Part shown: in pieces, positions 1 to 64,000 of the stretch
Layout of the letters: each line of letters starts with the position of its first letter
Numbering within the stretch: the stretch's first letter is position 1
Origin: Chitinibacter bivalviorum
Lineage (GTDB): Bacteria > Pseudomonadota > Gammaproteobacteria > Burkholderiales > Chitinibacteraceae
DNA: 64,000 bases
Direction of reading: 5' to 3'
Assembly: GCF_013403565.1 (NCBI RefSeq)
Contig: NZ_CP058627.1
Coordinates: forward strand, 3,511,172 to 3,575,171
Notes under the pieces: model-generated
Database searches by the model: none
What the model was told of the DNA's origin: nothing
What the model saw: the letters and a program-made list of their open reading frames with translations, nothing else
Position numbers and translations under genes: made by a program

Positions 1-15
1 TTTGACCCAGCATGA
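1..15 (+). CDS. pilM: PilM C-terminal end (partial)
   Basis: The first fifteen bases read Phe-Asp-Pro-Ala-stop in frame. The TGA overlaps the pilN ATG by four bases (ATGA), as expected for translationally coupled genes. PilM is the cytoplasmic actin-like protein that binds the PilN N-terminus in the type IV pilus alignment complex. PilM proteins commonly end in a short Leu-rich stretch followed by Phe-Asp, which fits. Only the last residues are in the window, so the name rests mainly on the pilNOPQ genes that follow. Confidence 0.6.
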   Translation, partial: FDPA

Positions 16-605
16 TTAGAATTAACTTACTCCCCCATCGTCAAGAAAAACGGATTGCTAGGCAACGTCGCTTCGTCGGTATGTTGGCTTTTTCGTTCTT
101 GGTTGCTATAGCAATTTTGATTGCAGGGTATCTATTTTTAAGTTCAAAAATTGATACTCAAAATGAGAGAAATGAATTTCTGACGATCGAAAATGCCAAG
201 CTCGATAAGGAAATTGCTGAAATTGAAAAGCTAAAAGCAGAGAAGCAGGCGTTGCTTGATCGTAAACAAATTGTTGAACGGTTGCAGTCTAATCGAACTG
301 AAATTGTCCATCTAATGGATCAGTTGACTAGACAAGTTCCTGAGGGTGTTTATCTGAAAGATGTTAAGCAAACCGCTGATTTGGTTGTAATAAATGGTTA
401 TGCTCAGTCTAATGCCCGAGTTTCTACTCTGATGCGTAACTTGAATGATTCCGCTATTTTTGAGCAGCCGCTATTGATTGAAGTGAAATCAGCAAATGTT
501 GGTAATCAACGGTTGTCTGATTTTATTCTGAATGTAAAGGTGACTCGTGCCGTTGAAAATGCATCAGGTGTAGCCGCTCAACCCAACGTTGCTAAGGGGA
601 AATAG
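12..605 (+). CDS. pilN: Type IV pilus inner-membrane alignment protein PilN
   Basis: PilN is a bitopic inner-membrane protein. Its short cytoplasmic N-terminus binds PilM and its periplasmic part pairs with PilO. The sequence shows the diagnostic start MIRINLLPHRQEKR, which is the PilM-binding motif, then one membrane segment at about residues 22-44. A charged coiled coil follows at about 50-90, then a ferredoxin-like periplasmic domain. Its 197 residues are normal for the family. It overlaps the end of pilM by four bases and is followed two bases later by pilO, so the five pil genes form one operon. Confidence 0.95.
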   Translation: MIRINLLPHRQEKRIARQRRFVGMLAFSFLVAIAILIAGYLFLSSKIDTQNERNEFLTIENAKLDKEIAEIEKLKAEKQALLDRKQIVERLQSNRTEIVHLMDQLTRQVPEGVYLKDVKQTADLVVINGYAQSNARVSTLMRNLNDSAIFEQPLLIEVKSANVGNQRLSDFILNVKVTRAVENASGVAAQPNVAKGK

Positions 606-607
606 TA

Positions 608-1243
608 ATGACATTGGATGAGCTTAAGAATTTAGACCCAAAAGATGCCGGCAATTGGCCAATACCCGTACAGTTAGGTGCAATGGCATTGTTGGCCGCT
701 CTTGTAATTGGCATTGGGCATTATTATGTTTGGCAGCCACAACTCGATGAGTTAGAGGTGGGGCGACAAAAGGAAGAGCAATTAAAACAGGACTTTTTAG
801 AAAAGAAAAAGCGCGCAATTAACCTTGAAGCTTATCGTCAGCAATTACTTGAAATTCAGCAATCTTTTGGTGCGTTGCTTAAGCAATTGCCAAATAAATC
901 TGAAATGGAAACATTGCTGACCGAAATTAACCAGGCTGGCGTTGGTCGTGGTCTTTTGTTTGAACTCTTTAAGCCTGGTGTAGAGCTAAAAACGGCGGAG
1001 TTCGCCGAAATGCCAATTAGCATCAAAGTGACAGGTTCGTATCATGACCTCGCAGCTTTTGTGAGTGATGTAGCACAGCTGTCTCGAATTGTGACCTTGA
1101 GTGACATTAAGTTGTCTGTACCTAAAGACCCATCTATGTTGACAATGGAAGCCACAATTAAGACTTATCGAGCACTCGATGATGCAGAGTTACAGGCAAT
1201 CCGACAGGCTGAGCTTGAGGCTCGTAAGAAAAAAAGACAGTAA
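608..1243 (+). CDS. pilO: Type IV pilus inner-membrane alignment protein PilO
   Basis: PilO is the partner of PilN and links the inner-membrane platform to PilP and the secretin. The 211-residue protein has a cytoplasmic N-terminal stretch, one membrane segment at about residues 22-43 (VQLGAMALLAALVIGIGHYYV), a coiled coil at about 50-90, and a periplasmic domain containing the typical ISIKVTGSYHDLAAFVSDVAQL pattern, given here in part. The C-terminus is Lys/Arg-rich. It starts two bases after pilN. Order and size match pilMNOPQ operons of other proteobacteria. Confidence 0.95.
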   Translation: MTLDELKNLDPKDAGNWPIPVQLGAMALLAALVIGIGHYYVWQPQLDELEVGRQKEEQLKQDFLEKKKRAINLEAYRQQLLEIQQSFGALLKQLPNKSEMETLLTEINQAGVGRGLLFELFKPGVELKTAEFAEMPISIKVTGSYHDLAAFVSDVAQLSRIVTLSDIKLSVPKDPSMLTMEATIKTYRALDDAELQAIRQAELEARKKKRQ

Positions 1244-1264
1244 GGCTCTATCGGGAGATAAATA

Positions 1265-1789
1265 ATGAAAAGATGGATCTTACTGGGGCTAATTACTACC
1301 TCTTTAAGCGGATGCTTTGGGGATAAAAATAGTGATTTAAAGGCTTGGATGCAAGAACAATCCGAGGGTTTGCGTGGTCGTGTAGAGCCACTGCCTGAGG
1401 TAAAGCCTTATGAGCCTTTTACTTATAACGCATTCGATTTGCCTGATCCTTTTAAGCCCAGCAAAATGGAACTGGCTAAGAAAGGCTCGGGTGGTGGCAT
1501 TGCGCCAAATACAAATCGCGTTAAAGAAATACTTGAAAGCTACGATCTTGAGAAGTTACGCATGGTTGGGACCTTGCAGCAAGGTAAAATCATTCAGGCC
1601 TTGGTAAAGGCACCTGACGGTAATTTGTATCGAGTTAAATTAGGTAGCTATATGGGGCAAAATTTCGGCATGGTTACAAAAGTGACCGAAACTGAGATTT
1701 CCCTTAAGGAAATTGTAGAAGATAGTGGTGGCGATTGGGTTGAACGTACAACAACCCTTAGTCTGGATGACTCGGAGCAGAAAAAATGA
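1265..1789 (+). CDS. pilP: Type IV pilus inner-membrane lipoprotein PilP
   Basis: PilP is a periplasmic lipoprotein anchored in the inner membrane. It connects the PilN/PilO pair with the N-terminal domains of the secretin PilQ. The N-terminus is a short lipoprotein signal ending in the lipobox L-S-G-C, with the lipidated Cys at about residue 17. A disordered linker containing the conserved YNAFDLPDPF segment follows, then the C-terminal beta-sandwich (EKLRMVGTL, then VKLGSYMGQNFG). A GGGAG-type ribosome site lies just upstream. The gene overlaps pilQ by four bases. Confidence 0.95.
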   Translation: MKRWILLGLITTSLSGCFGDKNSDLKAWMQEQSEGLRGRVEPLPEVKPYEPFTYNAFDLPDPFKPSKMELAKKGSGGGIAPNTNRVKEILESYDLEKLRMVGTLQQGKIIQALVKAPDGNLYRVKLGSYMGQNFGMVTKVTETEISLKEIVEDSGGDWVERTTTLSLDDSEQKK

Positions 1790-3882
1790 AGATGACTAAA
1801 ATACTGAGCTGTTTAACTCAGACCGCTTTCTTGCTGATTGCTCCTTTTGCCCTAGCTGCAGAAATGGCAAGCATCACTTCAATTGATGTGAGTAATGTCA
1901 GCGCAGAAAAACAGGTTGTGAAAGTGACCTTTAACGGTGCACCTCCAACACCTACTAGCTTCTCCGTAAATACGCCGCCTCGTATTGCTTTTGATTTTGC
2001 CAATACCACTAATCAAGCGGGAAAAAGTTCGGTTCAAGTGAATGGTGCATCATTACGAATGATTAATGTTGCAGAAGGGACGGGTCGCACGCGCTTAGTG
2101 TTTAATCTGCAAAAGCCTGCTTCGTATGAAACTACAGTTGAAAATAATTCCTTATTAATTTCAATTGATGGCGCTAGTACTGCATCGGTAAACAAAAATA
2201 GTGCCCCTACACGTACTAATGCGCAATTTGCTGAGTCCAAACAGACGGGTAAACGTGAAGGAATTCAGGATATTGATTTCCGGCGCGGTTCAGCAGGTGA
2301 AGGTAAAGTTGTTATCGATTTATCTAGCTCAAATGTTGGAATTGATATTCGTCAGCAAGGCAAAAAACTCCTTGTCGAGTTTTCGAAAGCCTCACTGCCA
2401 AAGAATCTTGAACGTAGTTTAGATGTTGCTGATTTCGGTACGCCTATTCAGAAAGTAGATACCTTTAGTCAGGGCGATACGATCAAAATGCTGATCGAGC
2501 CGAAAGGTAACTGGGAGTATTCGGCGTATCAAACCGAAAATCGCTTTGTTGTGGAAGTGCGAGATGCTGCTGATGGGAAAGGTAAAGCATCACTTGCAAA
2601 ACAAAACTATAAAGGCGAGAAGCTATCTCTCAATTTCCAAAGTGTGGAAATTCGAACAGTATTGCAAGTGATTGCCGAGTTTACGGGCTTGAATATTATT
2701 ACTAGTGACACTGTGAATGGTGCTTTGACGCTACGCCTTAAAGATGTTCCTTGGGATCAAGCTTTAGACATTATTTTGCAAGCAAAAGGTTTGGATCAGC
2801 GCAAATCTGGAAATGTACTTTGGATTGCGCCAAGAGATGAATTGGCCGCAAAAGAAACGGCAGAACTTGAGGCTAAGAAAAAGATCTCCGGTTTGGAGCC
2901 TACCCGCACTGAATATTTCTTACTGAAGTATGCTAAAGCCATAGATGCACAGAAATTACTTTCTGAGGGTAAAGGCAAAGATGCTTCAACCTCCTTGCTA
3001 TCTGAGCGCGGGACTGTCGCTAGTGATTTACGGACTAACCAAATTATTGTGCAAGACATCCCTTCAAAACTGGAGCAGGTGCGTGAATTATTAAGCAAAA
3101 TCGACGTTCCAGTTCGTCAAGTGATGATCGAGGCCCGCATCGTTGAGGCTGAGGATGGATTTACTAAGAACTTAGGTGTCAAATGGAATGGTTTGTATGC
3201 CAATAAAAATGCAGGTGTTGCTGGTGGTTTAACAACCAAAGAGTATGGCACGACAAATACATTTACTGGCCCTGCTTTGGATGGTTCGAAACCCTCGGTT
3301 AATTTGCCTGCGGCAGCAATCGGTGGCTTTAATCCTGGTTCAATTGCGCTGCTGCTTGCTGGTTCTGATGGCTTGTTGGGGCTGGAACTCTCTGCTCTAG
3401 AGCAGGATGGTAAAGGCAAGATTGTCTCTAGCCCACGCTTGGTAACTGCCGATCAAGTCGAAGCAGTGATCGAGGATGGTCAGGAAATTCCATACTCAGA
3501 GTCATCTCAGAATGGTGCAACATCTGTTTCATTCAAGAAAGCAACGCTATCACTGAAAGTAACGCCACAAATTACGCCTGATGGCAGTGTATTTATGGAT
3601 GTTGCTGTGAATAAAGATAGTCGTGGTGAGGCGACACTAAGTGGCCCTGCCATTAATACCAAGCAAATCAAGACTAAAGTACTGGTTGAAAACGGTGGAA
3701 CAGTGGTGATTGGTGGCATCTATATTGAAGATACCACTAATACCGTGACACAAATTCCATTGCTCGGCGATATTCCTGTAATGGGTAATTTGTTCAAAAA
3801 TCGCACTTCTGTTAAAGCTAAGCGTGAATTGTTGATTTTCCTGACCCCTCGTGTATTGCAGTCAGATTTGACTTTGCGTTAA
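1786..3882 (+). CDS. pilQ: Type IV pilus outer-membrane secretin PilQ
   Basis: PilQ forms the gated outer-membrane channel through which the pilus fibre is extruded. The 698-residue protein has a signal peptide (about residues 1-25) and two AMIN-type domains for peptidoglycan contact, one near residues 30-130 and one near 160-260. A secretin N0/STN domain follows at about 285-345, then an N1 domain at about 385-445, and the secretin pore at about 490-690 with VVIGGIYIEDTT and the terminal RELLIFLTPR motif. It is the last pil gene. A hairpin follows the stop, and the aro genes continue in the same direction. Confidence 0.96.
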   Translation: MKMTKILSCLTQTAFLLIAPFALAAEMASITSIDVSNVSAEKQVVKVTFNGAPPTPTSFSVNTPPRIAFDFANTTNQAGKSSVQVNGASLRMINVAEGTGRTRLVFNLQKPASYETTVENNSLLISIDGASTASVNKNSAPTRTNAQFAESKQTGKREGIQDIDFRRGSAGEGKVVIDLSSSNVGIDIRQQGKKLLVEFSKASLPKNLERSLDVADFGTPIQKVDTFSQGDTIKMLIEPKGNWEYSAYQTENRFVVEVRDAADGKGKASLAKQNYKGEKLSLNFQSVEIRTVLQVIAEFTGLNIITSDTVNGALTLRLKDVPWDQALDIILQAKGLDQRKSGNVLWIAPRDELAAKETAELEAKKKISGLEPTRTEYFLLKYAKAIDAQKLLSEGKGKDASTSLLSERGTVASDLRTNQIIVQDIPSKLEQVRELLSKIDVPVRQVMIEARIVEAEDGFTKNLGVKWNGLYANKNAGVAGGLTTKEYGTTNTFTGPALDGSKPSVNLPAAAIGGFNPGSIALLLAGSDGLLGLELSALEQDGKGKIVSSPRLVTADQVEAVIEDGQEIPYSESSQNGATSVSFKKATLSLKVTPQITPDGSVFMDVAVNKDSRGEATLSGPAINTKQIKTKVLVENGGTVVIGGIYIEDTTNTVTQIPLLGDIPVMGNLFKNRTSVKAKRELLIFLTPRVLQSDLTLR

Positions 3883-3886
3883 AACT

Positions 3887-3919
3887 CAAAGCTTGGCGAT
3901 AGATCATCGCTAAGCTTTG
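3887..3919 (+). other. Hairpin between pilQ and aroK
   Basis: CAAAGCTT-g-GCGAT pairs with ATCGC-t-AAGCTTTG around a five-base loop, giving 13 base pairs with one internal mismatch. It begins four bases after the pilQ stop. No T-run follows, so it is not a canonical intrinsic terminator. It may set mRNA processing or the relative level of pil and aro transcripts. Confidence 0.6.
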
Positions 3920-3933
3920 TAGAATCAAGTAAA

Positions 3934-4464
3934 ATGCCTGGTATGAAAATGCCAGGCAATTTTTTTTTAGTCGGCCTAATGGGGGCCGGCAAGACCACAG
4001 TTGGGCGCGCGCTAGCAAAAGCCGCAAGCAAAACTTTCTATGACTCAGATCATGAAATTGAAGCTAGAACCGGTGCCCGTATCCCCACCATATTTGAATT
4101 AGAGGGGGAGGTCGGTTTTCGTCAACGCGAAGCGGAAGCCATAGCTGACCTCACGCAGCTGAAAAATATCGTCTTAGCAACAGGCGGTGGAGCTGTGCTC
4201 CATCCGGCTAATCGAGCGCATTTACGGCGAAATGGCTACGTGATTTATCTATGCGCGAGCCCAGAAGAGCTTTATAAGCGCACCTGCCACGATAAAAATC
4301 GCCCTTTACTTCAAACTGCAGATCCAAAGGCTCGCCTCGCCGAGCTTTACGCCATACGTGATCCTTTGTATCGTGAAGTGGCCGATCTAGTCATGGATAC
4401 TAGCCAGCAGAGCGTGAATTCCTTGCTGCAACTACTGCTAAAAGAATTGGAAAGAAAAACATGA
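3934..4464 (+). CDS. aroK: Shikimate kinase
   Basis: This enzyme phosphorylates the 3-hydroxyl of shikimate with ATP, the fifth step of the shikimate pathway to aromatic amino acids. The Walker A motif GLMGAGKTT is at residues 14-22. It is followed by the shikimate-binding [11 protein letters not shown] region, the [11 protein letters not shown] segment and the ATGGGAVL glycine motif. The length of 176 residues is normal. Two further ATG codons lie within the first six codons, and no start has a strong ribosome site, so the exact start is uncertain. It overlaps aroB by four bases, a common arrangement downstream of pilQ in proteobacteria. Confidence 0.95.
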
Positions 4465-5555
4465 CCCGTGTTGTTCGTGTAGACATTGCACATGCTCCTT
4501 ATGATATTTTGATCGGCAAAAATTTATTGTCAGTTGCCGATCGAATTAGCTCTCTCTTGCCGCAGCCTCGTGTTGCTATTGTTAGTAATACAACGGTTGC
4601 TCCCTTGTATATGCAGCCCTTAGTGGCGTCTCTAGAGGCGCAAGGGATTGTTTGCCAGCAAATTATCCTACCCGATGGCGAAAAGTATAAAACTTGGGAG
4701 TCGCTAAATCTGATCATGGATGCATTGCTAACCGAGCGAGCGGAGCGTAAAACTACGCTGATTGCCCTGGGTGGTGGTGTTATTGGTGATATGACTGGTT
4801 TTGCAGCTGCGATTTACCAGCGCGGCGTGCCGTTTATTCAAATCCCTACTACATTATTGGCTCAGGTTGACTCATCAGTTGGCGGTAAAACAGCTATCAA
4901 TCATCCTTTGGGTAAGAATATGATTGGTGCTTTTTATCAGCCACGGTTAGTGCTGGCAGATATCGATAGCCTGTCTACCTTGCCTGATCGAGAGTTCTCG
5001 GCGGGGATGGCTGAAGTTATTAAATATGGTTTGATTGACGACCCGGAGTTCCTAGCTTGGCTGGAAGTTAATATGGATGGCTTGATGGCTCGCGATGAGG
5101 TCTTGCTGGCCGAAGCTATCGAGCGCTGCTGTCAAAACAAAGCTCGAATTGTCGCTGCGGATGAAAAAGAAACAGGCCAGCGTGCCCTGTTGAACCTAGG
5201 CCATACTTTTGGTCATGCCATTGAAGCGGGCATGGGCTATGGTGTTTGGTTGCATGGTGAAGCGGTCGCCGCTGGTATGGTGTTAGCGGCCTACGCATCA
5301 CAAGCACTTGGGCATCTCATTACACAAGATGTTGAGCGCGTGATTGCGATCCTGAAAAAAACCAAACTGCCCGTGGTGTCACCTTCGCTCGGTGGCGCTG
5401 CTCGTTTTAAAGAGCTCATGGCGCAAGATAAAAAGGTGGATGCTGGCCGCATCAAGTTTATTTTGCTGCGCCAGCTGGGTGAGGCTTATATTGGCGAATT
5501 GCCAGAGTCAGCGATTGATTCGGCATTGTTAGCCGCTTGCGAAGCCGATAAATAA
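4461..5555 (+). CDS. aroB: 3-Dehydroquinate synthase
   Basis: This NAD- and metal-dependent enzyme cyclises DAHP to 3-dehydroquinate, the second step of the shikimate pathway. Family motifs are clear: the NAD-binding [11 protein letters not shown], the [12 protein letters not shown] segment, the active-site AEVIKYG, and the metal-ligand histidines in [11 protein letters not shown] and [10 protein letters not shown]. At 364 residues it has normal length. It is translationally coupled to aroK. Its last 70 bases lie antisense to the 3' end of the convergent BrkB-type gene. Confidence 0.97.
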
Positions 5556-6727
5556 TCTGCCAAAGTAATATCCAGAGCAGCTTTGGCCTTATCAAGCGGT
5601 AAGGACAGGCTGCTTTTTCCATCTGAGCTCAGCGGGCTCACTATCAGCTCAAATACCTGATGCAAGCGGATATTGTGCGCACTCCCCGCCAAAAACCATT
5701 CCCCATCACGGTTGGACTCTACCCAGTTTTGCCCTGCCATTTGCTCTAGCAATTGTTGGGTCGCATCAACGCCTAAACCCACTCGTTTGCGTAGTTCATT
5801 GATGTGCAAGATGTATGAGTACTGATGTGCGTACGCCAGCTCAGATAAAATTCGCATCGCCTGCTCAAATCGAGTGCCATGATGATCATCCCAGCGCCAG
5901 CCATCATTGTGCCAATACGATAGTGTGGCCGACATCACCGCGCCAGCGAGCACGATCACCCAGCATAGATACAGCCATAGCAGGAAAATCGGAAAGCTGG
6001 CAAACGCGCCGTAGACCAATTTATACGTGCCAAATTGTTTGATGTACTGGGCAAAGAGCAACTTCATCAATTCCAGCAATATTGAGGCAATCAGCGCCGC
6101 AGTAAATGCGTGGTTGCGCGGTACAAAGCAATTGGGAAGTACCAAATACAGCAAGCTGAGCGAGCCAAAAACTAAAAACCAAGGCCCAAGTTTGATAAAT
6201 TCAACATCAAGCCCACCCGCAATACTGCCTGCTTGATTCGACAACCAGTTGGTCAGCGACAGGCTTAGCCCAATTAAAAGTGGCGCCAGTGTCAGTGTGG
6301 CCCAGTAGGTGAGGGTACGCGACAAGAGCTTGCGTTGGCGCTGCACACGCCAGATCGTGTTGAAGGTTTTTTCAATCGTGAGCATCAACAGCAAGGCCGT
6401 AGCTACCAAACCAATCATCCCGAAGGTGGTCAGGCGATCGGCATTTTCAGCAAATTGTCGCATATACACGCCAACCACTTTGCCAGCGGCATCGGGCACC
6501 AGATTGGTGATGATAAAACCACGAAATTTGCTGCTAATTTCATTGAACATCGGAAATGCGGAAATCACGGTCAGCGCAATCGTGAATAGTGGAACGACGG
6601 CCAGCAGCGTGGTATAGGTCAGGCTACCCGCGGTTTCAAGGCAGCGATCAGCCAGCAGTCGGCGACCTACAAAGCGGGCAAAGCCAATGATTCGGCGCCA
6701 AAGTGGCAAATCGGAAGTATCAGACAT
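5486..6727 (-). CDS. YihY/BrkB family inner-membrane protein
   Basis: This is a member of the BrkB/YihY family (UPF0761), polytopic membrane proteins of uncertain function. The name ribonuclease BN sometimes attached to the family is a historical misassignment. I chose the ATG at 6727 ([10 protein letters not shown]); the 54 upstream in-frame codons look non-coding and run into wrbA. About six membrane segments lie between residues 35 and 270, with the family motif [15 protein letters not shown] near residue 30. A cytoplasmic C-terminal region of about 130 residues resembles a winged helix. The 3' end overlaps aroB by 70 bases on the opposite strand. Confidence 0.88.
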
Positions 6728-6754
6728 GGTCGTATGGAGAGGCTCGAATCCCTT

Positions 6755-6760
6755 TATAAT
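6755..6760 (+). promoter_or_regulatory. Probable -10 element upstream of wrbA
   Basis: A perfect TATAAT lies 26 bases before the wrbA start, in the 59-base gap between two divergent genes. I see no convincing -35 element at 17 bp, and the motif is nearly symmetric, so it could serve either direction. Confidence 0.4.
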
Positions 6761-6774
6761 AACGCAAACTTTGA

Positions 6775-7766
<992 letters not shown>

Positions 7767-7842
7767 TAAATCACGTCGAATTAATCTCAATACAACTATA
7801 TTGGCCGCATTCAGCGGCTATTTGAAAGACTTAGGAAATACG

Positions 7843-8322
7843 ATGAACCAAGCCAAAATCAACGAATTATTGACCATCCTTGCTGATGGTAGCCTCGAAG
7901 CAGAAGATATTGCCGCAATGACCGCCGAAGTAGCCAAAGCGGCTGCCGATGCCGATGCTTATTTAGCCAATGATCCAGAGAGCCAATACAGTGCCGCAGC
8001 AGGTATGCCGTTGGCCGAATGGGTTTTGCTGGAGCAACTCGAAGGCGGGTTGATTTTCCGTGGTGACACCGTGGCGGATGTGTACGAGCAAATCACCGAT
8101 GCATTTGGCGAAGATGAACTCGATCTGGCCGTGAGCGAGTTAATTAGTTTGAGCGAAGCCGACGCGATAATCAAAGTGGCAGAAGAATTAGCGCCGCTCT
8201 ACACGCGAGTCAATTTCAGCAAGCCAATTGGTGGCGCCAAACTGCAAGTGGTGCTGGTGCGTACGGCCAAGTTCGAGCGATTTTTGGAGTTGGCCGGAGA
8301 ACTTGGGGTTGCTGCGTTTTAA
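7843..8322 (+). CDS. Acidic conserved-looking protein of unknown function
   Basis: I do not recognise this 159-residue protein. It is strongly acidic and Ala-rich, soluble, without a signal peptide or membrane segment, and predicted mostly helical. I chose the ATG at 7843 because AGGA sits seven bases upstream; an upstream in-frame extension would run back into the DUF2069 gene. Codon use matches its neighbours. It is 76 bases after the DUF2069 gene, and an attC-like site begins nine bases after its stop. It could therefore be the host gene next to an integration site, or itself a cassette gene. Confidence 0.7.
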   Translation: MNQAKINELLTILADGSLEAEDIAAMTAEVAKAAADADAYLANDPESQYSAAAGMPLAEWVLLEQLEGGLIFRGDTVADVYEQITDAFGEDELDLAVSELISLSEADAIIKVAEELAPLYTRVNFSKPIGGAKLQVVLVRTAKFERFLELAGELGVAAF

Positions 8323-8330
8323 GCAAAAGT

Positions 8331-8479
8331 GCTCAACTACGCTTGCGAGTACTCAGAAGGAGTGGTTGCGGGCCGTGTTCGGCCATGAGCGGAAGTATTT
8401 ATGCGCTTGCGCTTGCCAGAATGTGCGTCAGCAGCCTTTCTGATAGCAAACGACAGTAATTCGGTTGATGCGTTAGGCT
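8331..8479 (+). other. attC-like recombination site (candidate)
   Basis: The 3' edge is the integron core sequence GTTAGGC at 8473-8479 (consensus GTTRRRY). The 5' edge is GCTCAAC at 8331-8337, an imperfect complement. The flanking 25 bases of each end are imperfect inverted repeats: CGAGTACT near the left end faces AGTAATTCG near the right end. A 149-bp imperfect dyad ending in GTTRRRY is the layout of long attC sites. A small hairpin GGCCG-tgtt-CGGCC lies inside. No integrase gene is in the window, so this is a candidate only. Confidence 0.4.
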
Positions 8480-8482
8480 TCA

Positions 8483-8803
8483 ATGAGTGAGGCTTGCTTA
8501 ATGGTTAGGGTGCCAAAAGTGGACGTAAGCGAATTACTTAATCAGGTCAAAGATTCAGAGTCTTTCTTAGTCTTTGTCCGTGCACTGGCCGCAGACCGAG
8601 CCGACTCTGTGATTAAAGTGAAGGCGAGTCCCAGCCACCCGCATGACTCCGATGGCAGGGAGAGCACGACGATTGAGTCATTCTTAAAGAGTGCAATAGC
8701 TTGGGCTGAAGATAGCAATTTCGGCCTCACCCAAGGATTGCCACAATCCAACCCATGGCGGCAATTCGCAGTTTTTCTGTATTGCGGCAAAATATATGAG
8801 TAA
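8483..8803 (+). CDS. DUF7660 family protein, cassette-like gene
   Basis: This 106-residue protein matches my memory of the DUF7660 family: a start around SELLNQVKDSESFLVFVRAL, a central TTIESFLKSAIAWAEDS, and the C-terminal signature NPWRQFAVFLYCGKIYE. The function is unknown; the family is small, soluble and widespread. The ATG at 8483 lies four bases after a GTTAGGC core. A second ATG at 8501 has a better ribosome site (GAGG eight bases upstream) and may be the true start. The stop is followed within six bases by GCTAAC, so the gene is framed like an integron cassette. Confidence 0.75.
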   Translation: MSEACLMVRVPKVDVSELLNQVKDSESFLVFVRALAADRADSVIKVKASPSHPHDSDGRESTTIESFLKSAIAWAEDSNFGLTQGLPQSNPWRQFAVFLYCGKIYE

Positions 8804-8806
8804 GTA

Positions 8807-8902
8807 GCTAACAAGTCATTCAGCCTGAATGGCCGAGACGCGACAGCTTTACATCTATTGCCAGCCACTCATTGCACCGATTAATGAGTGTCGCCAATGG
8901 GT
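8807..8902 (+). other. 5' part of a second attC-like site, cut by the IS (candidate)
   Basis: After the DUF7660 stop the sequence reads GCTAACAAGTCATTCAGCC, which resembles the 5' end (R''-L'') of many attC sites. The palindrome CATTCAG-c-CTGAATG follows at 8817-8831, and a second hairpin CACTCATT/AATGAGTG sits at 8866-8890. The expected closing GTTRRRY core is missing. The IS1182-type element begins at about 8903, so the site may be truncated. No matching 3' half is visible beyond the IS. Confidence 0.35.
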
Positions 8903-10542
8903 CCAGGCTGTGTAAAAACGCTTCAACACACGACCGGTATAATTCTTGGAACTCCCCGCCAAGGATGATTCTATGCCCAGATTCATTGCAGGTGAAAGCA
9001 GAACCCAAACATTGCTGTTGCCTGAATGCTTGGAAGATTATATCAGCGCGGACAACCCCGTCCGGGTCGTTGACCAGTTCGTTGAATACCTAGATTTAAA
9101 GGCACTCGGTTTCGATGGGGTTGAGCCAGAAGCCACTGGCCGCCCAGCCTACCATCCCAGCACGATGCTCAAGCTGTATATCTACGGCTACCTCAACCGA
9201 ATCCAATCCAGCCGTCGCCTGGAACGTGAAGCCCACCGGAATCTAGAGCTGATTTGGCTCACCGGTCGCTTAATGCCCGACTTTAAAACCATCGCCAATT
9301 TCCGCAAAGATAATGGGCCAGCGATTTGCAAGGTTTGCGGGCAGTTTGTCCAGTTATGTCGGCAACTCAGTTTATTTAGCAACGCCATTGTGGCAATTGA
9401 TGGCAGCAAGTTCAAAGCCGTTAATCATCGCGACCGCAACTACACCAGCAACAAACTCGCTAAGCAACGGGAGCAAATCGAAGCGAACATTGCAAGTTAC
9501 CTGCGGGAGATGGAAATTACAGACCGGCAACCGCCCGATATTGCAGAAGCCAAGGTCGCCCGCTTGCAGGACAAGTTGGCGCGACTGAAGTCGCAGATGG
9601 CCCGCCTGGATGAGGTCGAGGCTCAACTCGCCAAGACGCCAGACAAACAGATTTCACTCACCGACCCAGATGCCCGTTCCATGGCGACCAGCGGCCGTGG
9701 CAGTGGTGTTGTGGGTTATAACGTGCAAACCGTTGTCGATGCCAAGCACCATTTAATTATTGCGCATCAGGTCACCAATCAAGGGCATGACCGTACGCAG
9801 CTGGCCAATATGGCCCAACAAGCCAAAGCAGTCCTCGCACAAGAAACAATAGAGGTGGTCGTAGACCGAGGTTATTACAACGGTGATGAAATACTGGCGT
9901 GTGAACAGGCGGGCATTACGGTTTTGGTGCCGAAACCGCAAACCTCAGGTGCTAAAGCAGATGGGCGCTTTGGCAAAGATGAATTCCACTATGACCCAGC
10001 TCGTGATGAATATGTCTGCCCAGGCAATAGCCGACTAATTCATCGTTTTGTGAGCTTGGAAGCTGGGCGCTATATGAGCCGGTATTGGAGTTCTGACTGC
10101 CCACGTTGCCCGCTCAAGACCAGATGTACACCGAGTGATTACCGGCGCGTGAGTCGCTGGGAGCATGAGGCCGTACTGGAAAAAGCGCAGCAGCGATTGG
10201 AATTGCAACCAGATGCAATGCGTATTCGACGGCAGACCGTTGAACATCCCTTTGGGACGCTAAAAGCCTGGATGGGGGCAACGCATTTCCTAATGAAGAC
10301 CTTGAAGCACGTCAGTACAGAGATGAGTTTGCATATACTCGCGTATAACATGAAGCGAGTTATGAACATAATGGGAAATCAAGCAATGTTGGTGGCAATG
10401 AAGGGCTGAAAGGCCTTTTAATTTTGCTGTTTTTAGTGGTGTTATTCATGAAGTTTTACGTTTACTTCAAGCAACACGCGCGTGATTCAAATTGGTTAGG
10501 CAAAATAACCCACGTCGGTCTTGGCGTTTTTACACAGCCTGG
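8903..10542 (+). mobile_element. IS1182-family insertion sequence
   Basis: Terminal inverted repeats of 19 bp match perfectly: CCAGGCTGTGTAAAAACGC at 8903-8921 and its complement at 10524-10542. They enclose a single intact transposase gene. GGGT lies at 8899-8902 on the left and again at 10541-10544 on the right, which may be a short target duplication. That would place the right end at 10540, so the ends are known only to within one or two bases. The element is about 1.64 kb. Perfect repeats and an open transposase suggest a recent, possibly active insertion. Confidence 0.88.
8973..10409 (+). CDS. IS1182-family DDE transposase
   Basis: This 478-residue transposase starts MPRFIAGESRTQ at an ATG at 8973, the usual IS1182 N-terminus. 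The N-terminal DUF772-type region contains RPAYHPSTMLKLYIYGYLNR near residues 50-70. The catalytic triad candidates are the Asp of AIDGSKFKAV, the Asp of VVDRGYYNG and the Glu of QTVEHPFGTLK. A coiled-coil insertion lies near 170-215, and a Cys-rich C-P-x-x-P segment (CPRCPLKTRC) comes before the last catalytic motif. Length and order are intact, so the enzyme is probably functional. Confidence 0.93.
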   Translation: MPRFIAGESRTQTLLLPECLEDYISADNPVRVVDQFVEYLDLKALGFDGVEPEATGRPAYHPSTMLKLYIYGYLNRIQSSRRLEREAHRNLELIWLTGRLMPDFKTIANFRKDNGPAICKVCGQFVQLCRQLSLFSNAIVAIDGSKFKAVNHRDRNYTSNKLAKQREQIEANIASYLREMEITDRQPPDIAEAKVARLQDKLARLKSQMARLDEVEAQLAKTPDKQISLTDPDARSMATSGRGSGVVGYNVQTVVDAKHHLIIAHQVTNQGHDRTQLANMAQQAKAVLAQETIEVVVDRGYYNGDEILACEQAGITVLVPKPQTSGAKADGRFGKDEFHYDPARDEYVCPGNSRLIHRFVSLEAGRYMSRYWSSDCPRCPLKTRCTPSDYRRVSRWEHEAVLEKAQQRLELQPDAMRIRRQTVEHPFGTLKAWMGATHFLMKTLKHVSTEMSLHILAYNMKRVMNIMGNQAMLVAMKG

Positions 10543-10565
10543 GTCGAGAGCTGTAATTTGGTTAT

Positions 10566-10614
10566 GGGTATATTCATAAGCTTCAATTCAATAAGTATGT
10601 TTGTAAATATACCC
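10566..10614. repeat. 49-bp palindromic repeat, copy A
   Basis: This is a member of the GGGTAT...ATACCC family described in the findings. The ends are perfect: TTATGGGTATATT at 10562-10574 and its exact complement at 10606-10618. The distance from GGG to CCC is 49 bp. It lies just right of the IS and six bases from the leuA terminator. Confidence 0.85.
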
Positions 10615-10620
10615 ATAAAA

Positions 10621-10645
10621 AAGCCCCGCCGATCTGGCGGGGCTT
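10621..10645 (-). terminator. Terminator of leuA
   Basis: AAGCCCCGCC pairs perfectly with GGCGGGGCTT around a five-base loop. On the minus strand the stem is followed by a run of six T, so it would end leftward transcription from leuA. A second hairpin (GGCGGTTTT/AAAACCGCC, 10728-10750) lies between it and the leuA stop. Confidence 0.85.
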
Positions 10646-10771
10646 TGATTTTGGTGGGTACCTGCGGCGATATCGGGTAAGACATCGTCCTGAGTATGAG
10701 GCGGCGGGCTTGTGGCCTTGGCTTCGCGGCGGTTTTGGGTAAAAACCGCCGGTCCCGATGCTGCAAAATCG

Positions 10772-12562
10772 TTAAACCGGCTGCGGATGTACTCGCTCGG
10801 CGTTGCTTTGAATCTTGTTCAGCGCTGAAATATAAGCTTTGGCGCTGGCCACGATGATATCGGTGTCTGCACCTTGGCCATTCACGATACGACCGTCTTT
10901 AGCGAGGCGTACGGTGACTTCGCCCTGACTGTCAGTGCCTGCGGTAATGGCATTCACTGAATACAATTGCAGTTCAGCGCCGCTGTTAAACAATGATTCG
11001 ATCGCTTTGAACGTCGCATCCACCGTGCCGTCGCCTTGTGCGGTCGCGCGGCGTTCTACGCCCGCTTCGGCGATCACGAGATCGGCCTGCGGTGTTTCGC
11101 CAGTTTCAGATACTACTTTCAGCGATACCAGTTTGTAGTGTTCCTGCTCAATAGAAATCAACTCGTCGGACACCAGCGCGTGCAAGTCTTCGTCGAAAAT
11201 CTCGCGCTTTTTATCTGCCAATGCTTTGAAGCGCGCAAATGCAGCGTTCAGCGCTTCCTCTGATTCGATTTGAATGCCCAATTCGGCTAGCTTGGTTTTA
11301 AACGCATTGCGGCCCGACAATTTGCCCAGGCTCAAGCGATTGGTGCTCCAGCCAACGGATTCGGCGCTCATGATTTCGTAGGTTTCACGGTGTTTGAGTA
11401 CGCCGTCTTGGTGGATCCCCGATTCATGCGCAAAGGCATTCGCGCCCACAATCGCTTTATTCGGTTGCACTGGGTAGCCGGTAATGGTGGAAACCAGCTT
11501 GCTGGTCGGTACGATTTGCGTCGCATCAACGCCACATTCCACGCCGAAAATATCGCGGCGGGTACGAGTGGCCATGACGATTTCTTCCATTGCTGCGTTG
11601 CCCGCGCGCTCACCCAAGCCGTTGATCGTGCATTCGACCTGACGTGCGCCGCCCAGCACAGCGGCAAGGGAGTTGGCCACGGCCATCCCCAAATCATTAT
11701 GGCAATGTGCCGACCAGATGACTTTATCGCCACCCGGTGTTTTAGCGATCAGTTCGCGGAAAAACGCTTCGGTGCGTTGCGGTACGGCGTAGCCGACGGT
11801 GTCGGGTACGTTCAGTGTCGTTGCACCTGCCTCAATCACTGCGCCAAAAATACGGGCAAGGAAATCGATATCGCTGCGCAGCGCGTCTTCGGCTGAAAAT
11901 TCCACGTCATCGGTGTATTCGCGCGCCATTTTGACGGCTTTGACCGCAGCTTCAACAACTTGATCGGGCGTCATGCGCAGCTTGTGTTCCATGTGGATCG
12001 GGCTGGTCGCGATAAAAGTATGGATACGGCCACGTTTAGCGTCTTTGATAGCCTCACCAGCTGCACGCACGTCGCGCTCGTTGGCACGCGCCAAAGAACA
12101 GACGGTGCTGTTTTCGATGATGCCGGCAATGGTTTTGATTGCGTCGGCATCGCCTGGGCTGGCGGCGGCAAAGCCCGCTTCGATCACGTCAACGCCGAGT
12201 TTTTCAAGTTGGCGTGCGATGCGGATTTTTTCTTCTTTAGTCATCGACGCGCCGGGCGACTGTTCGCCGTCACGCAGCGTGGTATCAAAAATAACCAGGC
12301 GATTGTTATTACTCATGGTGTTCTCCTGTGTGGGGGCGGGTTGCGCGCCCGTCATATAGTTCTGGATATTAAAACTGCGGCCTTGGCTTGTGGCCAATTT
12401 GGCCAGCTTGTCCACTTGGGTGAGTGGCAAGCTGCCGCGTTCACGCCATTTGTAAATCGCTGCGCGGGACACCGGATCATCTGGAAATAGGCTATTGAGT
12501 TGCTCGGCCAGATTACTTGGTCCATCAAAATCAGCAATTAGACGGTCGATGTCTAATGACAC
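10772..12562 (-). CDS. leuA: 2-Isopropylmalate synthase with N-terminal HTH-like extension
   Basis: LeuA condenses acetyl-CoA with 2-oxoisovalerate, the first committed step of leucine synthesis. The catalytic TIM barrel begins at [16 protein letters not shown] (about residue 91), with the metal-binding HCHNDLGMA near 290. The C-terminal regulatory domain for leucine feedback ends the protein. Unusually, the frame opens at a GTG at 12562 with AAGGAG upstream. That adds 82 residues resembling a small helix-turn-helix ([25 protein letters not shown]). The normal LeuA start, ATG at 12316, has its own strong AGGAGA site, so both a 596- and a 514-residue form may be made. Confidence 0.95.
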
Positions 12563-12632
12563 AGTGTGCTCCTTCGCGTTGATGGGTTTAGATTAGATAT
12601 TTTTGGACATGGTGTCAAATTGTTTGGGCGAA

Positions 12633-12666
12633 AAAATAGCGATCATGTGCTGCTGATCGCTATTTT
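12633..12666 (-). terminator. Terminator downstream of pssA
   Basis: AAAATAGCGATCA pairs perfectly over 13 bases with TGATCGCTATTTT around an eight-base loop. It lies 25 bases after the pssA stop and upstream of leuA, so leuA should have its own promoter in the remaining 70 bases. Confidence 0.75.
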
Positions 12667-12690
12667 GTTGTCTAAAAGGCGATAATTAGA

Positions 12691-13464
12691 CTAATTGTCT
12701 GATTTTGCGACCTGCGGCTTGCTTTTCTTCAGTACGCGCCAAAACCAATACAGGTAGCCCGACATGGCATAGCAAATAAAGAAGCTAAATAAGACCAAGG
12801 CTGGGCGCGATGCCCCAATGACTAAAACCAAGGTTGCAATCAATAGCGAGACAAAGGGTACCGTTTTGCGCATGTGCAGCTCTTTAAAGCTCCAGTACGG
12901 GACATTCGAAACCATGGTTAACCCGGCAAATAAGGTAAAGCACAGTGCAGTATAGGGCTGTAGCTCAATCAGAAAGCTGAGGTCATCGTGATACTCGATG
13001 TTAATCCAAACCAAACCGGCGACCAGTGCCGCCGCTGCGGGGCTAGGTAGGCCTTGGAAAAAACGTTTGTCGACAATGGTGATGTTGGTGTTAAAGCGCG
13101 CCAAGCGCAGCGCCGCGCCAGCACAATAAATAAAGGCCACCGCCCAGCCGAGCTTGCCAAAATCTGACAAGCCCCATTCGTACATCACCAGCGCAGGGGC
13201 GACACCAAATGACACCATGTCTGACAGACTGTCGAACTGTGCGCCGAATTCGGATTGGGTATGCGTCATGCGAGCGACACGACCATCGAGGCCGTCGAGT
13301 ATCATCGAGGCAAAAATCGCCAGCGCGGCTTGCTCAAAACGACCGTTCATGGCTTGGACAATCGCATAAAAACCGCCAAACAGTGCGGCAAGCGTAAATA
13401 GATTCGGGAGTAAATAGATACCCTGGCGGCGCAAGTTGATCGATGGCTTGGTGCTGAGCGACAT
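12691..13464 (-). CDS. pssA: CDP-diacylglycerol-serine O-phosphatidyltransferase
   Basis: This membrane enzyme makes phosphatidylserine from CDP-diacylglycerol and serine, the first step to phosphatidylethanolamine. The CDP-alcohol phosphatidyltransferase motif is visible near residues 55-80 as DGLDGRVAR, then G, then DSLSD, carrying the four catalytic and metal Asp residues. About seven membrane segments are predicted. I chose the ATG at 13464 (MSLSTKPSINLRRQGIYLLPN), giving 257 residues. An 18-codon longer frame is possible. It is divergent from psd, so the two consecutive enzymes of the pathway share one promoter region. Confidence 0.94.
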   Translation of the reverse strand: MSLSTKPSINLRRQGIYLLPNLFTLAALFGGFYAIVQAMNGRFEQAALAIFASMILDGLDGRVARMTHTQSEFGAQFDSLSDMVSFGVAPALVMYEWGLSDFGKLGWAVAFIYCAGAALRLARFNTNITIVDKRFFQGLPSPAAAALVAGLVWINIEYHDDLSFLIELQPYTALCFTLFAGLTMVSNVPYWSFKELHMRKTVPFVSLLIATLVLVIGASRPALVLFSFFICYAMSGYLYWFWRVLKKSKPQVAKSDN

Positions 13465-13564
13465 AAAGTTGATCTCGACAAGGCGGATATAGAAACGTGT
13501 TGATTGTAACCGACACACGGCAGGCTCAACAGTGTTGTGTGCATCTTGCCAGCCCGCCTTGCGC

Positions 13565-13570
13565 TATAAT
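13565..13570 (+). promoter_or_regulatory. Probable -10 element upstream of psd
   Basis: TATAAT-like sequence (CTATAATCGG) lies about 30 bases before the GTG start of psd, in the divergent pssA-psd gap. I see no clear -35 element. Confidence 0.4.
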
Positions 13571-13599
13571 CGGCGGTTTGATTGATTCTGGGGCTGGCC

Positions 13600-14439
13600 G
13601 TGTCCGATCGCCTGTTTGTTCTTTTTCAACACATCTTGCCTAAGCAAGCGCTGACCCAGCTATTTGGTTATTTTGCCGGGCTGCAGGCGGGTAGTAAGAC
13701 CACCGCGGTGATTCGCTGGTTTATCGGTAAATATCAGGTCAATATGAGCGAGGCCGCCAATCCTGATCCGGCAGCCTATGCCACGTTTAATGAGTTTTTT
13801 ACCCGCGAGCTCAAGGTTGGCGCGCGCCCATTGGCAGCTGCCAAGCTGGTGTGCCCAGTGGATGGCGCGATTAGCCAGTTTGGCGCGATTGAAAAAGATC
13901 AGATTTTCCAGGCTAAGGGCAAGCATTTCACGACCACGGCTTTGCTCGGTGGCGATGCCGCACTGTCGCAGCAATTTGAAAATGGCCAGTTTGCGACGAT
14001 TTATCTGAGCCCCAAGGATTATCACCGTATTCATATGCCGTGCGCTGGGCGTTTGACGCAGATGACGTATGTACCCGGCGAGCTGTTTTCAGTAAACCCC
14101 GCCACGGCGCGTGGCGTCGATGCGTTGTTTGCGCGCAATGAACGCGTCGTATGTATGTTTGAATCCGAATTCGGTCATTTCGCGCTGGTACTAGTCGGGG
14201 CGACGATTGTGGGCAGTATGGCCACTGTTTGGCATGGCGTGGTCAATCCGCCACGCAGCAAGTCGGTCTGGACCAAAGATTATCGTGATCAACAGATCGT
14301 ATTGGAGCAGGGCGCTGAAATGGGGCGCTTTTTGCTTGGCTCGACCGTGGTATTGCTCTATCCGAAAGGTGCTCCAGCCTTTAATCCTGATTGGCAGCCG
14401 ACACGCGCGGTGCGATTGGGCGAAATGATGGCCAATTAA
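13600..14439 (+). CDS. psd: Phosphatidylserine decarboxylase proenzyme
   Basis: This enzyme decarboxylates phosphatidylserine to phosphatidylethanolamine at the inner membrane. The proenzyme cleaves itself in the L-G-S-T motif, seen here as FLLGSTVVLLYP near the C-terminus, to create the pyruvoyl cofactor on the small subunit. Other family motifs are CPVDGAIS, SPKDYHRIHMPCAG and FGHFALVLVGAT. I chose the GTG at 13600 (MSDRLFVLFQHILPK), which matches the family start; a TTG six codons upstream is less likely. The length is 279 residues. It is divergent from pssA, and a 49-bp palindrome begins 24 bases after its stop. Confidence 0.94.
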   Translation: MSDRLFVLFQHILPKQALTQLFGYFAGLQAGSKTTAVIRWFIGKYQVNMSEAANPDPAAYATFNEFFTRELKVGARPLAAAKLVCPVDGAISQFGAIEKDQIFQAKGKHFTTTALLGGDAALSQQFENGQFATIYLSPKDYHRIHMPCAGRLTQMTYVPGELFSVNPATARGVDALFARNERVVCMFESEFGHFALVLVGATIVGSMATVWHGVVNPPRSKSVWTKDYRDQQIVLEQGAEMGRFLLGSTVVLLYPKGAPAFNPDWQPTRAVRLGEMMAN

Positions 14440-14463
14440 GGCATAATGAATCGCAAATTTAAT

Positions 14464-14512
14464 GGGTATATTGCTGTAGTGCTTTTTATAAAAAGCTGCC
14501 GGCGATATACCC
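14464..14512. repeat. 49-bp palindromic repeat, copy B
   Basis: AATGGGTATAT at 14461-14471 is matched perfectly by its complement at 14505-14515. GGG to CCC is 49 bp. The interior is a different perfect palindrome, GCTTTTTATAAAAAGC. It lies 24 bases after the psd stop. The remaining bases up to 14684 hold nothing I can identify. Confidence 0.85.
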
Positions 14513-14684
14513 ATTGCCATATTGATATGCTAATGTCATTTTCTGCGTATTGTATTTTGCGCTTTGAGCGCAAGATGCCGATTAGCTGTATCGATTTCAG
14601 AAGTGAGTTGTGCCTGCTGGCAGACTGTCTACGCTAAAGAATGAAATTCACCCCATGTTTGACTTTGCTTGCTGGGAGGGCAGA

Positions 14685-15446
14685 ATGAAGCTGGCCGAAC
14701 TTTGCCTGACCGCGCTGTTGACGCTCTCCACTGCTGGTGTTGCTGCGGCAATGCCCAATCAATTGAGTATTTGCTGGGAAGATGGATTAAAGCCACCCTA
14801 CCTCATGCTGGATGCGCAAGGACAAGTGGCAGGCATTGCGGTCGATATGGTGAACGAAATCTTGCGGCGTCAGCAAATACGGCCAAAACATATCATCATG
14901 CCGTGGAAGCGTTGTTTAGCCGAAGTGGAATCGGGCTCGGTTGATCTGGTGCCCAATTCCAGCTATCGCGACGAACGCGCGCAATACGCCTTGTTTACTG
15001 AGCCACTGTACGATACGCATGTGGTGCTGTTTTATAACGTCAAACGTTTTAACGTACGCCCCCAAATTCGCAGTGTGGATGATATGAAACGCTATTCACT
15101 GGGCGGTATTTTGGGCTTCAATTACGATCAATATGGCGGGCAACTGAATATTGATACCTCGGCCAAATCGCGCGATATATTGCTGCGCATGATGATGGCG
15201 GGGCGTTTTGATGTGGCCATCGAACAGCTGGAAGTCATTCAAATGATGCGCCAGCAAAATGAAGTAAACCTAGAGCAAATTGCCTATTTGCCTGATCCAG
15301 TTCAACCGGTGAAGCATTTTCATATTCTGGTCAGTAAAAAGCATCCCCAAGCTGCGGCGGTAAAGAAAATGCTGGATGATGGGATTGCCGGACTTAAACG
15401 CGATGGCAGTGCCAAGGCGATCCAAGTGCGCCATTTGGGTGAATAA
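14685..15446 (+). CDS. Periplasmic solute-binding protein (SBP family 3-like)
   Basis: This 253-residue protein has a signal peptide (about residues 1-22, ending AAA) and the pattern of bacterial extracellular solute-binding proteins family 3: LSICWEDGLKPPYLMLDAQGQVAGIAVDMVNEIL at the mature N-terminus, quoted in part, then WKRCLAEVESGSVDLVPNSSY. I chose the ATG at 14685 because GGGAGGG lies seven bases before it. No permease or ATPase genes are adjacent. It may therefore be an orphan binding protein feeding a transporter elsewhere or acting as a sensor. The ligand is unknown. Confidence 0.82.
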   Translation: MKLAELCLTALLTLSTAGVAAAMPNQLSICWEDGLKPPYLMLDAQGQVAGIAVDMVNEILRRQQIRPKHIIMPWKRCLAEVESGSVDLVPNSSYRDERAQYALFTEPLYDTHVVLFYNVKRFNVRPQIRSVDDMKRYSLGGILGFNYDQYGGQLNIDTSAKSRDILLRMMMAGRFDVAIEQLEVIQMMRQQNEVNLEQIAYLPDPVQPVKHFHILVSKKHPQAAAVKKMLDDGIAGLKRDGSAKAIQVRHLGE

Positions 15447-15472
15447 ATAGGGTTTCCAATCGCTGGCCAATA

Positions 15473-15501
15473 AAAAAACCCAGCGCAAGGCTGGGTTTTT
15501 T
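15473..15501. terminator. Bidirectional terminator between SBP gene and ilvC
   Basis: AAAAAACCCAGC pairs with GCTGGGTTTTTT around GCAAG. The A-run and T-run serve both converging genes. Confidence 0.92.
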
Positions 15502-15552
15502 GTTGAGCGCCAGAATCAATCTGGCGGCCGACTAATTCATGCTTAGTTTGAA

Positions 15553-16617
<1,065 letters not shown>

Positions 16618-16718
16618 TTAAACCAAAAGTTCCCACGCTTCCTTGCTTTGCCTTACCGTACTAAGTGTACTGTCTGCGGCTTTGCGCCTTGCATGAAAAC
16701 TTTTGTCTAGTTGCTTAT

Positions 16719-16767
16719 GGGTATTGCTTTGCAGATATTGCCTGTGTTGATCTACAGGCAAATACCC
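16719..16767. repeat. 49-bp palindromic repeat, copy C
   Basis: GGGTATT at 16719-16725 faces AATACCC at 16761-16767, 49 bp in all. The interior contains GCCTGT/ACAGGC. It ends three bases from the ilvN stop, so in the ilvBNC transcript it lies immediately after ilvN. Its interior resembles copy I (shared TTGATCTACAGG). Confidence 0.8.
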
Positions 16768-16770
16768 TGC

Positions 16771-17262
16771 TTAAAGTTTCAGGATCCGTTCGCCACGGCC
16801 GATGCCAGAAGCACCTGTGCGCACCGTTTCCAAAATTGCGGCTTGATCCAGCGCCTTGATAAAGGCGTCGAGTTTTTCACCCGGGCCGGTCAATTCGATG
16901 GTGTAGCTCTTCTCAGTAACATCAATGATGCGGCCACGGAAAATATCCGCCATCCGTTTCATTTCATCACGATCTTTGCCCGTCGCGCGCACTTTGATCA
17001 GCATTAGTTCGCGCTCGATATGATCAGCCTCGTTCAGGTCGATCACTTTAACCACTTCGATCAGCTTGTTGAGCTGCTTGGTGATTTGTTCGATCACATC
17101 TTCTGAGCCGTGGGTAACAATCGTCATCCGGCTCATCGTTGGATCTTCGGTGGTTTGCACCGTCAAAGAATCAATATTGTAACCGCGGGCAGAAAACAGA
17201 CCCGTTACGCGCGACAGCGCGCCGGCTTCGTTTTCAATCAGGACAGACAAAATATGACGCAT
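16771..17262 (-). CDS. ilvN: Acetolactate synthase small (regulatory) subunit
   Basis: This subunit activates acetolactate synthase and confers valine feedback inhibition. The N-terminal ACT domain begins MRHILSVLIENEAGALSRVTGLFSARGYNIDSL, quoted in part; the Asn/Asp positions that bind valine fall in this segment. A second ACT-like C-terminal domain completes the 163 residues, a typical IlvH-type length. It starts 13 bases after ilvB on the same strand. Confidence 0.96.
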   Translation of the reverse strand: MRHILSVLIENEAGALSRVTGLFSARGYNIDSLTVQTTEDPTMSRMTIVTHGSEDVIEQITKQLNKLIEVVKVIDLNEADHIERELMLIKVRATGKDRDEMKRMADIFRGRIIDVTEKSYTIELTGPGEKLDAFIKALDQAAILETVRTGASGIGRGERILKL

Positions 17263-17275
17263 GATTCATCTCTCC

Positions 17276-19036
17276 TTAGCAAAGATTGCCGTAGTCACGG
17301 TTGTTTTCAAATGGCGTGAGCTGCATGTTTTGCATGTGCGGCGGCAAGTCCATCTGGTTGAGGCCTTTCCCGTTTTGAATCATCGGGAAGACATTGGCTT
17401 TTGGATTAGTCAGGAAATCCATAAATACCAGACGCTCTTTCATTGCAAACGCTTCACGCAAAGCAGGCTCAACGTCGGCGGGTTTGGTGATTTGCATGCC
17501 CACGTGGCCATACGCTTCTGCCAATTTGACAAAGTCAGGTAGCGCATCGACATACGACTCGGAATAACGCGTGCCGTAGAAGAATTCTTGCCACTGGCGC
17601 ACCATGCCGAGGTAACCATTATTCAAGTTAATGATTTTGACTGGCGTGTGGTACTGCTTGCACGTCGACAATTCCTGAATATTCATCTGGATCGAGCCGT
17701 CGCCGGTAATACAAGCCACATCCGCGTACGGGTTCGCCAGTTGCGCGCCCATTGCCGCAGGTAAACCAAAGCCCATCGTGCCCAAGCCGCCCGAATTAAT
17801 CCATTGGCGAGGACGGTTGAACTGGTAATACTGCGCCGTAAACATTTGGTGCTGGCCCACGTCTGAAGTAATGATGGCGTTGCCACCGGTCACTTCAAAC
17901 AGCTTTTGCATCACAAATTGCGGCTGAATAATTTCGTCGTCTTGCGCGTACCACAGGCTGTTGGGTTTGCGCCAATCGTTGATCTGATCCCACCAGGCAT
18001 TCAGTGCTTTTTCGCTTGGGCGGATATTGGCTTCTTTCAAGATCGCGATCAGGTCTTTCAACACGTCTTTGACATCGCCAACAATAGGTACATCCACTTT
18101 CACGCGCTTAGCGATCGAAGATGGATCGATATCGATCTGAACGATTTTCTTCGCTTGCGAAGCAAAATGCGCTGGCGATGAAATCACACGGTCGTCAAAA
18201 CGCGCGCCGATCGCAATGATCGTGTCGGCGTATTGCATCGCCATATTGGCTTCATACGTGCCGTGCATGCCAAGCATGCCAACAAACAGCGGATCAGAGC
18301 CTGGGTATGCGCCCAAGCCCATTAGCGTATTGGTGCAAGGTACATTGAGCATGCGAACCAGTTCGGTCACTTCTGCTGCTGCATTGCCCAAAATCGCGCC
18401 GCCGCCCACATAAATAAAGGGGCGTTTCGCTTGCTCGAGCAAAGTCGCCGCTTTCTTGATCTGGCCTGGATGGCCTTTTACTGGCGGGTTGTAACTGCGG
18501 ATTGACACTGATTTTGGATAGTCAAATACGGCTTTGGCTTGCGTTACGTCTTTGGGCACGTCAATTACAACAGGGCCTGGACGGCCTGTAGTTGCAATGT
18601 GGAAAGCCTTTTTCACGGTAGCCGCAAGGTCTTTCACGTCTTTAACCAAGAAGTTGTGTTTCACAACCGGGCGTGAACAGCCGACCATGTCGACTTCTTG
18701 GAACGCGTCCGAGCCGATCATGGGGGTGCCGACTTGGCCGGAAATCACCACCATCGGGATCGAATCCATAAACGCGGTCGCAATGCCGGTAATGGCATTG
18801 GTTGCGCCCGGGCCAGATGTCACCAGCGCTACGCCGATTTTTTCGGAAGAGCGTGAGTAAGCATCGGCTGCGTGCACGGCAGCTTGTTCATGGCGAACGA
18901 GTACGTGTTTGAATTTGTTTTGTTTGAAAATCGCATCATAGATTTCCAACACTGCGCCGCCTGGATAGCCGAAAACGAATTCTACGTTTTCTTCCGCCAG
19001 ACATCGCGCGAGAATTTCTGCGCCCGAAATTTCCAT
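17276..19036 (-). CDS. ilvB: Acetolactate synthase large (catalytic) subunit
   Basis: This thiamine-diphosphate and FAD enzyme condenses two pyruvates, or pyruvate and 2-oxobutyrate, to start branched-chain amino acid synthesis. Visible motifs are FGYPGGAVLEIYD near residue 20, the catalytic Glu in VRHEQAAVHAADAYSR, and the ThDP-binding GDGSIQMNIQELSTCKQY with its downstream NNGYLGM. I chose the ATG at 19036 (MEISGAEILARCLAEE), giving 586 residues; a 23-codon upstream extension lacks similarity to the family. It heads ilvB-ilvN-ilvC. IlvB is the general large-subunit name; it could equally be called ilvI. Confidence 0.96.
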   Translation of the reverse strand: MEISGAEILARCLAEENVEFVFGYPGGAVLEIYDAIFKQNKFKHVLVRHEQAAVHAADAYSRSSEKIGVALVTSGPGATNAITGIATAFMDSIPMVVISGQVGTPMIGSDAFQEVDMVGCSRPVVKHNFLVKDVKDLAATVKKAFHIATTGRPGPVVIDVPKDVTQAKAVFDYPKSVSIRSYNPPVKGHPGQIKKAATLLEQAKRPFIYVGGGAILGNAAAEVTELVRMLNVPCTNTLMGLGAYPGSDPLFVGMLGMHGTYEANMAMQYADTIIAIGARFDDRVISSPAHFASQAKKIVQIDIDPSSIAKRVKVDVPIVGDVKDVLKDLIAILKEANIRPSEKALNAWWDQINDWRKPNSLWYAQDDEIIQPQFVMQKLFEVTGGNAIITSDVGQHQMFTAQYYQFNRPRQWINSGGLGTMGFGLPAAMGAQLANPYADVACITGDGSIQMNIQELSTCKQYHTPVKIINLNNGYLGMVRQWQEFFYGTRYSESYVDALPDFVKLAEAYGHVGMQITKPADVEPALREAFAMKERLVFMDFLTNPKANVFPMIQNGKGLNQMDLPPHMQNMQLTPFENNRDYGNLC

Positions 19037-19454
19037 CGGTTTGAGTCCTGAGTCAATGTTGATCGGCAATCCATATGCCAAAGGCAATATGGAATTCCCC
19101 TGCACGGCAATGCGGGGGCGGGTTGTATCAACCCTATCGGTTTTGCTGACCTAGCAGGCGAGTAACCCTTAGGCTGCAACAAAACCTTAGTACCGAGCTT
19201 GGTCGCCATCTACCAACTTTTGGTCGGTATTGATACGAGAGATGATGCGTTGGCGCAAGCTATCCGGTGCTGATCGCGACGCTTAACGTCATCGAACAGC
19301 TGGTGTGACTGGGTGTAGGGCTGTAAAGTTACCCGATGGCGAGGGAATTGGCAAGTTTTTCTGGCTGTTTATGGGGCGGTTTGCTAGTATCAATGCCCTG
19401 TTTTTGCAGTGATATTTCAAGTCTTTTAACGCTCCTTTTTCGAGGATATTCTCA
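19037..19454. other. 418-bp gap between ilvB and the sigma-factor operon
   Basis: Both flanking genes are transcribed away from this gap, so it should hold the ilvB leader and promoter. A small perfect hairpin GGGTTG-tat-CAACCC sits at 19120-19134, about 85 bases before the ilvB start, without a T-run. An in-frame upstream extension runs from ATG at 19209 but carries no branched-chain codon cluster, so I do not call a leader peptide. Nothing else is recognisable. Confidence 0.6.
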
Positions 19455-20015
19455 TTGGCCGCACCGAGCGATTTGGCGCAATTTCTGGCAAGCGTCGAGC
19501 AACGAGCGTGGCGTCAGGCTTGGATTGCCCTTCGTGATCGCGATACTGCGCTCGATGTGGTGCAAGATGCGATGCTGAAATTATCAACGCATTACGCCCA
19601 GCAACCTGAGGCTGAATGGCCGCTGCTGTTTCAGCGTATTTTGCAAAACACCATTCGCGATTATTTGCGTCGCCAGAAAGTGCGTGGCTTGTGGGTCAGT
19701 TTGTTTTCGTCTTTTTCGAGTCGTGACGACGCGACGGGCGAGCAGGATGATCCACTCGATTATTTGGCCGATGAAGGCTCGCCGACGGTCGAGATGCAAA
19801 TTAGCCAACGTCAGCATATGGCCTTGATCGAAGAGGGCTTAAGTTTATTGCCCGCGCGTCAACGTGAAGCCTTTTTGCTGCGTTATTGGGAAGAGATGGA
19901 TGTGGCAGAAACGGCGCAAATTATGGGATGCTCGGAAGGGAGCGTCAAAACGCATTGTTCTCGTGCCTGTCATACGCTGGCAAAATGGTTAAGTGAGCGA
20001 GGGGTGACATTATGA
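19455..20015 (+). CDS. ECF-type RNA polymerase sigma factor
   Basis: This 186-residue sigma-70 family protein has region 2 near residues 10-75 (RDRDTALDVVQDAMLKLSTHY, quoted in part) and region 4 near 130-180 (LLPARQREAFLLRYWEEMDVAE, then GCSEGSVKTHCSRA, the helix-turn-helix). The start is a TTG at 19455 with GAGGA eight bases upstream. An apparent anti-sigma gene is absent; instead it overlaps a DUF3619 gene by four bases, and an RDD gene follows. This three-gene order recurs in betaproteobacteria. The promoter targets are unknown. Confidence 0.9.
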   Translation: MAAPSDLAQFLASVEQRAWRQAWIALRDRDTALDVVQDAMLKLSTHYAQQPEAEWPLLFQRILQNTIRDYLRRQKVRGLWVSLFSSFSSRDDATGEQDDPLDYLADEGSPTVEMQISQRQHMALIEEGLSLLPARQREAFLLRYWEEMDVAETAQIMGCSEGSVKTHCSRACHTLAKWLSERGVTL

Positions 20016-20335
20016 AGCGACCAATCTTGAGCGACGATCGTCATGAACAGGATTTTGCGCAGCAACTGGGCAAAACCCTCGCTAGCGCTGAACCTAATTC
20101 GGTGGTTCGTGCCAAGCTGGCTGCCGCGCGCGAGCAAGCCGTGCAGGCTTCTGGCCCGCGGGTGCATGGCTCGGTCTTGAGCCGAGTTCATGGATCGCAC
20201 AGTTGGCGCTGGGGCATTTCTGCCTTGCTGGTGGTCGCTGCTTTGACTTACTGGCAACAAGCGCGGCAGCAGCAAAATGTGGCGGCCACACAGGATTTGG
20301 TCGATGAAGTGATTTATTACAGTTTGGATTATTAA
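20012..20335 (+). CDS. DUF3619 family membrane protein
   Basis: This 107-residue protein has an N-terminal DDRHEQDFAQQLGKTLASA stretch, a basic middle and one membrane segment at about residues 68-82 (WGISALLVVAALTYW). The acidic C-terminus is Asp/Tyr-rich, as in the DUF3619 family. It overlaps the sigma-factor gene by four bases. By position and one-helix topology it could act as a small membrane partner or anti-sigma factor, but the family has no established function and this is inference. Confidence 0.78.
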   Translation: MKRPILSDDRHEQDFAQQLGKTLASAEPNSVVRAKLAAAREQAVQASGPRVHGSVLSRVHGSHSWRWGISALLVVAALTYWQQARQQQNVAATQDLVDEVIYYSLDY

Positions 20336-20348
20336 AGCAGGGTATGGC

Positions 20349-20900
20349 GTGAAGTCGAATCAGTCAGCAGCATCCGTTATTGAAAAACATGAACAAAACG
20401 CCGCATGGGGGCGCCGATTTGTTGCCTTTCTGTATGAGGGCTTATTACTGGCCGCCGTATTGCTGATTGCCGTGGGGATTTTTCAGGGTTTGATCCAGCT
20501 ATTTGCAGGTATATCGCCGGAAGCATTTTCTGGATTGGTTTGGGTGCGAGTACTGAGTGGGGTATGGTTGCTGGCGGTATGCTTTGCCTACTTTGGTTGG
20601 TGTTGGACGCGCGGACAAACGCTGGCGATGATGACTTGGCGGATGCGGATTGCGCCGCGAGCGGGGCAATTGAGCTGGGGTATGGCTGCGGTACGGTTTG
20701 CAATTGCCAGCGTTTTTTATCTCCCCTTGCTGCCGCTCTGGGTGCTCGCCATTTATCACCCTGAAGCGAAGCTATGGGCGTGGCTAGGGACGGTTTGGTT
20801 TTTTGTGCCCTGGCTTTTTGCTTGCTTCGATGCTGATAAGCAGTTGTTGCAAGATCGAATCGCCAAGACCCGGATTGCCAATAGCAAACCGAAGAAATAA
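20349..20900 (+). CDS. RDD family inner-membrane protein
   Basis: The RDD domain is a polytopic module named for Arg and Asp residues in its first helices; its function is mostly uncertain, and some members are linked to ion exchange. The 183-residue protein starts at a GTG (20349) and shows WGRRFVAFLYEGLLLAAVLL near residue 22, the WTRGQTLAMMTWRMRI loop near 87, and four or five membrane segments. It starts 13 bases after the DUF3619 gene and ends the operon at a strong terminator. Confidence 0.85.
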   Translation: MKSNQSAASVIEKHEQNAAWGRRFVAFLYEGLLLAAVLLIAVGIFQGLIQLFAGISPEAFSGLVWVRVLSGVWLLAVCFAYFGWCWTRGQTLAMMTWRMRIAPRAGQLSWGMAAVRFAIASVFYLPLLPLWVLAIYHPEAKLWAWLGTVWFFVPWLFACFDADKQLLQDRIAKTRIANSKPKK

Positions 20901-20928
20901 AAAAAACGCCTCTGAAGAGGCGTTTTTT
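20901..20928. terminator. Bidirectional terminator after the RDD gene
   Basis: AAAAAACGCCTC and GAGGCGTTTTTT pair perfectly around TGAA. It separates two converging genes. Confidence 0.95.
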
Positions 20929-20941
20929 TATGCGTGTATTT

Positions 20942-21817
20942 CTAGTTCAGATTGAGCCACAAACTCGCATCGTTGATCGGTGTTTCCGGCGGCAGACTGG
21001 GGTTATTCAGGTAAATCTTTCTGCTGCCTTGATATTTACTGAGTGGGAAGAGCTTCGCAGTCACTGGGCTTTTCTTCATATAGTCGAGCATGCTGCCGTC
21101 ACTGATCGCTTGGCGCAGGCCTTTTTCAATCCGAGTGGCAAGCACGGTATTGTTCTTGGCGGTGAAAAAATACATCGGCATTTTGTAGACCAGCAATAAC
21201 TTATCGTAAACCACCAGATCAGGGTTATTCAGCGTCGCAAACTCCGCGTACACCTCGTTTAAGCCGCGCGGGAAGTAATCGCCGCGCCGATTGATCAGCA
21301 TCGGATACATCATTTCAAACTTGGGCGGCTTTTCGATTTTTAAGCCTGCCAGCTCCAAAATGGCGGTATCGGGCCATTGCGAGCCTTGAATTCCAGTGTA
21401 TTTGGCTAAGTCTTGTGCGGTTTTGATCTGGCCAAATTGGGGAATGCTTTCTTTGCGAATCACGAGTGCGCGATGGCCAAGCAGCCCGCCATCGAGTGGA
21501 ATACGGATCGGTCGTAGCAATTTTTCGCGTTCAATATTAGTGCCCGCCCAATCAAGGTCGATCAAATTGCCGCGGCTTAACTCAAGCAGCGCGCGGGCTT
21601 GGGGCATATCTGTGCTAATTTCGACGATGCGGGCGGGGCCTTGCTCGGGTGTTTTTTGCAGCGCAAGCCTCACCAAGCCAATAAAGTAATCATGACTGGT
21701 GTCTATCGCCCCTTGCTTTGGGCGCATCCGAATAATTTGCTCATCACCTTGTGCCATCAAGGGGGAAAGCAAAGCGCAAAGCAGATAAAGCAAAATGGCA
21801 GGCTTAAATGTCATCAC
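20942..21817 (-). CDS. Periplasmic solute-binding-like protein
   Basis: This 291-residue exported protein has a signal peptide at about residues 1-24 (LLYLLCALLSPLMAQG) and an overall pattern like family 3 extracellular solute-binding proteins, with weak similarity to transporter- or sensor-linked members. It lacks a neighbouring permease or ATPase and stands alone between a terminator and lnt. Two Met codons start the frame and either could be used. Charged residues at the N-terminus of the mature protein (RMRPKQGAIDTSHDYF) are distinctive. The ligand is unknown. Confidence 0.7.
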   Translation of the reverse strand: MMTFKPAILLYLLCALLSPLMAQGDEQIIRMRPKQGAIDTSHDYFIGLVRLALQKTPEQGPARIVEISTDMPQARALLELSRGNLIDLDWAGTNIEREKLLRPIRIPLDGGLLGHRALVIRKESIPQFGQIKTAQDLAKYTGIQGSQWPDTAILELAGLKIEKPPKFEMMYPMLINRRGDYFPRGLNEVYAEFATLNNPDLVVYDKLLLVYKMPMYFFTAKNNTVLATRIEKGLRQAISDGSMLDYMKKSPVTAKLFPLSKYQGSRKIYLNNPSLPPETPINDASLWLNLN

Positions 21818-21962
21818 GTGTCGCTGCTGGCTAGGTGAAGTAACTTTATGTTACAGCGACTGATAGTGCAGCGTCGGAAGTAAACCGCTTCCCGAACAGC
21901 AATACAACAACGCAATTTTATCGCTGTTGATTCGGCAATGAGCTGGGTATGTCATGCAGGCT

Positions 21963-23459
21963 TCAGATGGACTGCCCTTTCCATTGGCGGCGCCAAATAG
22001 CTAGGCCAAATAAAATACCAAACCAAATCGCCACGATGAGCCAGTCGCCCCAAATTTGGTAGGGCGTGGTGCCGGTTCGGTGTTGGACTTCACCCTCTAG
22101 TACTGCGCGCTGTTGCGGTGGCAGGCTGGCAGTGATGCGACCTTTGTCGTCGATAATCGCCGTTTTGCCGGTGTTGGTGGCACGGATCAGGTAGCGACCA
22201 TTTTCCAGTGCGCGGGCGCGCGCCATTTCTGCGTGTTGCTCGGCGGCCCAAGAGCCATCAAACCACGCCATATTAGTGAGATTTGCCAGTAGCGTGGCAT
22301 TGACTGCATTTTGGCGGATTTCATGACCAAAGGCGTCTTCGTAGCAGATATTGGCCGCGATTTTGCCGCCGGCCAACGCAAATGGGGTCTGGATGGCTTC
22401 GCCACGATTTAGCCCCAGTAGCGGCATATCCAGAAATTGATACACCGGACCAAATACTTGCGGCAATGGGATGTATTCGCCAAAGGGGACTAGATGCTGC
22501 TTTTCATAGGGGTTGAGCTTGGGGTTGCTTAAATCAACCGCCGCGTTGAAATGTTGCGTGCCATCGTCGCTGCTGGTGGCGACGCCCAAAATCATCGCGG
22601 CTTTCTTTTGCGCCATCAGGGCGCGCAGATCGCCCAGATACCAGTCGGGCATGGCTTCTAAAAAAGACGGAATTGCGGTTTCAGGAAAAACAATCAGTTG
22701 CCCTTTGGCTTGCTGCGCCAGAGTCATGTACGCGCCGAGGCTATCGACATAGGCGGCCTGATTCCATTTCATTGATTGTGCGATATTGCCCTGCAAGAGG
22801 CTAACTTTAACCGGCGCGCCGAGTGGGGTCGTCCAATTGATGTGATTGAGTAGGGCGCTGGTGCTGATGAGGGCGAATGCCAGCCCAAGACCAAGGCGTT
22901 TTTCATATAAAAATACGGCCACCACAAGACACAACACCAAGCCCACGCCATAGCTGCCAACAATGGGGTATAGCCCGCTGAGCGTTTCTAGCTGTGATCC
23001 ACCGACCGATGCCCATGGGAATCCGGTAAATATCCAGCCGCGGACCCATTCAAAAATCATAAACAGCGTTGGCGCGAGTAGCGTGTAGCGCAGGCTGTCT
23101 TGGCAAGGCAGACGGCGCGTGAGCAAGGCTGCGAGTGCGGGAAACAATGCCAGAAACAGTGCAAAAGCCAAAGTACTGCCCGCGGCCATCCAGATTGGCA
23201 TACCACCATAGGTATGCAGGCTAATATAAACCCAGCTAATGTTTGCGCAGAAATACCCCGTGCCCCAAGCAAATGCATAGCCTGCGGCTTCGCGCGTGCG
23301 GCGCGCTTGTTGTATGCCCCAGAACAAAGCCAGCAATGAAATCGGCATCAGCCAGAATTGCGATACCGGGGCAAAGGCAAAAACACTGATCGCGCCAGCA
23401 ATGAGTTGGAGTGCGAGTTGTTGAATGGGGCGGAGTGTCATTGGGGTTTTTGCATGCAT
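21963..23459 (-). CDS. lnt: Apolipoprotein N-acyltransferase
   Basis: Lnt adds the third acyl chain to the N-terminal Cys of lipoproteins in the inner membrane. About six N-terminal membrane segments precede a carbon-nitrogen hydrolase domain from about residue 220. The Glu-Lys-Cys triad is visible as FPETAIPSF, the Lys in YEKQHLVPFGEY and the Cys in NICYEDAFGHEIR. A last membrane segment anchors the C-terminus. At 498 residues the length is normal. It follows corC on the same strand, the order seen in E. coli (miaB-ybeZ-ybeY-ybeX-lnt). Confidence 0.96.
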   Translation of the reverse strand: MHAKTPMTLRPIQQLALQLIAGAISVFAFAPVSQFWLMPISLLALFWGIQQARRTREAAGYAFAWGTGYFCANISWVYISLHTYGGMPIWMAAGSTLAFALFLALFPALAALLTRRLPCQDSLRYTLLAPTLFMIFEWVRGWIFTGFPWASVGGSQLETLSGLYPIVGSYGVGLVLCLVVAVFLYEKRLGLGLAFALISTSALLNHINWTTPLGAPVKVSLLQGNIAQSMKWNQAAYVDSLGAYMTLAQQAKGQLIVFPETAIPSFLEAMPDWYLGDLRALMAQKKAAMILGVATSSDDGTQHFNAAVDLSNPKLNPYEKQHLVPFGEYIPLPQVFGPVYQFLDMPLLGLNRGEAIQTPFALAGGKIAANICYEDAFGHEIRQNAVNATLLANLTNMAWFDGSWAAEQHAEMARARALENGRYLIRATNTGKTAIIDDKGRITASLPPQQRAVLEGEVQHRTGTTPYQIWGDWLIVAIWFGILFGLAIWRRQWKGQSI

Positions 23460-23503
23460 TGAATTGGGCGTCAGCTTAACATGCAGCCACGCCGAAAAGA
23501 AAA

Positions 23504-23533
23504 CACCCGAATTGCGCGCGGCAGATTCGGGTG
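23504..23533 (-). terminator. Terminator between corC and lnt
   Basis: CACCCGAAT and ATTCGGGTG pair over nine bases. On the minus strand a T-rich stretch (TTTTCTTTTC) follows, so part of the corC transcript may end here before lnt. Confidence 0.6.
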
Positions 23534-23554
23534 CGATAGGGGTAACGGGAACAG

Positions 23555-24406
23555 TTATTCCGTTTCGTGCCGTTCGAGATGCTCGTCGATCTGGATCGAA
23601 TGCACGCGGCGGCTGTCGGCGCGCAAAATCAGGAAATGATAACCATCTATGACGATTTCTTCACCGCGCTTGGGAACGCAGCCAAATGCCAGCGTCACCA
23701 GTCCCGCGACGGTATCGACTTCTTTATCGCTAAAGTGGCTGCCGATCGCTTCGTTCAGATCGCCAATCTCGGTTACGCCTTTAACGCGCCAATTGCCGCG
23801 CCGATCAGGGACGATATTGTCTTCGGATTCGTCTTCGTCAAATTCGTCTTCGATATCACCGACGATTTGCTCCATCACGTCTTCAATCGTCACCAAACCC
23901 GCCACGCCGCCGTACTCATCAACGACAATCGCCATATGGTTGCGATTATTGCGGAAGTCTTTTAGCAAGACATTCAAGCGTTTCGCTTCGGGAATATAGA
24001 CGACGGGGCGCAGCATTTCGCGCAGCACAAATTCTTCGTCTTCGGCGTAGTAGCGCAGCAGATCTTTGGCCAGCAAAATGCCGACCACATTGTCTTTGCT
24101 GCCATCGACCACTGGAAAACGCGAGTGGGCGGTTTTGATTACATGGGGGATAAATTCGGCTGGCGCGTCGTTGATGTCGATGACATCCATTTGCGAGCGC
24201 GGCACCATTACATCGCGCACTTGCATATCGCCAACGTTGAGCACGCCTTCGATCATGCCGAGCGCATCAGCATCGAGCAGGTGGCGTTCAAACGCCGAGT
24301 GCATAATTTCAACCAGTTCGCCGCGGTTTTCCGGCTCCCGTAACAGGAAGTGGGTGAGTCGCTCAAGCCAGCTTGGCTTGGGACTCGGGGACGGTACGTC
24401 GTCCAT
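23555..24406 (-). CDS. corC: CorC/HlyC-type CBS-domain protein
   Basis: This cytosolic protein of 283 residues matches E. coli YbeX/CorC, which is linked to magnesium and cobalt efflux and more recently to ribosome and RNA homeostasis. Two CBS domains lie at about residues 65-185 (VRDVMVPRSQMDVIDIN, then MAIVVDEYGGVAGLVTIEDVMEQIVGDI, quoted in part). A CorC_HlyC FAD-like C-terminal domain follows at about 200-280 with DTVAGLVTLAFG. It lies between ybeY and lnt. The gap to ybeY is unusually large (205 bases) and structured. Confidence 0.93.
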   Translation of the reverse strand: MDDVPSPSPKPSWLERLTHFLLREPENRGELVEIMHSAFERHLLDADALGMIEGVLNVGDMQVRDVMVPRSQMDVIDINDAPAEFIPHVIKTAHSRFPVVDGSKDNVVGILLAKDLLRYYAEDEEFVLREMLRPVVYIPEAKRLNVLLKDFRNNRNHMAIVVDEYGGVAGLVTIEDVMEQIVGDIEDEFDEDESEDNIVPDRRGNWRVKGVTEIGDLNEAIGSHFSDKEVDTVAGLVTLAFGCVPKRGEEIVIDGYHFLILRADSRRVHSIQIDEHLERHETE

Positions 24407-24497
24407 AGTGTGTACTGTTCCTAAATAAGTGATAAGTTAAACGAGCTCGGCAGGCCTTTGAAAAGCGTAGCGAGAAGGCCGAAGACAAGGCAGAAGT

Positions 24498-24554
24498 CGG
24501 CGAAAAACCGCAGTTTACCGAGGTAAATGAGGATTTTGAGCTGACTTTTCGCCG
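24498..24554. other. Structured intergenic sequence between ybeY and corC
   Basis: CGGCGAAAA (24498-24506) and TTTTCGCCG (24546-24554) are perfect inverted repeats. Between them sits the palindrome TTTACC-ga-GGTAAA (24514-24527). The surrounding 24440-24600 stretch is GC-richer and differs in texture from its neighbours. It resembles an intergenic repeat inserted into an otherwise tight operon, but no second copy is in the window. Confidence 0.5.
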
Positions 24555-24611
24555 CGAAGCAAGTGCAACGCTAGCAGTATTCGGAGTTCGCAGTAGCTTT
24601 GCAATGGTCTG

Positions 24612-25085
24612 TTAAGATTTTTCGCTCAGATACGGATCATCATAACCCAAACGCATGACAATTTGCGTTTCCAGGCTTTCCATTGCCTCGGCTTCTGTGT
24701 CTTCGATGTGATCAAAACCCTGCAAATGCAGCGTGCCATGCACGACCATATGGCAGTAATGGGCCAGCAGCGGCTTATTTTGCTCCAAAGCTTCGCGCTC
24801 GATTACCGCACCGCAAAACACCAGATCACCCATCAGCGGCATGCCGTCGATTTGTGGCAAATCTTCGTCATACGTGAAGGTCAGCACATTGGTTGAATAG
24901 TCTTTCTGGCGATAGTCGCGATTCAGGATGCGACCCTCATCGGCATCGACAAAGCGCAGCGTGATTTGCGCATCGCATATTTGCTCCGACAGCGCTGCGC
25001 GCACCCATTTTTTCAACAGGCTTTTGCGCGGAATCGGGCTGTGCGCGCTTTCATTTTGAATCGCGATTTCGATTTGATTATTCAT
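24612..25085 (-). CDS. ybeY: Endoribonuclease YbeY (rRNA maturation factor)
   Basis: YbeY is a zinc-dependent single-strand endoribonuclease involved in 16S rRNA 3'-end maturation and ribosome quality control. The metal site H-x3-H-x5-H is visible as HGTLHLQGFDH near residue 115, and the conserved substrate-binding Arg lies in LNRDYRQKDYSTNVLTF. The 157 residues are normal. It overlaps the phoH-like gene by eight bases in the miaB-phoH-ybeY-corC-lnt cluster. Confidence 0.96.
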   Translation of the reverse strand: MNNQIEIAIQNESAHSPIPRKSLLKKWVRAALSEQICDAQITLRFVDADEGRILNRDYRQKDYSTNVLTFTYDEDLPQIDGMPLMGDLVFCGAVIEREALEQNKPLLAHYCHMVVHGTLHLQGFDHIEDTEAEAMESLETQIVMRLGYDDPYLSEKS

Positions 25086-26103
25086 GTCGATTGCTCAGTT
25101 GAGCGTTGCGTTCAGCCTCTTGCTTGGCTTTGCGTGCCGCTGCTTCTTCGTCGCGCTTTTTGGTCGCTTTTTCGTAGGCATTAACGATTTTTTGTACCAG
25201 CGGATGACGCACAACGTCGTCACTGGTGAAGTGATGAATGCCAATGCCGCGCACGCCTTGCAGCACTTCTTGCGCATCAACAAGGCCTGATTTCATATGC
25301 TTGGGCAAATCGACCTGCGTCGGGTCACCGGTAATCACCGCTTTGCTACCAAAGCCGATCCGCGTCAAAAACATCTTCATCTGCTCGGGCGTACTGTTTT
25401 GCGCCTCGTCCAAAATGATAAAGCTGTGGTTTAGCGTGCGGCCGCGCATAAAGGCCAGCGGAGCGATTTCGATAATGCCTTTTTCAAATAAGCGCGTGAC
25501 ATGATCAAAACCGAGTAAATCATACAGCGCGTCGTACAGTGGGCGTAAGTAAGGATCGACCTTCTGCGTTAAATCGCCCGGTAGGAAACCGAGCTTCTCT
25601 CCCGCCTCAACAGCTGGGCGCACCAAGATCAATCGTTTGACAGTATCGCGCTCTAAAGCATCAACCGCGCTGGCTACCGCCAGATACGTCTTACCCGTAC
25701 CGGCTGGGCCGATGCCAAACGTAATGTCATTGTCTTGGATTTGCTTCAGATAAACATTCTGCCCCGGCGTGCGGCCACGCAAATCGGCACGGCGCGTGCG
25801 CAGGATGGGTGTATCCACATCCGATTGCGCTTCTTCTGGGCCGCGGATAATTTCGATTAAGCCAAGCTGAATATCATCAACTTCCAGTTCTTTACGCTGC
25901 GCTTCGTTGTAGAAGTATTCGAGCGCATCGAGTGTCTGATTCACCACCTTGGTGCGGCCAGCGACTTTGAAATGCTCGTTGCGGCGGGCAATTGTCACAT
26001 CGAGGGCATTTTCGATTTGCTTCAGGTTTTCGTCGAGCGGCCCGCATAAATTGGCCAGGCGGGCGTTGTCGATGGGGGTGAACGAGAGGGTATCTGTATG
26101 CAA
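25078..26103 (-). CDS. ybeZ: PhoH-like ATPase YbeZ
   Basis: This PhoH-family P-loop NTPase partners with YbeY in RNA metabolism. The Walker A motif is GPAGTGKTYLAV near residue 135 and the Walker B is SFIILDEAQNSTPEQ near 225. A KH-like N-terminal part precedes the ATPase. The C-terminus is Lys/Arg/Ala-rich. At 341 residues the length matches YbeZ. It is coupled to ybeY by an eight-base overlap and separated from miaB by a 329-base gap holding a repeat. Confidence 0.93.
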   Translation of the reverse strand: MHTDTLSFTPIDNARLANLCGPLDENLKQIENALDVTIARRNEHFKVAGRTKVVNQTLDALEYFYNEAQRKELEVDDIQLGLIEIIRGPEEAQSDVDTPILRTRRADLRGRTPGQNVYLKQIQDNDITFGIGPAGTGKTYLAVASAVDALERDTVKRLILVRPAVEAGEKLGFLPGDLTQKVDPYLRPLYDALYDLLGFDHVTRLFEKGIIEIAPLAFMRGRTLNHSFIILDEAQNSTPEQMKMFLTRIGFGSKAVITGDPTQVDLPKHMKSGLVDAQEVLQGVRGIGIHHFTSDDVVRHPLVQKIVNAYEKATKKRDEEAAARKAKQEAERNAQLSNRHE

Positions 26104-26432
26104 GGCTTATTCCATAAATTATGGCAGGATATACCTACCAATTAAGCGGTGAAGTTCACATTAGTACTTAATATTGTCGCGCTGGTTGGGTATGAGCTTT
26201 AAACCCGTTTAGCAAAAACCGCAGCAAGGAGAGAGACAAACGGTTTTATCGTTTGGCTCACGACGCGGCAAGGGGAGCGCGGAGCGCTTTTTGCCCGGGT
26301 CGCCTTTCTTTTCCACCCTTTTCTTTGGCGACGCAAAGAAAAGGGTGTCCCTGTCGCGGATTGCGACTGCAAAACAGTCGTGCCGTAGGCACTTAAATTA
26401 TCAACTGCTAACTAGAACATCGCCTATTCAGC
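26104..26432. repeat. 329-bp gap with a long inverted repeat
   Basis: The core is a perfect hairpin: CACCCTTTTCTTTG (26314-26327) and its complement (26334-26347) around six bases. It is preceded by the GCCTTTCTTTT phrase seen in a widespread class of proteobacterial intergenic repeats that yields spurious translated ORFs. It lies between miaB and ybeZ and may act as a terminator or processing site. A half-site GGGTATGAGCTT at 26188 resembles the left arm of the 49-bp repeat but has no partner. Confidence 0.6.
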
Positions 26433-27767
26433 TTAATCTTCCACAATCACCAATTCACCACCCAAAGTATGCGGGAACACTTTGGTGATCCGCACATTGA
26501 CCATTTGATTGATCAGGCGTGGGTTGCCGGGGAAGTTGACGATGCGGTTGTTATCAGTGCGGCCAGCCAGCTCGTTGCTGTCTTTTTTCGAGATTTTCTC
26601 AACGATCACGCGTTGAACGGTGCCGAGCATTTCCTGATTGATCTCGCTGGCGAATTCTTCAATCCGTGCTTGCAAGCGTTTCAGGCGCGCCAATTTCACT
26701 TCTTCTGGCACATCGTCGCCCAAATCGGCGGCGGGCGTACCCGGGCGGCGGCTATAGACAAAGCTAAAGCTTGCGTCAAAGCGTACGTCTTCGATCAGCT
26801 TCATGGTGCGTTCGAAATCGTCTTCGGTTTCGCCGGGGAAGCCGACGATAAAGTCGCTCGACATACAAATATCAGGGCGAGCTTCGCGCAATTTGCGGAT
26901 CAGCGATTTGTATTCCAGCGTCGTGTAGCCGCGCTTCATATTCACCAGCACGCGGTCTGAACCGGCTTGCACGGGTAAGTGTAAGTGCGATACCAATTTT
27001 GGCAGGTTTTTGTAGCAATCAATAATGCGCTGCGTCATCTCTTTCGGATGGCTGGTGGTGAAACGCATGCGCTCGATGCCGGGGATTTCGTGCACGTATT
27101 CAAGCAGCGTTGCGAAGTCAGCGATCTCGCCGTCTTCCATCTTGCCGCGGTAGGCGTTCACATTTTGGCCGAGTAGGTGAATTTCCTTGATGCCTTGCTG
27201 CGCCAAATTCGCCACTTCAACCAAGACGTCTTCAAACGGACGCGAAACTTCTTCGCCGCGCGTGTACGGCACGACGCAGAAAGAACAATATTTCGAGCAA
27301 CCTTCCATAATCGACACAAAGGCCGAGCCGCCTTCGACGCGCGCAGGTGGCATGTGATCGAATTTTTCGATCTCAGGGAAGGAAATATCGACTTGAGAGA
27401 TACCCGTTTTGCGTTTTTCGGCGATCAATTCGGGCAAACGGTGCAAGGTTTGCGGGCCGAACACAATATCGACGTATGGTGCGCGCTTCACAATCGTATC
27501 GCCTTCTTGCGAGGCGACGCAGCCGCCCACGCCGATCACGATATTTGGATTGGCGTTTTTGAGTTCTTTAATGCGGCCCAGATCAGAAAACACTTTTTCC
27601 TGCGCTTTTTCGCGCACGCTACAGGTGTTAAATAAAATAACGTCGGCTTCTTCGACATTGTCGGTGCGGCTCAAGCCTTCGGAGGCGTGCAATACATCGA
27701 CCATTTTGTCCGAGTCATACTCGTTCATCTGGCAGCCAAAGGTCTTGATAAATACTTTCTTGCTCAT
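26433..27767 (-). CDS. miaB: tRNA-2-methylthio-N6-dimethylallyladenosine synthase
   Basis: MiaB is a radical-SAM methylthiotransferase that modifies A37 of tRNAs reading UNN codons. The N-terminal MTTase domain carries its three cluster Cys in [24 protein letters not shown] and GGCVASQEG. The radical-SAM cluster is C-x3-C-x2-C in [16 protein letters not shown] near residue 155. A TRAM domain ends the protein (about 375-440). The 444 residues are normal. It heads the miaB-ybeZ-ybeY-corC-lnt series. Confidence 0.97.
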
Positions 27768-27846
27768 GGGTGGTGTCTTTCTTCAAATACTAAAATAGGG
27801 CTGCAGGGCAGTGCAAAACGAGCTCGATACCGATTTGCTCGTGGTG

Positions 27847-27895
27847 GGGTATGTGTTTGTAGTTATTTACTAATAATAACTTTTAACATATACCC
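27847..27895. repeat. 49-bp palindromic repeat, copy D
   Basis: GGGTATGTG (27847-27855) faces CATATACCC (27887-27895), with eight of nine pairs and 49 bp in total. The interior pairs as GTTATT/AATAAC. It ends three bases from the stop of the downstream minus-strand gene at 27899. Confidence 0.82.
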
Positions 27896-27898
27896 TGT

Positions 27899-28252
27899 TT
27901 ATTGTGCTTGGGATGCTTTGATTTCTTTTTCGATGGCTTCTTCTTGCTTCATGCGTTCTTCAAGTTGCTGTGCTTCTTCTTTAGTCACAAACCAGATGCG
28001 CCAAACAAAGCCCGTGTTCGGTTCTAATTGATACCAAACCATCGCATTGCGCGGGATCTGGGTGGGCATCAATAGGGTGTTATTGATGCCGCGAATTTGT
28101 AAACCCGGTGCCGTGGTATAGATTTTGCCATCGAGTTTGACCTCGGGTCGGGCAAAACCTTCTAGCTCAGCTAATTTACCTTTGGGCAGGTTGCGTGCGG
28201 CAAAACTGGCCGTCGAAAGAGTAAGAAGCAACAAAAACAGCAACTTGCGCAT
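27899..28252 (-). CDS. Small exported protein of unknown function
   Basis: This 117-residue protein has a clear signal peptide (about residues 1-18, LLFLLLLTLSTASFAA) and a short mature part with a beta-strand pattern around QIRGINNTLLMPTQIP and VWYQLEPNTGFVWRIWFVT. The C-terminal helix is Glu/Lys/Gln-rich and could be a coiled coil. I do not recognise the family with confidence. It is probably periplasmic. It is monocistronic, divergent from tRNA-Met, and a 49-bp palindrome directly follows its stop. Confidence 0.7.
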   Translation of the reverse strand: MRKLLFLLLLTLSTASFAARNLPKGKLAELEGFARPEVKLDGKIYTTAPGLQIRGINNTLLMPTQIPRNAMVWYQLEPNTGFVWRIWFVTKEEAQQLEERMKQEEAIEKEIKASQAQ

Positions 28253-28324
28253 GGGCAGGGCTCCGGTAAGAAGGGCTTATGGTAACAAGCCGCGAACTAA
28301 ATTGAAAGAAAAATACAAAAGGGG

Positions 28325-28353
28325 TTGACAGTGATTAATGCAGCTACTATCAT
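28325..28353 (+). promoter_or_regulatory. Sigma-70 promoter of tRNA-Met
   Basis: TTGACA at 28325-28330 is followed after 17 bases by TATCAT at 28348-28353. The tRNA begins 13 bases downstream. It is the clearest promoter in the window. Confidence 0.8.
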
Positions 28354-28365
28354 GCTGCTTCTCTT

Positions 28366-28442
28366 GGCTATGTAGCTCAGTTGGTTAGAGCACAGCACTC
28401 ATAATGCTGGGGTCACAGGTTCGAGTCCCGTCATAGCCACCA
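28366..28442 (+). tRNA. tRNA-Met (CAT), elongator type
   Basis: The 77-base gene includes an encoded CCA end. The acceptor arms GGCTATG and CATAGCC pair fully, and the T loop reads GGTTCGAGTCC. The anticodon CAT is at 28400-28402, in the loop of a CAGCA/TGCTG stem. The sequence is close to E. coli elongator metT, and position 1 pairs normally, which rules out the initiator. A terminator follows. Confidence 0.97.
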
Positions 28443-28450
28443 GTTAAGTA

Positions 28451-28484
28451 AAACCCCGCTAATGCAAATTAGCGGGGTTTTTGC
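28451..28484 (+). terminator. Terminator of tRNA-Met
   Basis: AAACCCCGCTAAT and ATTAGCGGGGTTT pair perfectly around a four-base loop and are followed by further T. Confidence 0.92.
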
Positions 28485-28523
28485 GTTTCTGCTATCTAGC
28501 TTTTATTGGCGTTGCGTTCGAGT

Positions 28524-28538
28524 GCTATGACGGGACTC
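28524..28538 (-). repeat. Inverted copy of the tRNA-Met 3' end
   Basis: Fifteen bases are the exact reverse complement of tRNA positions 28423-28437 (the T arm and acceptor, GAGTCCCGTCATAGC), 86 bases downstream. It could be a remnant of a tRNA-derived attachment site or of rearrangement. The rest of the gap to 28719 shows nothing. Confidence 0.55.
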
Positions 28539-28719
28539 AAATTCTCCATTCTGCTAGTTCCCTTGGTACTTGTTTCCTCCGAAGCGAGCCATTTGACTTG
28601 TTGGCATCGTACGCCCAATCGCGTGCGCCATTTGTCTGCCCGAATCGTGGTCTGCACCACAATTGGGCGGGCTAAATTGTAAGGTACAGTGTTCAAGGTT
28701 CTGCCTAGGGGATGGGACG

Positions 28720-29667
28720 ATGCGTATTTTGCTTGGTCTGGTTTGGAGTGGTATTGCCAGCGTGCTGCTGGCTTTGCCAACATTGGCGGCAGATTGGCCG
28801 GTACGGGTCGGGGTGAGTGTCTCCAGTGTTGAAAACCCATATTTTGTGGCGCTGACTCGCGGCGCGCAGGAAAAAATTAAGCAATTCAATCCTGCGGCAA
28901 AGATGATGGTGCGCTCGTCCGACTATTCAGTCGAAACGCAAATTAAGCAGATTAATGAGCTTTTAGAGCAAAAAATCGACTTATTAATCATTGCCGCCTC
29001 GCATGAACATCGATTTGCTGCTGTGCTGGAAAAAGCCAAAAAGCAGGGTGTGATTGTGATCGGTGTCGATGTACGAGCCGATGGTGCGAGCCAAACCGTA
29101 TTAACGAATAATCTACAGGCAGGGCAATTGGTTTGTGATTATCTGGCCCGTAGTATCAATGGCAAAGGTCGGGTGCTAATCCAGACTGGGCCGCAAGTCT
29201 CTTCAGTGCTCGATCGCGTGGCGGGCTGTAAAGCGGCATGGGCGCATTACCCCGGGATACAGTTGTTATCCGATAAAGAAAATGGCGATGGCTCGGTGTG
29301 GGGCGGGCATACCGCGATGCAAAATGCATTGTCGGCGTATGGCCCGGTGGATGCGGTGTTCACCATTAACGATCGCCAAGCCTTAGGAACGATGCAGGCG
29401 CTGCAAAAGGGCGGTTTTTCACAAACTAAAATTGGCTCGGTGGATGGCTCTCAGGCGGTGGTGAAAGCGATCGCCGCTGGCTCGCAAATTATTGTTAGTG
29501 CGAGCCAATCTCCAGAGAGCATGGGGCAAAAAGGCGTTGAGTTGGGCGTGGCGCTGCATGCCGGCGGCAAGAGCGACCCTGAATTGGTGTTGCTCAATAC
29601 CACGCTAGTTACGAAGGACAATGCCGCAACGTTCAAAGCGTGGGATGCGAGCCGACCCAATCAATAA
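28720..29667 (+). CDS. Sugar-type periplasmic binding protein (Peripla_BP_4)
   Basis: This 315-residue exported protein has a signal peptide (about residues 1-23, ALPTLAA) and the two-lobed sugar-binding pattern: VRVGVSVSSVENPYFVALTRGAQE at the start, quoted in part, QIKQINELLEQKIDLLIIAAS near 85, and VDAVFTINDRQALGTMQAL near 220. I chose the ATG at 28720, with GGGGATGGGA upstream. It has no permease of its own and is convergent, with a one-base gap, to the kinase gene of the fructose-type operon. It may feed that transporter or a sensor with an alternative sugar. Confidence 0.85.
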   Translation: MRILLGLVWSGIASVLLALPTLAADWPVRVGVSVSSVENPYFVALTRGAQEKIKQFNPAAKMMVRSSDYSVETQIKQINELLEQKIDLLIIAASHEHRFAAVLEKAKKQGVIVIGVDVRADGASQTVLTNNLQAGQLVCDYLARSINGKGRVLIQTGPQVSSVLDRVAGCKAAWAHYPGIQLLSDKENGDGSVWGGHTAMQNALSAYGPVDAVFTINDRQALGTMQALQKGGFSQTKIGSVDGSQAVVKAIAAGSQIIVSASQSPESMGQKGVELGVALHAGGKSDPELVLLNTTLVTKDNAATFKAWDASRPNQ

Positions 29668-29668
29668 A

Positions 29669-30595
29669 TTAGCCTAAGGCGCTTAAATACAGCGTATTAA
29701 TTGCGTCGAGCGTGGGCGGCGTTGCACCGTGGTGCATGCAGGCTGCAGCACCGCTGGCAATTGAAAAGCTCAAATGCTCGTGTGCGCTGCGTTTGGGGTA
29801 ATTCATTAGGCTATAGATAAAACCGCCCATCGACGCGTCGCCTGCACCGACGGTATCGGCCACTTTGATTTTGACTGCTGCTGCGGTAATCATGGTGCCG
29901 TCGGCGTATAAACTAGCGCCTTCAGCGCCCCGCGTATAAAGATAAGTCGCCTCAGTATTCCAACTGCTTAGCGTTTTAAATGCTAAATCCAAGTTTTCTG
30001 TACGGAATAATCCCAGCAAATCTTCATCAGATACCTTAATCACATCTGCGAGCTCGGTCATTTCGCGCAAGGTGGCATCGTATTTTTCGTCCATCAAAAT
30101 GCGGAAATTGGGGTCGTAGCTGATTTTGACACCATTGGATTTTAATTCTCGTGCTAGCGCGAGTAGTTGCCCAGCCAATGGCTGACGCGCCAAGCTGATG
30201 CCGCCAAAATGCACCCACTTCACCGCTTGTTGCCAAGCTTGGGGTAGTGCTGTGCGATCGAAATGCAAATCAGCGGCATCGTCGCCAACAAAGAAGTACT
30301 GTGGCGGATGACTGGAATGCACGATAGCCAGCAGTGGTGATTTGTTTACTTGCTGCAAAAACCGCAAGTCCAGCCCTGCCGCCGTGGTGGCTTGCAATAA
30401 ATCCTGACCAAAGCAATCGGTGCTAATCGCACCTGCAAATGCGCTGCTTTGCCCTAGGCTGGCCATGACCCGTGCCACATTCCACGTCGAGCCTCCTACC
30501 TTGCTCAACCAGCTGTCTGAGCCGGTTCGTATCATGTCGGTCAGTGCTTCACCGGCGGCGACAAAAGTGGGGAGTGGAGTTGCGTGGTCTGTCAT
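29669..30595 (-). CDS. PfkB-family sugar kinase, probable fructokinase
   Basis: This 308-residue ribokinase-type enzyme phosphorylates a sugar with ATP. The first PfkB signature region includes GGSTWNVARVMASLGQ near residue 33. The second, DTVGAGDASMGGFIYSL near 245, carries the anion hole and catalytic Asp. It closes the operon of a fructose-like ABC importer, a mutarotase and a ROK regulator. Fructokinase is therefore the likely role, but the exact sugar is inferred from context. Confidence 0.86.
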   Translation of the reverse strand: MTDHATPLPTFVAAGEALTDMIRTGSDSWLSKVGGSTWNVARVMASLGQSSAFAGAISTDCFGQDLLQATTAAGLDLRFLQQVNKSPLLAIVHSSHPPQYFFVGDDAADLHFDRTALPQAWQQAVKWVHFGGISLARQPLAGQLLALARELKSNGVKISYDPNFRILMDEKYDATLREMTELADVIKVSDEDLLGLFRTENLDLAFKTLSSWNTEATYLYTRGAEGASLYADGTMITAAAVKIKVADTVGAGDASMGGFIYSLMNYPKRSAHEHLSFSIASGAAACMHHGATPPTLDAINTLYLSALG

Positions 30596-30607
30596 GGTTT
30601 GGCCTGT

Positions 30608-31849
30608 CTATGAGTCTAGTTTCAAAAATAAATCACGGTCGGGGGCGAAGTTGGCATACAGCGGTAATAGGGCGCCGCCTAGCGCGCGGGCATCTGAGCC
30701 GATTGCGCCAGCCAGTAATTGCGGCGGTGTAACGCCTTCCCAGTTAAATTCGGCCATGGCTGCGATAATGGCCGCAATAAGTTTGTTTTGCAGTTCTCGG
30801 CTGAAGCAGCCATCGAGAATGACGCCTTCCAGATCAAGCAGGCAGGCGGTGTTCAGCAACGCCAGCGCGATGGCGGGCGCGGTCTCGGCGAGCCAAGCTT
30901 GCGTGTGCGGCCAATATTCAAGGCTAATGCTGCGCTCGTCACTGGTGGCTTTGCCATCCAAGCCTGCGGCTAAATACCGATTTTCTAGTTGATAGAGCGA
31001 AGCCACATTCAAAAGCTGCGTGCCATTGCTGCCTTTACTACCCATGCCCAAAGGCAGTGAACCCAGTGCGCCAGCATTGCCGCGCTGGCCGATGTGCAAA
31101 TGGCTATCGAGTACTAATCCGCCGCCGATGAAGGTATCGACAAAGATATACACAAAATTGCGAATGTCGCGCCCACGCCCGGCAACCAGCTCGGCCACGC
31201 AGGCAGCGGATGTGTCTTTGATTGATTGGACAGGCAGGCCTGACAAAGCCGCAATTTCATCTTCCAGCGCAAAGCTGGCCCAGCGGGTCACGATGGCTTC
31301 ATCTAGGCCGAGTAATTGCTGCCAGCCACCCATATTGAGAGGCGCAGCGACGCCGATGCCTTGGATGCGCTCCCACAGTTGCGGCGGCAGTGTTTGTTTG
31401 ATTTTATTCAGGCAAATCTCGATGTGCGCCAAAATCTGCTCTGGCGCAGCAAAGTCATACTGCAAATCCCAGCGTTCACGCACCACGCCAGTGAAATCAA
31501 CCAACAATACATCGAGACTGCGACGACCCACTTTTACGCCAATGGCAAAAGCGCCATCGGGGTTGAGTGCCAGCGGCACGGACGGTTGGCCAACCTTGCC
31601 GCGCTGCGGTTGCTCTTTGATCAGTAGCTCATCGTCGAGCAAACGCTTGGTAATCAGTGAAATCGATTGTGCCGTCAGATGCGTTAAGCGTGCGATTTCT
31701 GCGCCGGGCAAACGGCCATTGAGACGAATCGCTTGTAAAACGACGCGCTCATTGTATTGCCGCATTCCGCCTTGCGAAGATCCGCGTGGTTTGAGCTTGG
31801 CGGCTTTGGTCGTAGGCTCGGCGAGTGTGTTATCCGGCGAGCGGTTCAC
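30608..31849 (-). CDS. ROK-family transcriptional regulator
   Basis: This 413-residue protein joins an N-terminal winged helix (MRQYNERVVLQAIRLNGRLPG then AEIARLTHLTAQSISLITKRLL) to a ROK sugar-binding domain, as in NagC, Mlc and XylR. The ROK zinc motif is not clearly conserved; the usual Cys-rich loop reads VDTFIGGGLVLDSHLHIGQRG. I chose the GTG at 31849, which has AGGGG upstream and overlaps the mutarotase gene by 20 bases. A GTG 16 codons earlier is possible. It probably represses its own operon in the absence of sugar, acting at dyads upstream of the binding-protein gene. Confidence 0.88.
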   Translation of the reverse strand: MNRSPDNTLAEPTTKAAKLKPRGSSQGGMRQYNERVVLQAIRLNGRLPGAEIARLTHLTAQSISLITKRLLDDELLIKEQPQRGKVGQPSVPLALNPDGAFAIGVKVGRRSLDVLLVDFTGVVRERWDLQYDFAAPEQILAHIEICLNKIKQTLPPQLWERIQGIGVAAPLNMGGWQQLLGLDEAIVTRWASFALEDEIAALSGLPVQSIKDTSAACVAELVAGRGRDIRNFVYIFVDTFIGGGLVLDSHLHIGQRGNAGALGSLPLGMGSKGSNGTQLLNVASLYQLENRYLAAGLDGKATSDERSISLEYWPHTQAWLAETAPAIALALLNTACLLDLEGVILDGCFSRELQNKLIAAIIAAMAEFNWEGVTPPQLLAGAIGSDARALGGALLPLYANFAPDRDLFLKLDS

Positions 31850-32285
31850 AGATGACCCCTTTTTTGAGTATGAAATTGCCGTAGGGCTGTAATTCACTGG
31901 TCAAGACAATCGCGTAAGCTTGCTTGACGCGCTCGTAGAAAGCAAATCGCTCAATCGCCTCGCATTGATTATCAAGTGCCTGCCCGCGCTCGGATAGGGA
32001 ATTAATGACATGGCTTTGTAGCGCGCTGCGCCAGCCATCGGGCTGATGGCTGACCTGCATATAGCCCACTGGTTGGCTTACATCCTGATCGAGCGGTAAT
32101 AAGCTCATCACCGCTTCCACTGCGCGCGCCACGCCGGCGCCGGCCAGATGCAGAAGCGGTTTGCCAGCGGCGAGCGATGCCGCAGTGAAATTGGCATCGG
32201 CAATAACGATTTCATCGCCATGCCCCATTTCAGCCAGCACTTTGAGTAATTCAGGCGTGAGCAATGGATCTATCCCTTTAAGCAT
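31830..32285 (-). CDS. RbsD/FucU-family sugar mutarotase
   Basis: FucU and RbsD proteins interconvert alpha and beta anomers of fucose or ribose so that incoming sugar matches the form needed by the next enzyme. The 151-residue protein shows the FucU pattern: MLKGIDPLLTPELLKVLAEMGHGD, quoted in part, with the catalytic His in EMGHGDEIVIADANF near residue 21 and the C-terminal YGNFILKKG. Lying between the transporter and kinase of a fructose-type operon, it may act on a ketose or another imported sugar. The ligand is not settled by sequence. Confidence 0.88.
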   Translation of the reverse strand: MLKGIDPLLTPELLKVLAEMGHGDEIVIADANFTAASLAAGKPLLHLAGAGVARAVEAVMSLLPLDQDVSQPVGYMQVSHQPDGWRSALQSHVINSLSERGQALDNQCEAIERFAFYERVKQAYAIVLTSELQPYGNFILKKGVICEPLAG

Positions 32286-32311
32286 GGCGATCTCCTTATG
32301 TGGTTGATAAA

Positions 32312-33148
32312 TTAATTCGCCAGCCAGTGCGGTGGGATGTCTTCTGGTTTCATCGCGCCGGTCATCACTGCGACCGCATCACTCATCGTGATCGCTTTCG
32401 GGTTCAGTATCGCCGCGCGACGCCCCAGTCGGGCAACGTGAATGCGATCGGCAATCTCGAACACATGCGGCATATTGTGGCTAATCAACACCACCGGCAG
32501 GCCGCGATCTCGCACATTGCGGATCAATTCCAGCACCATATTGCCTTCCTTCACGCCCAGTGCCGCCGTTGGCTCGTCCATAATCACCACGTGGCGGGCA
32601 AATGCCGCTGCGCGAGCTACGGCTACGCCCTGACGTTGGCCGCCCGATAGCGTTTCTACTGCCTGAGTCATCGAGCGAATACCGATTTTGAGCTCTTGCA
32701 TATAGGCAATGCTGTCTTTGAGCATGCGCTTTTTATCCAGCGCGCCAAACCATTGCCCCAGAATATTATCGCGGCGGATTTCGCGCCCCAGAAACAGGTT
32801 TTCAGCAATCGTCATTGCGGGCGCAACGGCCAAATCCTGATACACCGTTTCAATGCCAGCGCGGCGCGCGTCGATCGGGCTTTTGAATTCAACGCGACGG
32901 CCATCAAGAAAAATCTCGCCGCTGTCGGGGACTAAAGCACCGGATAAGGCTTTAATCAGCGAGGATTTGCCCGCGCCATTATCGCCAATCACCGCCATGA
33001 TTTCGCCTGCACGCAGCTCAAAATCAGCGCCGTCGAGCGCGGTGACTTGGCCGTAACGTTTGACGATGCCTTTCGCTTGCATCACCAGTTGTGGGGTCAC
33101 GGGCGCCGCCGCGACTTGTTGATGCTCTAGTTCGTGAATTAGGCTCAT
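32312..33148 (-). CDS. Sugar ABC transporter ATP-binding protein (FrcA-like)
   Basis: This 278-residue protein has a single nucleotide-binding domain. The Walker A motif is GDNGAGKSSLIKALSG near residue 53, the signature is ETLSGGQRQGVAVARA near 160 and the Walker B is VVIMDEPTAALG near 180. Most CUT2 sugar importers use a double-length ATPase; this single domain matches the FrcA fructose type. I chose the ATG at 33148, one base after the permease stop, rather than the in-frame Met 15 codons upstream inside the permease gene. Confidence 0.9.
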   Translation of the reverse strand: MSLIHELEHQQVAAAPVTPQLVMQAKGIVKRYGQVTALDGADFELRAGEIMAVIGDNGAGKSSLIKALSGALVPDSGEIFLDGRRVEFKSPIDARRAGIETVYQDLAVAPAMTIAENLFLGREIRRDNILGQWFGALDKKRMLKDSIAYMQELKIGIRSMTQAVETLSGGQRQGVAVARAAAFARHVVIMDEPTAALGVKEGNMVLELIRNVRDRGLPVVLISHNMPHVFEIADRIHVARLGRRAAILNPKAITMSDAVAVMTGAMKPEDIPPHWLAN

Positions 33149-33149
33149 T

Positions 33150-34214
33150 TTAACGGCCCCCTTTGCGTGACAGCTGATCGGTTGCGACGGCAAGAATAAC
33201 CAAAATACCGGTAATTAAGATCTGGTATACCGATGAAACCCCCATCAGCGTTAGTCCATTGCGAAATACCCCCACAATCATCGCGCCCACCAGCGAGCCG
33301 ATCACGATGCCGCGACCACCAAACAAACTCGTGCCACCCAATACCACCGCAGTAATCGCATCCAGATTTTCGGTTTGCCCCGCATTCGGATCGCCCACGC
33401 CAGTACGCGCTACCGACAGCAAAGACGCGATGCCGTAGCACAGCCCTGCCAGCACATACACCATCAGCAGGACGCGGTGCGTTGCAATCCCCGTCAGGCG
33501 CGTGGCTTCAGGGTTATTCCCAACCGCATAGATGTGGCGGCCTTGCGCGGTTTCGCGTAGCCACAGCCAAGCAATGCCGTACATCGCCAGCATCAGCACC
33601 GTGCCAAAGGCGACTTCGGTTTGGCCGATGCTAAATGTGGTGCCTAAAAAGGTCATGCCAGCGGGCAGGTCGGTAATGGTTTGTGATTGTGAATAAAGCT
33701 GCGTGATTGCGAACGCAATATTCATTGTTCCCAAAGTCACGATGAAGGACGGCAATTTGATGCGCGTGACCAGCAGGCCATTAATCAAGCCAAACCCAGC
33801 GGTCACCGCAAAGCCAGCAAAAATCGCCACGATCGGGTGTACGCCATAGTCGTGCGAGACTTTGGTCATCACCACGCCACCGAGTGCCATCACCATACCG
33901 CAGGAAAGGTCGATCCCCGCGGTCAGGATAATCAGGGTTTGGCCGATGGCGATTAGCCCGACGACCATCACTTGTTGCAAAATCAGAGAGAAATTCGCAC
34001 CAGTGAGAAATTGCTCGCTCTGGAACGAGAAAAACACGCAAGCCATCAGCAGAGCCAGAAATGGCCCCAGCGTGCCAATCGACGGTAGATGTTCTTTCCA
34101 GCTGGGCATGGCAGCGCTCCTTGCTGCAGGTTGATCTAAAGAAACGCCTAATGCGGGAGTAGTGCGCTCAAGTACTGCCGAAGCAGCACCTGAGCCTGTT
34201 GTTGGCTGACTCAT
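33150..34214 (-). CDS. Sugar ABC transporter permease (FrcC-like)
   Basis: This 354-residue inner-membrane protein has a 45-residue cytoplasmic leader and eight to ten membrane segments. The CUT2 permease landmarks are IALGQTLIILTAGIDLS-like (here LIAIGQTLIILTAGIDLSCG), GLINGLLVTRIKLPSFIVTLGTM and AVGNNPEATRLTGI, plus TAVVLGGTSLFGGRG near the C-terminus, each quoted in part. It starts immediately after the binding-protein stop. It probably forms a homodimer with two copies of the ATPase. Confidence 0.93.
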   Translation of the reverse strand: MSQPTTGSGAASAVLERTTPALGVSLDQPAARSAAMPSWKEHLPSIGTLGPFLALLMACVFFSFQSEQFLTGANFSLILQQVMVVGLIAIGQTLIILTAGIDLSCGMVMALGGVVMTKVSHDYGVHPIVAIFAGFAVTAGFGLINGLLVTRIKLPSFIVTLGTMNIAFAITQLYSQSQTITDLPAGMTFLGTTFSIGQTEVAFGTVLMLAMYGIAWLWLRETAQGRHIYAVGNNPEATRLTGIATHRVLLMVYVLAGLCYGIASLLSVARTGVGDPNAGQTENLDAITAVVLGGTSLFGGRGIVIGSLVGAMIVGVFRNGLTLMGVSSVYQILITGILVILAVATDQLSRKGGR

Positions 34215-35216
34215 TTATTTATTACCCCAGCACAAATCCATCCCGGTTTTGGTGTCTTTGCTATCGACGCCTGCAGCGGGTTTGGCCGCAATCAAGGTCA
34301 CGCCAGTGTCGGTGTAGCCGGACGGTTTTTTGCCCGTTTTGGCATATTCAACACCCGCAGCCACGCCCATCGCGGCCATTTTGAGTGGGTATTGTTGTGA
34401 GGTCGCTGCGATTTTGCCTGCTGCGACGTCTTTAATGCCCTGACAGCCGCCATCGACCGATACCACCATCACGCCTTTCTCTTTGCCGGCTTTTTTCAGC
34501 GCATTAAATGCACCAGCGGCCGCTGGTTCGTTGATGGTGTAGACCAGATTAATGTCGGGGTTTTTCTGCAGGCAGTTTTCCATTGCGGTCTGACCTTTGG
34601 CTTGATCGCCAAAACTATCGGCCATACACACCACTTCGGCAGGTTTTGCCAGCTCATTGTTTTTGGCATCGAATGATTTCAAGCCAAAGCCTTGCAAAAA
34701 GCCGTTATGGCGCTGCGCACCCACTGGGTGACCGGGGAAAAGATCAAGTGTCGCGATTTTGACGGGTTTGCCGCCGAGGCTGGCTTTGGCGTATTCGCCG
34801 ATTAAAATCCCTGCTTTGTAGTTATCGGTGGCAAATAGCGCATCGGTCGCATCGATCGGCTCGGTCGGGCTATCGAGCGCAATCACGAGCACACCTTTAT
34901 CCCGCGCTTTTTTGATCGACGGCACAATGGCTTTCGAATCGCTCGGCGTAATCAGAATCGTTTTCGCACCGGCGGCAATCATATTTTCAATCGCGGTGAC
35001 TTGGCCGGCATTATCGCCATCGGTTTTGCCGGCCGCAGAAAGCAATTTTGCGCCTTTGGCTTTGGCTTCGGCAGTCGCGCCTTCCTTCATTTTGACGAAG
35101 AAAGGGTTGGTTTCGGTCTTGGTAATCAAGCCAATAATCGGCTCAGACGCAAAAGTGGGGAGTGCAATCGCGCCGATAACAGTGGCAATGGCGAGGTGGG
35201 TGCGAGTGTGTAGCAT
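34215..35216 (-). CDS. Periplasmic sugar-binding protein (FrcB-like)
   Basis: This 333-residue exported protein has a signal peptide (about residues 1-23, ALPTFAS) and belongs to the ribose/fructose periplasmic binding protein class: IIGLITKTETNPFFVKMKEGA at the mature start, quoted in part, ALDSPTEP and ATDNYKAG near residue 120, and VYTINEPAAAGAFNAL near 235. It resembles fructose-binding FrcB. It is the promoter-proximal gene of a six-gene operon: binding protein, permease, ATPase, mutarotase, regulator and kinase. Confidence 0.92.
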   Translation of the reverse strand: MLHTRTHLAIATVIGAIALPTFASEPIIGLITKTETNPFFVKMKEGATAEAKAKGAKLLSAAGKTDGDNAGQVTAIENMIAAGAKTILITPSDSKAIVPSIKKARDKGVLVIALDSPTEPIDATDALFATDNYKAGILIGEYAKASLGGKPVKIATLDLFPGHPVGAQRHNGFLQGFGLKSFDAKNNELAKPAEVVCMADSFGDQAKGQTAMENCLQKNPDINLVYTINEPAAAGAFNALKKAGKEKGVMVVSVDGGCQGIKDVAAGKIAATSQQYPLKMAAMGVAAGVEYAKTGKKPSGYTDTGVTLIAAKPAAGVDSKDTKTGMDLCWGNK

Positions 35217-35288
35217 GACTATCTCCTAAATCGTATGTTCCAGTGTGTTTGTAGGTGTCCTACGATCAAATTGCTTAGAGTTATATAA

Positions 35289-35307
35289 ATAAATCAATTT
35301 GATTTAT
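35289..35307. promoter_or_regulatory. Candidate ROK-regulator operator 1
   Basis: ATAAATCAATTTGATTTAT is a perfect dyad (8-3-8), located 72 bases upstream of the sugar-binding protein start. AT-rich dyads of this type are typical of ROK regulators such as NagC and Mlc. Confidence 0.5.
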
Positions 35308-35331
35308 GAAAAGATTATGCCGATCTGATTA

Positions 35332-35354
35332 ATAAATCAAGCGGGTTGATCTAT
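35332..35354. promoter_or_regulatory. Candidate ROK-regulator operator 2
   Basis: ATAAATCAA and TTGATCTAT face each other across five bases with eight of nine positions matching. The half-site is the same as in the neighbouring dyad but the spacing is larger. Confidence 0.42.
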
Positions 35355-35497
35355 GTAAAAACCCTTATTAAACAGTCGTTTGGCTTGGTGTTTGATTTTG
35401 CGCTGCACAAAATACGGGCAGCTTGAGGTGAGGGTTTGCGCAGGAGTGTCTGCTGGGAAATAAGTCAGTAGGAGATCGATCTTGGCTTTAGCTATAG

Positions 35498-35546
35498 GGG
35501 TATAGCTTTGAATGCTTTTGAATTAAAGCCATACGTACCTATACCC
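35498..35546. repeat. 49-bp palindromic repeat, copy E
   Basis: GGGTATA (35498-35504) faces TATACCC (35540-35546), 49 bp. The interior pairs as GCTTT/AAAGC. Unlike most copies it does not follow a stop codon; it lies between divergent genes. Confidence 0.82.
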
Positions 35547-35680
35547 ATCGATGAATTCGTTGCCGCAGATTTTTATAGATTAGAAAATGGAAGATTTAAT
35601 AAAAAATTAACGGTATAAATTATTACACTTGCCAATTCTTAACCTAAGCTTACTTTTTGCGAGGCTGTGAGGGGGTAAAG

Positions 35681-35866
35681 ATGGCTGCAGAATGGATTGA
35701 GTTGAGTTTGCTGGCTGTGGTGGTGGCATATTTGCTGGGACGTTGGCTGGCTTATCAGCGTGATACCACGGGGCAATTTTTGCGCAATGAGCGCTCGGAT
35801 GTAGTGGATTTTAGTATTTATCTGTATTCATCCAAGCGCCAGCAATGTGCGCACTTGGATGAATAA
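35681..35866 (+). CDS. Small single-pass membrane protein of unknown function
   Basis: This 61-residue protein begins MAAEWIELSLLAVVVAYLLG with one predicted membrane segment at about residues 5-22, followed by a charged tail with paired Arg and Asp residues (RDTTGQFLRNERSDVVDF). The ATG at 35681 has a strong GAGGGGG site eight bases upstream, which is the main reason to accept it. An ATG eight codons earlier is less well placed. I do not recognise the family. Its stop is 36 bases from the convergent exonuclease I gene. Confidence 0.55.
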   Translation: MAAEWIELSLLAVVVAYLLGRWLAYQRDTTGQFLRNERSDVVDFSIYLYSSKRQQCAHLDE

Positions 35867-35902
35867 GCTAGCCTCTTGCCATTGTTGGCTGAAGTGGTGG
35901 GA

Positions 35903-37333
35903 TTAAAACTCGGGCGCGATCATTTCGGCGTAATCGTACAACGCCGCTAAAATCGCTTCGCCACGTTCGTCGCCATTCTCCGATAATGTTTCGGCGAGCC
36001 GATCTATTTCTTCGCTATACGCTTCCAGTGTAAGCGCATTGGCCGCGCCTTCAAATAACCGGGCGCTGCGCCATTGCTCCCAACGCACCGCTTCGTCGTC
36101 GTTTAAAGTCTGTGGGAAATTGCGCGCGCGATAGCGGAAAAATAACTCTTCCAGTTGGCGATCTTCAAAGTGCACGATTTCCGCCGCTAATTTGTCGCCA
36201 GTTAGCCCGCGCAGCCGCGTTAAAGTACGGCGGTCGGTGTTGGAGACAAAACCGCCGTATAAATTGGCATCCACATCCTGCTTTTCCAGCATCGCTTCAC
36301 GTGTAAAGACGGCGAGCCACGGTAGTGCTGGCGCATTGGCCAGCTTAGCGGCGTTGGCGTTGATTGCATCCAGATCAATGCGCCAGCGAGCGAGGTCTTC
36401 GTTGCGCAGTACTTTCAGATTGCCGACGACGATGGGCGATTTGTTGGCGTGTATGGTCTTGATCGGCAGGCGGGGCGTAGCGCCCAGTTCATCTTGTTTG
36501 CTAAACATCCGGCGGCGGATTTCGGTGGCGTCGAGAGTAAACAGCTCGCTCGGGTCATTAGCCAGATCCCAAACGATAATTTCATTTTTATTTGTTGGAT
36601 GCATGCCCAGCGGCCAGACAATGGCTAGATTGCCACGCTCCACGCCGTACATGCCCGAGATATGAACGAAAGGGCGTGGTTGGGCGACGTTGATCTCGTC
36701 GAAAACACGGTCTTTTTTGCGCAGCGCCAGGCAGAAATCGAATAGCTTGGGTTGTTTATCGCGAATCAGCCTGGCCAGCGCAATTGTCGCGCGCACATCG
36801 GATAGCGCATCGTGCGCGGCTTCGTGCGTTAGGCCGTTGGCGACGGTCAGGTGTTCGAGTTTGAAACTAATTCGGCCATCGTCATGCGTTGGCCAGTTGA
36901 TGCCGTCGGGACGTAGTGCGTACACCGTGCGCACGACGTCGAGCAAATCCCAACGGCCGCAGCCGTTTTGCCATTCGCGCGCATACGGGTCGATCAGATT
37001 GCGCCAGAACATATAGCGCGTCACTTCATCGTCAAAACGAATCGTGTTGTAGCCGACGCCGATGGTTTCCGGCTTGGCGAGCTCACGCTCAATCGCTGCG
37101 GCGAATTGATATTCAGGAACGCCATTCTCCAAGCAAAACTGCGGCGTGATGCCAGTGAGCAGACATGCTTCAGGCGCGGGCAGATAATCATTGGCAGGTT
37201 TGCAATGAATATTGATCGGCTGCCCAATTTCATTGAGCTCGGCATCGGTGCGAATACCGGCAAATTGCGCTGGGCGATCGTTTTTCGGGCTAACGCCAAA
37301 GGTTTCGTAGTCGTGCCAAAGGAAAGTGGTGTT
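35903..37333 (-). CDS. sbcB: Exodeoxyribonuclease I
   Basis: Exonuclease I degrades single-stranded DNA 3' to 5' and acts in mismatch repair and recombination. The DnaQ-like fold starts FLWHDYETFGVSPKNDRP, with the catalytic Asp and Glu in HDYETFG. Next come TGITPQ, the RFDDEVTRYMFWRNLIDPY segment and HDALSDVRATIALARL, which supplies the late catalytic His and Asp. The SH3-like and helical C-terminal domains follow. I chose the ATG at 37333, giving 476 residues, close to the E. coli enzyme. Confidence 0.95.
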   Translation of the reverse strand, partial: NTTFLWHDYETFGVSPKNDRPAQFAGIRTDAELNEIGQPINIHCKPANDYLPAPEACLLTGITPQFCLENGVPEYQFAAAIERELAKPETIGVGYNTIRFDDEVTRYMFWRNLIDPYAREWQNGCGRWDLLDVVRTVYALRPDGINWPTHDDGRISFKLEHLTVANGLTHEAAHDALSDVRATIALARLIRDKQPKLFDFCLALRKKDRVFDEINVAQPRPFVHISGMYGVERGNLAIVWPLGMHPTNKNEIIVWDLANDPSELFTLDATEIRRRMFSKQDELGATPRLPIKTIHANKSPIVVGNLKVLRNEDLARWRIDLDAINANAAKLANAPALPWLAVFTREAMLEKQDVDANLYGGFVSNTDRRTLTRLRGLTGDKLAAEIVHFEDRQLEELFFRYRARNFPQTLNDDEAVRWEQWRSARLFEGAANALTLEAYSEEIDRLAETLSENGDERGEAILAALYDYAEMIAPEF

Positions 37334-37455
37334 CATGCGTGCGGTGCCGAAGTCAAAATGCAAAAGGGTGCGCTTTTATACTGCGTGCTACGGGGTGAGG
37401 CAAGGTGTCATTGCGGAATGCGTGTTAATTTGGGGCGAAATTTGCATACCCAATG

Positions 37456-37504
37456 CTGTATCTCGATGAAAGTCAATTTATAGAATAGCTTCTGGCCTAT
37501 ACCC
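37456..37504. repeat. 49-bp palindromic repeat, copy F (one end degenerate)
   Basis: Read on the minus strand, GGGTATAGG starts immediately after the TAG stop of the TIGR03790 gene and runs 49 bp to GATACAG, where the usual ATACCC is altered at the last bases. It is accepted because length and position match the other copies. Confidence 0.6.
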
Positions 37505-38545
37505 CTATTTTTTAAACGGGCTTAGATTTCGATATGGCGCGGCAAGGGGGTCGCCAATGAAGACGCCTTGCGCGGGCCACGCGACACTTTTCCAGTACGC
37601 TTCCACTGCGGTTGCGCCATTGATGTAATGAAAGAGCAGCACTTGCGGGTGTGGGAATTTTTGTTGGTGGTTGTATGGCTCGCTCACCGTGCCGTAGCTG
37701 GCGGTTGCGCCAGCCTCTAGCCATTTCATGCTGCTCATCTGGCTGCTGTCAGTCAGCATGCCGCCGAACGAGGTGAGGTGATCGGCCAAAGCACCCGGTT
37801 GAAACTTGAGTGTCTCCAAGCCTTCGACTTTGGCAAGGCCGGTTTGATAAATGATTACATCATTTTTATTGCGTAGCGCATCGCTGGTGAGCGTTTCGAT
37901 TTTGATGGGGAGCTTGGCGATGCTTTGGCTGGGCGGAAATAGCGGCGCTCGGGCGCTGCGGGTTTTGTCGCTGGTGCTGAGAAAATACGCCGTGCCTTTG
38001 GGGTAGTTGCCCCAGGCTTGTAGGCCGGTGTCGATGAGTTTTTTGGCGCTGGCAAAGTCTTTCGCCGCCAGCATCATGCTGGGGCGAATTTTGAGGTCGG
38101 TAAAGGGTTGTGTGCTGGCGTGATTGAAATACGGCGATTCGGGGGTGGGCTTGCCGGTATTGGCGCACACGCCTTCTACATAGCCGATGGTGACGCCATA
38201 CGTCATGCTGAGGCAGTTTACGCGGTAGGGCTTGGCCCAAGCTAGCGCCAGTGCCTGTGTTTTGCCGTCGAAAAATTGATTGATCTGGGCGTTGAGTTTT
38301 TCTAATTCGCCTTCGGTGATCCAGACCCGATCAGTGGGAAGTTCAATGCTGAGAATTTGCTCGGGGCGAAGTTGTCTTTGCTTGGCGTAGTATTCACCAA
38401 TCTCAACGGAAAGCGGGTCATTTTTATTGATGATCAAGCCCAGTTGTTCCGCATTGAGTTGATAGTGCAGCTCGGCTTTATCTGTCGCCGCATGGGCGGA
38501 GAGGGTTGCGAGTAAAATAAGGCATGCAAGAGCAAATACGCGCAT
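37505..38545 (-). CDS. TIGR03790 family protein
   Basis: This 346-residue exported protein has a signal peptide (about residues 1-19, ending SAHA). It carries the features I associate with TIGR03790, a family of unknown function: an early LGLIINKNDPLSVEIGEYYAKQR block, quoted in part, then RVNCLSMTYGV, and the C-terminal block with SSQMSSMKWLEAGATASYGT, then EPYNHQQKFPHP and YWKSVAWPAQGVFIGDPLA. It appears monocistronic. A 49-bp palindrome begins at the base after its stop. Confidence 0.82.
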   Translation of the reverse strand: MRVFALACLILLATLSAHAATDKAELHYQLNAEQLGLIINKNDPLSVEIGEYYAKQRQLRPEQILSIELPTDRVWITEGELEKLNAQINQFFDGKTQALALAWAKPYRVNCLSMTYGVTIGYVEGVCANTGKPTPESPYFNHASTQPFTDLKIRPSMMLAAKDFASAKKLIDTGLQAWGNYPKGTAYFLSTSDKTRSARAPLFPPSQSIAKLPIKIETLTSDALRNKNDVIIYQTGLAKVEGLETLKFQPGALADHLTSFGGMLTDSSQMSSMKWLEAGATASYGTVSEPYNHQQKFPHPQVLLFHYINGATAVEAYWKSVAWPAQGVFIGDPLAAPYRNLSPFKK

Positions 38546-38691
38546 TTTGGGCTTTGAGCAGGTAAAAGCAGATGATAGCTGGAAAATGAAGCGAAGTCTT
38601 AGCGCGAAACGCGTTGACTAGGTGCTGATAATTTAATTTTTTGGATTTGAAGCAGGAGGGTAATACTGAGGTGATGAAAGAAGTGTAAATC

Positions 38692-38768
38692 TGGTCGGGG
38701 CGGTGGGATTCGAACTCACGACCACCTGTTCCCAAAACAGGTGCGCTACCAGGCTGCGCTACGCCCCG
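38692..38768 (-). tRNA. tRNA-Pro (TGG)
   Basis: The 77-base gene includes the encoded CCA. The acceptor stem CGGGGCG pairs with CGCCCCG. The anticodon stem CCTGT/ACAGG closes a seven-base loop TTTGGGA, with anticodon TGG at 38732-38734 on the complement. The T loop reads GTTCGAATC. It is transcribed leftward. Confidence 0.97.
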
Positions 38769-38965
38769 ACTAGAGGAGTCGAACTATACCTAGGGCCTCA
38801 TTCTTCGTCAATTCCCTTGCGCAAAAAAATTATCGCTTATTTGATAAATCTTTGATTGTAAGAATGTTTTGTTTTGGCTTAATCGCGGGCGAGTCACATC
38901 ACAGTGCCGATGTGGCTTGTAAGCTAAAATGCGGCCGTGAATTTAACTTATCGATTGAGAGTGAA

Positions 38966-39250
38966 ATGCTGCAAAAAAAGAGTGTTGTGGGCTTGAAGGG
39001 ATTGCTGGCTGGGGTGCTGATCGTCAGTTTGGTGGCGTGTAGCAAAGTGAGCGCAAAAAATTATCAAAAGCTCAATGCAGGAATGTCGCGGGCCGAGGTG
39101 TTGGCCATCTTGGGAGAGCCAGATAGCAGTAAATCCGTTGATTTGCTGGGCGTGCGAGGCGAGTCTGTGCAGTGGCAGAGTGGCGAGGTCAAAATCGAGG
39201 CTAATTTTGTAAATGATACTTTGCTGAGCCGGCAACTGATTCAACAGTGA
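38966..39250 (+). CDS. Small outer-membrane-type lipoprotein, DUF3862/SmpA-like
   Basis: This 94-residue protein has a lipoprotein signal ending in L-V-A-C, with the lipidated Cys at about residue 25. A compact domain follows with the pattern of the BamE/SmpA and DUF3862 superfamily: NYQKLNAGMSRAEVLAILGEPD near residue 32, quoted in part, and VQWQSGEVKIEANFVNDTL. I chose the ATG at 38966 because it gives a proper signal peptide; 38 upstream in-frame codons look non-coding. It is monocistronic, ending at a strong terminator. Confidence 0.8.
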   Translation: MLQKKSVVGLKGLLAGVLIVSLVACSKVSAKNYQKLNAGMSRAEVLAILGEPDSSKSVDLLGVRGESVQWQSGEVKIEANFVNDTLLSRQLIQQ

Positions 39251-39296
39251 TCACTTAAGTCGCAGGCGTATTTGTGCTTGCGCAGAGGATGGACGC

Positions 39297-39330
39297 AAAA
39301 AAAGCCCTAGCATCAACTAGGGCTTTTTTT
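39297..39330. terminator. Terminator after the DUF3862-like gene
   Basis: A-rich arm plus GCCCTAG pairs with CTAGGGC plus seven T, loop CATCAA. It also faces the leftward tRNA-Ser genes. Confidence 0.93.
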
Positions 39331-39337
39331 GAATATT

Positions 39338-39427
39338 TGGCGGAAGCGCAGAGATTCGAACTCTGGGGGGACTCACATCCCCGACGGTTTTCAAGACCGC
39401 TGCCTTAAACCACTCAGCCACGCTTCC
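39338..39427 (-). tRNA. tRNA-Ser (TGA), copy 1
   Basis: The 90-base gene includes the encoded CCA and has the long variable arm typical of serine tRNAs (CGGGGATGTGAGTCCCC region). The acceptor stem GGAAGCG pairs with CGCTTCC. The anticodon TGA lies in the loop of CGGTC/CACC-type stem context. It is identical over its whole length to the copy 153 bp away. Confidence 0.95.
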
Positions 39428-39490
39428 GTACTTAAATTGTATTTCGAATAAAAAAGCCCCGACAGCGTCAGAGCTAGTTTATGTATTCAT

Positions 39491-39580
39491 TGGCGGAAGC
39501 GCAGAGATTCGAACTCTGGGGGGACTCACATCCCCGACGGTTTTCAAGACCGCTGCCTTAAACCACTCAGCCACGCTTCC
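39491..39580 (-). tRNA. tRNA-Ser (TGA), copy 2
   Basis: This is an identical 90-base duplicate of the neighbouring tRNA-Ser, transcribed first in the leftward direction. The 63 bases between copies are unrelated to the flanks, so the duplication is limited to the tRNA and a few bases around it. Confidence 0.95.
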
Positions 39581-39645
39581 GTTCTTGAATAGGTGCGCAT
39601 CATATCAAGGTTTTTTGACCTTGTCTCGCTTTTTTTAGAAATTTT

Positions 39646-41163
39646 TTACAGTTTTTCTAAAACGGCGAAATTCGCCAAAGATGCATTGGCCGTGTGCTCC
39701 ATCGCGGGTGATAAACGAATACGATAAGTCTTGCCCTGAGCTGCAAGGCGGAACTCTCGGTTATCGGCAAAGAAGGCTTGTGGCAACACCAGGAAACGAT
39801 TTTGATTGATCGAGGTGTTTTCCGGCGAATAAATGCCCGCAAAGCTGCGATTGCCCAGTAGCGGGGTGAGCTCGACCACGATCGGCGTTTGCGATACGGT
39901 TTCGATCCCGACGTTCACCATGCCCTCGCGGGTTTTGGTGATGCGGCGAACAATCCCGACAGAAACAGGGCTCATGCCAACGCCATCCATGCCTACGATT
40001 TCACCTACTTGCAAGGTGTCTTCGCGATCAGTTTGGTAATTGACGCCAATGCCCGTTGCGCTTTCATTATCAATCGTCCAGCGATCTTGTTGCGAATGAG
40101 CGGGCAGCGTACCGCGTAAATGGCTAATTACATCGTCTAGCCCGCGAGTAACATTGATTGATTTTTGCGTGCTTCTGCGCTCAGATTTGCGCACTGGCGC
40201 TGGCGTGTCGCGCGACCAAAGATTAATCAGGTGTTGCATCAAGTCGATATTGGCTGCGTGGCTGGAATCCGCTGGCAGGCCGAGTTTTTCGGCTTCTTCG
40301 CCTTGATTGAGTTTTTCAATGGTTTCTTTGATGTGCAAAATAAGCGTTTCGGTAAACCAGTAGCGCCAATTTTCGCCGACCATATCGCGGCGCAGACGCT
40401 TTGGCGGCGTTGAGCCCGCAACATTGATGGCAAATAACTGGCGATTGGGTTTGATTTGGCTTTCGAGATCAATGCGGCTGACCCAGCGTTTGAGCCATTG
40501 AGTGACTAATTCGATTTGAGCTGGTTGTAGCTTCTCTGGATGTGCGAGTGAAAGCATCATCAACAGCATGTACTCGCGACGGACATCGGTAATGTCTGCT
40601 TCTGGATAAGGTTGCAGTGGCGAGGTGGCAAAGCCTTGCTGTTCTGCAAACAAGTACAGGCGATTTAAATTGCGCCAAGTGCGGCTATCGACTTCCATGT
40701 AGCGTAAATAGGCCCAGCGAGCTTGCTCAACAAAATACATGATGCCGCGCAGCGTAAAAACTTGCAGGTCTTTTTCAAGTCCGCGTGGCAGGCCTTGACT
40801 GGCTTGTTTGATGCAGAAGCGATAGGCGTCGCCCATATCATTCCAGAAGGCGAGCAGCGTAGGCAGAACTTGCTTGGGGCTGGCGCCATCATCCAAGACA
40901 CGGCCTTGGTAGATATCGACTAAGTGAGATTGCAGCGAGCGCGCTTTTTCGTCGAGATAAGGGACAGTTTTAAAGCGTTCTTTTGCGTTGGTTTTGGGAT
41001 TGCCATTGAGTTGTTTCAGGGCTTTGACGATTTCTTGTTGCGCTTGCAGGATGTCACTTTCAGGTAACTCCTGCATCATAATCGTGGCCGACTTGTAGTT
41101 GTGGACGCCTTCTTGTTCGCGTTTGCCGAGTAGCGCACCGATCAGACTTTTAAAGTCAAACAT
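39646..41163 (-). CDS. Large cytosolic protein with a PilZ-like C-terminal domain
   Basis: This 505-residue soluble protein has no signal peptide. The N-terminal 330 residues are mainly helical, with a Trp-rich stretch (RWAYLRYMEVDSRTWRNLNR) and no domain I can name. Residues about 355-450 read like a PilZ domain: WTIDNESATGIGVNY resembles the DxSxxG strand, and VNVGIETVS the following strand. The upstream RxxxR of cyclic-di-GMP binders is not clear, apart from KSERRS near 335. It may therefore be a degenerate PilZ protein linked to cyclic-di-GMP or pili. The gene is monocistronic. Confidence 0.65.
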   Translation of the reverse strand: MFDFKSLIGALLGKREQEGVHNYKSATIMMQELPESDILQAQQEIVKALKQLNGNPKTNAKERFKTVPYLDEKARSLQSHLVDIYQGRVLDDGASPKQVLPTLLAFWNDMGDAYRFCIKQASQGLPRGLEKDLQVFTLRGIMYFVEQARWAYLRYMEVDSRTWRNLNRLYLFAEQQGFATSPLQPYPEADITDVRREYMLLMMLSLAHPEKLQPAQIELVTQWLKRWVSRIDLESQIKPNRQLFAINVAGSTPPKRLRRDMVGENWRYWFTETLILHIKETIEKLNQGEEAEKLGLPADSSHAANIDLMQHLINLWSRDTPAPVRKSERRSTQKSINVTRGLDDVISHLRGTLPAHSQQDRWTIDNESATGIGVNYQTDREDTLQVGEIVGMDGVGMSPVSVGIVRRITKTREGMVNVGIETVSQTPIVVELTPLLGNRSFAGIYSPENTSINQNRFLVLPQAFFADNREFRLAAQGKTYRIRLSPAMEHTANASLANFAVLEKL

Positions 41164-41448
41164 AGGGTTATTCCTAGCTATGCCTTAATTATTAAATATA
41201 GTTGTACCTGCAACGATAAACTTGTTCTTGCATCGCCCGCAAGCATTGTGCGGGTTTTGCTAGTATATCGGGTGGCTGTTGTTGCAGGATTGTGAAGTTC
41301 TGCACATTTTGCCCGAATAATCAGCTGTTGTAATTACAAAACCCCTGAGGTTGGCTGTGATAAAATATAGCGTTTTCAGCCGCTTGGCTGCGTACTTTAC
41401 GTCAAGCTAGGGCTAATCCTCGCTGTCGGTGATAGGGCAAATTACACA

Positions 41449-43053
41449 ATGATCAGTTCTAATGGCATTACGATGCAGTTTGGCGCCAAGCCACTGTTCG
41501 AAAAAGTCTCGGTAAAGTTTGGCGATGGTAATCGCTATGGTTTGATTGGCGCCAATGGCTGCGGTAAATCGACCTTTATGAAAATCCTCGGCGGCGATTT
41601 GGAGCCTACCGCAGGTAATGTTTCGCTTGAGCCTGGCGTGCGCTTGGGTAAATTGAAGCAGGACCAGTTTGCCTACGAAGATCAGCGTGTGCTCGATGTC
41701 GTGATGCAAGGTCACATTGAATTGTGGGCCGCAATCCACGAGCGTGACGCAATCTATGCCAATCTCGAAGCGACCGAAGACGACTACATGCGCGCCGCTG
41801 AGCTCGAAGGCTTGGTGGCTGAGTACGATGGTTATACCGCCGAAGCGCGTGCGGGTGCTTTGCTGTTGGGTGCTGGCGTGCCGATTGAGCAGCACAATGG
41901 CCCGATGTCAGATGTGGCTCCCGGTTGGAAATTGCGGGTATTGCTGGCGCAGGCGCTGTTTTCAAATCCAGATGTTCTGCTGCTCGACGAACCGACAAAT
42001 AACTTGGACATCAACACGATTCGCTGGTTGGAGCACACGTTGAATGAACGTAATTCAACGATGATTATCATCTCCCATGACCGCCACTTCTTGAATCAAG
42101 TGTGTACGCACGTGGCTGACGTGGATTACGGCAATATCCAGATCTATCCAGGCAATTACGACGACTACATGCTGGCCTCAACGCAAGCGCGTGAACGCAC
42201 CTTGGCCGATAACAGCAAAGCGAAAGAGCGCGTGGCCGAGTTGCAAGCCTTTGCGCAGCGTTTTGCTGCGAATAAATCGAAAAGCCGTCAAGCAACCAGC
42301 CGTTTGAAGCTGGTTGATAAGATCAAGGAAGGGATGGTTGAGGTGAAGCCTTCTTCACGTCAAAACCCGTATATCCGCTTTGAGATGGACGACAAACAAA
42401 AACTGCACCGTCAGGCTTTTGAATTGACCAATATTTCAAAAGCATTTGATAAAACGCTGTTTACCAAACTGAACTTTATCTTTGAAGCGGGCCAGAAAAT
42501 GGCTGTGATCGGTGGTAACGGCGTGGGTAAATCAACGCTGATGAAAATGCTGGTTGGCGTATTGCCACCCGATGCCGGTACGATCAAATGGGCTGAAAAA
42601 GCAGAGCCTGGCTATTTCGCACAAGATCACGAAGAAGATTTTAGTGAAGACATCACCTTGTTTGACTGGATGAAGCAATGGGGGCAGCCTGGTGATGACG
42701 ACCAAGTGATTCGCGGCATCTTGGGTCGCCTGTTGTTTGGCGGCGATGATGTGAAGAAATCAGTCAAAGTCTTGTCTGGTGGTGAAAAAGGCCGCATGTT
42801 GTACGGCAAGCTGATTTTGCAAAAGCCGAACGTACTGGTGATGGACGAGCCAACCAATCACATGGATATGGAATCGATCGAGTCGCTGAATATGGCTTTG
42901 GAGTTGTATAAAGGCACGCTGATTTTCGTGTCGCATGACCGTCAATTTGTATCGTCTTTGGCGACGCAGATTTTGGAATTGAATGGTGATGGTACATATA
43001 CGCACTTCTTGGGCGGTTACGAGGAATACCTAGAAAGTCGCGGGCTGGAATAA
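41449..43053 (+). CDS. ybiT: ABC-F family ATPase YbiT
   Basis: ABC-F proteins bind the ribosomal E site and help restart stalled or poorly initiated translation. This 534-residue protein has two ATPase domains. The first has Walker [10 protein letters not shown] near residue 39 and [10 protein letters not shown]; the second has GGNGVGKST near 355, the signature LSGGEKGRM, and [17 protein letters not shown]. The linker between them has the YbiT phrase [19 protein letters not shown]. Near-continuous resemblance to E. coli YbiT supports the name over EttA or Uup. A TAAAAT -10-like element lies upstream near 41360. Confidence 0.93.
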
Positions 43054-43118
43054 GCCTGAGTGGCACTCAAATGACAGCCAGTCGATTTGAGTGCTGCTTT
43101 AGCTGGATGTTCAGCAAT

Positions 43119-43148
43119 AAAAAAACCGAGCCTAGGCTCGGTTTTTTT
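43119..43148. terminator. Bidirectional terminator between ybiT and infA
   Basis: A run of A, the palindrome ACCGAGCC-TAGG-like core and a run of T form a near-perfect hairpin serving both converging genes. Confidence 0.93.
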
Positions 43149-43151
43149 ATT

Positions 43152-43200
43152 GGGTATCAGCTTGTAGACTAAATTTGAATTGATCTACAGGTCAATACTG
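43152..43200. repeat. 49-bp palindromic repeat, copy I (one end degenerate)
   Basis: GGGTATC (43152-43158) faces AATACTG (43194-43200), where the usual final CCC is changed. The interior pairs as CTTGTAGA/TCTACAGG. It lies ten bases after the infA stop. It shares TTGATCTACAGG with copy C. Confidence 0.68.
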
Positions 43201-43210
43201 ATGGTGGGTA

Positions 43211-43474
43211 TTATCTGCGACGGAAGTTGCCGCCTGTTGGGGCGCCACCACGTTCGTCTTTATGACGGAAGGTCACGCGACCTTTGGTTAAGTCATAAGG
43301 AGACATTTCAACGGTAACACGGTCACCAGCGATAATACGGATATGGTTTTGACGGATCTTGCCTGAAGCGTAGGCAGTGATCTCGATACCATTAGTTAGC
43401 GTAACGCGAAAGCGAGTGTCCGGGAAAACCTCGGCCACAACACCTTCCATTTCAACTACATCTTCTTTTGACAT
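43211..43474 (-). CDS. infA: Translation initiation factor IF-1
   Basis: IF-1 is an OB-fold protein that binds the ribosomal A site during initiation. The 87 residues show the standard core: [32 protein letters not shown], quoted in part, then [19 protein letters not shown] basic tail of about 15 residues ([12 protein letters not shown]) makes it longer than the usual 72-residue form. Many betaproteobacteria carry such a longer second IF-1 outside the ribosomal-protein operons, and this isolated gene fits that type. The usual infA is not in the window. Confidence 0.94.
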
Positions 43475-43665
43475 GCTTTATTCCAGTAAGGCTGACGCCG
43501 ATCTGTTTGAGCGTCATTTTTTTAAATAAGGGCGAACTATACAGGTTTTAGACGAAAATTGCGCCACTTTTTGTGCTTTTTTGAGCGTAACCATTTGTAT
43601 TTATGCTTGATTCAGTGTAGTGGCGACTTTAAGCTTGGCACCTTCTTGAAGCGGATACCCATATA

Positions 43666-44889
43666 ATGCGTCGGATTTTTCTCTTGTTGGCTATTTCTTT
43701 GCTCAGTGCCTGTGCGACGCAGTCACCGCCGGTCAGTGTTGTTGTGCCAACGCCCAGTGCTACTCCGCAATTAGCGACACCGAGAGCATTGCTTGCAACG
43801 CCAACACCTGTGGTCAGCGCAAGCCCGACGCCCAGCCCCTCACCGACTCAAAAACCGACGCCAAAACCTGTGATGACTGAGGCGCAAGGACGCGCGTTGA
43901 TGGCGCAATTATTGCCGCCCAAAATCAATGATCGCAATGGCTGGATCGACGATATGCTCGATGCTTTTACTGCACTCAAAATTGCCTACACGCCCGAAAA
44001 CATTTGCGCCGTGGCGGCGGTGATTGAGCAAGAGTCGACTTGGCAGGGCGACCCCGTGGTGCCTGGCTTGCCGAAGATTGTTTGGAATGCGATTGGCGAG
44101 CGAGCCGATAAATATCATATCCCCTTGATCGCGGTCCAAACTGCGTTGCTCAAGCCCTCGCCGACGGGGCAAAGCTATAAGGCGCGGATTGATAATTTGC
44201 GTACCGAGCGCGAAATGAATGATTTATTCGAGGATTTAGCCAATGAGGCGAAAAGTCTGAATTTACCGCTCAATATGAAAAATCCGATTCGCACCGGTGG
44301 GCCGATGCAGGTGAGTGTGGAGTTCGCGCAGCAACACAGCAAAGTGTGGCCTTATCCCTATCCGATCAAAGAAAGTATTCGTCACGAAGTGTTTACGCGT
44401 CGAGGTGGGGTGTATTTCGGTACAGCCATTTTGCTGCAATACCCTGCGACCTATACCGATGTGGCGTATCGTTTTGCCGACTTTAATGCCGGGCGCTACG
44501 CGAGTCGCAATGCGGCATTCCAAAAGGTATTGTCGCATCTGTCAGGCAAAGAATTGGTAGAAGATGGCGATTTACTCAGCTACAGCAACGGCGTGCCAAG
44601 CGGCACCAGTGATGTGCAGACGGCGCTCTATAGCATGAACGCGGCGCTCGGCATGAGCCGCGATGAAATGTTGCGTGATTTGAAGCAGGAAAAGCTCGTC
44701 GGTTTTAGCCAAACCGAGCTGTATCAAAAAGTCTATGCCTTGGCAGATAAGGGCGGCAAAACTTGGCCGCGCGCGAGCATGCCGCAGATTGATCTGAAAA
44801 GCCCCAAAATCACCCGCAAACTGACGACCGAATGGTTTGCCAATAGGGTAAAAGGGCGTTTTGAGACCTGCATCAAGCGACTTAATTGA
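43666..44889 (+). CDS. DUF1615 family lipoprotein
   Basis: This 407-residue protein has a lipoprotein signal with lipobox L-S-A-C (Cys at about residue 16). A Pro/Thr/Ser-rich linker follows at about residues 22-70 and probably spans the periplasm. The DUF1615 domain contains AVAAVIEQESTWQGDP near 125, RTGGPMQVSVEFAQ near 205 and RRGGVYFGTAILLQYP near 245. The Glu in the first block and the helical character suggest a lysozyme-like fold acting on peptidoglycan, which is inference. The start at 43666 lies next to a GATACCCATATAATG stretch. Confidence 0.85.
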   Translation: MRRIFLLLAISLLSACATQSPPVSVVVPTPSATPQLATPRALLATPTPVVSASPTPSPSPTQKPTPKPVMTEAQGRALMAQLLPPKINDRNGWIDDMLDAFTALKIAYTPENICAVAAVIEQESTWQGDPVVPGLPKIVWNAIGERADKYHIPLIAVQTALLKPSPTGQSYKARIDNLRTEREMNDLFEDLANEAKSLNLPLNMKNPIRTGGPMQVSVEFAQQHSKVWPYPYPIKESIRHEVFTRRGGVYFGTAILLQYPATYTDVAYRFADFNAGRYASRNAAFQKVLSHLSGKELVEDGDLLSYSNGVPSGTSDVQTALYSMNAALGMSRDEMLRDLKQEKLVGFSQTELYQKVYALADKGGKTWPRASMPQIDLKSPKITRKLTTEWFANRVKGRFETCIKRLN

Positions 44890-44997
44890 TGGGTAGTGAT
44901 TGATTCAATGTGGGGCGGCGACATTCTGTGATTGCAGCGTATCGCCCCCATATTTATACTTTGAATTAATTAATCAAAAGTCATTGAAGGCATCGAA

Positions 44998-45924
44998 ATG
45001 AAATTTACCCTCAGGCAATTGGAAGTATTTGTCGCAGTAGGGCAGGGTGAGAGCGTTTCACGTGCTGCAGAGCAGCTCAAAATGTCGCAATCGGCGACCA
45101 GTACGGCATTAGCAGAATTGGAGCGCCAATATGAAATGCGCTTGTTTGACCGCGTGGGCAAGCGTTTGCAACTCAATGAGCTGGGCGCTTTGCTCTTACC
45201 TCGGGCGATTGAGCTGCTCGATCGGGCGCAGAGTATGGACGCCATGCTCAATGGCGAACACGGCTTGGGCCCCTTGCGCGTGGGTGCAACGCTGACGATT
45301 GGAAATTATTTGGCGACACTGCTGATTGGCGATTTTATGCGCCAGCATGCGGGTTGTCGCGTCAGTTTGGCCGTACATAATACGGCGACGATTGTGAATC
45401 AGGTCGTGCATTTTGAGCTCGATTTAGGCCTGATTGAAGGTGATTGCCAGCATCCCGATTTAATTGTGACGCCATGGGTGCCCGATGAACTGGTTGTTTT
45501 TGCCGCGCCCGAGCATCCATTAGCGCAGCAAAAACTGGTAACGTTCGATGATTTGGTGGCAGCCTCATGGATTGTGCGTGAACAAGGCTCAGGTACACGC
45601 CAAACCTTTGAATTTGCAATGCGCCACGCTTTATCGCAATTAAATATCCGGCTTGAATTGGAGCATACCGAGGCGATCAAGCGCGCCGTGGAGTCAGGCT
45701 TGGGGATTGGTTGTATTTCCCGCTTGGCGTTAAAAGATGCGTTCCGACGTGGCAGCTTGGTGCCATTAGAAGTGCCAGAGCTGGATCTGGCGCGCCATTT
45801 TCATTTTGTGGTGCACAAGCAAAAATACCAAACGCCGAGCATGGATGCCTTCCTTAGCTTATGTCGTCAGGCAACCGCTGGCGTGAACCGCAGTGATGAA
45901 ATTGCAATGCCTTATATACGTTAG
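44998..45924 (+). CDS. LysR-family transcriptional regulator
   Basis: This 308-residue regulator has an N-terminal winged helix (MKFTLRQLEVFVAVGQGESVSRAAE, quoted in part, with SQSATSTALAELERQ as recognition helix) and a two-lobed LysR effector domain. It resembles the CysL/YeiE group by the phrase LGPLRVGATLTIGNYLA and EQGSGTRQTFE. LysR regulators often control the adjacent gene, but no divergent partner is present here, so the target is unknown. A 49-bp palindrome begins two bases after its stop, followed at once by a terminator. Confidence 0.93.
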   Translation: MKFTLRQLEVFVAVGQGESVSRAAEQLKMSQSATSTALAELERQYEMRLFDRVGKRLQLNELGALLLPRAIELLDRAQSMDAMLNGEHGLGPLRVGATLTIGNYLATLLIGDFMRQHAGCRVSLAVHNTATIVNQVVHFELDLGLIEGDCQHPDLIVTPWVPDELVVFAAPEHPLAQQKLVTFDDLVAASWIVREQGSGTRQTFEFAMRHALSQLNIRLELEHTEAIKRAVESGLGIGCISRLALKDAFRRGSLVPLEVPELDLARHFHFVVHKQKYQTPSMDAFLSLCRQATAGVNRSDEIAMPYIR

Positions 45925-45926
45925 AT

Positions 45927-45975
45927 GGGTATGTGCTTGAGAATTAATTAGTAGAATATCTTTATGGATATACCC
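45927..45975. repeat. 49-bp palindromic repeat, copy G
   Basis: GGGTATGTG (45927-45935) faces ATATACCC (45968-45975), 49 bp. It starts two bases after the LysR stop and is followed five bases later by the terminator. Confidence 0.85.
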
Positions 45976-45980
45976 AATAA

Positions 45981-46008
45981 AAAAGCCCGCATGCTTGCGG
46001 GCCTTTTT
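45981..46008. terminator. Terminator between the LysR gene and the ABC permease
   Basis: AAAAGCCCGC pairs with GCGGGC-CTTTTT around ATGCTT. It serves both converging genes. Confidence 0.92.
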
Positions 46009-46026
46009 GTATCTTGGTGCGGGCAA

Positions 46027-46833
46027 TTAATGGATGCCGCCACTTTGTTGATATCGTTTTTCCAGATGATTCACACCCGCTGCGAGCACCAAAGTCATAA
46101 TCAAATATAAGAATGAAATGGTCAGATACGGCTCCCAGTAGCGCGAATAGGCGCCTGCGACAGTACGAGCAGCGTAGGCCAGCTCGCCAAGACCGATGGC
46201 AGAGACCAGCGAGCTGTCTTTGAGCAGCATGATGGCCTCATTGCCCAGTGGCGGCAGCATGCGGCGGAAGGCTTGCGGAACGATGATGAAACGCATCGTT
46301 TGGCCATAAGTCATACCCAGAGAGCGGGAGGCCTCAAATTGGCCTTTCGCAATCGATTGAATCCCCGCGCGGAAAATCTCGGTGATATAGGCCCCAGCAT
46401 TTAGGGTTAAAGCCACCAAACCCGAGAGGAAGGCGCCGTAGTCTTGACGCAAGGTGGAGGCGAGTTCGCCGCTCAGCAGTAGGCCGTTTTCAGGGTGAAC
46501 TAGCAAAGGCATGACGGCAAAATGCGTGAGCAAAATTTGCACAAAGAGCGGTGTACCACGAAAGAAAGTAACATAGGCGGTGGCAGGCCAGCGCAATAAG
46601 AGTTTTACTGGATATTTCCAGGGGCCGTGCTTTACTTCTGCGAGGCGCGCCATACCGGCAAACAGGCCAATCAATGTACCTAGGACAACCGCGATCAGCG
46701 TGATACCCAGTGTCATTTTGATGCCGTCGACGAAAAGCTCGCGGTATTCCCATACCATTTGCAACTGGAAATTTTCAAACAGCGGCGCGGCGTGCTGTAC
46801 TTGTTGCCAAAATTGATTGAAGTCCATTGTCAT
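46027..46833 (-). CDS. Polar amino-acid ABC transporter permease
   Basis: This 268-residue inner-membrane permease is of the glutamine/His/Arg type, with about five membrane segments. The family landmarks are FFRGTPLFVQI near residue 100, GAYITEIFRAGIQSIAKGQFEASRSLG, quoted in part, near 165 and the EAA loop around SLGMTYGQTMRFIIVPQAFRRMLPP. I chose the ATG at 46833; an ATG two codons later is equally possible. It follows the binding-protein gene on the same strand. The ATPase is not adjacent and must be encoded elsewhere. Confidence 0.9.
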   Translation of the reverse strand: MTMDFNQFWQQVQHAAPLFENFQLQMVWEYRELFVDGIKMTLGITLIAVVLGTLIGLFAGMARLAEVKHGPWKYPVKLLLRWPATAYVTFFRGTPLFVQILLTHFAVMPLLVHPENGLLLSGELASTLRQDYGAFLSGLVALTLNAGAYITEIFRAGIQSIAKGQFEASRSLGMTYGQTMRFIIVPQAFRRMLPPLGNEAIMLLKDSSLVSAIGLGELAYAARTVAGAYSRYWEPYLTISFLYLIMTLVLAAGVNHLEKRYQQSGGIH

Positions 46834-46925
46834 ACCATCTGATCGCTCAAGACGATAAAGCACAACTCGTGGTTGCGCTTTATCGATGTACTCGTGAGCT
46901 TGTGAGCCGAAAAGGCTAGATCGCC

Positions 46926-47678
46926 TTATTTACCGAAGTATTTTTTGTAGATTTTATCGTACGTGCCATCGGCTTTAATGGCGGCAATGCCTTTGTTGAG
47001 TTGCTCAACCAATGCTTTGTTGCCTTTTTTAACCGCAATACCATAGTACTCTTTTGCAAAAGTAGCATCATCGATGGTTTTCAGCTTGGCAGATGGGTTG
47101 TTTGCGACAAAGTTGATCACAACGCCATTGTCCGCAATGACTGCGTCAATACCACCGTTTTGCAATTCTTTAATGGCCAACGGTGTAGATTCGAAACGCT
47201 TGATGTTCGGGCTGGTTTTGCCCAGTAATTTTTGCGCAACTTCATCGCCTGTTGTGCCGGTTTGTACACCTACTTTTTTGCCTTTTAAGTCAGCGAGTTT
47301 GGTGACTTTGCTGCTTTGGCCAACTGCGATCAGCTGTTTAGCTTCAAAGTAAGGCTCTGAGAAATCCATTGATTGTTTGCGCTCAGGGGTAATCGTTACC
47401 GCTGAAATCACCATATCGCGATCGCCAGTGTTGAGCGAGGCAAAAATGCCTTCCCAAGGCGTATTGATGAATTTAACTTGAAAGCCACCCTTTGCTGCAA
47501 TTGCTTGCATGATGTCCATGTCAAAGCCAACGGCTTCTTTTTTCTCATTAAGGGATTCAAAAGGGGCGTAGGCTGCATCAGTGGCAACTTGATAGGTTTT
47601 AGCGGCCTGCGCAGACGTATTGAACATCAGGCCCGCGAGCAATGCGGTGGCTAAAAAGCTAAATGGGGTGCGCTTCAT
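46926..47678 (-). CDS. Polar amino-acid ABC transporter substrate-binding protein
   Basis: This 250-residue periplasmic protein has a signal peptide (about residues 1-24, SAQA) and the family 3 pattern: YQVATDAAYAPFESLNEKKE with the usual ligand-binding aromatic, GFDMDIMQAIAAKGGF, and the hinge phrase MVISAVTITPERKQSMDFSEPYF, quoted in part. It resembles GlnH and ArtJ-type proteins. The ATG at 47678 has GGAG seven bases upstream. It pairs with the downstream permease; the exact amino acid cannot be read from sequence. Confidence 0.92.
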   Translation of the reverse strand: MKRTPFSFLATALLAGLMFNTSAQAAKTYQVATDAAYAPFESLNEKKEAVGFDMDIMQAIAAKGGFQVKFINTPWEGIFASLNTGDRDMVISAVTITPERKQSMDFSEPYFEAKQLIAVGQSSKVTKLADLKGKKVGVQTGTTGDEVAQKLLGKTSPNIKRFESTPLAIKELQNGGIDAVIADNGVVINFVANNPSAKLKTIDDATFAKEYYGIAVKKGNKALVEQLNKGIAAIKADGTYDKIYKKYFGK

Positions 47679-47843
47679 TGTTATTCTCCATCCTTGCAAA
47701 TAAAAAGGGCAGTCATGAAAAACGATTTTAACAGTTTTTCAATCCCTGCCCTGATGCTAGTAAGCTTTTGCCGAACAGATAATCAGGTCTTTCCCTATTC
47801 GCTCAATAAAACCGATAGAAAGGGACTGTGATTTCAATTTTCC

Positions 47844-48671
47844 CTATGCAATCAATTCATCAAGCCCACTTGATAGCTCTGAAAGCTCGACCAATTTGTC
47901 GTTCAAGCCTTCTGGGGTTAGCCCTGCGGTGAGAATGATTTGTTCGGGCAGCGCGGCGGCAATAGCATCTTGCGTTGCTGAGTCAGCTTGTAAATGAGTA
48001 ATCAATTTGGCGAGGTTCAGTACACTGGTGAGCTTGTCGCTTGGGTCTTGCTCGGCTGGCGAATTTTGATATTTGATAGCTTGTTGGATCGCAACTGGGA
48101 AATTCCAGCGGCGTGCGAGTTCTTCACCCACCATCACATAGTCAAAACCAATATTATTGTCTTCAAGCGCCACGCGATCAGCCGCGCCATTAGCAACAAA
48201 TTGATCAATTTTGGCAGCGATTTCTGGCGTCACAATATGAATCAACATTTCGCCAATATTGTGAATCATCCCGGCGGTAAATGAGACTTCACCATTGATT
48301 TTGGCGGGTTTGGATAGCCATTTGGCAATCGTTGCCACTTGCAGGCTATTTTTCCAGAATTTTTTACGATCAAAACCAGGCGTGGCCACAAAGGCGCCAG
48401 TAATGCCTGAGGCCACAACGAGTGTACGTACCGTGTTAAAGCCCAGTACCACAACCGCTTCTTGAACCGAACCGATTTGGCGGCTGGCACCAAAATGCGC
48501 CGAGTTGGCTAAGCGTAATACTTTGGCGGTGATAACTTGATCTAAGGCGATTTTCTTGGCAATGGTATCGATATCAATGTCTTCATTGCTGAAACTGTCG
48601 ATCAATTCTTGAACTACTTTAGGAATCGTAGGTAGTTTATGCGTTTGTTCGAAAACTTCTTCCAATTTCAT
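47844..48671 (-). CDS. HDOD domain signalling protein
   Basis: HDOD proteins are regulatory relatives of HD-domain phosphohydrolases that have usually lost the catalytic HD pair. They act in signalling, often with cyclic-di-GMP or chemotaxis systems. The 275-residue protein starts at an ATG at 48671 with GGGAG upstream. It shows LPTIPKVVQELIDSF near residue 12, the DQVITAKVLRLANSAHFGA block near 45 and TAGMIHNIGEMLIH near 140, where the usual HD is HN. The domain fills most of the protein. It is monocistronic with a terminator behind rne. Confidence 0.9.
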   Translation of the reverse strand: MKLEEVFEQTHKLPTIPKVVQELIDSFSNEDIDIDTIAKKIALDQVITAKVLRLANSAHFGASRQIGSVQEAVVVLGFNTVRTLVVASGITGAFVATPGFDRKKFWKNSLQVATIAKWLSKPAKINGEVSFTAGMIHNIGEMLIHIVTPEIAAKIDQFVANGAADRVALEDNNIGFDYVMVGEELARRWNFPVAIQQAIKYQNSPAEQDPSDKLTSVLNLAKLITHLQADSATQDAIAAALPEQIILTAGLTPEGLNDKLVELSELSSGLDELIA

Positions 48672-48757
48672 GGCAACACTCCCGTGGGCATTTTTTTTAT
48701 CGGCTGAAACCACTTCCATACTAGAACACGCATTCACGCTCTGCTAGCGAGAAAATA

Positions 48758-48788
48758 AAAAAACCACACTCATTGAGTGTGGTTTTTT
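48758..48788. terminator. Terminator between rne and the HDOD gene
   Basis: AAAAAACCACACTCA and TGAGTGTGGTTTTTT pair almost without a loop. It ends the leftward rne transcript. Confidence 0.9.
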
Positions 48789-48805
48789 GTATCGAAGCAA
48801 GTCAA

Positions 48806-51706
48806 TTACTGTTTAGTTTCAACTTGAGCGAGTTTTTCACCTTCACTACTTGCCAAGCTAGTGTTGGTTTGTACATCTTTGCGCCGACGACGCACTGGGG
48901 TGGTAACTGCAATCTCAGCTTCAGCGACAGTGGCTGAGCGCGTTTCAACTAATTGCAGTGCGATTGGCGCATTATTTGCGTTGCTCTCAGCGCTGTTTTT
49001 CAAGTCACTACGACGGCGGCGTGCGGGTACCACAACTTCTTCAATCGCAGCAGGTGCGACAGTCTCGTTGCGCGTAGCCACTTGCGTCAAACCCACTTCA
49101 GCTGGTGTTGCAACGACAAACTCAGCTTTAGGCGTCGCCACGACAGGCGCTGGAGTTGCGGCAACTTCCGTCGCTACGACTGGTGATTCAACGACAGGTG
49201 CCGCTTCAATAACAGGCGCTGCTTCAACGATAGGCGCTGGTGCTGCCGGCAAACTTGGTGCCACAACATCATCATTGACTGCGATCACTGCAGTAGGCGC
49301 TTCAGCAACTGGCGTAGTAACGACTTGCGGGTTGGTCGTTGCCGCTTCGCTTGCTTGAACAACTGCAACCGACGGCGCCGGAGCAACTTCTACTGGTTCA
49401 GCAACGACAACAGGTTCGCTGCTGCTCACTTCGGTCGGAGTTGCTGGCGCTTCGGCGGCCAAAGCTGCTGCTTGAGCAATAATCACCTCATTGGGGATGA
49501 AAGCTGGAGTGCTCTCTTCATTGCCTGAAGTGGTTTCTGTGCTATTTGGCGTGCGGTCGTTGCGATCACGACGATCACGACGGCTGCGACGACGACGATT
49601 GCGCGTTTCGCCATTCGCTTCTGGCGCTGCGGCTTGTTCAGGAGCGCCTACTTCCAGTGCGACTGCAGTTGCTGGCAACTCTTGAACTTGTTCGCTGCGT
49701 GCTTCTTGGCGTTGGCGCTCTTCGCGAGGCTGACGTTCGCCGCGGCTTGGGCGTTGTTGACGCTCTTCACGCTTTTGAATGTCTTCCTCAATGCGAGGTT
49801 TGCTTGAGCGAGGAGTGCGCTCTGGACGCTCCGCTTTTTCGCTACGTTCACCACGTTCGGCGCGCTCACCACGCTCGCGTGTCGCTTGACCTTCACGGCC
49901 TTCGCGATTTTCGTTGCGGTCGAAACGACCGTTACGGCGCTCGTTGCGTCCACGCGGTTGGCGTGGGGCTGGTTTCGCTTCTTCAACCGGTTTTTTCTCT
50001 TCGGGTTCGCTACTAAACCAAGCAACGATTTTCTTCCAAAGCGATGGCTGGTCTGCTTTTGCTTCCGGTTTCGCCACGCGCTCGGTGCTTGCTGGGGCTG
50101 GCTGGGCTGGGGTGATGCCTTTTACCGCAGCTTCTTGGCGCTTGGCTTGCTCTTCCTTGCTTTTGCCCGGTTTGTAGCCTTCTTCCGCAGGCTGTTCAAC
50201 CATGCGGTAAGACGGCAAAGCATCTTCAAATGGCAAAACGTCTTCCGAGCGTACGCGGGTGATGCTGTAGTTCGGTGTTTCCAAATGCATATTTGGAATC
50301 AACATCACGCCAACTTTCAGGCGCGCTTCAACAGCAAACAACTCTGCGCGTTTTTCATTGAGCAAGAAAGTCGCAACATCTACGGGCACTTGCGCATGCA
50401 GCGCGCCAGTATTTTCTTTCATTGCTTCTTCCTGAATGATACGCAGGATGTGCAAAGCTGATGATTCGATGCCGCGGATAAAGCCTGTGCCGTGACAGCG
50501 TGGGCAGGCGATGTGGCTGGTTTCTTCGAGTGATGGTTGCAGGCGCTGGCGTGACAATTCCATCAAACCAAAGCGGCTGATTTTGCCGGTTTGCACGCGA
50601 GCACGGTCGTGATGTAGTGCTTCACGTACGCGGTTTTCAACGTCACGTTGGTTTTTTGGGTTTTCCATGTCGATAAAGTCGATCACGATCAAACCACCGA
50701 CGTCGCGCAAACGCATCTGGCGCGCGATTTCATCGGCAGCTTCCAGATTAGTACGCAGTGCAGTTTCTTCGATGTCACCACCGCGCGTTGCTTTGGCCGA
50801 GTTCACGTCGATGGACCACAAAGCTTCAGTGCGATCGAGTACGATCGCGCCGCCTGAAGGCAAGCTCACTTCACGCGAATACGCGGTTTCGATTTGGTGT
50901 TCGATCTGGAAGCGCGAGAACAGTGGTACGTCATCTTGGTAGAACTTCACTTTATGCACATTGTTCGGCATAACGTGGCTCATGAACTGCTGAGCTTGTT
51001 CATAAATGTCGCGTTTGTCGATCAGCAACTCGCCAATATCAGGCTGGAAGTAATCGCGAATCGCACGGATTACAAGGCTAGATTCTTGATAAATCAGGAA
51101 GGCGCCAGTCTGGGTATTGGCTGCGCCCTCAATAGCACGCCAAAGTTGCAGCAGATACCCCAGATCCCACTGCAATTCTTCTGCGTTGCGGCCAATCGCA
51201 GCGGTACGGGCGATCAAGCTCATACCGTTAGGCGTTTCGAGTTGATCCATTGCGGCGCGCAATTCATTGCGCTCTTCGCCTTCAATGCGACGTGAAACGC
51301 CACCACCACGTGGGTTATTTGGCATCAGCACGAGGTAACGACCCGCCAAGCTGATGTAGGTGGTGAGGGCTGCGCCTTTATTGCCGCGCTCGTCTTTTTC
51401 CACCTGTACGATTAGTTGCTGGCCTTCTTTCAGGCTATCTGCAACGCGGCCGCGGCCACCTTCACCTTCGCCGAGGTAGGCGCGGGCGATTTCTTTGAAT
51501 GGCAAGAAGCCATGACGATCACAGCCGTAATCGACAAAGCACGCTTCGAGACTAGGCTCGATGCGGGTGATAATGCCTTTGTAGATATTGGATTTGCGTT
51601 GTTCTTTGCCGACGGTTTCGATGTCAAGGTCGATGAGTTTTTGGCCATCGACAATTGCAACGCGCAACTCTTCAGCTTGAGTTGCATTAAAAAGCATACG
51701 CTTCAT
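48806..51706 (-). CDS. rne: Ribonuclease E
   Basis: RNase E is the main endoribonuclease of mRNA decay and rRNA and tRNA processing, and the scaffold of the degradosome. The N-terminal S1 domain is at about residues 35-120. Catalytic Asp residues lie in LWSIDVNSAK and GLIVIDFIDM near 300 and 345, and the Zn-link is CPRCHGTG near 405. The C-terminal half is disordered, Arg-rich at about 550-700, then Ala/Val/Pro-rich, which would bind RNA and partners. I chose the ATG at 51706 (MKRMLFNATQAEELR), giving 966 residues. The 5' region is long, as in autoregulated rne genes. Confidence 0.95.
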   Translation of the reverse strand: MKRMLFNATQAEELRVAIVDGQKLIDLDIETVGKEQRKSNIYKGIITRIEPSLEACFVDYGCDRHGFLPFKEIARAYLGEGEGGRGRVADSLKEGQQLIVQVEKDERGNKGAALTTYISLAGRYLVLMPNNPRGGGVSRRIEGEERNELRAAMDQLETPNGMSLIARTAAIGRNAEELQWDLGYLLQLWRAIEGAANTQTGAFLIYQESSLVIRAIRDYFQPDIGELLIDKRDIYEQAQQFMSHVMPNNVHKVKFYQDDVPLFSRFQIEHQIETAYSREVSLPSGGAIVLDRTEALWSIDVNSAKATRGGDIEETALRTNLEAADEIARQMRLRDVGGLIVIDFIDMENPKNQRDVENRVREALHHDRARVQTGKISRFGLMELSRQRLQPSLEETSHIACPRCHGTGFIRGIESSALHILRIIQEEAMKENTGALHAQVPVDVATFLLNEKRAELFAVEARLKVGVMLIPNMHLETPNYSITRVRSEDVLPFEDALPSYRMVEQPAEEGYKPGKSKEEQAKRQEAAVKGITPAQPAPASTERVAKPEAKADQPSLWKKIVAWFSSEPEEKKPVEEAKPAPRQPRGRNERRNGRFDRNENREGREGQATRERGERAERGERSEKAERPERTPRSSKPRIEEDIQKREERQQRPSRGERQPREERQRQEARSEQVQELPATAVALEVGAPEQAAAPEANGETRNRRRRSRRDRRDRNDRTPNSTETTSGNEESTPAFIPNEVIIAQAAALAAEAPATPTEVSSSEPVVVAEPVEVAPAPSVAVVQASEAATTNPQVVTTPVAEAPTAVIAVNDDVVAPSLPAAPAPIVEAAPVIEAAPVVESPVVATEVAATPAPVVATPKAEFVVATPAEVGLTQVATRNETVAPAAIEEVVVPARRRRSDLKNSAESNANNAPIALQLVETRSATVAEAEIAVTTPVRRRRKDVQTNTSLASSEGEKLAQVETKQ

Positions 51707-52500
51707 GGGTTTAAGGCTCCTGCGCGCACCCATCGGCAGAACCAAGGATTTGACAGGCAGATCGATTGTGACGGCAGTTCGGCAATATAAAGTCGCGACC
51801 TTTGCAGGTTGCTAAATGAAATTGAGGTCAAACGTCTCAGGCTGTGGCAAAGCCAAGCATCAGAAATTGAAACGGCTGTGAACCAGCTCATTTCGGTGTT
51901 TTTACTCTTTTTCAATATTTCTCTGCGCGAGGCTATCGCAATGCAAGAGAGTCTATTCAGCATTTGAGTCATTGCTCAAAGCTAAAGGCCTAGCGTTTGG
52001 GGCTAGTTTGGCGGAATTTTATATTGGCTTAGGAACTGGGTATCGTTACTCCGGTGATCTGTATCTCTGTCGGGCAAACATCCAGCCACATCGATCTAGT
52101 GAGGGCTGAACGTATAAAAATCCGGTGAGTGCGCTAATGTAATAAATCAATTACCATCGCTACTTCTTATTGAGCGGTGAGCGTCATAACCGCTAATCAG
52201 TTATTTCACTGCGTTGTACGCCGAACACGATCGTCTTGTGAGCCCCGCGCTACTACGCTCTAAATCGAGCAGGTAACGAAAACCGTTACGGCGGGAAAGA
52301 AATCACAATCCTGAACGCTGGGTACTAGCGGTAAAATAAACGATTAATAAATCCAATTTAGTGAGCCAAGGGCCGCAAGGTTAGCCGCGATACTGCTTGC
52401 GGGAACACTTTCGATTACCCTTTACTCACCCCGAAAAAGCAGTGCTTTTGCGGGGAAACCAGCTGCATAGATTGCAGCGTGCCATAGAGTATATGCCAAT
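51707..52500. other. 794-bp divergent region between rne and rluC
   Basis: This region is non-coding in both directions and is expected to hold the long rne leader, which in E. coli mediates autoregulation. Local GC is below the flanking genes. I see no strong promoter pair. A hairpin at 52429-52455 belongs to the rluC leader. A GGGTAT at 52038 lacks a partner 49 bp away and is not counted with the palindrome family. Confidence 0.6.
52429..52455 (+). other. Hairpin in the rluC leader
   Basis: CCCCG-a-AAAGCA-g-TGCTTT-tg-CGGGG forms an 11-bp stem 45 bases before the rluC start. In E. coli rne and rluC are also divergent neighbours. A leader hairpin here could be an RNase E target, which is inference. 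Confidence 0.5.
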
Positions 52501-53466
52501 ATGTCCGAGACTAGCAAAGCGTCTGTGAGCTTCGTGACGGTCGATGAAGAAGATGCCGGTCAACGGCTTGATAATTTTCTGCTCAAACGCCTCAAAGGCG
52601 TGCCAAAAAGCCATGTTTACCGCATCGTTCGATCGGGTGAAGTGCGGGTCAATAAAGGTCGTGCCGATGTCACGACACGTGTTGCAGCGGGTGATGTGAT
52701 TCGCCTGCCGCCGGTGCGCGTCGCGGAGCAGCCCAAGGCTCCGAATAATGCCACGGCCGCTGCCGATACCATGCAATTGCCGATTGTGTACGAAGACGAT
52801 GCCTTGCTGGTGATTGATAAACCGGCGGGGATTGCAGTGCATGGCGGATCGGGGATTAGCTTTGGCGTGATTGAGCTATTGCGTGCACAACGGCCGCAAG
52901 CCAAATTCTTAGAGCTCGTTCATCGTTTGGATCGTGAAACATCCGGTTTGCTACTGGTAGCGAAAAAACGCAGTGCTCTGGTGAAAATGCATGAGGTATT
53001 GCGTGAAAGCCATGGTATTGACAAGCGTTACCTCGCATTGGTGGGGGGGGTATGGCCACATACACGCTGCCATGTGAAGATGAAACTACTGAAATACGAA
53101 ACGCCGGATGGCGAGCGCCGTGTCAAAGTACACGCCGATGGCTTGAGCTCACATACGATTGTGAATCGTCAGCAGGCGTGGACGAATGCGTCATTGCTTG
53201 AATGTGAGTTGAAAACCGGCCGCACGCACCAGATTCGGGTGCATTTATCGGCCAGCGGTCACGCGATTTTGGGTGACGATAAATATGGCGATTCGGCGGT
53301 CAATCGCGCATTACCGAAGCAAGGCTTGCGTAGAATGTTTTTGCACGCGTGGCGCTTAACACTGAATCACCCATTAACCGGGGAGCGCATGACGTTAGAG
53401 GCGCCGTTGCCTGCCGAGTTGCAGGCGTATATTCATCAACTTGATTCTCAATCCAAAGGAGCATAA
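52501..53466 (+). CDS. rluC: 23S rRNA pseudouridine synthase RluC
   Basis: RluC makes pseudouridines 955, 2504 and 2580 in E. coli 23S rRNA. The N-terminal S4 RNA-binding domain is at about residues 18-80 (RLDNFLLKRLKGVPKSHVYRIVRSG, quoted in part). The catalytic Asp is in LVHRLDRETSGLLLVAKK near 140, and the C-terminal block RTHQIRVHLSASGHAILGDDKYGD near 240 is typical. At 321 residues the length is normal. A run of eight G at 53043-53050 codes V-G-G-V in frame. It heads an operon with the HAD, Rieske and sppA genes. Confidence 0.95.
   Translation: MSETSKASVSFVTVDEEDAGQRLDNFLLKRLKGVPKSHVYRIVRSGEVRVNKGRADVTTRVAAGDVIRLPPVRVAEQPKAPNNATAAADTMQLPIVYEDDALLVIDKPAGIAVHGGSGISFGVIELLRAQRPQAKFLELVHRLDRETSGLLLVAKKRSALVKMHEVLRESHGIDKRYLALVGGVWPHTRCHVKMKLLKYETPDGERRVKVHADGLSSHTIVNRQQAWTNASLLECELKTGRTHQIRVHLSASGHAILGDDKYGDSAVNRALPKQGLRRMFLHAWRLTLNHPLTGERMTLEAPLPAELQAYIHQLDSQSKGA
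53043..53050 (+). repeat. Homopolymeric G8 tract inside rluC
   Basis: Eight consecutive G in frame within rluC (codons for V-G-G-V before WPHTRCHVKM). Loss or gain of one base would truncate the protein before the C-terminal half of the catalytic domain. Confidence 0.85.
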
Positions 53467-53468
53467 GC

Positions 53469-54128
53469 GTGGCATCGCGACGGTTTGATTTAGTGGTGTT
53501 TGATTGGGATGGCACTTTGATGGATAGCACGGGCATGATTGCCCGTTCAATTCAGCGCGCATTCGATGATGTTGGCTTGCCGGTGCCGAGTGAGCAAGAA
53601 GCACGGTATGTCATTGGTTATGGTTTGGGTGAGGCAATGGCGCACTTGGCGCCGGATGCATCTGAGGTGCAAATTCGACAAGTGGTGGATGCCTACCGTG
53701 GCCATTTTCTGGCTAAAGATCAGGAATTAAAACTCTACGATGGCGTTGAAGAAGGTTTGGCGCGCTTGCGCGAGGCCAAATTTAGGATGGCGGTGGCAAC
53801 GGGTAAATCCCGCGCAGGTCTTGATCGGGTGCTCAAAGCGACGCAATTAGGTCATTTCTTTGAGGTGACGCGCACTGCGGATGAGGCCTTTTCTAAACCT
53901 CACCCCGCCATGCTGGAATACATCTTGGAGTATTCGGCTGTAGCGCCCGAGCGTGCTGTTATGGTGGGCGATACCACCCATGATTTGCAGTTGGCCATTA
54001 ATGCTGGTACGGCGAGCCTAGGCTTAACCTATGGTGCGCATAAAGGTGAGGCGCTGCAAGATTTACAGGCTTTGGCGCTGTTTGATGAATTTAATAGTTT
54101 GATCGATTGGGTGTTGGCGCATGGTTAG
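53469..54128 (+). CDS. HAD-family hydrolase, phosphoglycolate-phosphatase-like
   Basis: This 219-residue haloacid dehalogenase-type phosphatase has motif I FDWDGTLMDST near residue 10, motif II Thr in VATGKSR near 110, the Lys in FSKPHPAMLEYILE near 140 and motif IV MVGDTTHDLQLA near 160. The alpha-helical cap is of the Gph/PGP type, but the substrate is not certain. The GTG start has AAGGAG seven bases upstream. It begins two bases after rluC and overlaps the next gene by eight. It is often found beside rluC in betaproteobacteria. Confidence 0.92.
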   Translation: MASRRFDLVVFDWDGTLMDSTGMIARSIQRAFDDVGLPVPSEQEARYVIGYGLGEAMAHLAPDASEVQIRQVVDAYRGHFLAKDQELKLYDGVEEGLARLREAKFRMAVATGKSRAGLDRVLKATQLGHFFEVTRTADEAFSKPHPAMLEYILEYSAVAPERAVMVGDTTHDLQLAINAGTASLGLTYGAHKGEALQDLQALALFDEFNSLIDWVLAHG

Positions 54129-54459
54129 GATTTGCGCATCGAGTGATTTGCAAGAACGTGCGCTTGCGTTTCGCTTTGTGGTGCAAAACGGGGCGCGAGA
54201 ACGAGCGGCCATTGCGCTGCGTTACGATGGGCAGGTCTATGCCTATATTAATGAATGCGCGCATATCCCGATCGAGCTTGATTTTAATCCGGGTGATGTG
54301 TTTGACCTCAGTCGACAGTTTTTGGTTTGCTCGACGCATGGCGCATATTATGATCCGACCAATGGTTTATGTTTAGGTGGCCCGTGCACCGGCCGACGGT
54401 TAAGTCCACTGACGGTCATCGAAAAAGACGAAGCAGTTTGGCTGCTTGAGGAAAAGTGA
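54121..54459 (+). CDS. Rieske [2Fe-2S] domain protein
   Basis: This 112-residue single-domain ferredoxin-like protein contains the Rieske ligands: C-x-H as NECAHIPIELD near residue 46 and C-x2-H as FLVCSTHGAYYDP near 69, followed by GLCLGGPCTGRRL. It is soluble and probably an electron carrier, but it has no adjacent oxygenase and the partner is unknown. It overlaps the HAD gene by eight bases and ends directly before sppA, so the four genes form one tightly coupled operon. Confidence 0.9.
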   Translation: MVRICASSDLQERALAFRFVVQNGARERAAIALRYDGQVYAYINECAHIPIELDFNPGDVFDLSRQFLVCSTHGAYYDPTNGLCLGGPCTGRRLSPLTVIEKDEAVWLLEEK

Positions 54460-55398
54460 ATGAGTGATTCTATTGAACGTGATGCTTTAAAAGATATTTT
54501 AACCGCTTCGGTCAAAGAGCAGCGTGCCGCTCGCCGCTGGGGAATTTTCTTTAAATTACTCACGTTTTCATATCTGTTTTTGATGCTGGCTTTGTTTATG
54601 GGCTGGGTCGGTAATAAAGAAGCGGAAAGTGCCTCAACTGGCCCGCACACTGCGGTGGTGGATTTGAAGGGTGAAATTTCGGCGGGAAGTGACGCCAGTA
54701 GTGACATCGTGTTGGCCGGTTTGAAAGCGGCCTTTGAAGACAGCAACACCAAAGCGGTGATTTTGCGTGCCAATAGCCCTGGTGGTAGCCCTGTGCAATC
54801 GGGTCTGATGTATGACGAAATTGTTCGCTTGAAGAAAATGCATCCGAAAACACCATTTTATGTCGTGGTCGAAGATGTGTGCGCTTCGGGTTGTTACTAC
54901 ACTGCGGTGTCGGCAGACAAAATTTTTGCCGATAAAGCCTCGATCGTTGGCTCGATTGGCGTTTTGATGGACGGCTTTGGTTTTACTGGTGCGATGGAAA
55001 AACTGGGGGTTGAGCGTCGCTTGATGACCGCGGGCGCTAATAAAGGCTTTTTGGATCCGTTCTCGCCGCAAAGCGAAGCACAAAAAGAAAAAGCGTTGGC
55101 GATGCTGGCAGAAATTCATCAGCAATTTATCAGTGTGGTCAAACAGGGGCGTGGCAAACGCTTGGCGCAAGATAATCCTGATTTATTTTCTGGGCTGGTG
55201 TGGTCGGGCGAATCGGGCTTGAAACTCGGTCTGGTGGACGCCTTGGGTTCGGTGAATTCAGTAGCACGCGATGTCGTGAAAGTGCCTAACGTGGTCGACT
55301 TCACGCCGCAACCTTCTTACGCGGATCGATTGGCTCGCCAGTTGGGCGTTGCAGCAGCCACGACGTTGGGTGCAAAGATGGAGTTTCATTTGAAATAA
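54460..55398 (+). CDS. sppA: S49 family signal-peptide peptidase (SppA type)
   Basis: SppA is an inner-membrane serine protease that degrades cleaved signal peptides. This 312-residue form is the single-domain type: a membrane anchor at about residues 33-50 (LLTFSYLFLMLALFMGWVG), then ANSPGGSPVQSGLMYDEI near 105. The probable nucleophile Ser is in EDVCASGCYYTAVSADKI, and the general-base Lys is in the FADKASIVGSIGVL segment or shortly after it. It immediately follows the Rieske gene. A 49-bp palindrome begins six bases after its stop. Confidence 0.92.
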   Translation: MSDSIERDALKDILTASVKEQRAARRWGIFFKLLTFSYLFLMLALFMGWVGNKEAESASTGPHTAVVDLKGEISAGSDASSDIVLAGLKAAFEDSNTKAVILRANSPGGSPVQSGLMYDEIVRLKKMHPKTPFYVVVEDVCASGCYYTAVSADKIFADKASIVGSIGVLMDGFGFTGAMEKLGVERRLMTAGANKGFLDPFSPQSEAQKEKALAMLAEIHQQFISVVKQGRGKRLAQDNPDLFSGLVWSGESGLKLGLVDALGSVNSVARDVVKVPNVVDFTPQPSYADRLARQLGVAAATTLGAKMEFHLK

Positions 55399-55404
55399 AT
55401 TGAA

Positions 55405-55453
55405 GGGTATATGGCTAGAGATATTTATTATTAATGTCTTTGGCCTTATACCC
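55405..55453. repeat. 49-bp palindromic repeat, copy H
   Basis: GGGTATA (55405-55411) faces TATACCC with a one-base offset (55446-55453), 49 bp in all. The interior forms a long stem (GGC, AGA and ATATT pair with AAT, TCT and GGCC). It lies six bases after the sppA stop and 23 bases before motD. Confidence 0.82.
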
Positions 55454-55476
55454 AGTACTTCTAGGGGGTGATGTCA

Positions 55477-56259
55477 ATGGCACGTAGAAAAAGAGCTGAA
55501 GAGCACGAAAACCATGAGCGCTGGCTGGTGTCGTATGCTGACTTTATTACGCTGTTGTTTGCCTTCTTTGTGGTGATGTATGCCATTTCTTCGGTTAACG
55601 AAGGGAAGTACAAAGTGCTGTCCAATTCCTTGGTCGATGCCTTCAAGCAGCCCAAGCAATCGGCTGAGCTTATTCGACTCGACAACCAAAATGTACCGGG
55701 TGCGCCGCAAAAATTAATTGTGATTCCGGGGCCAACGATGTTGCCCAATGACGGCAAGATCGAGGCGCAAACTAAAAAAATGCAAGGTATGGCCGGTGAT
55801 TTGCGCGAAACGCTTGGCACTCTGATTGACCAAGGCAAGGTCAAAGTCACACAATCAAAACGCGGCATTGCCGTCGAAATTAGCGACTCGATTTTATTCG
55901 ATACTGGCCGCGCCGATTTGCAGCCAGACTCGGCAAATGCCTTGTTGGCCATCGCTGAGCGCGTCAAAGACGCCGATAATTTAATTCAAATCGAAGGGCA
56001 TACCGATAATCAACCAATCCGCGCGGGTTTATTTCCTAGTAATTGGGAATTGTCGGCTGCTCGTGCCGCCAGTGTCGTGCGCTTGTTTCAAAGTGCCGGA
56101 GTGGCACCACAGCGCATGGTGGCTATCGGCTACGCGGAGTTTCGGCCCGTTGAATCAAATGACACCCTAGAGAGTCGAGCCCGCAATCGCCGGGTGACGC
56201 TGAATATTTTGGCGGACAACCGCGATGAGGTTGCAGTGCTTCCTTTGGTTGCGCGCTAA
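55477..56259 (+). CDS. motD: Flagellar stator protein MotD (MotB family)
   Basis: MotD anchors a proton-driven flagellar stator to peptidoglycan. The 260-residue protein begins MARRKRAEEHENHERWLVSY, then a single membrane segment (ADFITLLFAFFVVMYAISSV) that contains the proton-carrying Asp. The OmpA-like peptidoglycan-binding domain is at about residues 135-245 (IQIEGHTDNQPI near 170, ELSAARAASVVR near 195). I chose the ATG at 55477 with GGGGG eight bases upstream; GTG and ATG codons just upstream are alternatives. Its usual partner motC is not next to it. Confidence 0.93.
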   Translation: MARRKRAEEHENHERWLVSYADFITLLFAFFVVMYAISSVNEGKYKVLSNSLVDAFKQPKQSAELIRLDNQNVPGAPQKLIVIPGPTMLPNDGKIEAQTKKMQGMAGDLRETLGTLIDQGKVKVTQSKRGIAVEISDSILFDTGRADLQPDSANALLAIAERVKDADNLIQIEGHTDNQPIRAGLFPSNWELSAARAASVVRLFQSAGVAPQRMVAIGYAEFRPVESNDTLESRARNRRVTLNILADNRDEVAVLPLVAR

Positions 56260-56328
56260 GCTAAGGTAATACGCATCTCATCGAATGACGTTACGCTGCC
56301 AACTTTACGCTGAGCGACCATATTGAGC

Positions 56329-58065
56329 ATGGATCATAAGAGTAATCCCGCGATTTTAGATCGAATTACAAAGCTGGTGTATCGCAGCACGGTACCTGGG
56401 CAAATTATCTGCATGCTCACGGCTCTGGTGCTGGCGGCAGCTCATTTTGAACACGTAGAGCCTTGGGTGTTATGCAGCTGGATTGCCGCGACCTGGTTGG
56501 CCGCCTGCTGGCGTTTGATTGCCGCGCGACAATATTTTGCGATTAAAGATCAAGCTGAGGTTGATTATCCTTATTGGAATCGACGATTCGCAACGGGGGT
56601 CAATGTCTCTGGCTTGATCTGGGGTTTGGGTGGCTATGTATTGATGAATGGCGCGTCAGACTCATTGCGACTCTTTACCGCCTTTGTTCTGTCTGGCCTT
56701 GTTGCCGGAGCTGTACCTATTTTGGGCGCGCAATATACGGCGCTGCGCAATTTTGCATTGCTGATTTTAACGCCGGTGCTCATCACGGCGCTGTTGGGTA
56801 AAGGGCAGTTAGACCCGGTCCTCGCCGCCATGTGTATTTTGTACATGGTTGTGGTCACCAAAGGCGTTAAAAATTATAACGATGCAATTTTAGAAAGTGT
56901 GTTGCTGGAGTTAGAGCAAAAACAATTGGTCGTTGAGTTGGAAAAAGCTCGCAATATCGCCGAGGCGGCCAGTCGCGCAAAGAGTGAATTTATTGCCAAT
57001 GTCAGCCACGAGATTCGTACCCCTATGAATGGCATTGTGGGCATGACGCATATGCTGGCTCAATCGCCACTCAATGAGAATCAGCGTCAGGAGTTGGCGG
57101 TGATCCAATCGTCATCGAGTCTGTTACTAGCGCTGGTGAACGATGTCTTGGATTTATCAAAAATTGAGGCGGGCAAAATCGAAAGCAATATTACTTCGTT
57201 TAATCTGAGTGAATTGCTGCTCAATACCGTCAAAATGTTTGCGGTAAGTGCCAAAGAGAAAGGAATCACGCTGAGTTTAGAGCCCCCTGCGGCGACACCT
57301 ATTTATGTTGCGGGAGATTTTTTACGCTTGCAGCAGGTGCTGGTGAATTTAATTGGTAATGCCATCAAATTTACCAAGCAAGGTCAGGTCACGGTTAATT
57401 GCCGTCATGAAGACAATCATTATTTTTTCTCGGTCAGTGATTCAGGTATCGGTATTTCTGCGGATCATCTTTCACATATTTTTGACGCTTTTGTACAGGC
57501 GGATGGATCTTCTTCGCGGCAATTTGGTGGCACGGGCTTGGGGTTGACTATTTCGCAAAAAATTGTGAAACACTTGGGCGGCGAATTGCAAGTGAGCTCC
57601 GAGGCTGGAAAAGGGGCGACTTTTTCATTTGCCATTCCATTGCAACCGGCGTTAGAAGCGGATGACCAAGTTGAAATCAATCATGCAACTCTTAAGCCTT
57701 TGAGTATTTTGTTGGTTGAAGACAATCCGACCAATCGACTCGTCGCAAGTAAAATTCTCGAAGTAGCGGGGCATCAGGTTTACACCGCAGAAAATGGTGC
57801 TCAAGCGGTCGCTATGGTGCAGGCGCAGGGCTTTGATGTCATTTTGATGGATGTGCAAATGCCGGTTATGGATGGCTTGGAAGCTGCACGGCAAATCAGG
57901 TTACAAGAACATCATCACCGCACGCCCATTATTGCCCTGACGGCAAATGCACTCGAGGGGGATCGACAGGCCTGCTTTGCCGCCGGTATGGATGATTTTA
58001 TAACCAAACCTGTTCGTCCTGAGCAGCTTCATGCCGCGATTCAAGCGGCGATCCAAGTCGCCTAA
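56329..58065 (+). CDS. Membrane hybrid sensor histidine kinase
   Basis: This 578-residue kinase has six predicted membrane helices in the first 180 residues and no large periplasmic sensor. A coiled coil leads to the HisKA domain with the phospho-accepting His in [19 protein letters not shown] near residue 225. The ATPase domain has [19 protein letters not shown] and [13 protein letters not shown]-terminal receiver ([19 protein letters not shown], quoted in part) has its phospho-Asp in [14 protein letters not shown]. No output domain is present. I chose ATG 56329 over a TTG two codons before. It lies between motD and three TPR genes. Confidence 0.92.
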
Positions 58066-58147
58066 TTTTCTTGTGATTTAGCCATTCTAATTGTGATCAG
58101 CTAGTTCGACCGCTATAAAGAACTATTGTGATTTCAGGCTACGATCT

Positions 58148-59614
58148 GTGGATGTTTTTCAAAGTGCCTGCGAAGCGGAAGTTCCCTACTTGCTCAGTCA
58201 AGTCGAGTCGCTTGCGCTGCAGGATGTCAATCAAGCCTATCTGGCCAGCGCCGCACTTTTCGAGCGAAGCAAGCACCTGCTGCTTAGCCCTGCTTTGTCA
58301 GTACAGGTGCATCTCTCGCACGCCAGAGCGCTTTGGGGCTTGGGGCGCTTTTCTCCGGCCTTACGCTTGATTAAGCAAGCAGGTAAAAAGGTCAATGAAT
58401 TTCAACTCAATGAATTAAGGGCTGAAGTTTATTTGTTACGCGGTGTGGTTAATTTAAGTCTGAAACGCTACCTTGTCTCCCTTAATGATCTGGCAATGGC
58501 CACCGATGTCGCCGTCGATGTGGTGAATATTGCGGTCGCAATTGAAGCCTACCTAAATGTAAGCCAAATCTATTTTATTTTTGGCAAGAATGATGAAGCG
58601 AATGAATTGCTGCAAGTTGGGCATCAATTGTCTATTGCGATTGATGATGTAAAACTGATCGCAAAAAGTGCGATTTTTTTATCCAATAATTTGCTCGATG
58701 CGGGGCGCTATACAGAAGCGTTGGAAGTTATTTATCAGAGTGAAGCCAGAATTTTAGAATATGGTGACATGACTTGGGTCGTTGAAGCTGGAAAATCAAT
58801 GGCTGTTTGTTATTATCGGATGGGGTGCAACGAGCAAGCCGAGCTGTATTTTGAAACAATGCGTGCGATGTCCAATTACTATGAGAATTTGTGGGCTTAT
58901 TCTCTGGTGTCAATTAACTTTGCCGAATTTTTATTTGATCAAGGTCAGTTTGAAAAATCGGTCGAAATGCTTGATAAGGCAGCACCAGGGTTACGTATTT
59001 TTGATAATATTTATTTAAGACAAAAAGAATTGTTACTGCGCTTTAAGGTTTACAAAGGGAAATTTGATTTTCAGCAAGCTTTGCAATATTTAAAAAAATA
59101 TGAAGCGTTAAAGCTAGAGTTTTTGTTGGGCGGGTCATCAACCCTAGAGCGTAAAACTGCGAGTGCCTTGGGGCAGTTTGTTCGTAGCAATAAATTGATT
59201 GAAAAGACAAGAATTGAGTTTGAAAAGCTGCTAGGTTTTGTCGAGCCAAAAAGCTTAGCGCACCGAAGTAAATTATTAGTCGAGAGATGCGCAAGTTTAG
59301 GGAACGATTCTCAAATACTTCATCTAAAAGTTGAATCCGCGATTGTAAGTCGTAAAGTGGTGGAGAATAAAATTGTGCTTTTATTAAGAGAATTTTGTTC
59401 TGGAGGAGATGTTTGGGTTAGAAGTGAAGTAGGTAATTACTATATTTATTTCGACGAAGGTGGAAATCAAAACAGCGTATTGCTAGCGAACTTAATGGAT
59501 AAATTTTCCAATTTCCCTTGGAGTTGGCATGATTGTAACGCCCCAGCGATTGAAAGTGAGTGGTTGAGTCCCAAAAGCACAATAGATGCATTATTGAAGC
59601 GGGTTCAGGCATGA
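58148..59614 (+). CDS. TPR-like helical protein, paralogue 1
   Basis: This 488-residue soluble protein starts at a GTG and is made of helical hairpins in the tetratricopeptide style from about residue 40 to 330, for example ALRLIKQAGKKVNEFQLNELRA and KLIAKSAIFLSNNLLDAGRYTEALEVIYQSE, each quoted in part. The C-terminal 100 residues form a distinct beta-rich domain with CSGGDVWVRSEVGNYYIYFDE. It shares that domain and several repeats with the next gene, so the two are tandem paralogues. Codons are AT-richer than in flanking housekeeping genes. It overlaps the next gene by four bases. The function is unknown. Confidence 0.8.
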   Translation: MDVFQSACEAEVPYLLSQVESLALQDVNQAYLASAALFERSKHLLLSPALSVQVHLSHARALWGLGRFSPALRLIKQAGKKVNEFQLNELRAEVYLLRGVVNLSLKRYLVSLNDLAMATDVAVDVVNIAVAIEAYLNVSQIYFIFGKNDEANELLQVGHQLSIAIDDVKLIAKSAIFLSNNLLDAGRYTEALEVIYQSEARILEYGDMTWVVEAGKSMAVCYYRMGCNEQAELYFETMRAMSNYYENLWAYSLVSINFAEFLFDQGQFEKSVEMLDKAAPGLRIFDNIYLRQKELLLRFKVYKGKFDFQQALQYLKKYEALKLEFLLGGSSTLERKTASALGQFVRSNKLIEKTRIEFEKLLGFVEPKSLAHRSKLLVERCASLGNDSQILHLKVESAIVSRKVVENKIVLLLREFCSGGDVWVRSEVGNYYIYFDEGGNQNSVLLANLMDKFSNFPWSWHDCNAPAIESEWLSPKSTIDALLKRVQA

Positions 59615-61077
59615 TTTCCCACTCGAAAACGGACGCTAAAGTTGCCGAACTCGTTGGCTTGATCGAGCTGAAATATTGGCAATCGAACAATGAATTGCAC
59701 CAAGATTGCAAAAATCTGCTCGATCTTTGCTTGAAAGAGAAAAATGAAATGCTGGGCTATGCATATTTGTTATATGGCCGCTCATTTTTGATTGTAGGCG
59801 ATTTTGCAAGTGCCTTGTCTTTCATTCATCAAGCCGAATTGTGGTGCAAAAAGAAAAATGATAAGGCGCATCTGCCTCTGGTCTTGCTATGGCTAGGCGT
59901 TACAAATAAAAAAATAAGAAATTATAATGGCGCATTTAAAGCATGGCTAGAAGCATTAAAAATAGCGCTTGAAAATTCAAAATTGGAAATAGCAATTGAG
60001 GTCTATTTAAATATTGGTATGTTGTACCAATTGGCGGAATTGCATGAAGAGTGCTCTGGGATGTTGATGAGTGGTTTTACCATTGCTGAGTCGATTAATG
60101 ATAAGAAGCTATTGGCAAAGAGTTGTATATTTTTATCTGATGCATTAATTTTTGCAGGGCAGTATTCCGCAGCAATGTCGATTGTGATGCGAGCGGAGAT
60201 GGATATTATATTGCATGGTGATATGACCTGGATTATCGAGTCATGTAAAAATAAAGGAGCTTGCCTGTGGTATCTTGGTCAAAAAGATGAGGCAATCACT
60301 TGTTTTGAGTCTGGGTTGGCGATTGCAAGTGAATTTAACTTAAATTGGGCATATGCTGCAACTGCTGTGATATATGCCGAAATGTTGTTGCTTGAAAATG
60401 ATGGCGTACGAGCTCAAGAAATTTTGCTCAATGCGCGGCATCATCTCGATTTATTTCCTGACGATGATTTGACTGAAAAGTGGTTTTTTTTGCAGTATCG
60501 AACAATGAAGTTGGCTTCGAAGTTTGAGCTGGCCCTGGCGGCAATAAAAAAAGCTCATGCTTGTCGTTTACATAATATTGAGAAATCGGTCGGCTATGGA
60601 TTATCTGGTCTGTTTCTGCAAAAGTTAAGGAAATTGTACCCCTCTTTGAGACGTGATTTTATCAAGTTCGAACGTCTCGCAGGTGGCTCGAATATTCGAA
60701 TGAGTATGAAGCAGTTGATGGCTTTCAAGGCTTTGTGTGACCACAGTGTAGGGTCAGGTCGAATTATTGAAATTAATGTAAAACCTGAATCGCGAAGTAT
60801 TGTTGATCAGCGCGCATTATTGGTCATTACTGATTATTGTAGTCCTAAAGATGTTTGGATTAAGGTTGGTAATGGTCGTTTTTATATTTATCCAACTCAA
60901 AATGGTAAAAGCCTGCATGATTTTTCAATGCGACTAGTAAAGGCAATTGAAGCTCAGCCATGGTCACGGTTTCAACTATCGCATGTGATTGCGCGCGCTA
61001 GAATTTTAATGGTAGAGCAGATGTTAATCGATCAGGTTGATCAGATTATTCAGCGGGGTTGGCATGATGCAGGATGA
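59611..61077 (+). CDS. TPR-like helical protein, paralogue 2
   Basis: This 488-residue protein is the same length as its neighbour. It shows the same architecture: TPR-like repeats from about residue 20 to 340 (GDMTWIIESCKNKGACLWYLGQ aligns with GDMTWVVEAGKSMAVCYYRMG of paralogue 1, each quoted in part) and a C-terminal domain with CSPKDVWIKVGNGRFYIYPTQ. The ATG at 59611 overlaps the previous TGA, and the 3' end overlaps the downstream kinase start. The three genes are thus translationally coupled and likely to work together, perhaps as sensors or scaffolds for the kinase. No enzymatic motif is visible. Confidence 0.8.
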   Translation: MISHSKTDAKVAELVGLIELKYWQSNNELHQDCKNLLDLCLKEKNEMLGYAYLLYGRSFLIVGDFASALSFIHQAELWCKKKNDKAHLPLVLLWLGVTNKKIRNYNGAFKAWLEALKIALENSKLEIAIEVYLNIGMLYQLAELHEECSGMLMSGFTIAESINDKKLLAKSCIFLSDALIFAGQYSAAMSIVMRAEMDIILHGDMTWIIESCKNKGACLWYLGQKDEAITCFESGLAIASEFNLNWAYAATAVIYAEMLLLENDGVRAQEILLNARHHLDLFPDDDLTEKWFFLQYRTMKLASKFELALAAIKKAHACRLHNIEKSVGYGLSGLFLQKLRKLYPSLRRDFIKFERLAGGSNIRMSMKQLMAFKALCDHSVGSGRIIEINVKPESRSIVDQRALLVITDYCSPKDVWIKVGNGRFYIYPTQNGKSLHDFSMRLVKAIEAQPWSRFQLSHVIARARILMVEQMLIDQVDQIIQRGWHDAG

Positions 61078-62854
61078 TTTTTCTCGACTCATGGTGCGCC
61101 AAGCCCAATATCGCCTGCGTAATTATGATCAGGCTTTGGCCCTAGCTATTGAATTGGTACAGATTGCGAGCGCGCAAAATGATAATCAGCACCTTGCCCA
61201 AGCTTTATTCTTGCAAGGGGAAGCGCTGGAAAAGGTGGGCCAATTTCACGATGCAAAAGCAGTATTGCTTCGTTTAGAGGCCATGTTGTTGCTTAAGGAT
61301 AAGCAAGCCCCGTTATTACTGGATGTCTATGAATGCCTAGGTAAAGCTTGCTATGCAATTGGTGAGTTAAATTTAGCACTTGATTATTGGAGTCAATGTT
61401 TAGAGTTGGCCTTAGAGTGCCAATCTATTGTCCACTATATTAAAGCCTATACCGGCATTGGTGGGGTTTATTTATATTTTGGTTTGTATCAAGAGTCATT
61501 ACGTCATCATTTATTGGCGCTGGAATATGCACAAGAGTTAGATGATGCTGTATTACTCATGATGCTCAACCTATGGTTAGGTAGTGATTATAATGAATTG
61601 GGCCAATACGAATTAGCGCTTTCACATTTAAATCAGGCTAGAGCATTTTATCGTCGCCAGGCAGATGCTGGCCAAGTTTGTGAAGTGATTATGCATATGG
61701 GCTATGCTTATTTAGGCATGAATGAGCTCGCAATGGCGGCAAAGCAATTTAGCGAAAGTATTGAAATAGCAGAGAAAAATCATCATGCATGGCCTTTGGC
61801 GATGGCGACAATGGGTTTAGCTGAAGTGAAGTTATCACAAGGATTGCATGGCGAATCGTTATTTTTGGCAAAGCTAGCTCATGATTATGCAATTAAAAAT
61901 AATTCAATTCACCATGAATTGCGTGCTTGTAAAATTAAGTCTGCCGCACTAGAGGCTCTTGGACAATTTGAGCTTGCTCTGAGCACCTATGAAAGGCATT
62001 GTGAATTATCTGTTCAACTTGCGACGGAAAGAAATAATACCCAGTTACAAAGTACCACTTTAAGAAAAATTAATCGATCTGAAATACGCCTTAAATTGCT
62101 AAAAACAGAACAGCAAAGGAAAAATTTAGAGGAAGAAAATATTCGCCGTCAAGCTGAGTATTTGGCTGAGAAAAATGCTCTTTTAGCTGTGAATCAAGCG
62201 AAAAGTGATTTCCTGGCATTAATTAGTCATGAAATTAGAACGCCATTGTCTGGTGTGATTGGCATGCTACGCTTGGCTAAATCGCAAAAAGAATTACGCC
62301 CTAGCACCCGCGAGCAAATTAGTACCGGACTGGAAAATGCCGAATTATTGCTGGGGATAATTAATGATATTTTGGATGCTTCAAAAATCGAAGCAGGGAA
62401 AATATCGATCGAAGTGATTCCTTTTGACTTGCACAAGGTGATTGGCCAGGTTACAGCGCTCTTTGCGGCTAGAGCTGAGGAAAAAGGGTTGAGTTTTATT
62501 GTGGATGTTGCTCATTTGTCGCATGGCGGCTGCTTGGGTGATCCCACACGAATTCGGCAGGTGTTGTTTAATTTGATAAGTAATGCCATTAAATTTACTG
62601 AAAAAGGGTCGATTCGACTCAGCGCCTATCGCGATGGGGAGCAGGTTAAATTTTCGATTGTCGACACTGGCATCGGAATGGACGAACAAAGTGTGGGGCG
62701 CTTGTTTCGTAAATTTGAGCAGGCCGATTCATCGACAACGCGCAAATATGGTGGCACGGGGCTGGGTCTATCCATTTGCCACAGCCTCGTCGAGCTAATG
62801 CAAGGCTCTATCGGGGTGACGAGTGAGTTGGGGGGGGCACTTGTTTTCGCGTAG
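61064..62854 (+). CDS. Cytoplasmic TPR histidine kinase, interrupted by a G8 run
   Basis: The N-terminal 330 residues are TPR repeats like those of the two preceding genes (for example ALALEYAQELDDAVLLMMLNLWLG, quoted in part). They are followed by a coiled coil, HisKA with FLALISHEIRTPLSGVIGMLR near residue 385, and the ATPase domain with NLISNAIKFTEKG, VDTGIGM and YGGTGLGLSI. It has no membrane segment, so it should sense a cytoplasmic signal. The ATG at 61064 overlaps the previous stop by 14 bases. The frame ends in SELGGALVFA after eight G at 62830-62837. One added G restores SELGGGTCFRVDLPL and the receiver that follows. Confidence 0.88.
   Translation: MMQDDFSRLMVRQAQYRLRNYDQALALAIELVQIASAQNDNQHLAQALFLQGEALEKVGQFHDAKAVLLRLEAMLLLKDKQAPLLLDVYECLGKACYAIGELNLALDYWSQCLELALECQSIVHYIKAYTGIGGVYLYFGLYQESLRHHLLALEYAQELDDAVLLMMLNLWLGSDYNELGQYELALSHLNQARAFYRRQADAGQVCEVIMHMGYAYLGMNELAMAAKQFSESIEIAEKNHHAWPLAMATMGLAEVKLSQGLHGESLFLAKLAHDYAIKNNSIHHELRACKIKSAALEALGQFELALSTYERHCELSVQLATERNNTQLQSTTLRKINRSEIRLKLLKTEQQRKNLEEENIRRQAEYLAEKNALLAVNQAKSDFLALISHEIRTPLSGVIGMLRLAKSQKELRPSTREQISTGLENAELLLGIINDILDASKIEAGKISIEVIPFDLHKVIGQVTALFAARAEEKGLSFIVDVAHLSHGGCLGDPTRIRQVLFNLISNAIKFTEKGSIRLSAYRDGEQVKFSIVDTGIGMDEQSVGRLFRKFEQADSSTTRKYGGTGLGLSICHSLVELMQGSIGVTSELGGALVFA
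62830..62837 (+). repeat. Homopolymeric G8 tract causing the kinase frameshift
   Basis: Eight consecutive G in the last part of the ATPase domain. Nine (or six) would keep the reading frame open into the receiver and Hpt regions. Such tracts slip during replication and are classic switches of phase-variable genes. Confidence 0.9.
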
Positions 62855-64000
62855 ATTTGCCGCTAGAACCAGTGCAATTGGTTGAAGATGCGCCTGAGAG
62901 CCCCATCGTGGTTGAGCCGCTTCGCTATCAGATCAATGTGCTTTATGCCGAAGATATAGTAACCAATCAATTAATAGTAGGTGCGCTGCTAGAGGAAATG
63001 GGCTTGTCGATCAAGGTGGCCAACACCGGGTTTGCCGCGCTGGAGTGCTTATCCAAAGAGCATTTTGATTTGGTTTTAATGGATGGCCGGATGCCCGTGA
63101 TGGATGGATTGATGGCTACTCGCCTAATTCGGGAGGGCGGCAAAGCTCAGCTTAAAGTCTTGGACCCCAAAATTTATATCGTTGCCCTCACTGCCAATGC
63201 CACAGAGGAAGAGCGGCGAGCAGGTTTTGAGGCGGGGATGGATGATTATCTGGTTAAGCCGATTGACCCGCAGCAATTACGGCAAGTGGTAGAAAATGCC
63301 ACCTTATATCAGCTTGAACGCGGTTATCAACTCAAAGAAATGGGGTCTTCAGCCCCGATGGAACATGATCGGCTAAATGAAGGAGATGATGTCTTTTTGC
63401 GCCAATTGTCTCAGGCTGGCGTGGATGTGAAAGATGCCTTGAGCCGTTTGAATGGCAATGTGATGCGGTTGAAACGTTGGTTATTGCAGTTTTTTAGCGA
63501 GCAAAAGACATTTTTTGATGAAATTGAGCAATTATGTAATGAGCAGGAAATCACCCCTTTGATTAGTAAAGTCCATGCCTTGCGCGGCGTAGCGGGAACA
63601 TTGGGATTATCGGCGCTGTATGAGGCCGCCAGTGTGTTTGAACAAAACCTAAATTATTTTAAAAAGCAGGGCGCTGGTTTTCCTGACTCACTGCGGCTGC
63701 GCTATGCTTGGGCTCAGGCAATGAAGCACATTGCGCCACTGGTACAAAGTGCGGCCGGAACCGCGCCGAGTCAAATGCCCGTGCAACGTCTGCCGTTGGA
63801 GGTACAAGAAGATGCGCAGGCTTTGGTACAAGCGCTCAAAGAGAATAGCCTGCGTGCGAGGCAGAAACTGCAGCAATTGTTGTCTAAACTGAACGATGAA
63901 GTGGCGGTACATTCACTGCAAGCAGTTTCAAATGCGCTGGATGGCTTGGATTACCCCGCGGCATTAGCCGCATTAATTCCTTTATTGATAGAGCAGCGGC
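62836..64000 (+). pseudogene. Receiver and Hpt part of the TPR hybrid kinase, out of frame, runs off the window
   Basis: This frame is open without a stop from 62836 to the window end. It starts GTCFRVDLPLEPVQLVED, the expected tail of the ATPase domain. A receiver domain follows: VLYAEDIVTNQLIVGALLEEMG carries the acidic pair, quoted in part, LVLMDGRMPVMDG the phospho-Asp, ALTANA the Thr and LVKPIDPQQ the Lys. An Hpt-like helical domain comes next, with the phospho-His in SKVHALRGVAGTLGLSA. With the upstream half this is a complete TPR-HisKA-ATPase-receiver-Hpt phosphorelay protein. It has no good start of its own. Confidence 0.85.

Follow-up and report, generated by a model that had tools for sequence, protein, structure and literature searches.

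A stretch of the Chitinibacter bivalviorum chromosome (64,000 nucleotides, the window in what follows) contains intergenic palindromes of exactly 49 bp whose interiors vary from copy to copy, raising the question of what keeps the length constant. The first-pass annotation listed nine copies (A to I) that begin GGGTAT and end ATACCC or a close variant, placed them mostly directly after stop codons, and proposed a 3'-UTR stabiliser, a site for a fixed-geometry binding protein or a small mobile palindrome.

A short core at fixed spacing

All nine copies were recovered at the reported positions and with the 49-bp geometry. A, B, C, D, E, G and H are exact GGGTAT-N37-ATACCC, F starts CTGTAT and I ends ATACTG, and the reported distances from stop codons agree with gene ends from independent gene calls. 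The complete form (GGGTAT-N37-ATACCC, 49 bp) encloses a core motif, GTAT-N37-ATAC, of which the window holds 19 copies: nine intergenic, nine within genes and one across a gene start, against a chance expectation of ~0.6 per 64 kb (from 14.6 per 1.604 Mb at other spacings). The nine reported copies are all those lying wholly between called genes. The window alone could not reveal the coding copies, the short core or the outer half-site described below. Core copies are as follows (window coordinates; no strand is assigned):

7450..7498, core copy in a gene
10566..10614, copy A, exact, intergenic; adjoins a terminator-like hairpin, T run read on the minus strand
12948..12996, core copy in a gene, both ends weak
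14464..14512, copy B, exact; 24 nt past a stop codon
16719..16767, copy C, exact; between presumed ilvC-like and ilvN-like genes (named from the protein starts)
23210..23258, core copy in the gene at 21963-23459
25641..25689, core copy in a gene
26088..26136, core copy with one end mismatch; overlaps a gene start
27847..27895, copy D, exact; 3 nt past a stop codon
33223..33271, core copy in a gene; position shared in G001, G002, G004 and G005
35498..35546, copy E, exact; flanked by divergent genes
37456..37504, copy F, left end CTGTAT with outer ATACCC (outer ATAC-N8-GTAT), second geometry
38155..38203, core copy in a gene
43152..43200, copy I, right end ATACTG with outer GGGTAT (outer ATAC-N9-GTAT), second geometry
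44410..44458, core copy in a gene; outer GTAT downstream (ATAC-N9-GTAT)
45927..45975, copy G, exact; 2 nt past a stop codon; adjoins a terminator-like hairpin, T run on the minus strand
51112..51160, exact copy in the gene at 48806-51706, absent from the earlier list
53928..53976, core copy in a gene
55405..55453, copy H, exact; 6 nt past a stop codon

The whole genome contains 860 core copies, about one per 4 kb, against 25 for a backward control, and a 1.604-Mb sample contains 381 against 14.6 at other spacings. The genome-wide count proposed in the first-pass annotation likewise lies far above control, with 260 matches to GGGTAT-N35..39-ATACCC against 1; matches to GGGTAT...ATACCC at exactly 49 bp number 243. 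In a scan of all 4-mers and spacings the core pair ranked first (z 88), and the same scan, run on four non-carrier genera with 100 kb apiece, returned no comparable pair. Pooling 74 loci from other beta-proteobacteria gave other 4-mer pairs (z up to 33), set aside as presumed repeated orthologous sequence because all were centred on one orthologous gene. A seeming 47-bp class was mostly artefact, its sites reading GGGTATAT and being seen two bases along. The half-sites are 41 bp apart, start to start, or about four helical turns, so that both would lie roughly on the same face of the DNA. No description of such a motif was located in the literature searched, and Rfam at gathering score matched four tRNAs and nothing else in the 64-kb window.

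Conservation and distribution in the family

Of 291 cross-species comparisons, 86% keep both words and their exact spacing; at other spacings the figure is 24% of 352. In alignments at 60-75% identity it is 72% of 87 against 0% of 38, and for copies within genes 85% of 204 against 23% of 314 controls. Position by position, conservation of the two 4-mers greatly exceeds that of the flanks and the remaining positions are at or near flank level, which bears out the earlier description of a fixed length with a variable interior. Copies retain their orthologous positions across genera as their interiors change freely. The gene preceding copy B is followed, 1-24 nt after its end, by a core copy in eight of eight genomes from two genera, with differing interiors; copy C is retained in seven of eight genomes of two genera (G004 has no copy), and copy D has a counterpart by the same gene end in all six genus members, with no copy found at this position in either of two g11 genomes. 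The five other genus members have exact copies at the position of 23210..23258, and the copy at 26088..26136 is shared by G001, G002 and G005 and missing from G003 and G004.

Core copies number 580-975 in all 15 searched genomes of three genera and 6-48 in each of the 28 other searched family genomes. None of the latter comes near carrier copy numbers, and some non-carriers nevertheless exceed their own backward controls (e.g. 18 to 0 for G029, 30 to 9 for G009). H-NS, ComEC and ComP_DUS were considered as genes discriminating carriers and rejected, being present in 43 of 43 genomes. A self-regulation lead, in which genes beside promoter-like sites were inspected by eye in the sampled part (first 60 residues), gave no candidate protein.

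End strength and placement on the chromosome

A weak end is often paired with an extra GTAT 8-9 bp outside it. The inner CC and this outer GTAT substitute for one another (odds ratio 6.1, p 3e-20), the outer word being commonest (53 of 93) where its own end lacks C and the opposite end has CC; such backing of weak ends explains the odd copies F and I. The same substitution test on a 400-kb sample of G023 was not significant (p 0.20). The outer elements show a leading-strand bias (98 to 55, p 6e-4) that is probably compositional, and a replication-directed polarity suggested by asymmetry of the interior was rejected, the asymmetry tracking local GC/TA skew and being treated as composition.

Among 380 sampled core copies, 171 lie within called genes, 181 are intergenic and 28 are partial. 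Of 222 sampled sites that have no more than one end mismatch, 91 lie entirely between genes and have a stop codon beside them; 45 of the 91 are within 10 nt of the stop, against 24.3 expected from permutation within the same intergenic regions. Placement mostly after stop codons, and the enrichment proposed as its test, thus hold for intergenic copies, and the placement fails as an overall description since 171 of 380 copies are in genes. Sites are scarce in divergent regions (0.13 per kb) compared with convergent ones (0.75). Coding copies fall in the three reading frames 25, 51 and 91 times, with shares of 0.25, 0.14 and 0.61 expected from single-word frames, so the second frame is over-used.

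Intervals below 1 kb are fewer than in a simulation allowing at most one site per intergenic run (18 against 34.7), and the intervals as a whole vary no less than simulated ones; G023, sampled over 400 kb, has 4 intervals below 1 kb against 7.4, a trend only. Core copies occur in 79 of 80 sampled 20-kb bins, so they are not confined to one region as macrodomain sites are. No macrodomain pattern was seen, and a weak trend with distance from the origin (rho -0.28) may follow GC content. Site density itself tracks GC content (rho 0.61), leaving low-GC, perhaps foreign, stretches poor in sites. Empty 20-kb stretches had suggested that sites are lacking near 1.2-1.8 Mb; with 460 kb of this segment filled, it has 10.7 sites with at most one mismatch per 100 kb, and two other segments have 14.0 and 19.0, so the segment is poorer in sites but not empty.

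Candidate functions

Preserved words at an exact spacing with a free interior point to a candidate protein gripping both ends. From the half-sites, exact spacing, conservation and clade limits among the searched genomes, all directly observed, we infer protein binding, and the reading that we place first, tentatively and at a little under an even chance, is that each copy is a putative recognition site of a two-fold symmetric DNA-binding complex, most likely chromosome-organising. Of the three original proposals, the fixed-geometry binding site is strongly supported by the sequence as a putative site. A sequence-specific complex would grip the two GTAT/ATAC half-sites in double-stranded DNA and would be rigid between them; contact at one end would be completed either by GG/CC beside the core or, 8-9 bp outward, by a third GTAT, and a threshold of total affinity might decide which sites are kept. 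Roughly one copy per 4 kb, in and between genes, rare in divergent (promoter) regions and thinned below 1 kb, suggests a landmark, the complex most likely being a nucleoid or loop-anchoring protein. The 3' ends of genes may be favoured because a complex bound there would disturb neither coding sequence nor promoters.

More broadly, and in our view slightly more probably than not, the motif represents an undescribed chromosome-wide address system, in which a clade-specific symmetric complex would use a rigid two-headed site about every 4 kb. Such sites, in which a third half-site can substitute and to which a spacing rule applies, would form a code for organising the nucleoid or for self-recognition. 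Known genome-scale sets of selected protein-binding sites (matS/MatP, parS/ParB/Noc, KOPS) resemble this putative one in kind, but their sites measure 8-16 bp, with matS restricted to the region of the terminus and KOPS having a direction, whereas the present set is symmetric and covers the chromosome. Very few DNA motifs selected across a whole genome are known in bacteria, and several have been clues to basic processes such as uptake, recombination and segregation. Hundreds of sites per genome, with exact geometry across genera and nearly free interiors, offer ready bait for the candidate protein and a natural setting in which to test the shaping of sites by affinity thresholds.

The main rival to a chromosome-organising role is a DNA-uptake signal, possible but clearly less probable, in which a cell-surface or periplasmic receptor would prefer DNA bearing the motif and recombination would spread and maintain the copies. 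Copies in genes, local anti-clustering and scarcity at low GC are equally expected of such a signal. The DUS of Neisseria and USS of Pasteurellaceae and Haemophilus are likewise numerous, clade-specific, present in genes and enriched between them, and perhaps comparable in evenness of spacing, at least locally, but their core is a contiguous non-palindrome of 9-12 bp, and the present site is a gapped 45 bp, two-fold symmetric, with an optional third half-site. We know of no uptake sequence with a rigid 37-bp gap. Uptake sequences are described as evenly spaced round the genome, with a non-coding excess and no orientation bias, 65% lying in ORFs in H. influenzae and 35% in N. gonorrhoeae (PMC1939737); the motif matches them in local anti-clustering and non-coding excess (171 of 380 in genes), and the poverty of low-GC, perhaps foreign, stretches (rho 0.61) also fits. 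The motif resembles uptake sequences in being over-represented and clade-specific and in lying in genes with an excess between them, but its core, GTAT-N37-ATAC, is two-fold symmetric, not the short core without palindrome of the uptake sequences described in that source, where the H. influenzae USS spans 29 bp with weaker flanking tracts (PMC1939737). A ComEC-type Competence domain and ComP_DUS-type pilins occur in 43 of 43 family genomes, but equally in the 28 without the motif. Dyad symmetry and a substitutable outer half-site would better resemble a soluble oligomeric DNA-binding protein.

Another intracellular role, as a dock for replication, repair, recombination or topoisomerase functionally like Chi, HIP1 or gyrase-binding BIMEs, appears unlikely. 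Cover of the whole chromosome would suit repair or supercoiling, but two-fold symmetry gives the site no direction, unlike Chi and KOPS, which are directional. Placement between convergent and co-directional genes is REP-like (PMC3733652). HIP1 of cyanobacteria (GCGATCGC) is also a highly iterated palindrome, of a function described as unsettled (PMC4390886); it is a contiguous 8-mer linked to methyltransferases, and the present motif is two words 37 bp apart with a nearly free interior, not a contiguous short palindrome. The methylation site that has been proposed for HIP1 (PMC4390886) does not suit a 37-bp gap.

A 3'-UTR element, forming a hairpin between stop codon and terminator that would stabilise or terminate transcripts, is improbable, with less in its favour than docking. 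It agrees with the enrichment of intergenic copies within 10 nt of stops and with the terminators detected near copies at most 30 nt from a stop, which come after the site in 23 of 25, an order favoured by that selection, but terminators are about equally common with a site (32% of 77) and without (26% of 541; p 0.27), and 38 copies show no conserved T run past position 49, as an intrinsic terminator would have. Arm pairs 7-16 of 113 intergenic copies, read in gene sense, have a Watson-Crick excess over shuffles (493 against 446, sd 14) and a G-U excess (159 against 142, sd 8), with A-C mismatches at 116 against 113. This modest excess is not required by plain protein binding and counts against it. 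With 171 of 380 copies in genes, and no Watson-Crick excess in 158 in-gene copies in gene sense (472 against 484, sd 16; G-U slightly high, 218 against 201, sd 10), a 3'-UTR stabiliser fails as a general explanation. Inner pairs lack covariation, the outer half-sites of intergenic copies favour neither side of the transcript (26 and 28), and exact length, not a usual requirement of hairpins, is left unexplained. The modest Watson-Crick and mild G-U excess in the outer arms leaves room for a hairpin contribution at intergenic copies.

Least probable is that the motif is, or once was, a mobile palindrome (REP, REPIN, MITE or similar). Its copy number is high, its form palindromic and its distribution clade-limited, as would suit such an element, but positions are constant across species with freely changing interiors, and the in-gene copies have a length not divisible by three. 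REP, REPIN and BIME elements are palindromic, abundant and favoured between convergent and co-directional genes, REPs bearing a GTAG or CGTC tag, the GTAG kind often tied to RAYT transposases (PMC3733652); the present motif differs in its exact spacing and unrelated interiors, its copies, which run from (G)GGTAT to ATACC(C), have neither tetranucleotide, and 171 of 380 lie in called genes, unlike mostly extragenic REPs and REPINs. The flank past position 49 lacks conservation in 38 copies, and six aligned intergenic regions show no clean 49-bp insertion in the part of the alignments examined; the ilv intergenic region of G004, which has no site, contains unrelated sequence there and no clean 49-bp gap. 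In-gene copies, kept orthologous positions and missing RAYT thus speak against the earlier suggestion of a small mobile palindrome. A RAYT/REPIN origin was rejected on the last count, PF01797 having no match in five of the 15 carriers (G003, G005, G014, G015 and G031) and 1-15 matches in the other 10.

Geometry and clade limits of the motif

All nine 49-bp palindromes listed in the first-pass annotation (A, 10566; B, 14464; C, 16719; D, 27847; E, 35498; F, 37456; I, 43152; G, 45927; H, 55405) are present in the window with that geometry. Seven have the exact ends GGGTAT and ATACCC, while F and I have one degenerate end each. Genome-wide, GGGTAT-N35..39-ATACCC gave 260 matches against 1 for the backward control, 243 of them with exactly N37. 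Hexamer pairs in a 1.264-Mb sample numbered 75 at 49 bp, 4 at 50 bp and 0–2 at each remaining length between 12 and 200. In a 1.604-Mb sample, length 49 accounted for 98 exact and 124 one-mismatch copies and length 50 for 4 and 15; no other length between 40 and 59 exceeded 2 exact or 7 one-mismatch copies. The length is thus fixed, apart from a minor class of 50 bp.

Removal of the outer two bases revealed the real signal, the core GTAT-N37-ATAC (381 copies in 1.604 Mb, where other spacings average 14.6). When every 4-mer was scanned with its own reverse complement at distances of 20–119 bp, GTAT-N37-ATAC ranked first in the C. bivalviorum genome (z 88), as it did in 314 kb of the five congeners and 80 kb of genus g11, a second carrier genus; other pairs came from a pool of 74 loci that all surround one orthologous gene, and this pool was set aside. 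Four non-carrier genera of the family, sampled at 100 kb each, showed no comparable pair. Among the family genomes searched, whole-genome core counts are high in three genera only (see table). The exact hexamer form never exceeds two copies per genome among 368 other genomes of the class; over lengths 34–64, it never exceeds 11 per genome in the 86 non-carriers of a set of 100 relatives. In 400 kb of G023, a genome of the third carrier genus, g10, with 60% G+C, the core was found 57 times versus 1.8.

Table. Whole-genome counts of GTAT-N37-ATAC.
Genomes; core copies
C. bivalviorum; 860 (control 25)
Own genus (6/6 genomes); 845–938
Genus g10 (2/2 genomes); 580–606
Genus g11 (7/7 genomes); 745–975
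28 other family genomes; 6–48 (controls 0–55)

Placement and conservation

Gene boundaries were taken from our own simple gene caller rather than from annotation, and give a coding share of 83%. Among 380 sampled core copies, 181 are intergenic, 171 fall within called genes and 28 straddle a gene edge. In the window, the core copies lying entirely between genes are precisely the nine first described; nine more are inside genes and one overlaps a gene start. The earlier description of the family as mostly following stop codons thus covers only the intergenic part, where the 3′-end preference is real. A set of 222 copies with up to one end mismatch includes 91 that are wholly intergenic and have a flanking stop; 45 of these are no more than 10 nt from it, versus 24.3 expected (highest value in 2000 permutations, 36). 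For the 222 copies, intergenic density per kb of start positions is 0.75 in convergent, 0.55 in co-directional and 0.13 in divergent gaps.

Spacing was examined in three contiguous segments (944 kb), with copies redrawn at no more than one per intergenic run. Short intervals are depleted (<1 kb, 18 versus 34.7 simulated, sd 4.9; <250 bp, 0 versus 6.1), but the overall coefficient of variation across the 944 kb is no lower than simulated. Copy density climbs with G+C (rho 0.61) and declines only weakly away from the origin inferred from skew (rho -0.28). In the first 20 kb of each of three small contigs, with up to one end mismatch, two high-G+C contigs have 0 copies and a third has 2. On C. 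bivalviorum contig C1 the sign of the GC skew switches near 1.0 and 2.85 Mb, suggesting a terminus near the former position and an origin near the latter.

Homologous regions were compared in the five congeners and two g11 genomes. A core copy lies 1–24 nt past the stop of gene 13582–14439 in 8/8 genomes, with differing interiors; one also follows the ilvN-like gene (named from the start of its protein) in 7/8 genomes, being absent from G004, and gene 27899–28252 in 6/6 congeners and 0/2 g11 genomes. Words and spacing were retained in 86% of 291 cross-genome comparisons, which come from 95 query sites and are not independent, versus 24% of 352 controls (the same words at other spacings, 30 to 60). 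At 60–75% alignment identity the figures are 72% (n = 87) and 0% (n = 38), inside genes 85% (n = 204) and 23% (n = 314), and for intergenic or partial copies 87% (n = 87) and 32% (n = 38). Per-position conservation (257 comparisons below 90% identity) is 0.93–0.97 at the eight core bases versus 0.77 in the flanks; other positions are at or near flank level, although -11, -8, 7, 19, 35 and 43 reach 0.85–0.88 and some drop to 0.60–0.69. The copy in the ilvN-like/ilvC-like gap (16719–16767) has an inverted repeat nested within it (around TGCCTG and CAGGCA), as do its orthologues in G001, G002 and G003, and these interiors are more conserved than those elsewhere; this copy may also have a local role.

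Half-sites, arms and nature of the site

A further GTAT outside the inner ATAC, starting 8 bp (62 ends) or 9 bp (95 ends) past it, accompanies 31 of 394 inner ends reading ATACCC versus 126 of 366 others (odds ratio 6.1, p = 3e-20). Copies F and I belong to this form, as does the G003 copy after the orthologue of gene 13582–14439 (ATACTG, then GGGTAT). The outer word is commonest (53/93) where its own end lacks C and the opposite end has CC, and just 2 of 380 sites carry it at both ends. It is rarer (41 of 168 ends) when CC is missing from both ends, which argues against a plain rule of one backup for each weak end; we infer a threshold on total contacts. In the 400 kb of G023, 17 ends carry the outer GTAT at the corresponding position, with the end-substitution test not significant (p = 0.20).

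Interior preferences are weak to moderate (A15/T35, T12, C18 and an A+T-rich stretch at 20–23). Arm pairs 7–16 covary modestly in intergenic copies, with no covariation in their inner pairs or in copies inside genes. Read in gene sense, 113 intergenic copies have 493 Watson-Crick pairs versus 446 (sd 14), 159 G-U versus 142 (sd 8) and 116 A-C versus 113 (sd 7); the corresponding values for 158 coding copies are 472 versus 484 (sd 16), 218 versus 201 (sd 10) and 174 versus 172 (sd 10). The G-U excess is mild, but cannot be dismissed. The covariation is probably due mainly to correlation between the two arms of a dimer site, or to correction of a quasi-palindrome by template switching.

By far the best reading of the sequences is a protein-DNA site, given the fixed spacing around a nearly free interior, conservation that is equal inside genes, the two-fold symmetry and the half-sites that can substitute for one another. 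An architectural role is our first choice for the putative binding protein, closely followed by a DNA-uptake signal; all 43 family genomes searched have competence and ComP-like pilin families, which therefore do not decide the matter. H-NS is likewise present in all 43. RAYT transposases are missing from 5 of the 15 carriers, and terminators are about equally common at 3′ ends with and without a site.

In kind, the family belongs with other genome-wide iterated, selected motifs such as DUS/USS and HIP1. We know of no bacterial motif of such geometry, and searches of the open-access literature gave no description of one; as far as we know, the geometry stands alone.

Elsewhere in the window, a DDE transposase gene (8946–10409; Pfam DUF772 and DDE_Tnp_1) ends 156 bp before copy A, an 18-bp tandem repeat (49187–49239, 2.9 copies) lies within a large gene (48806–51706), and three neighbouring TPR-repeat genes occupy 58148–62854, the last adding histidine kinase domains. 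In the G001 assembly, short, identical Y1-transposase fragments are numerous and several sit at contig ends, suggesting a multicopy insertion sequence that breaks that assembly.
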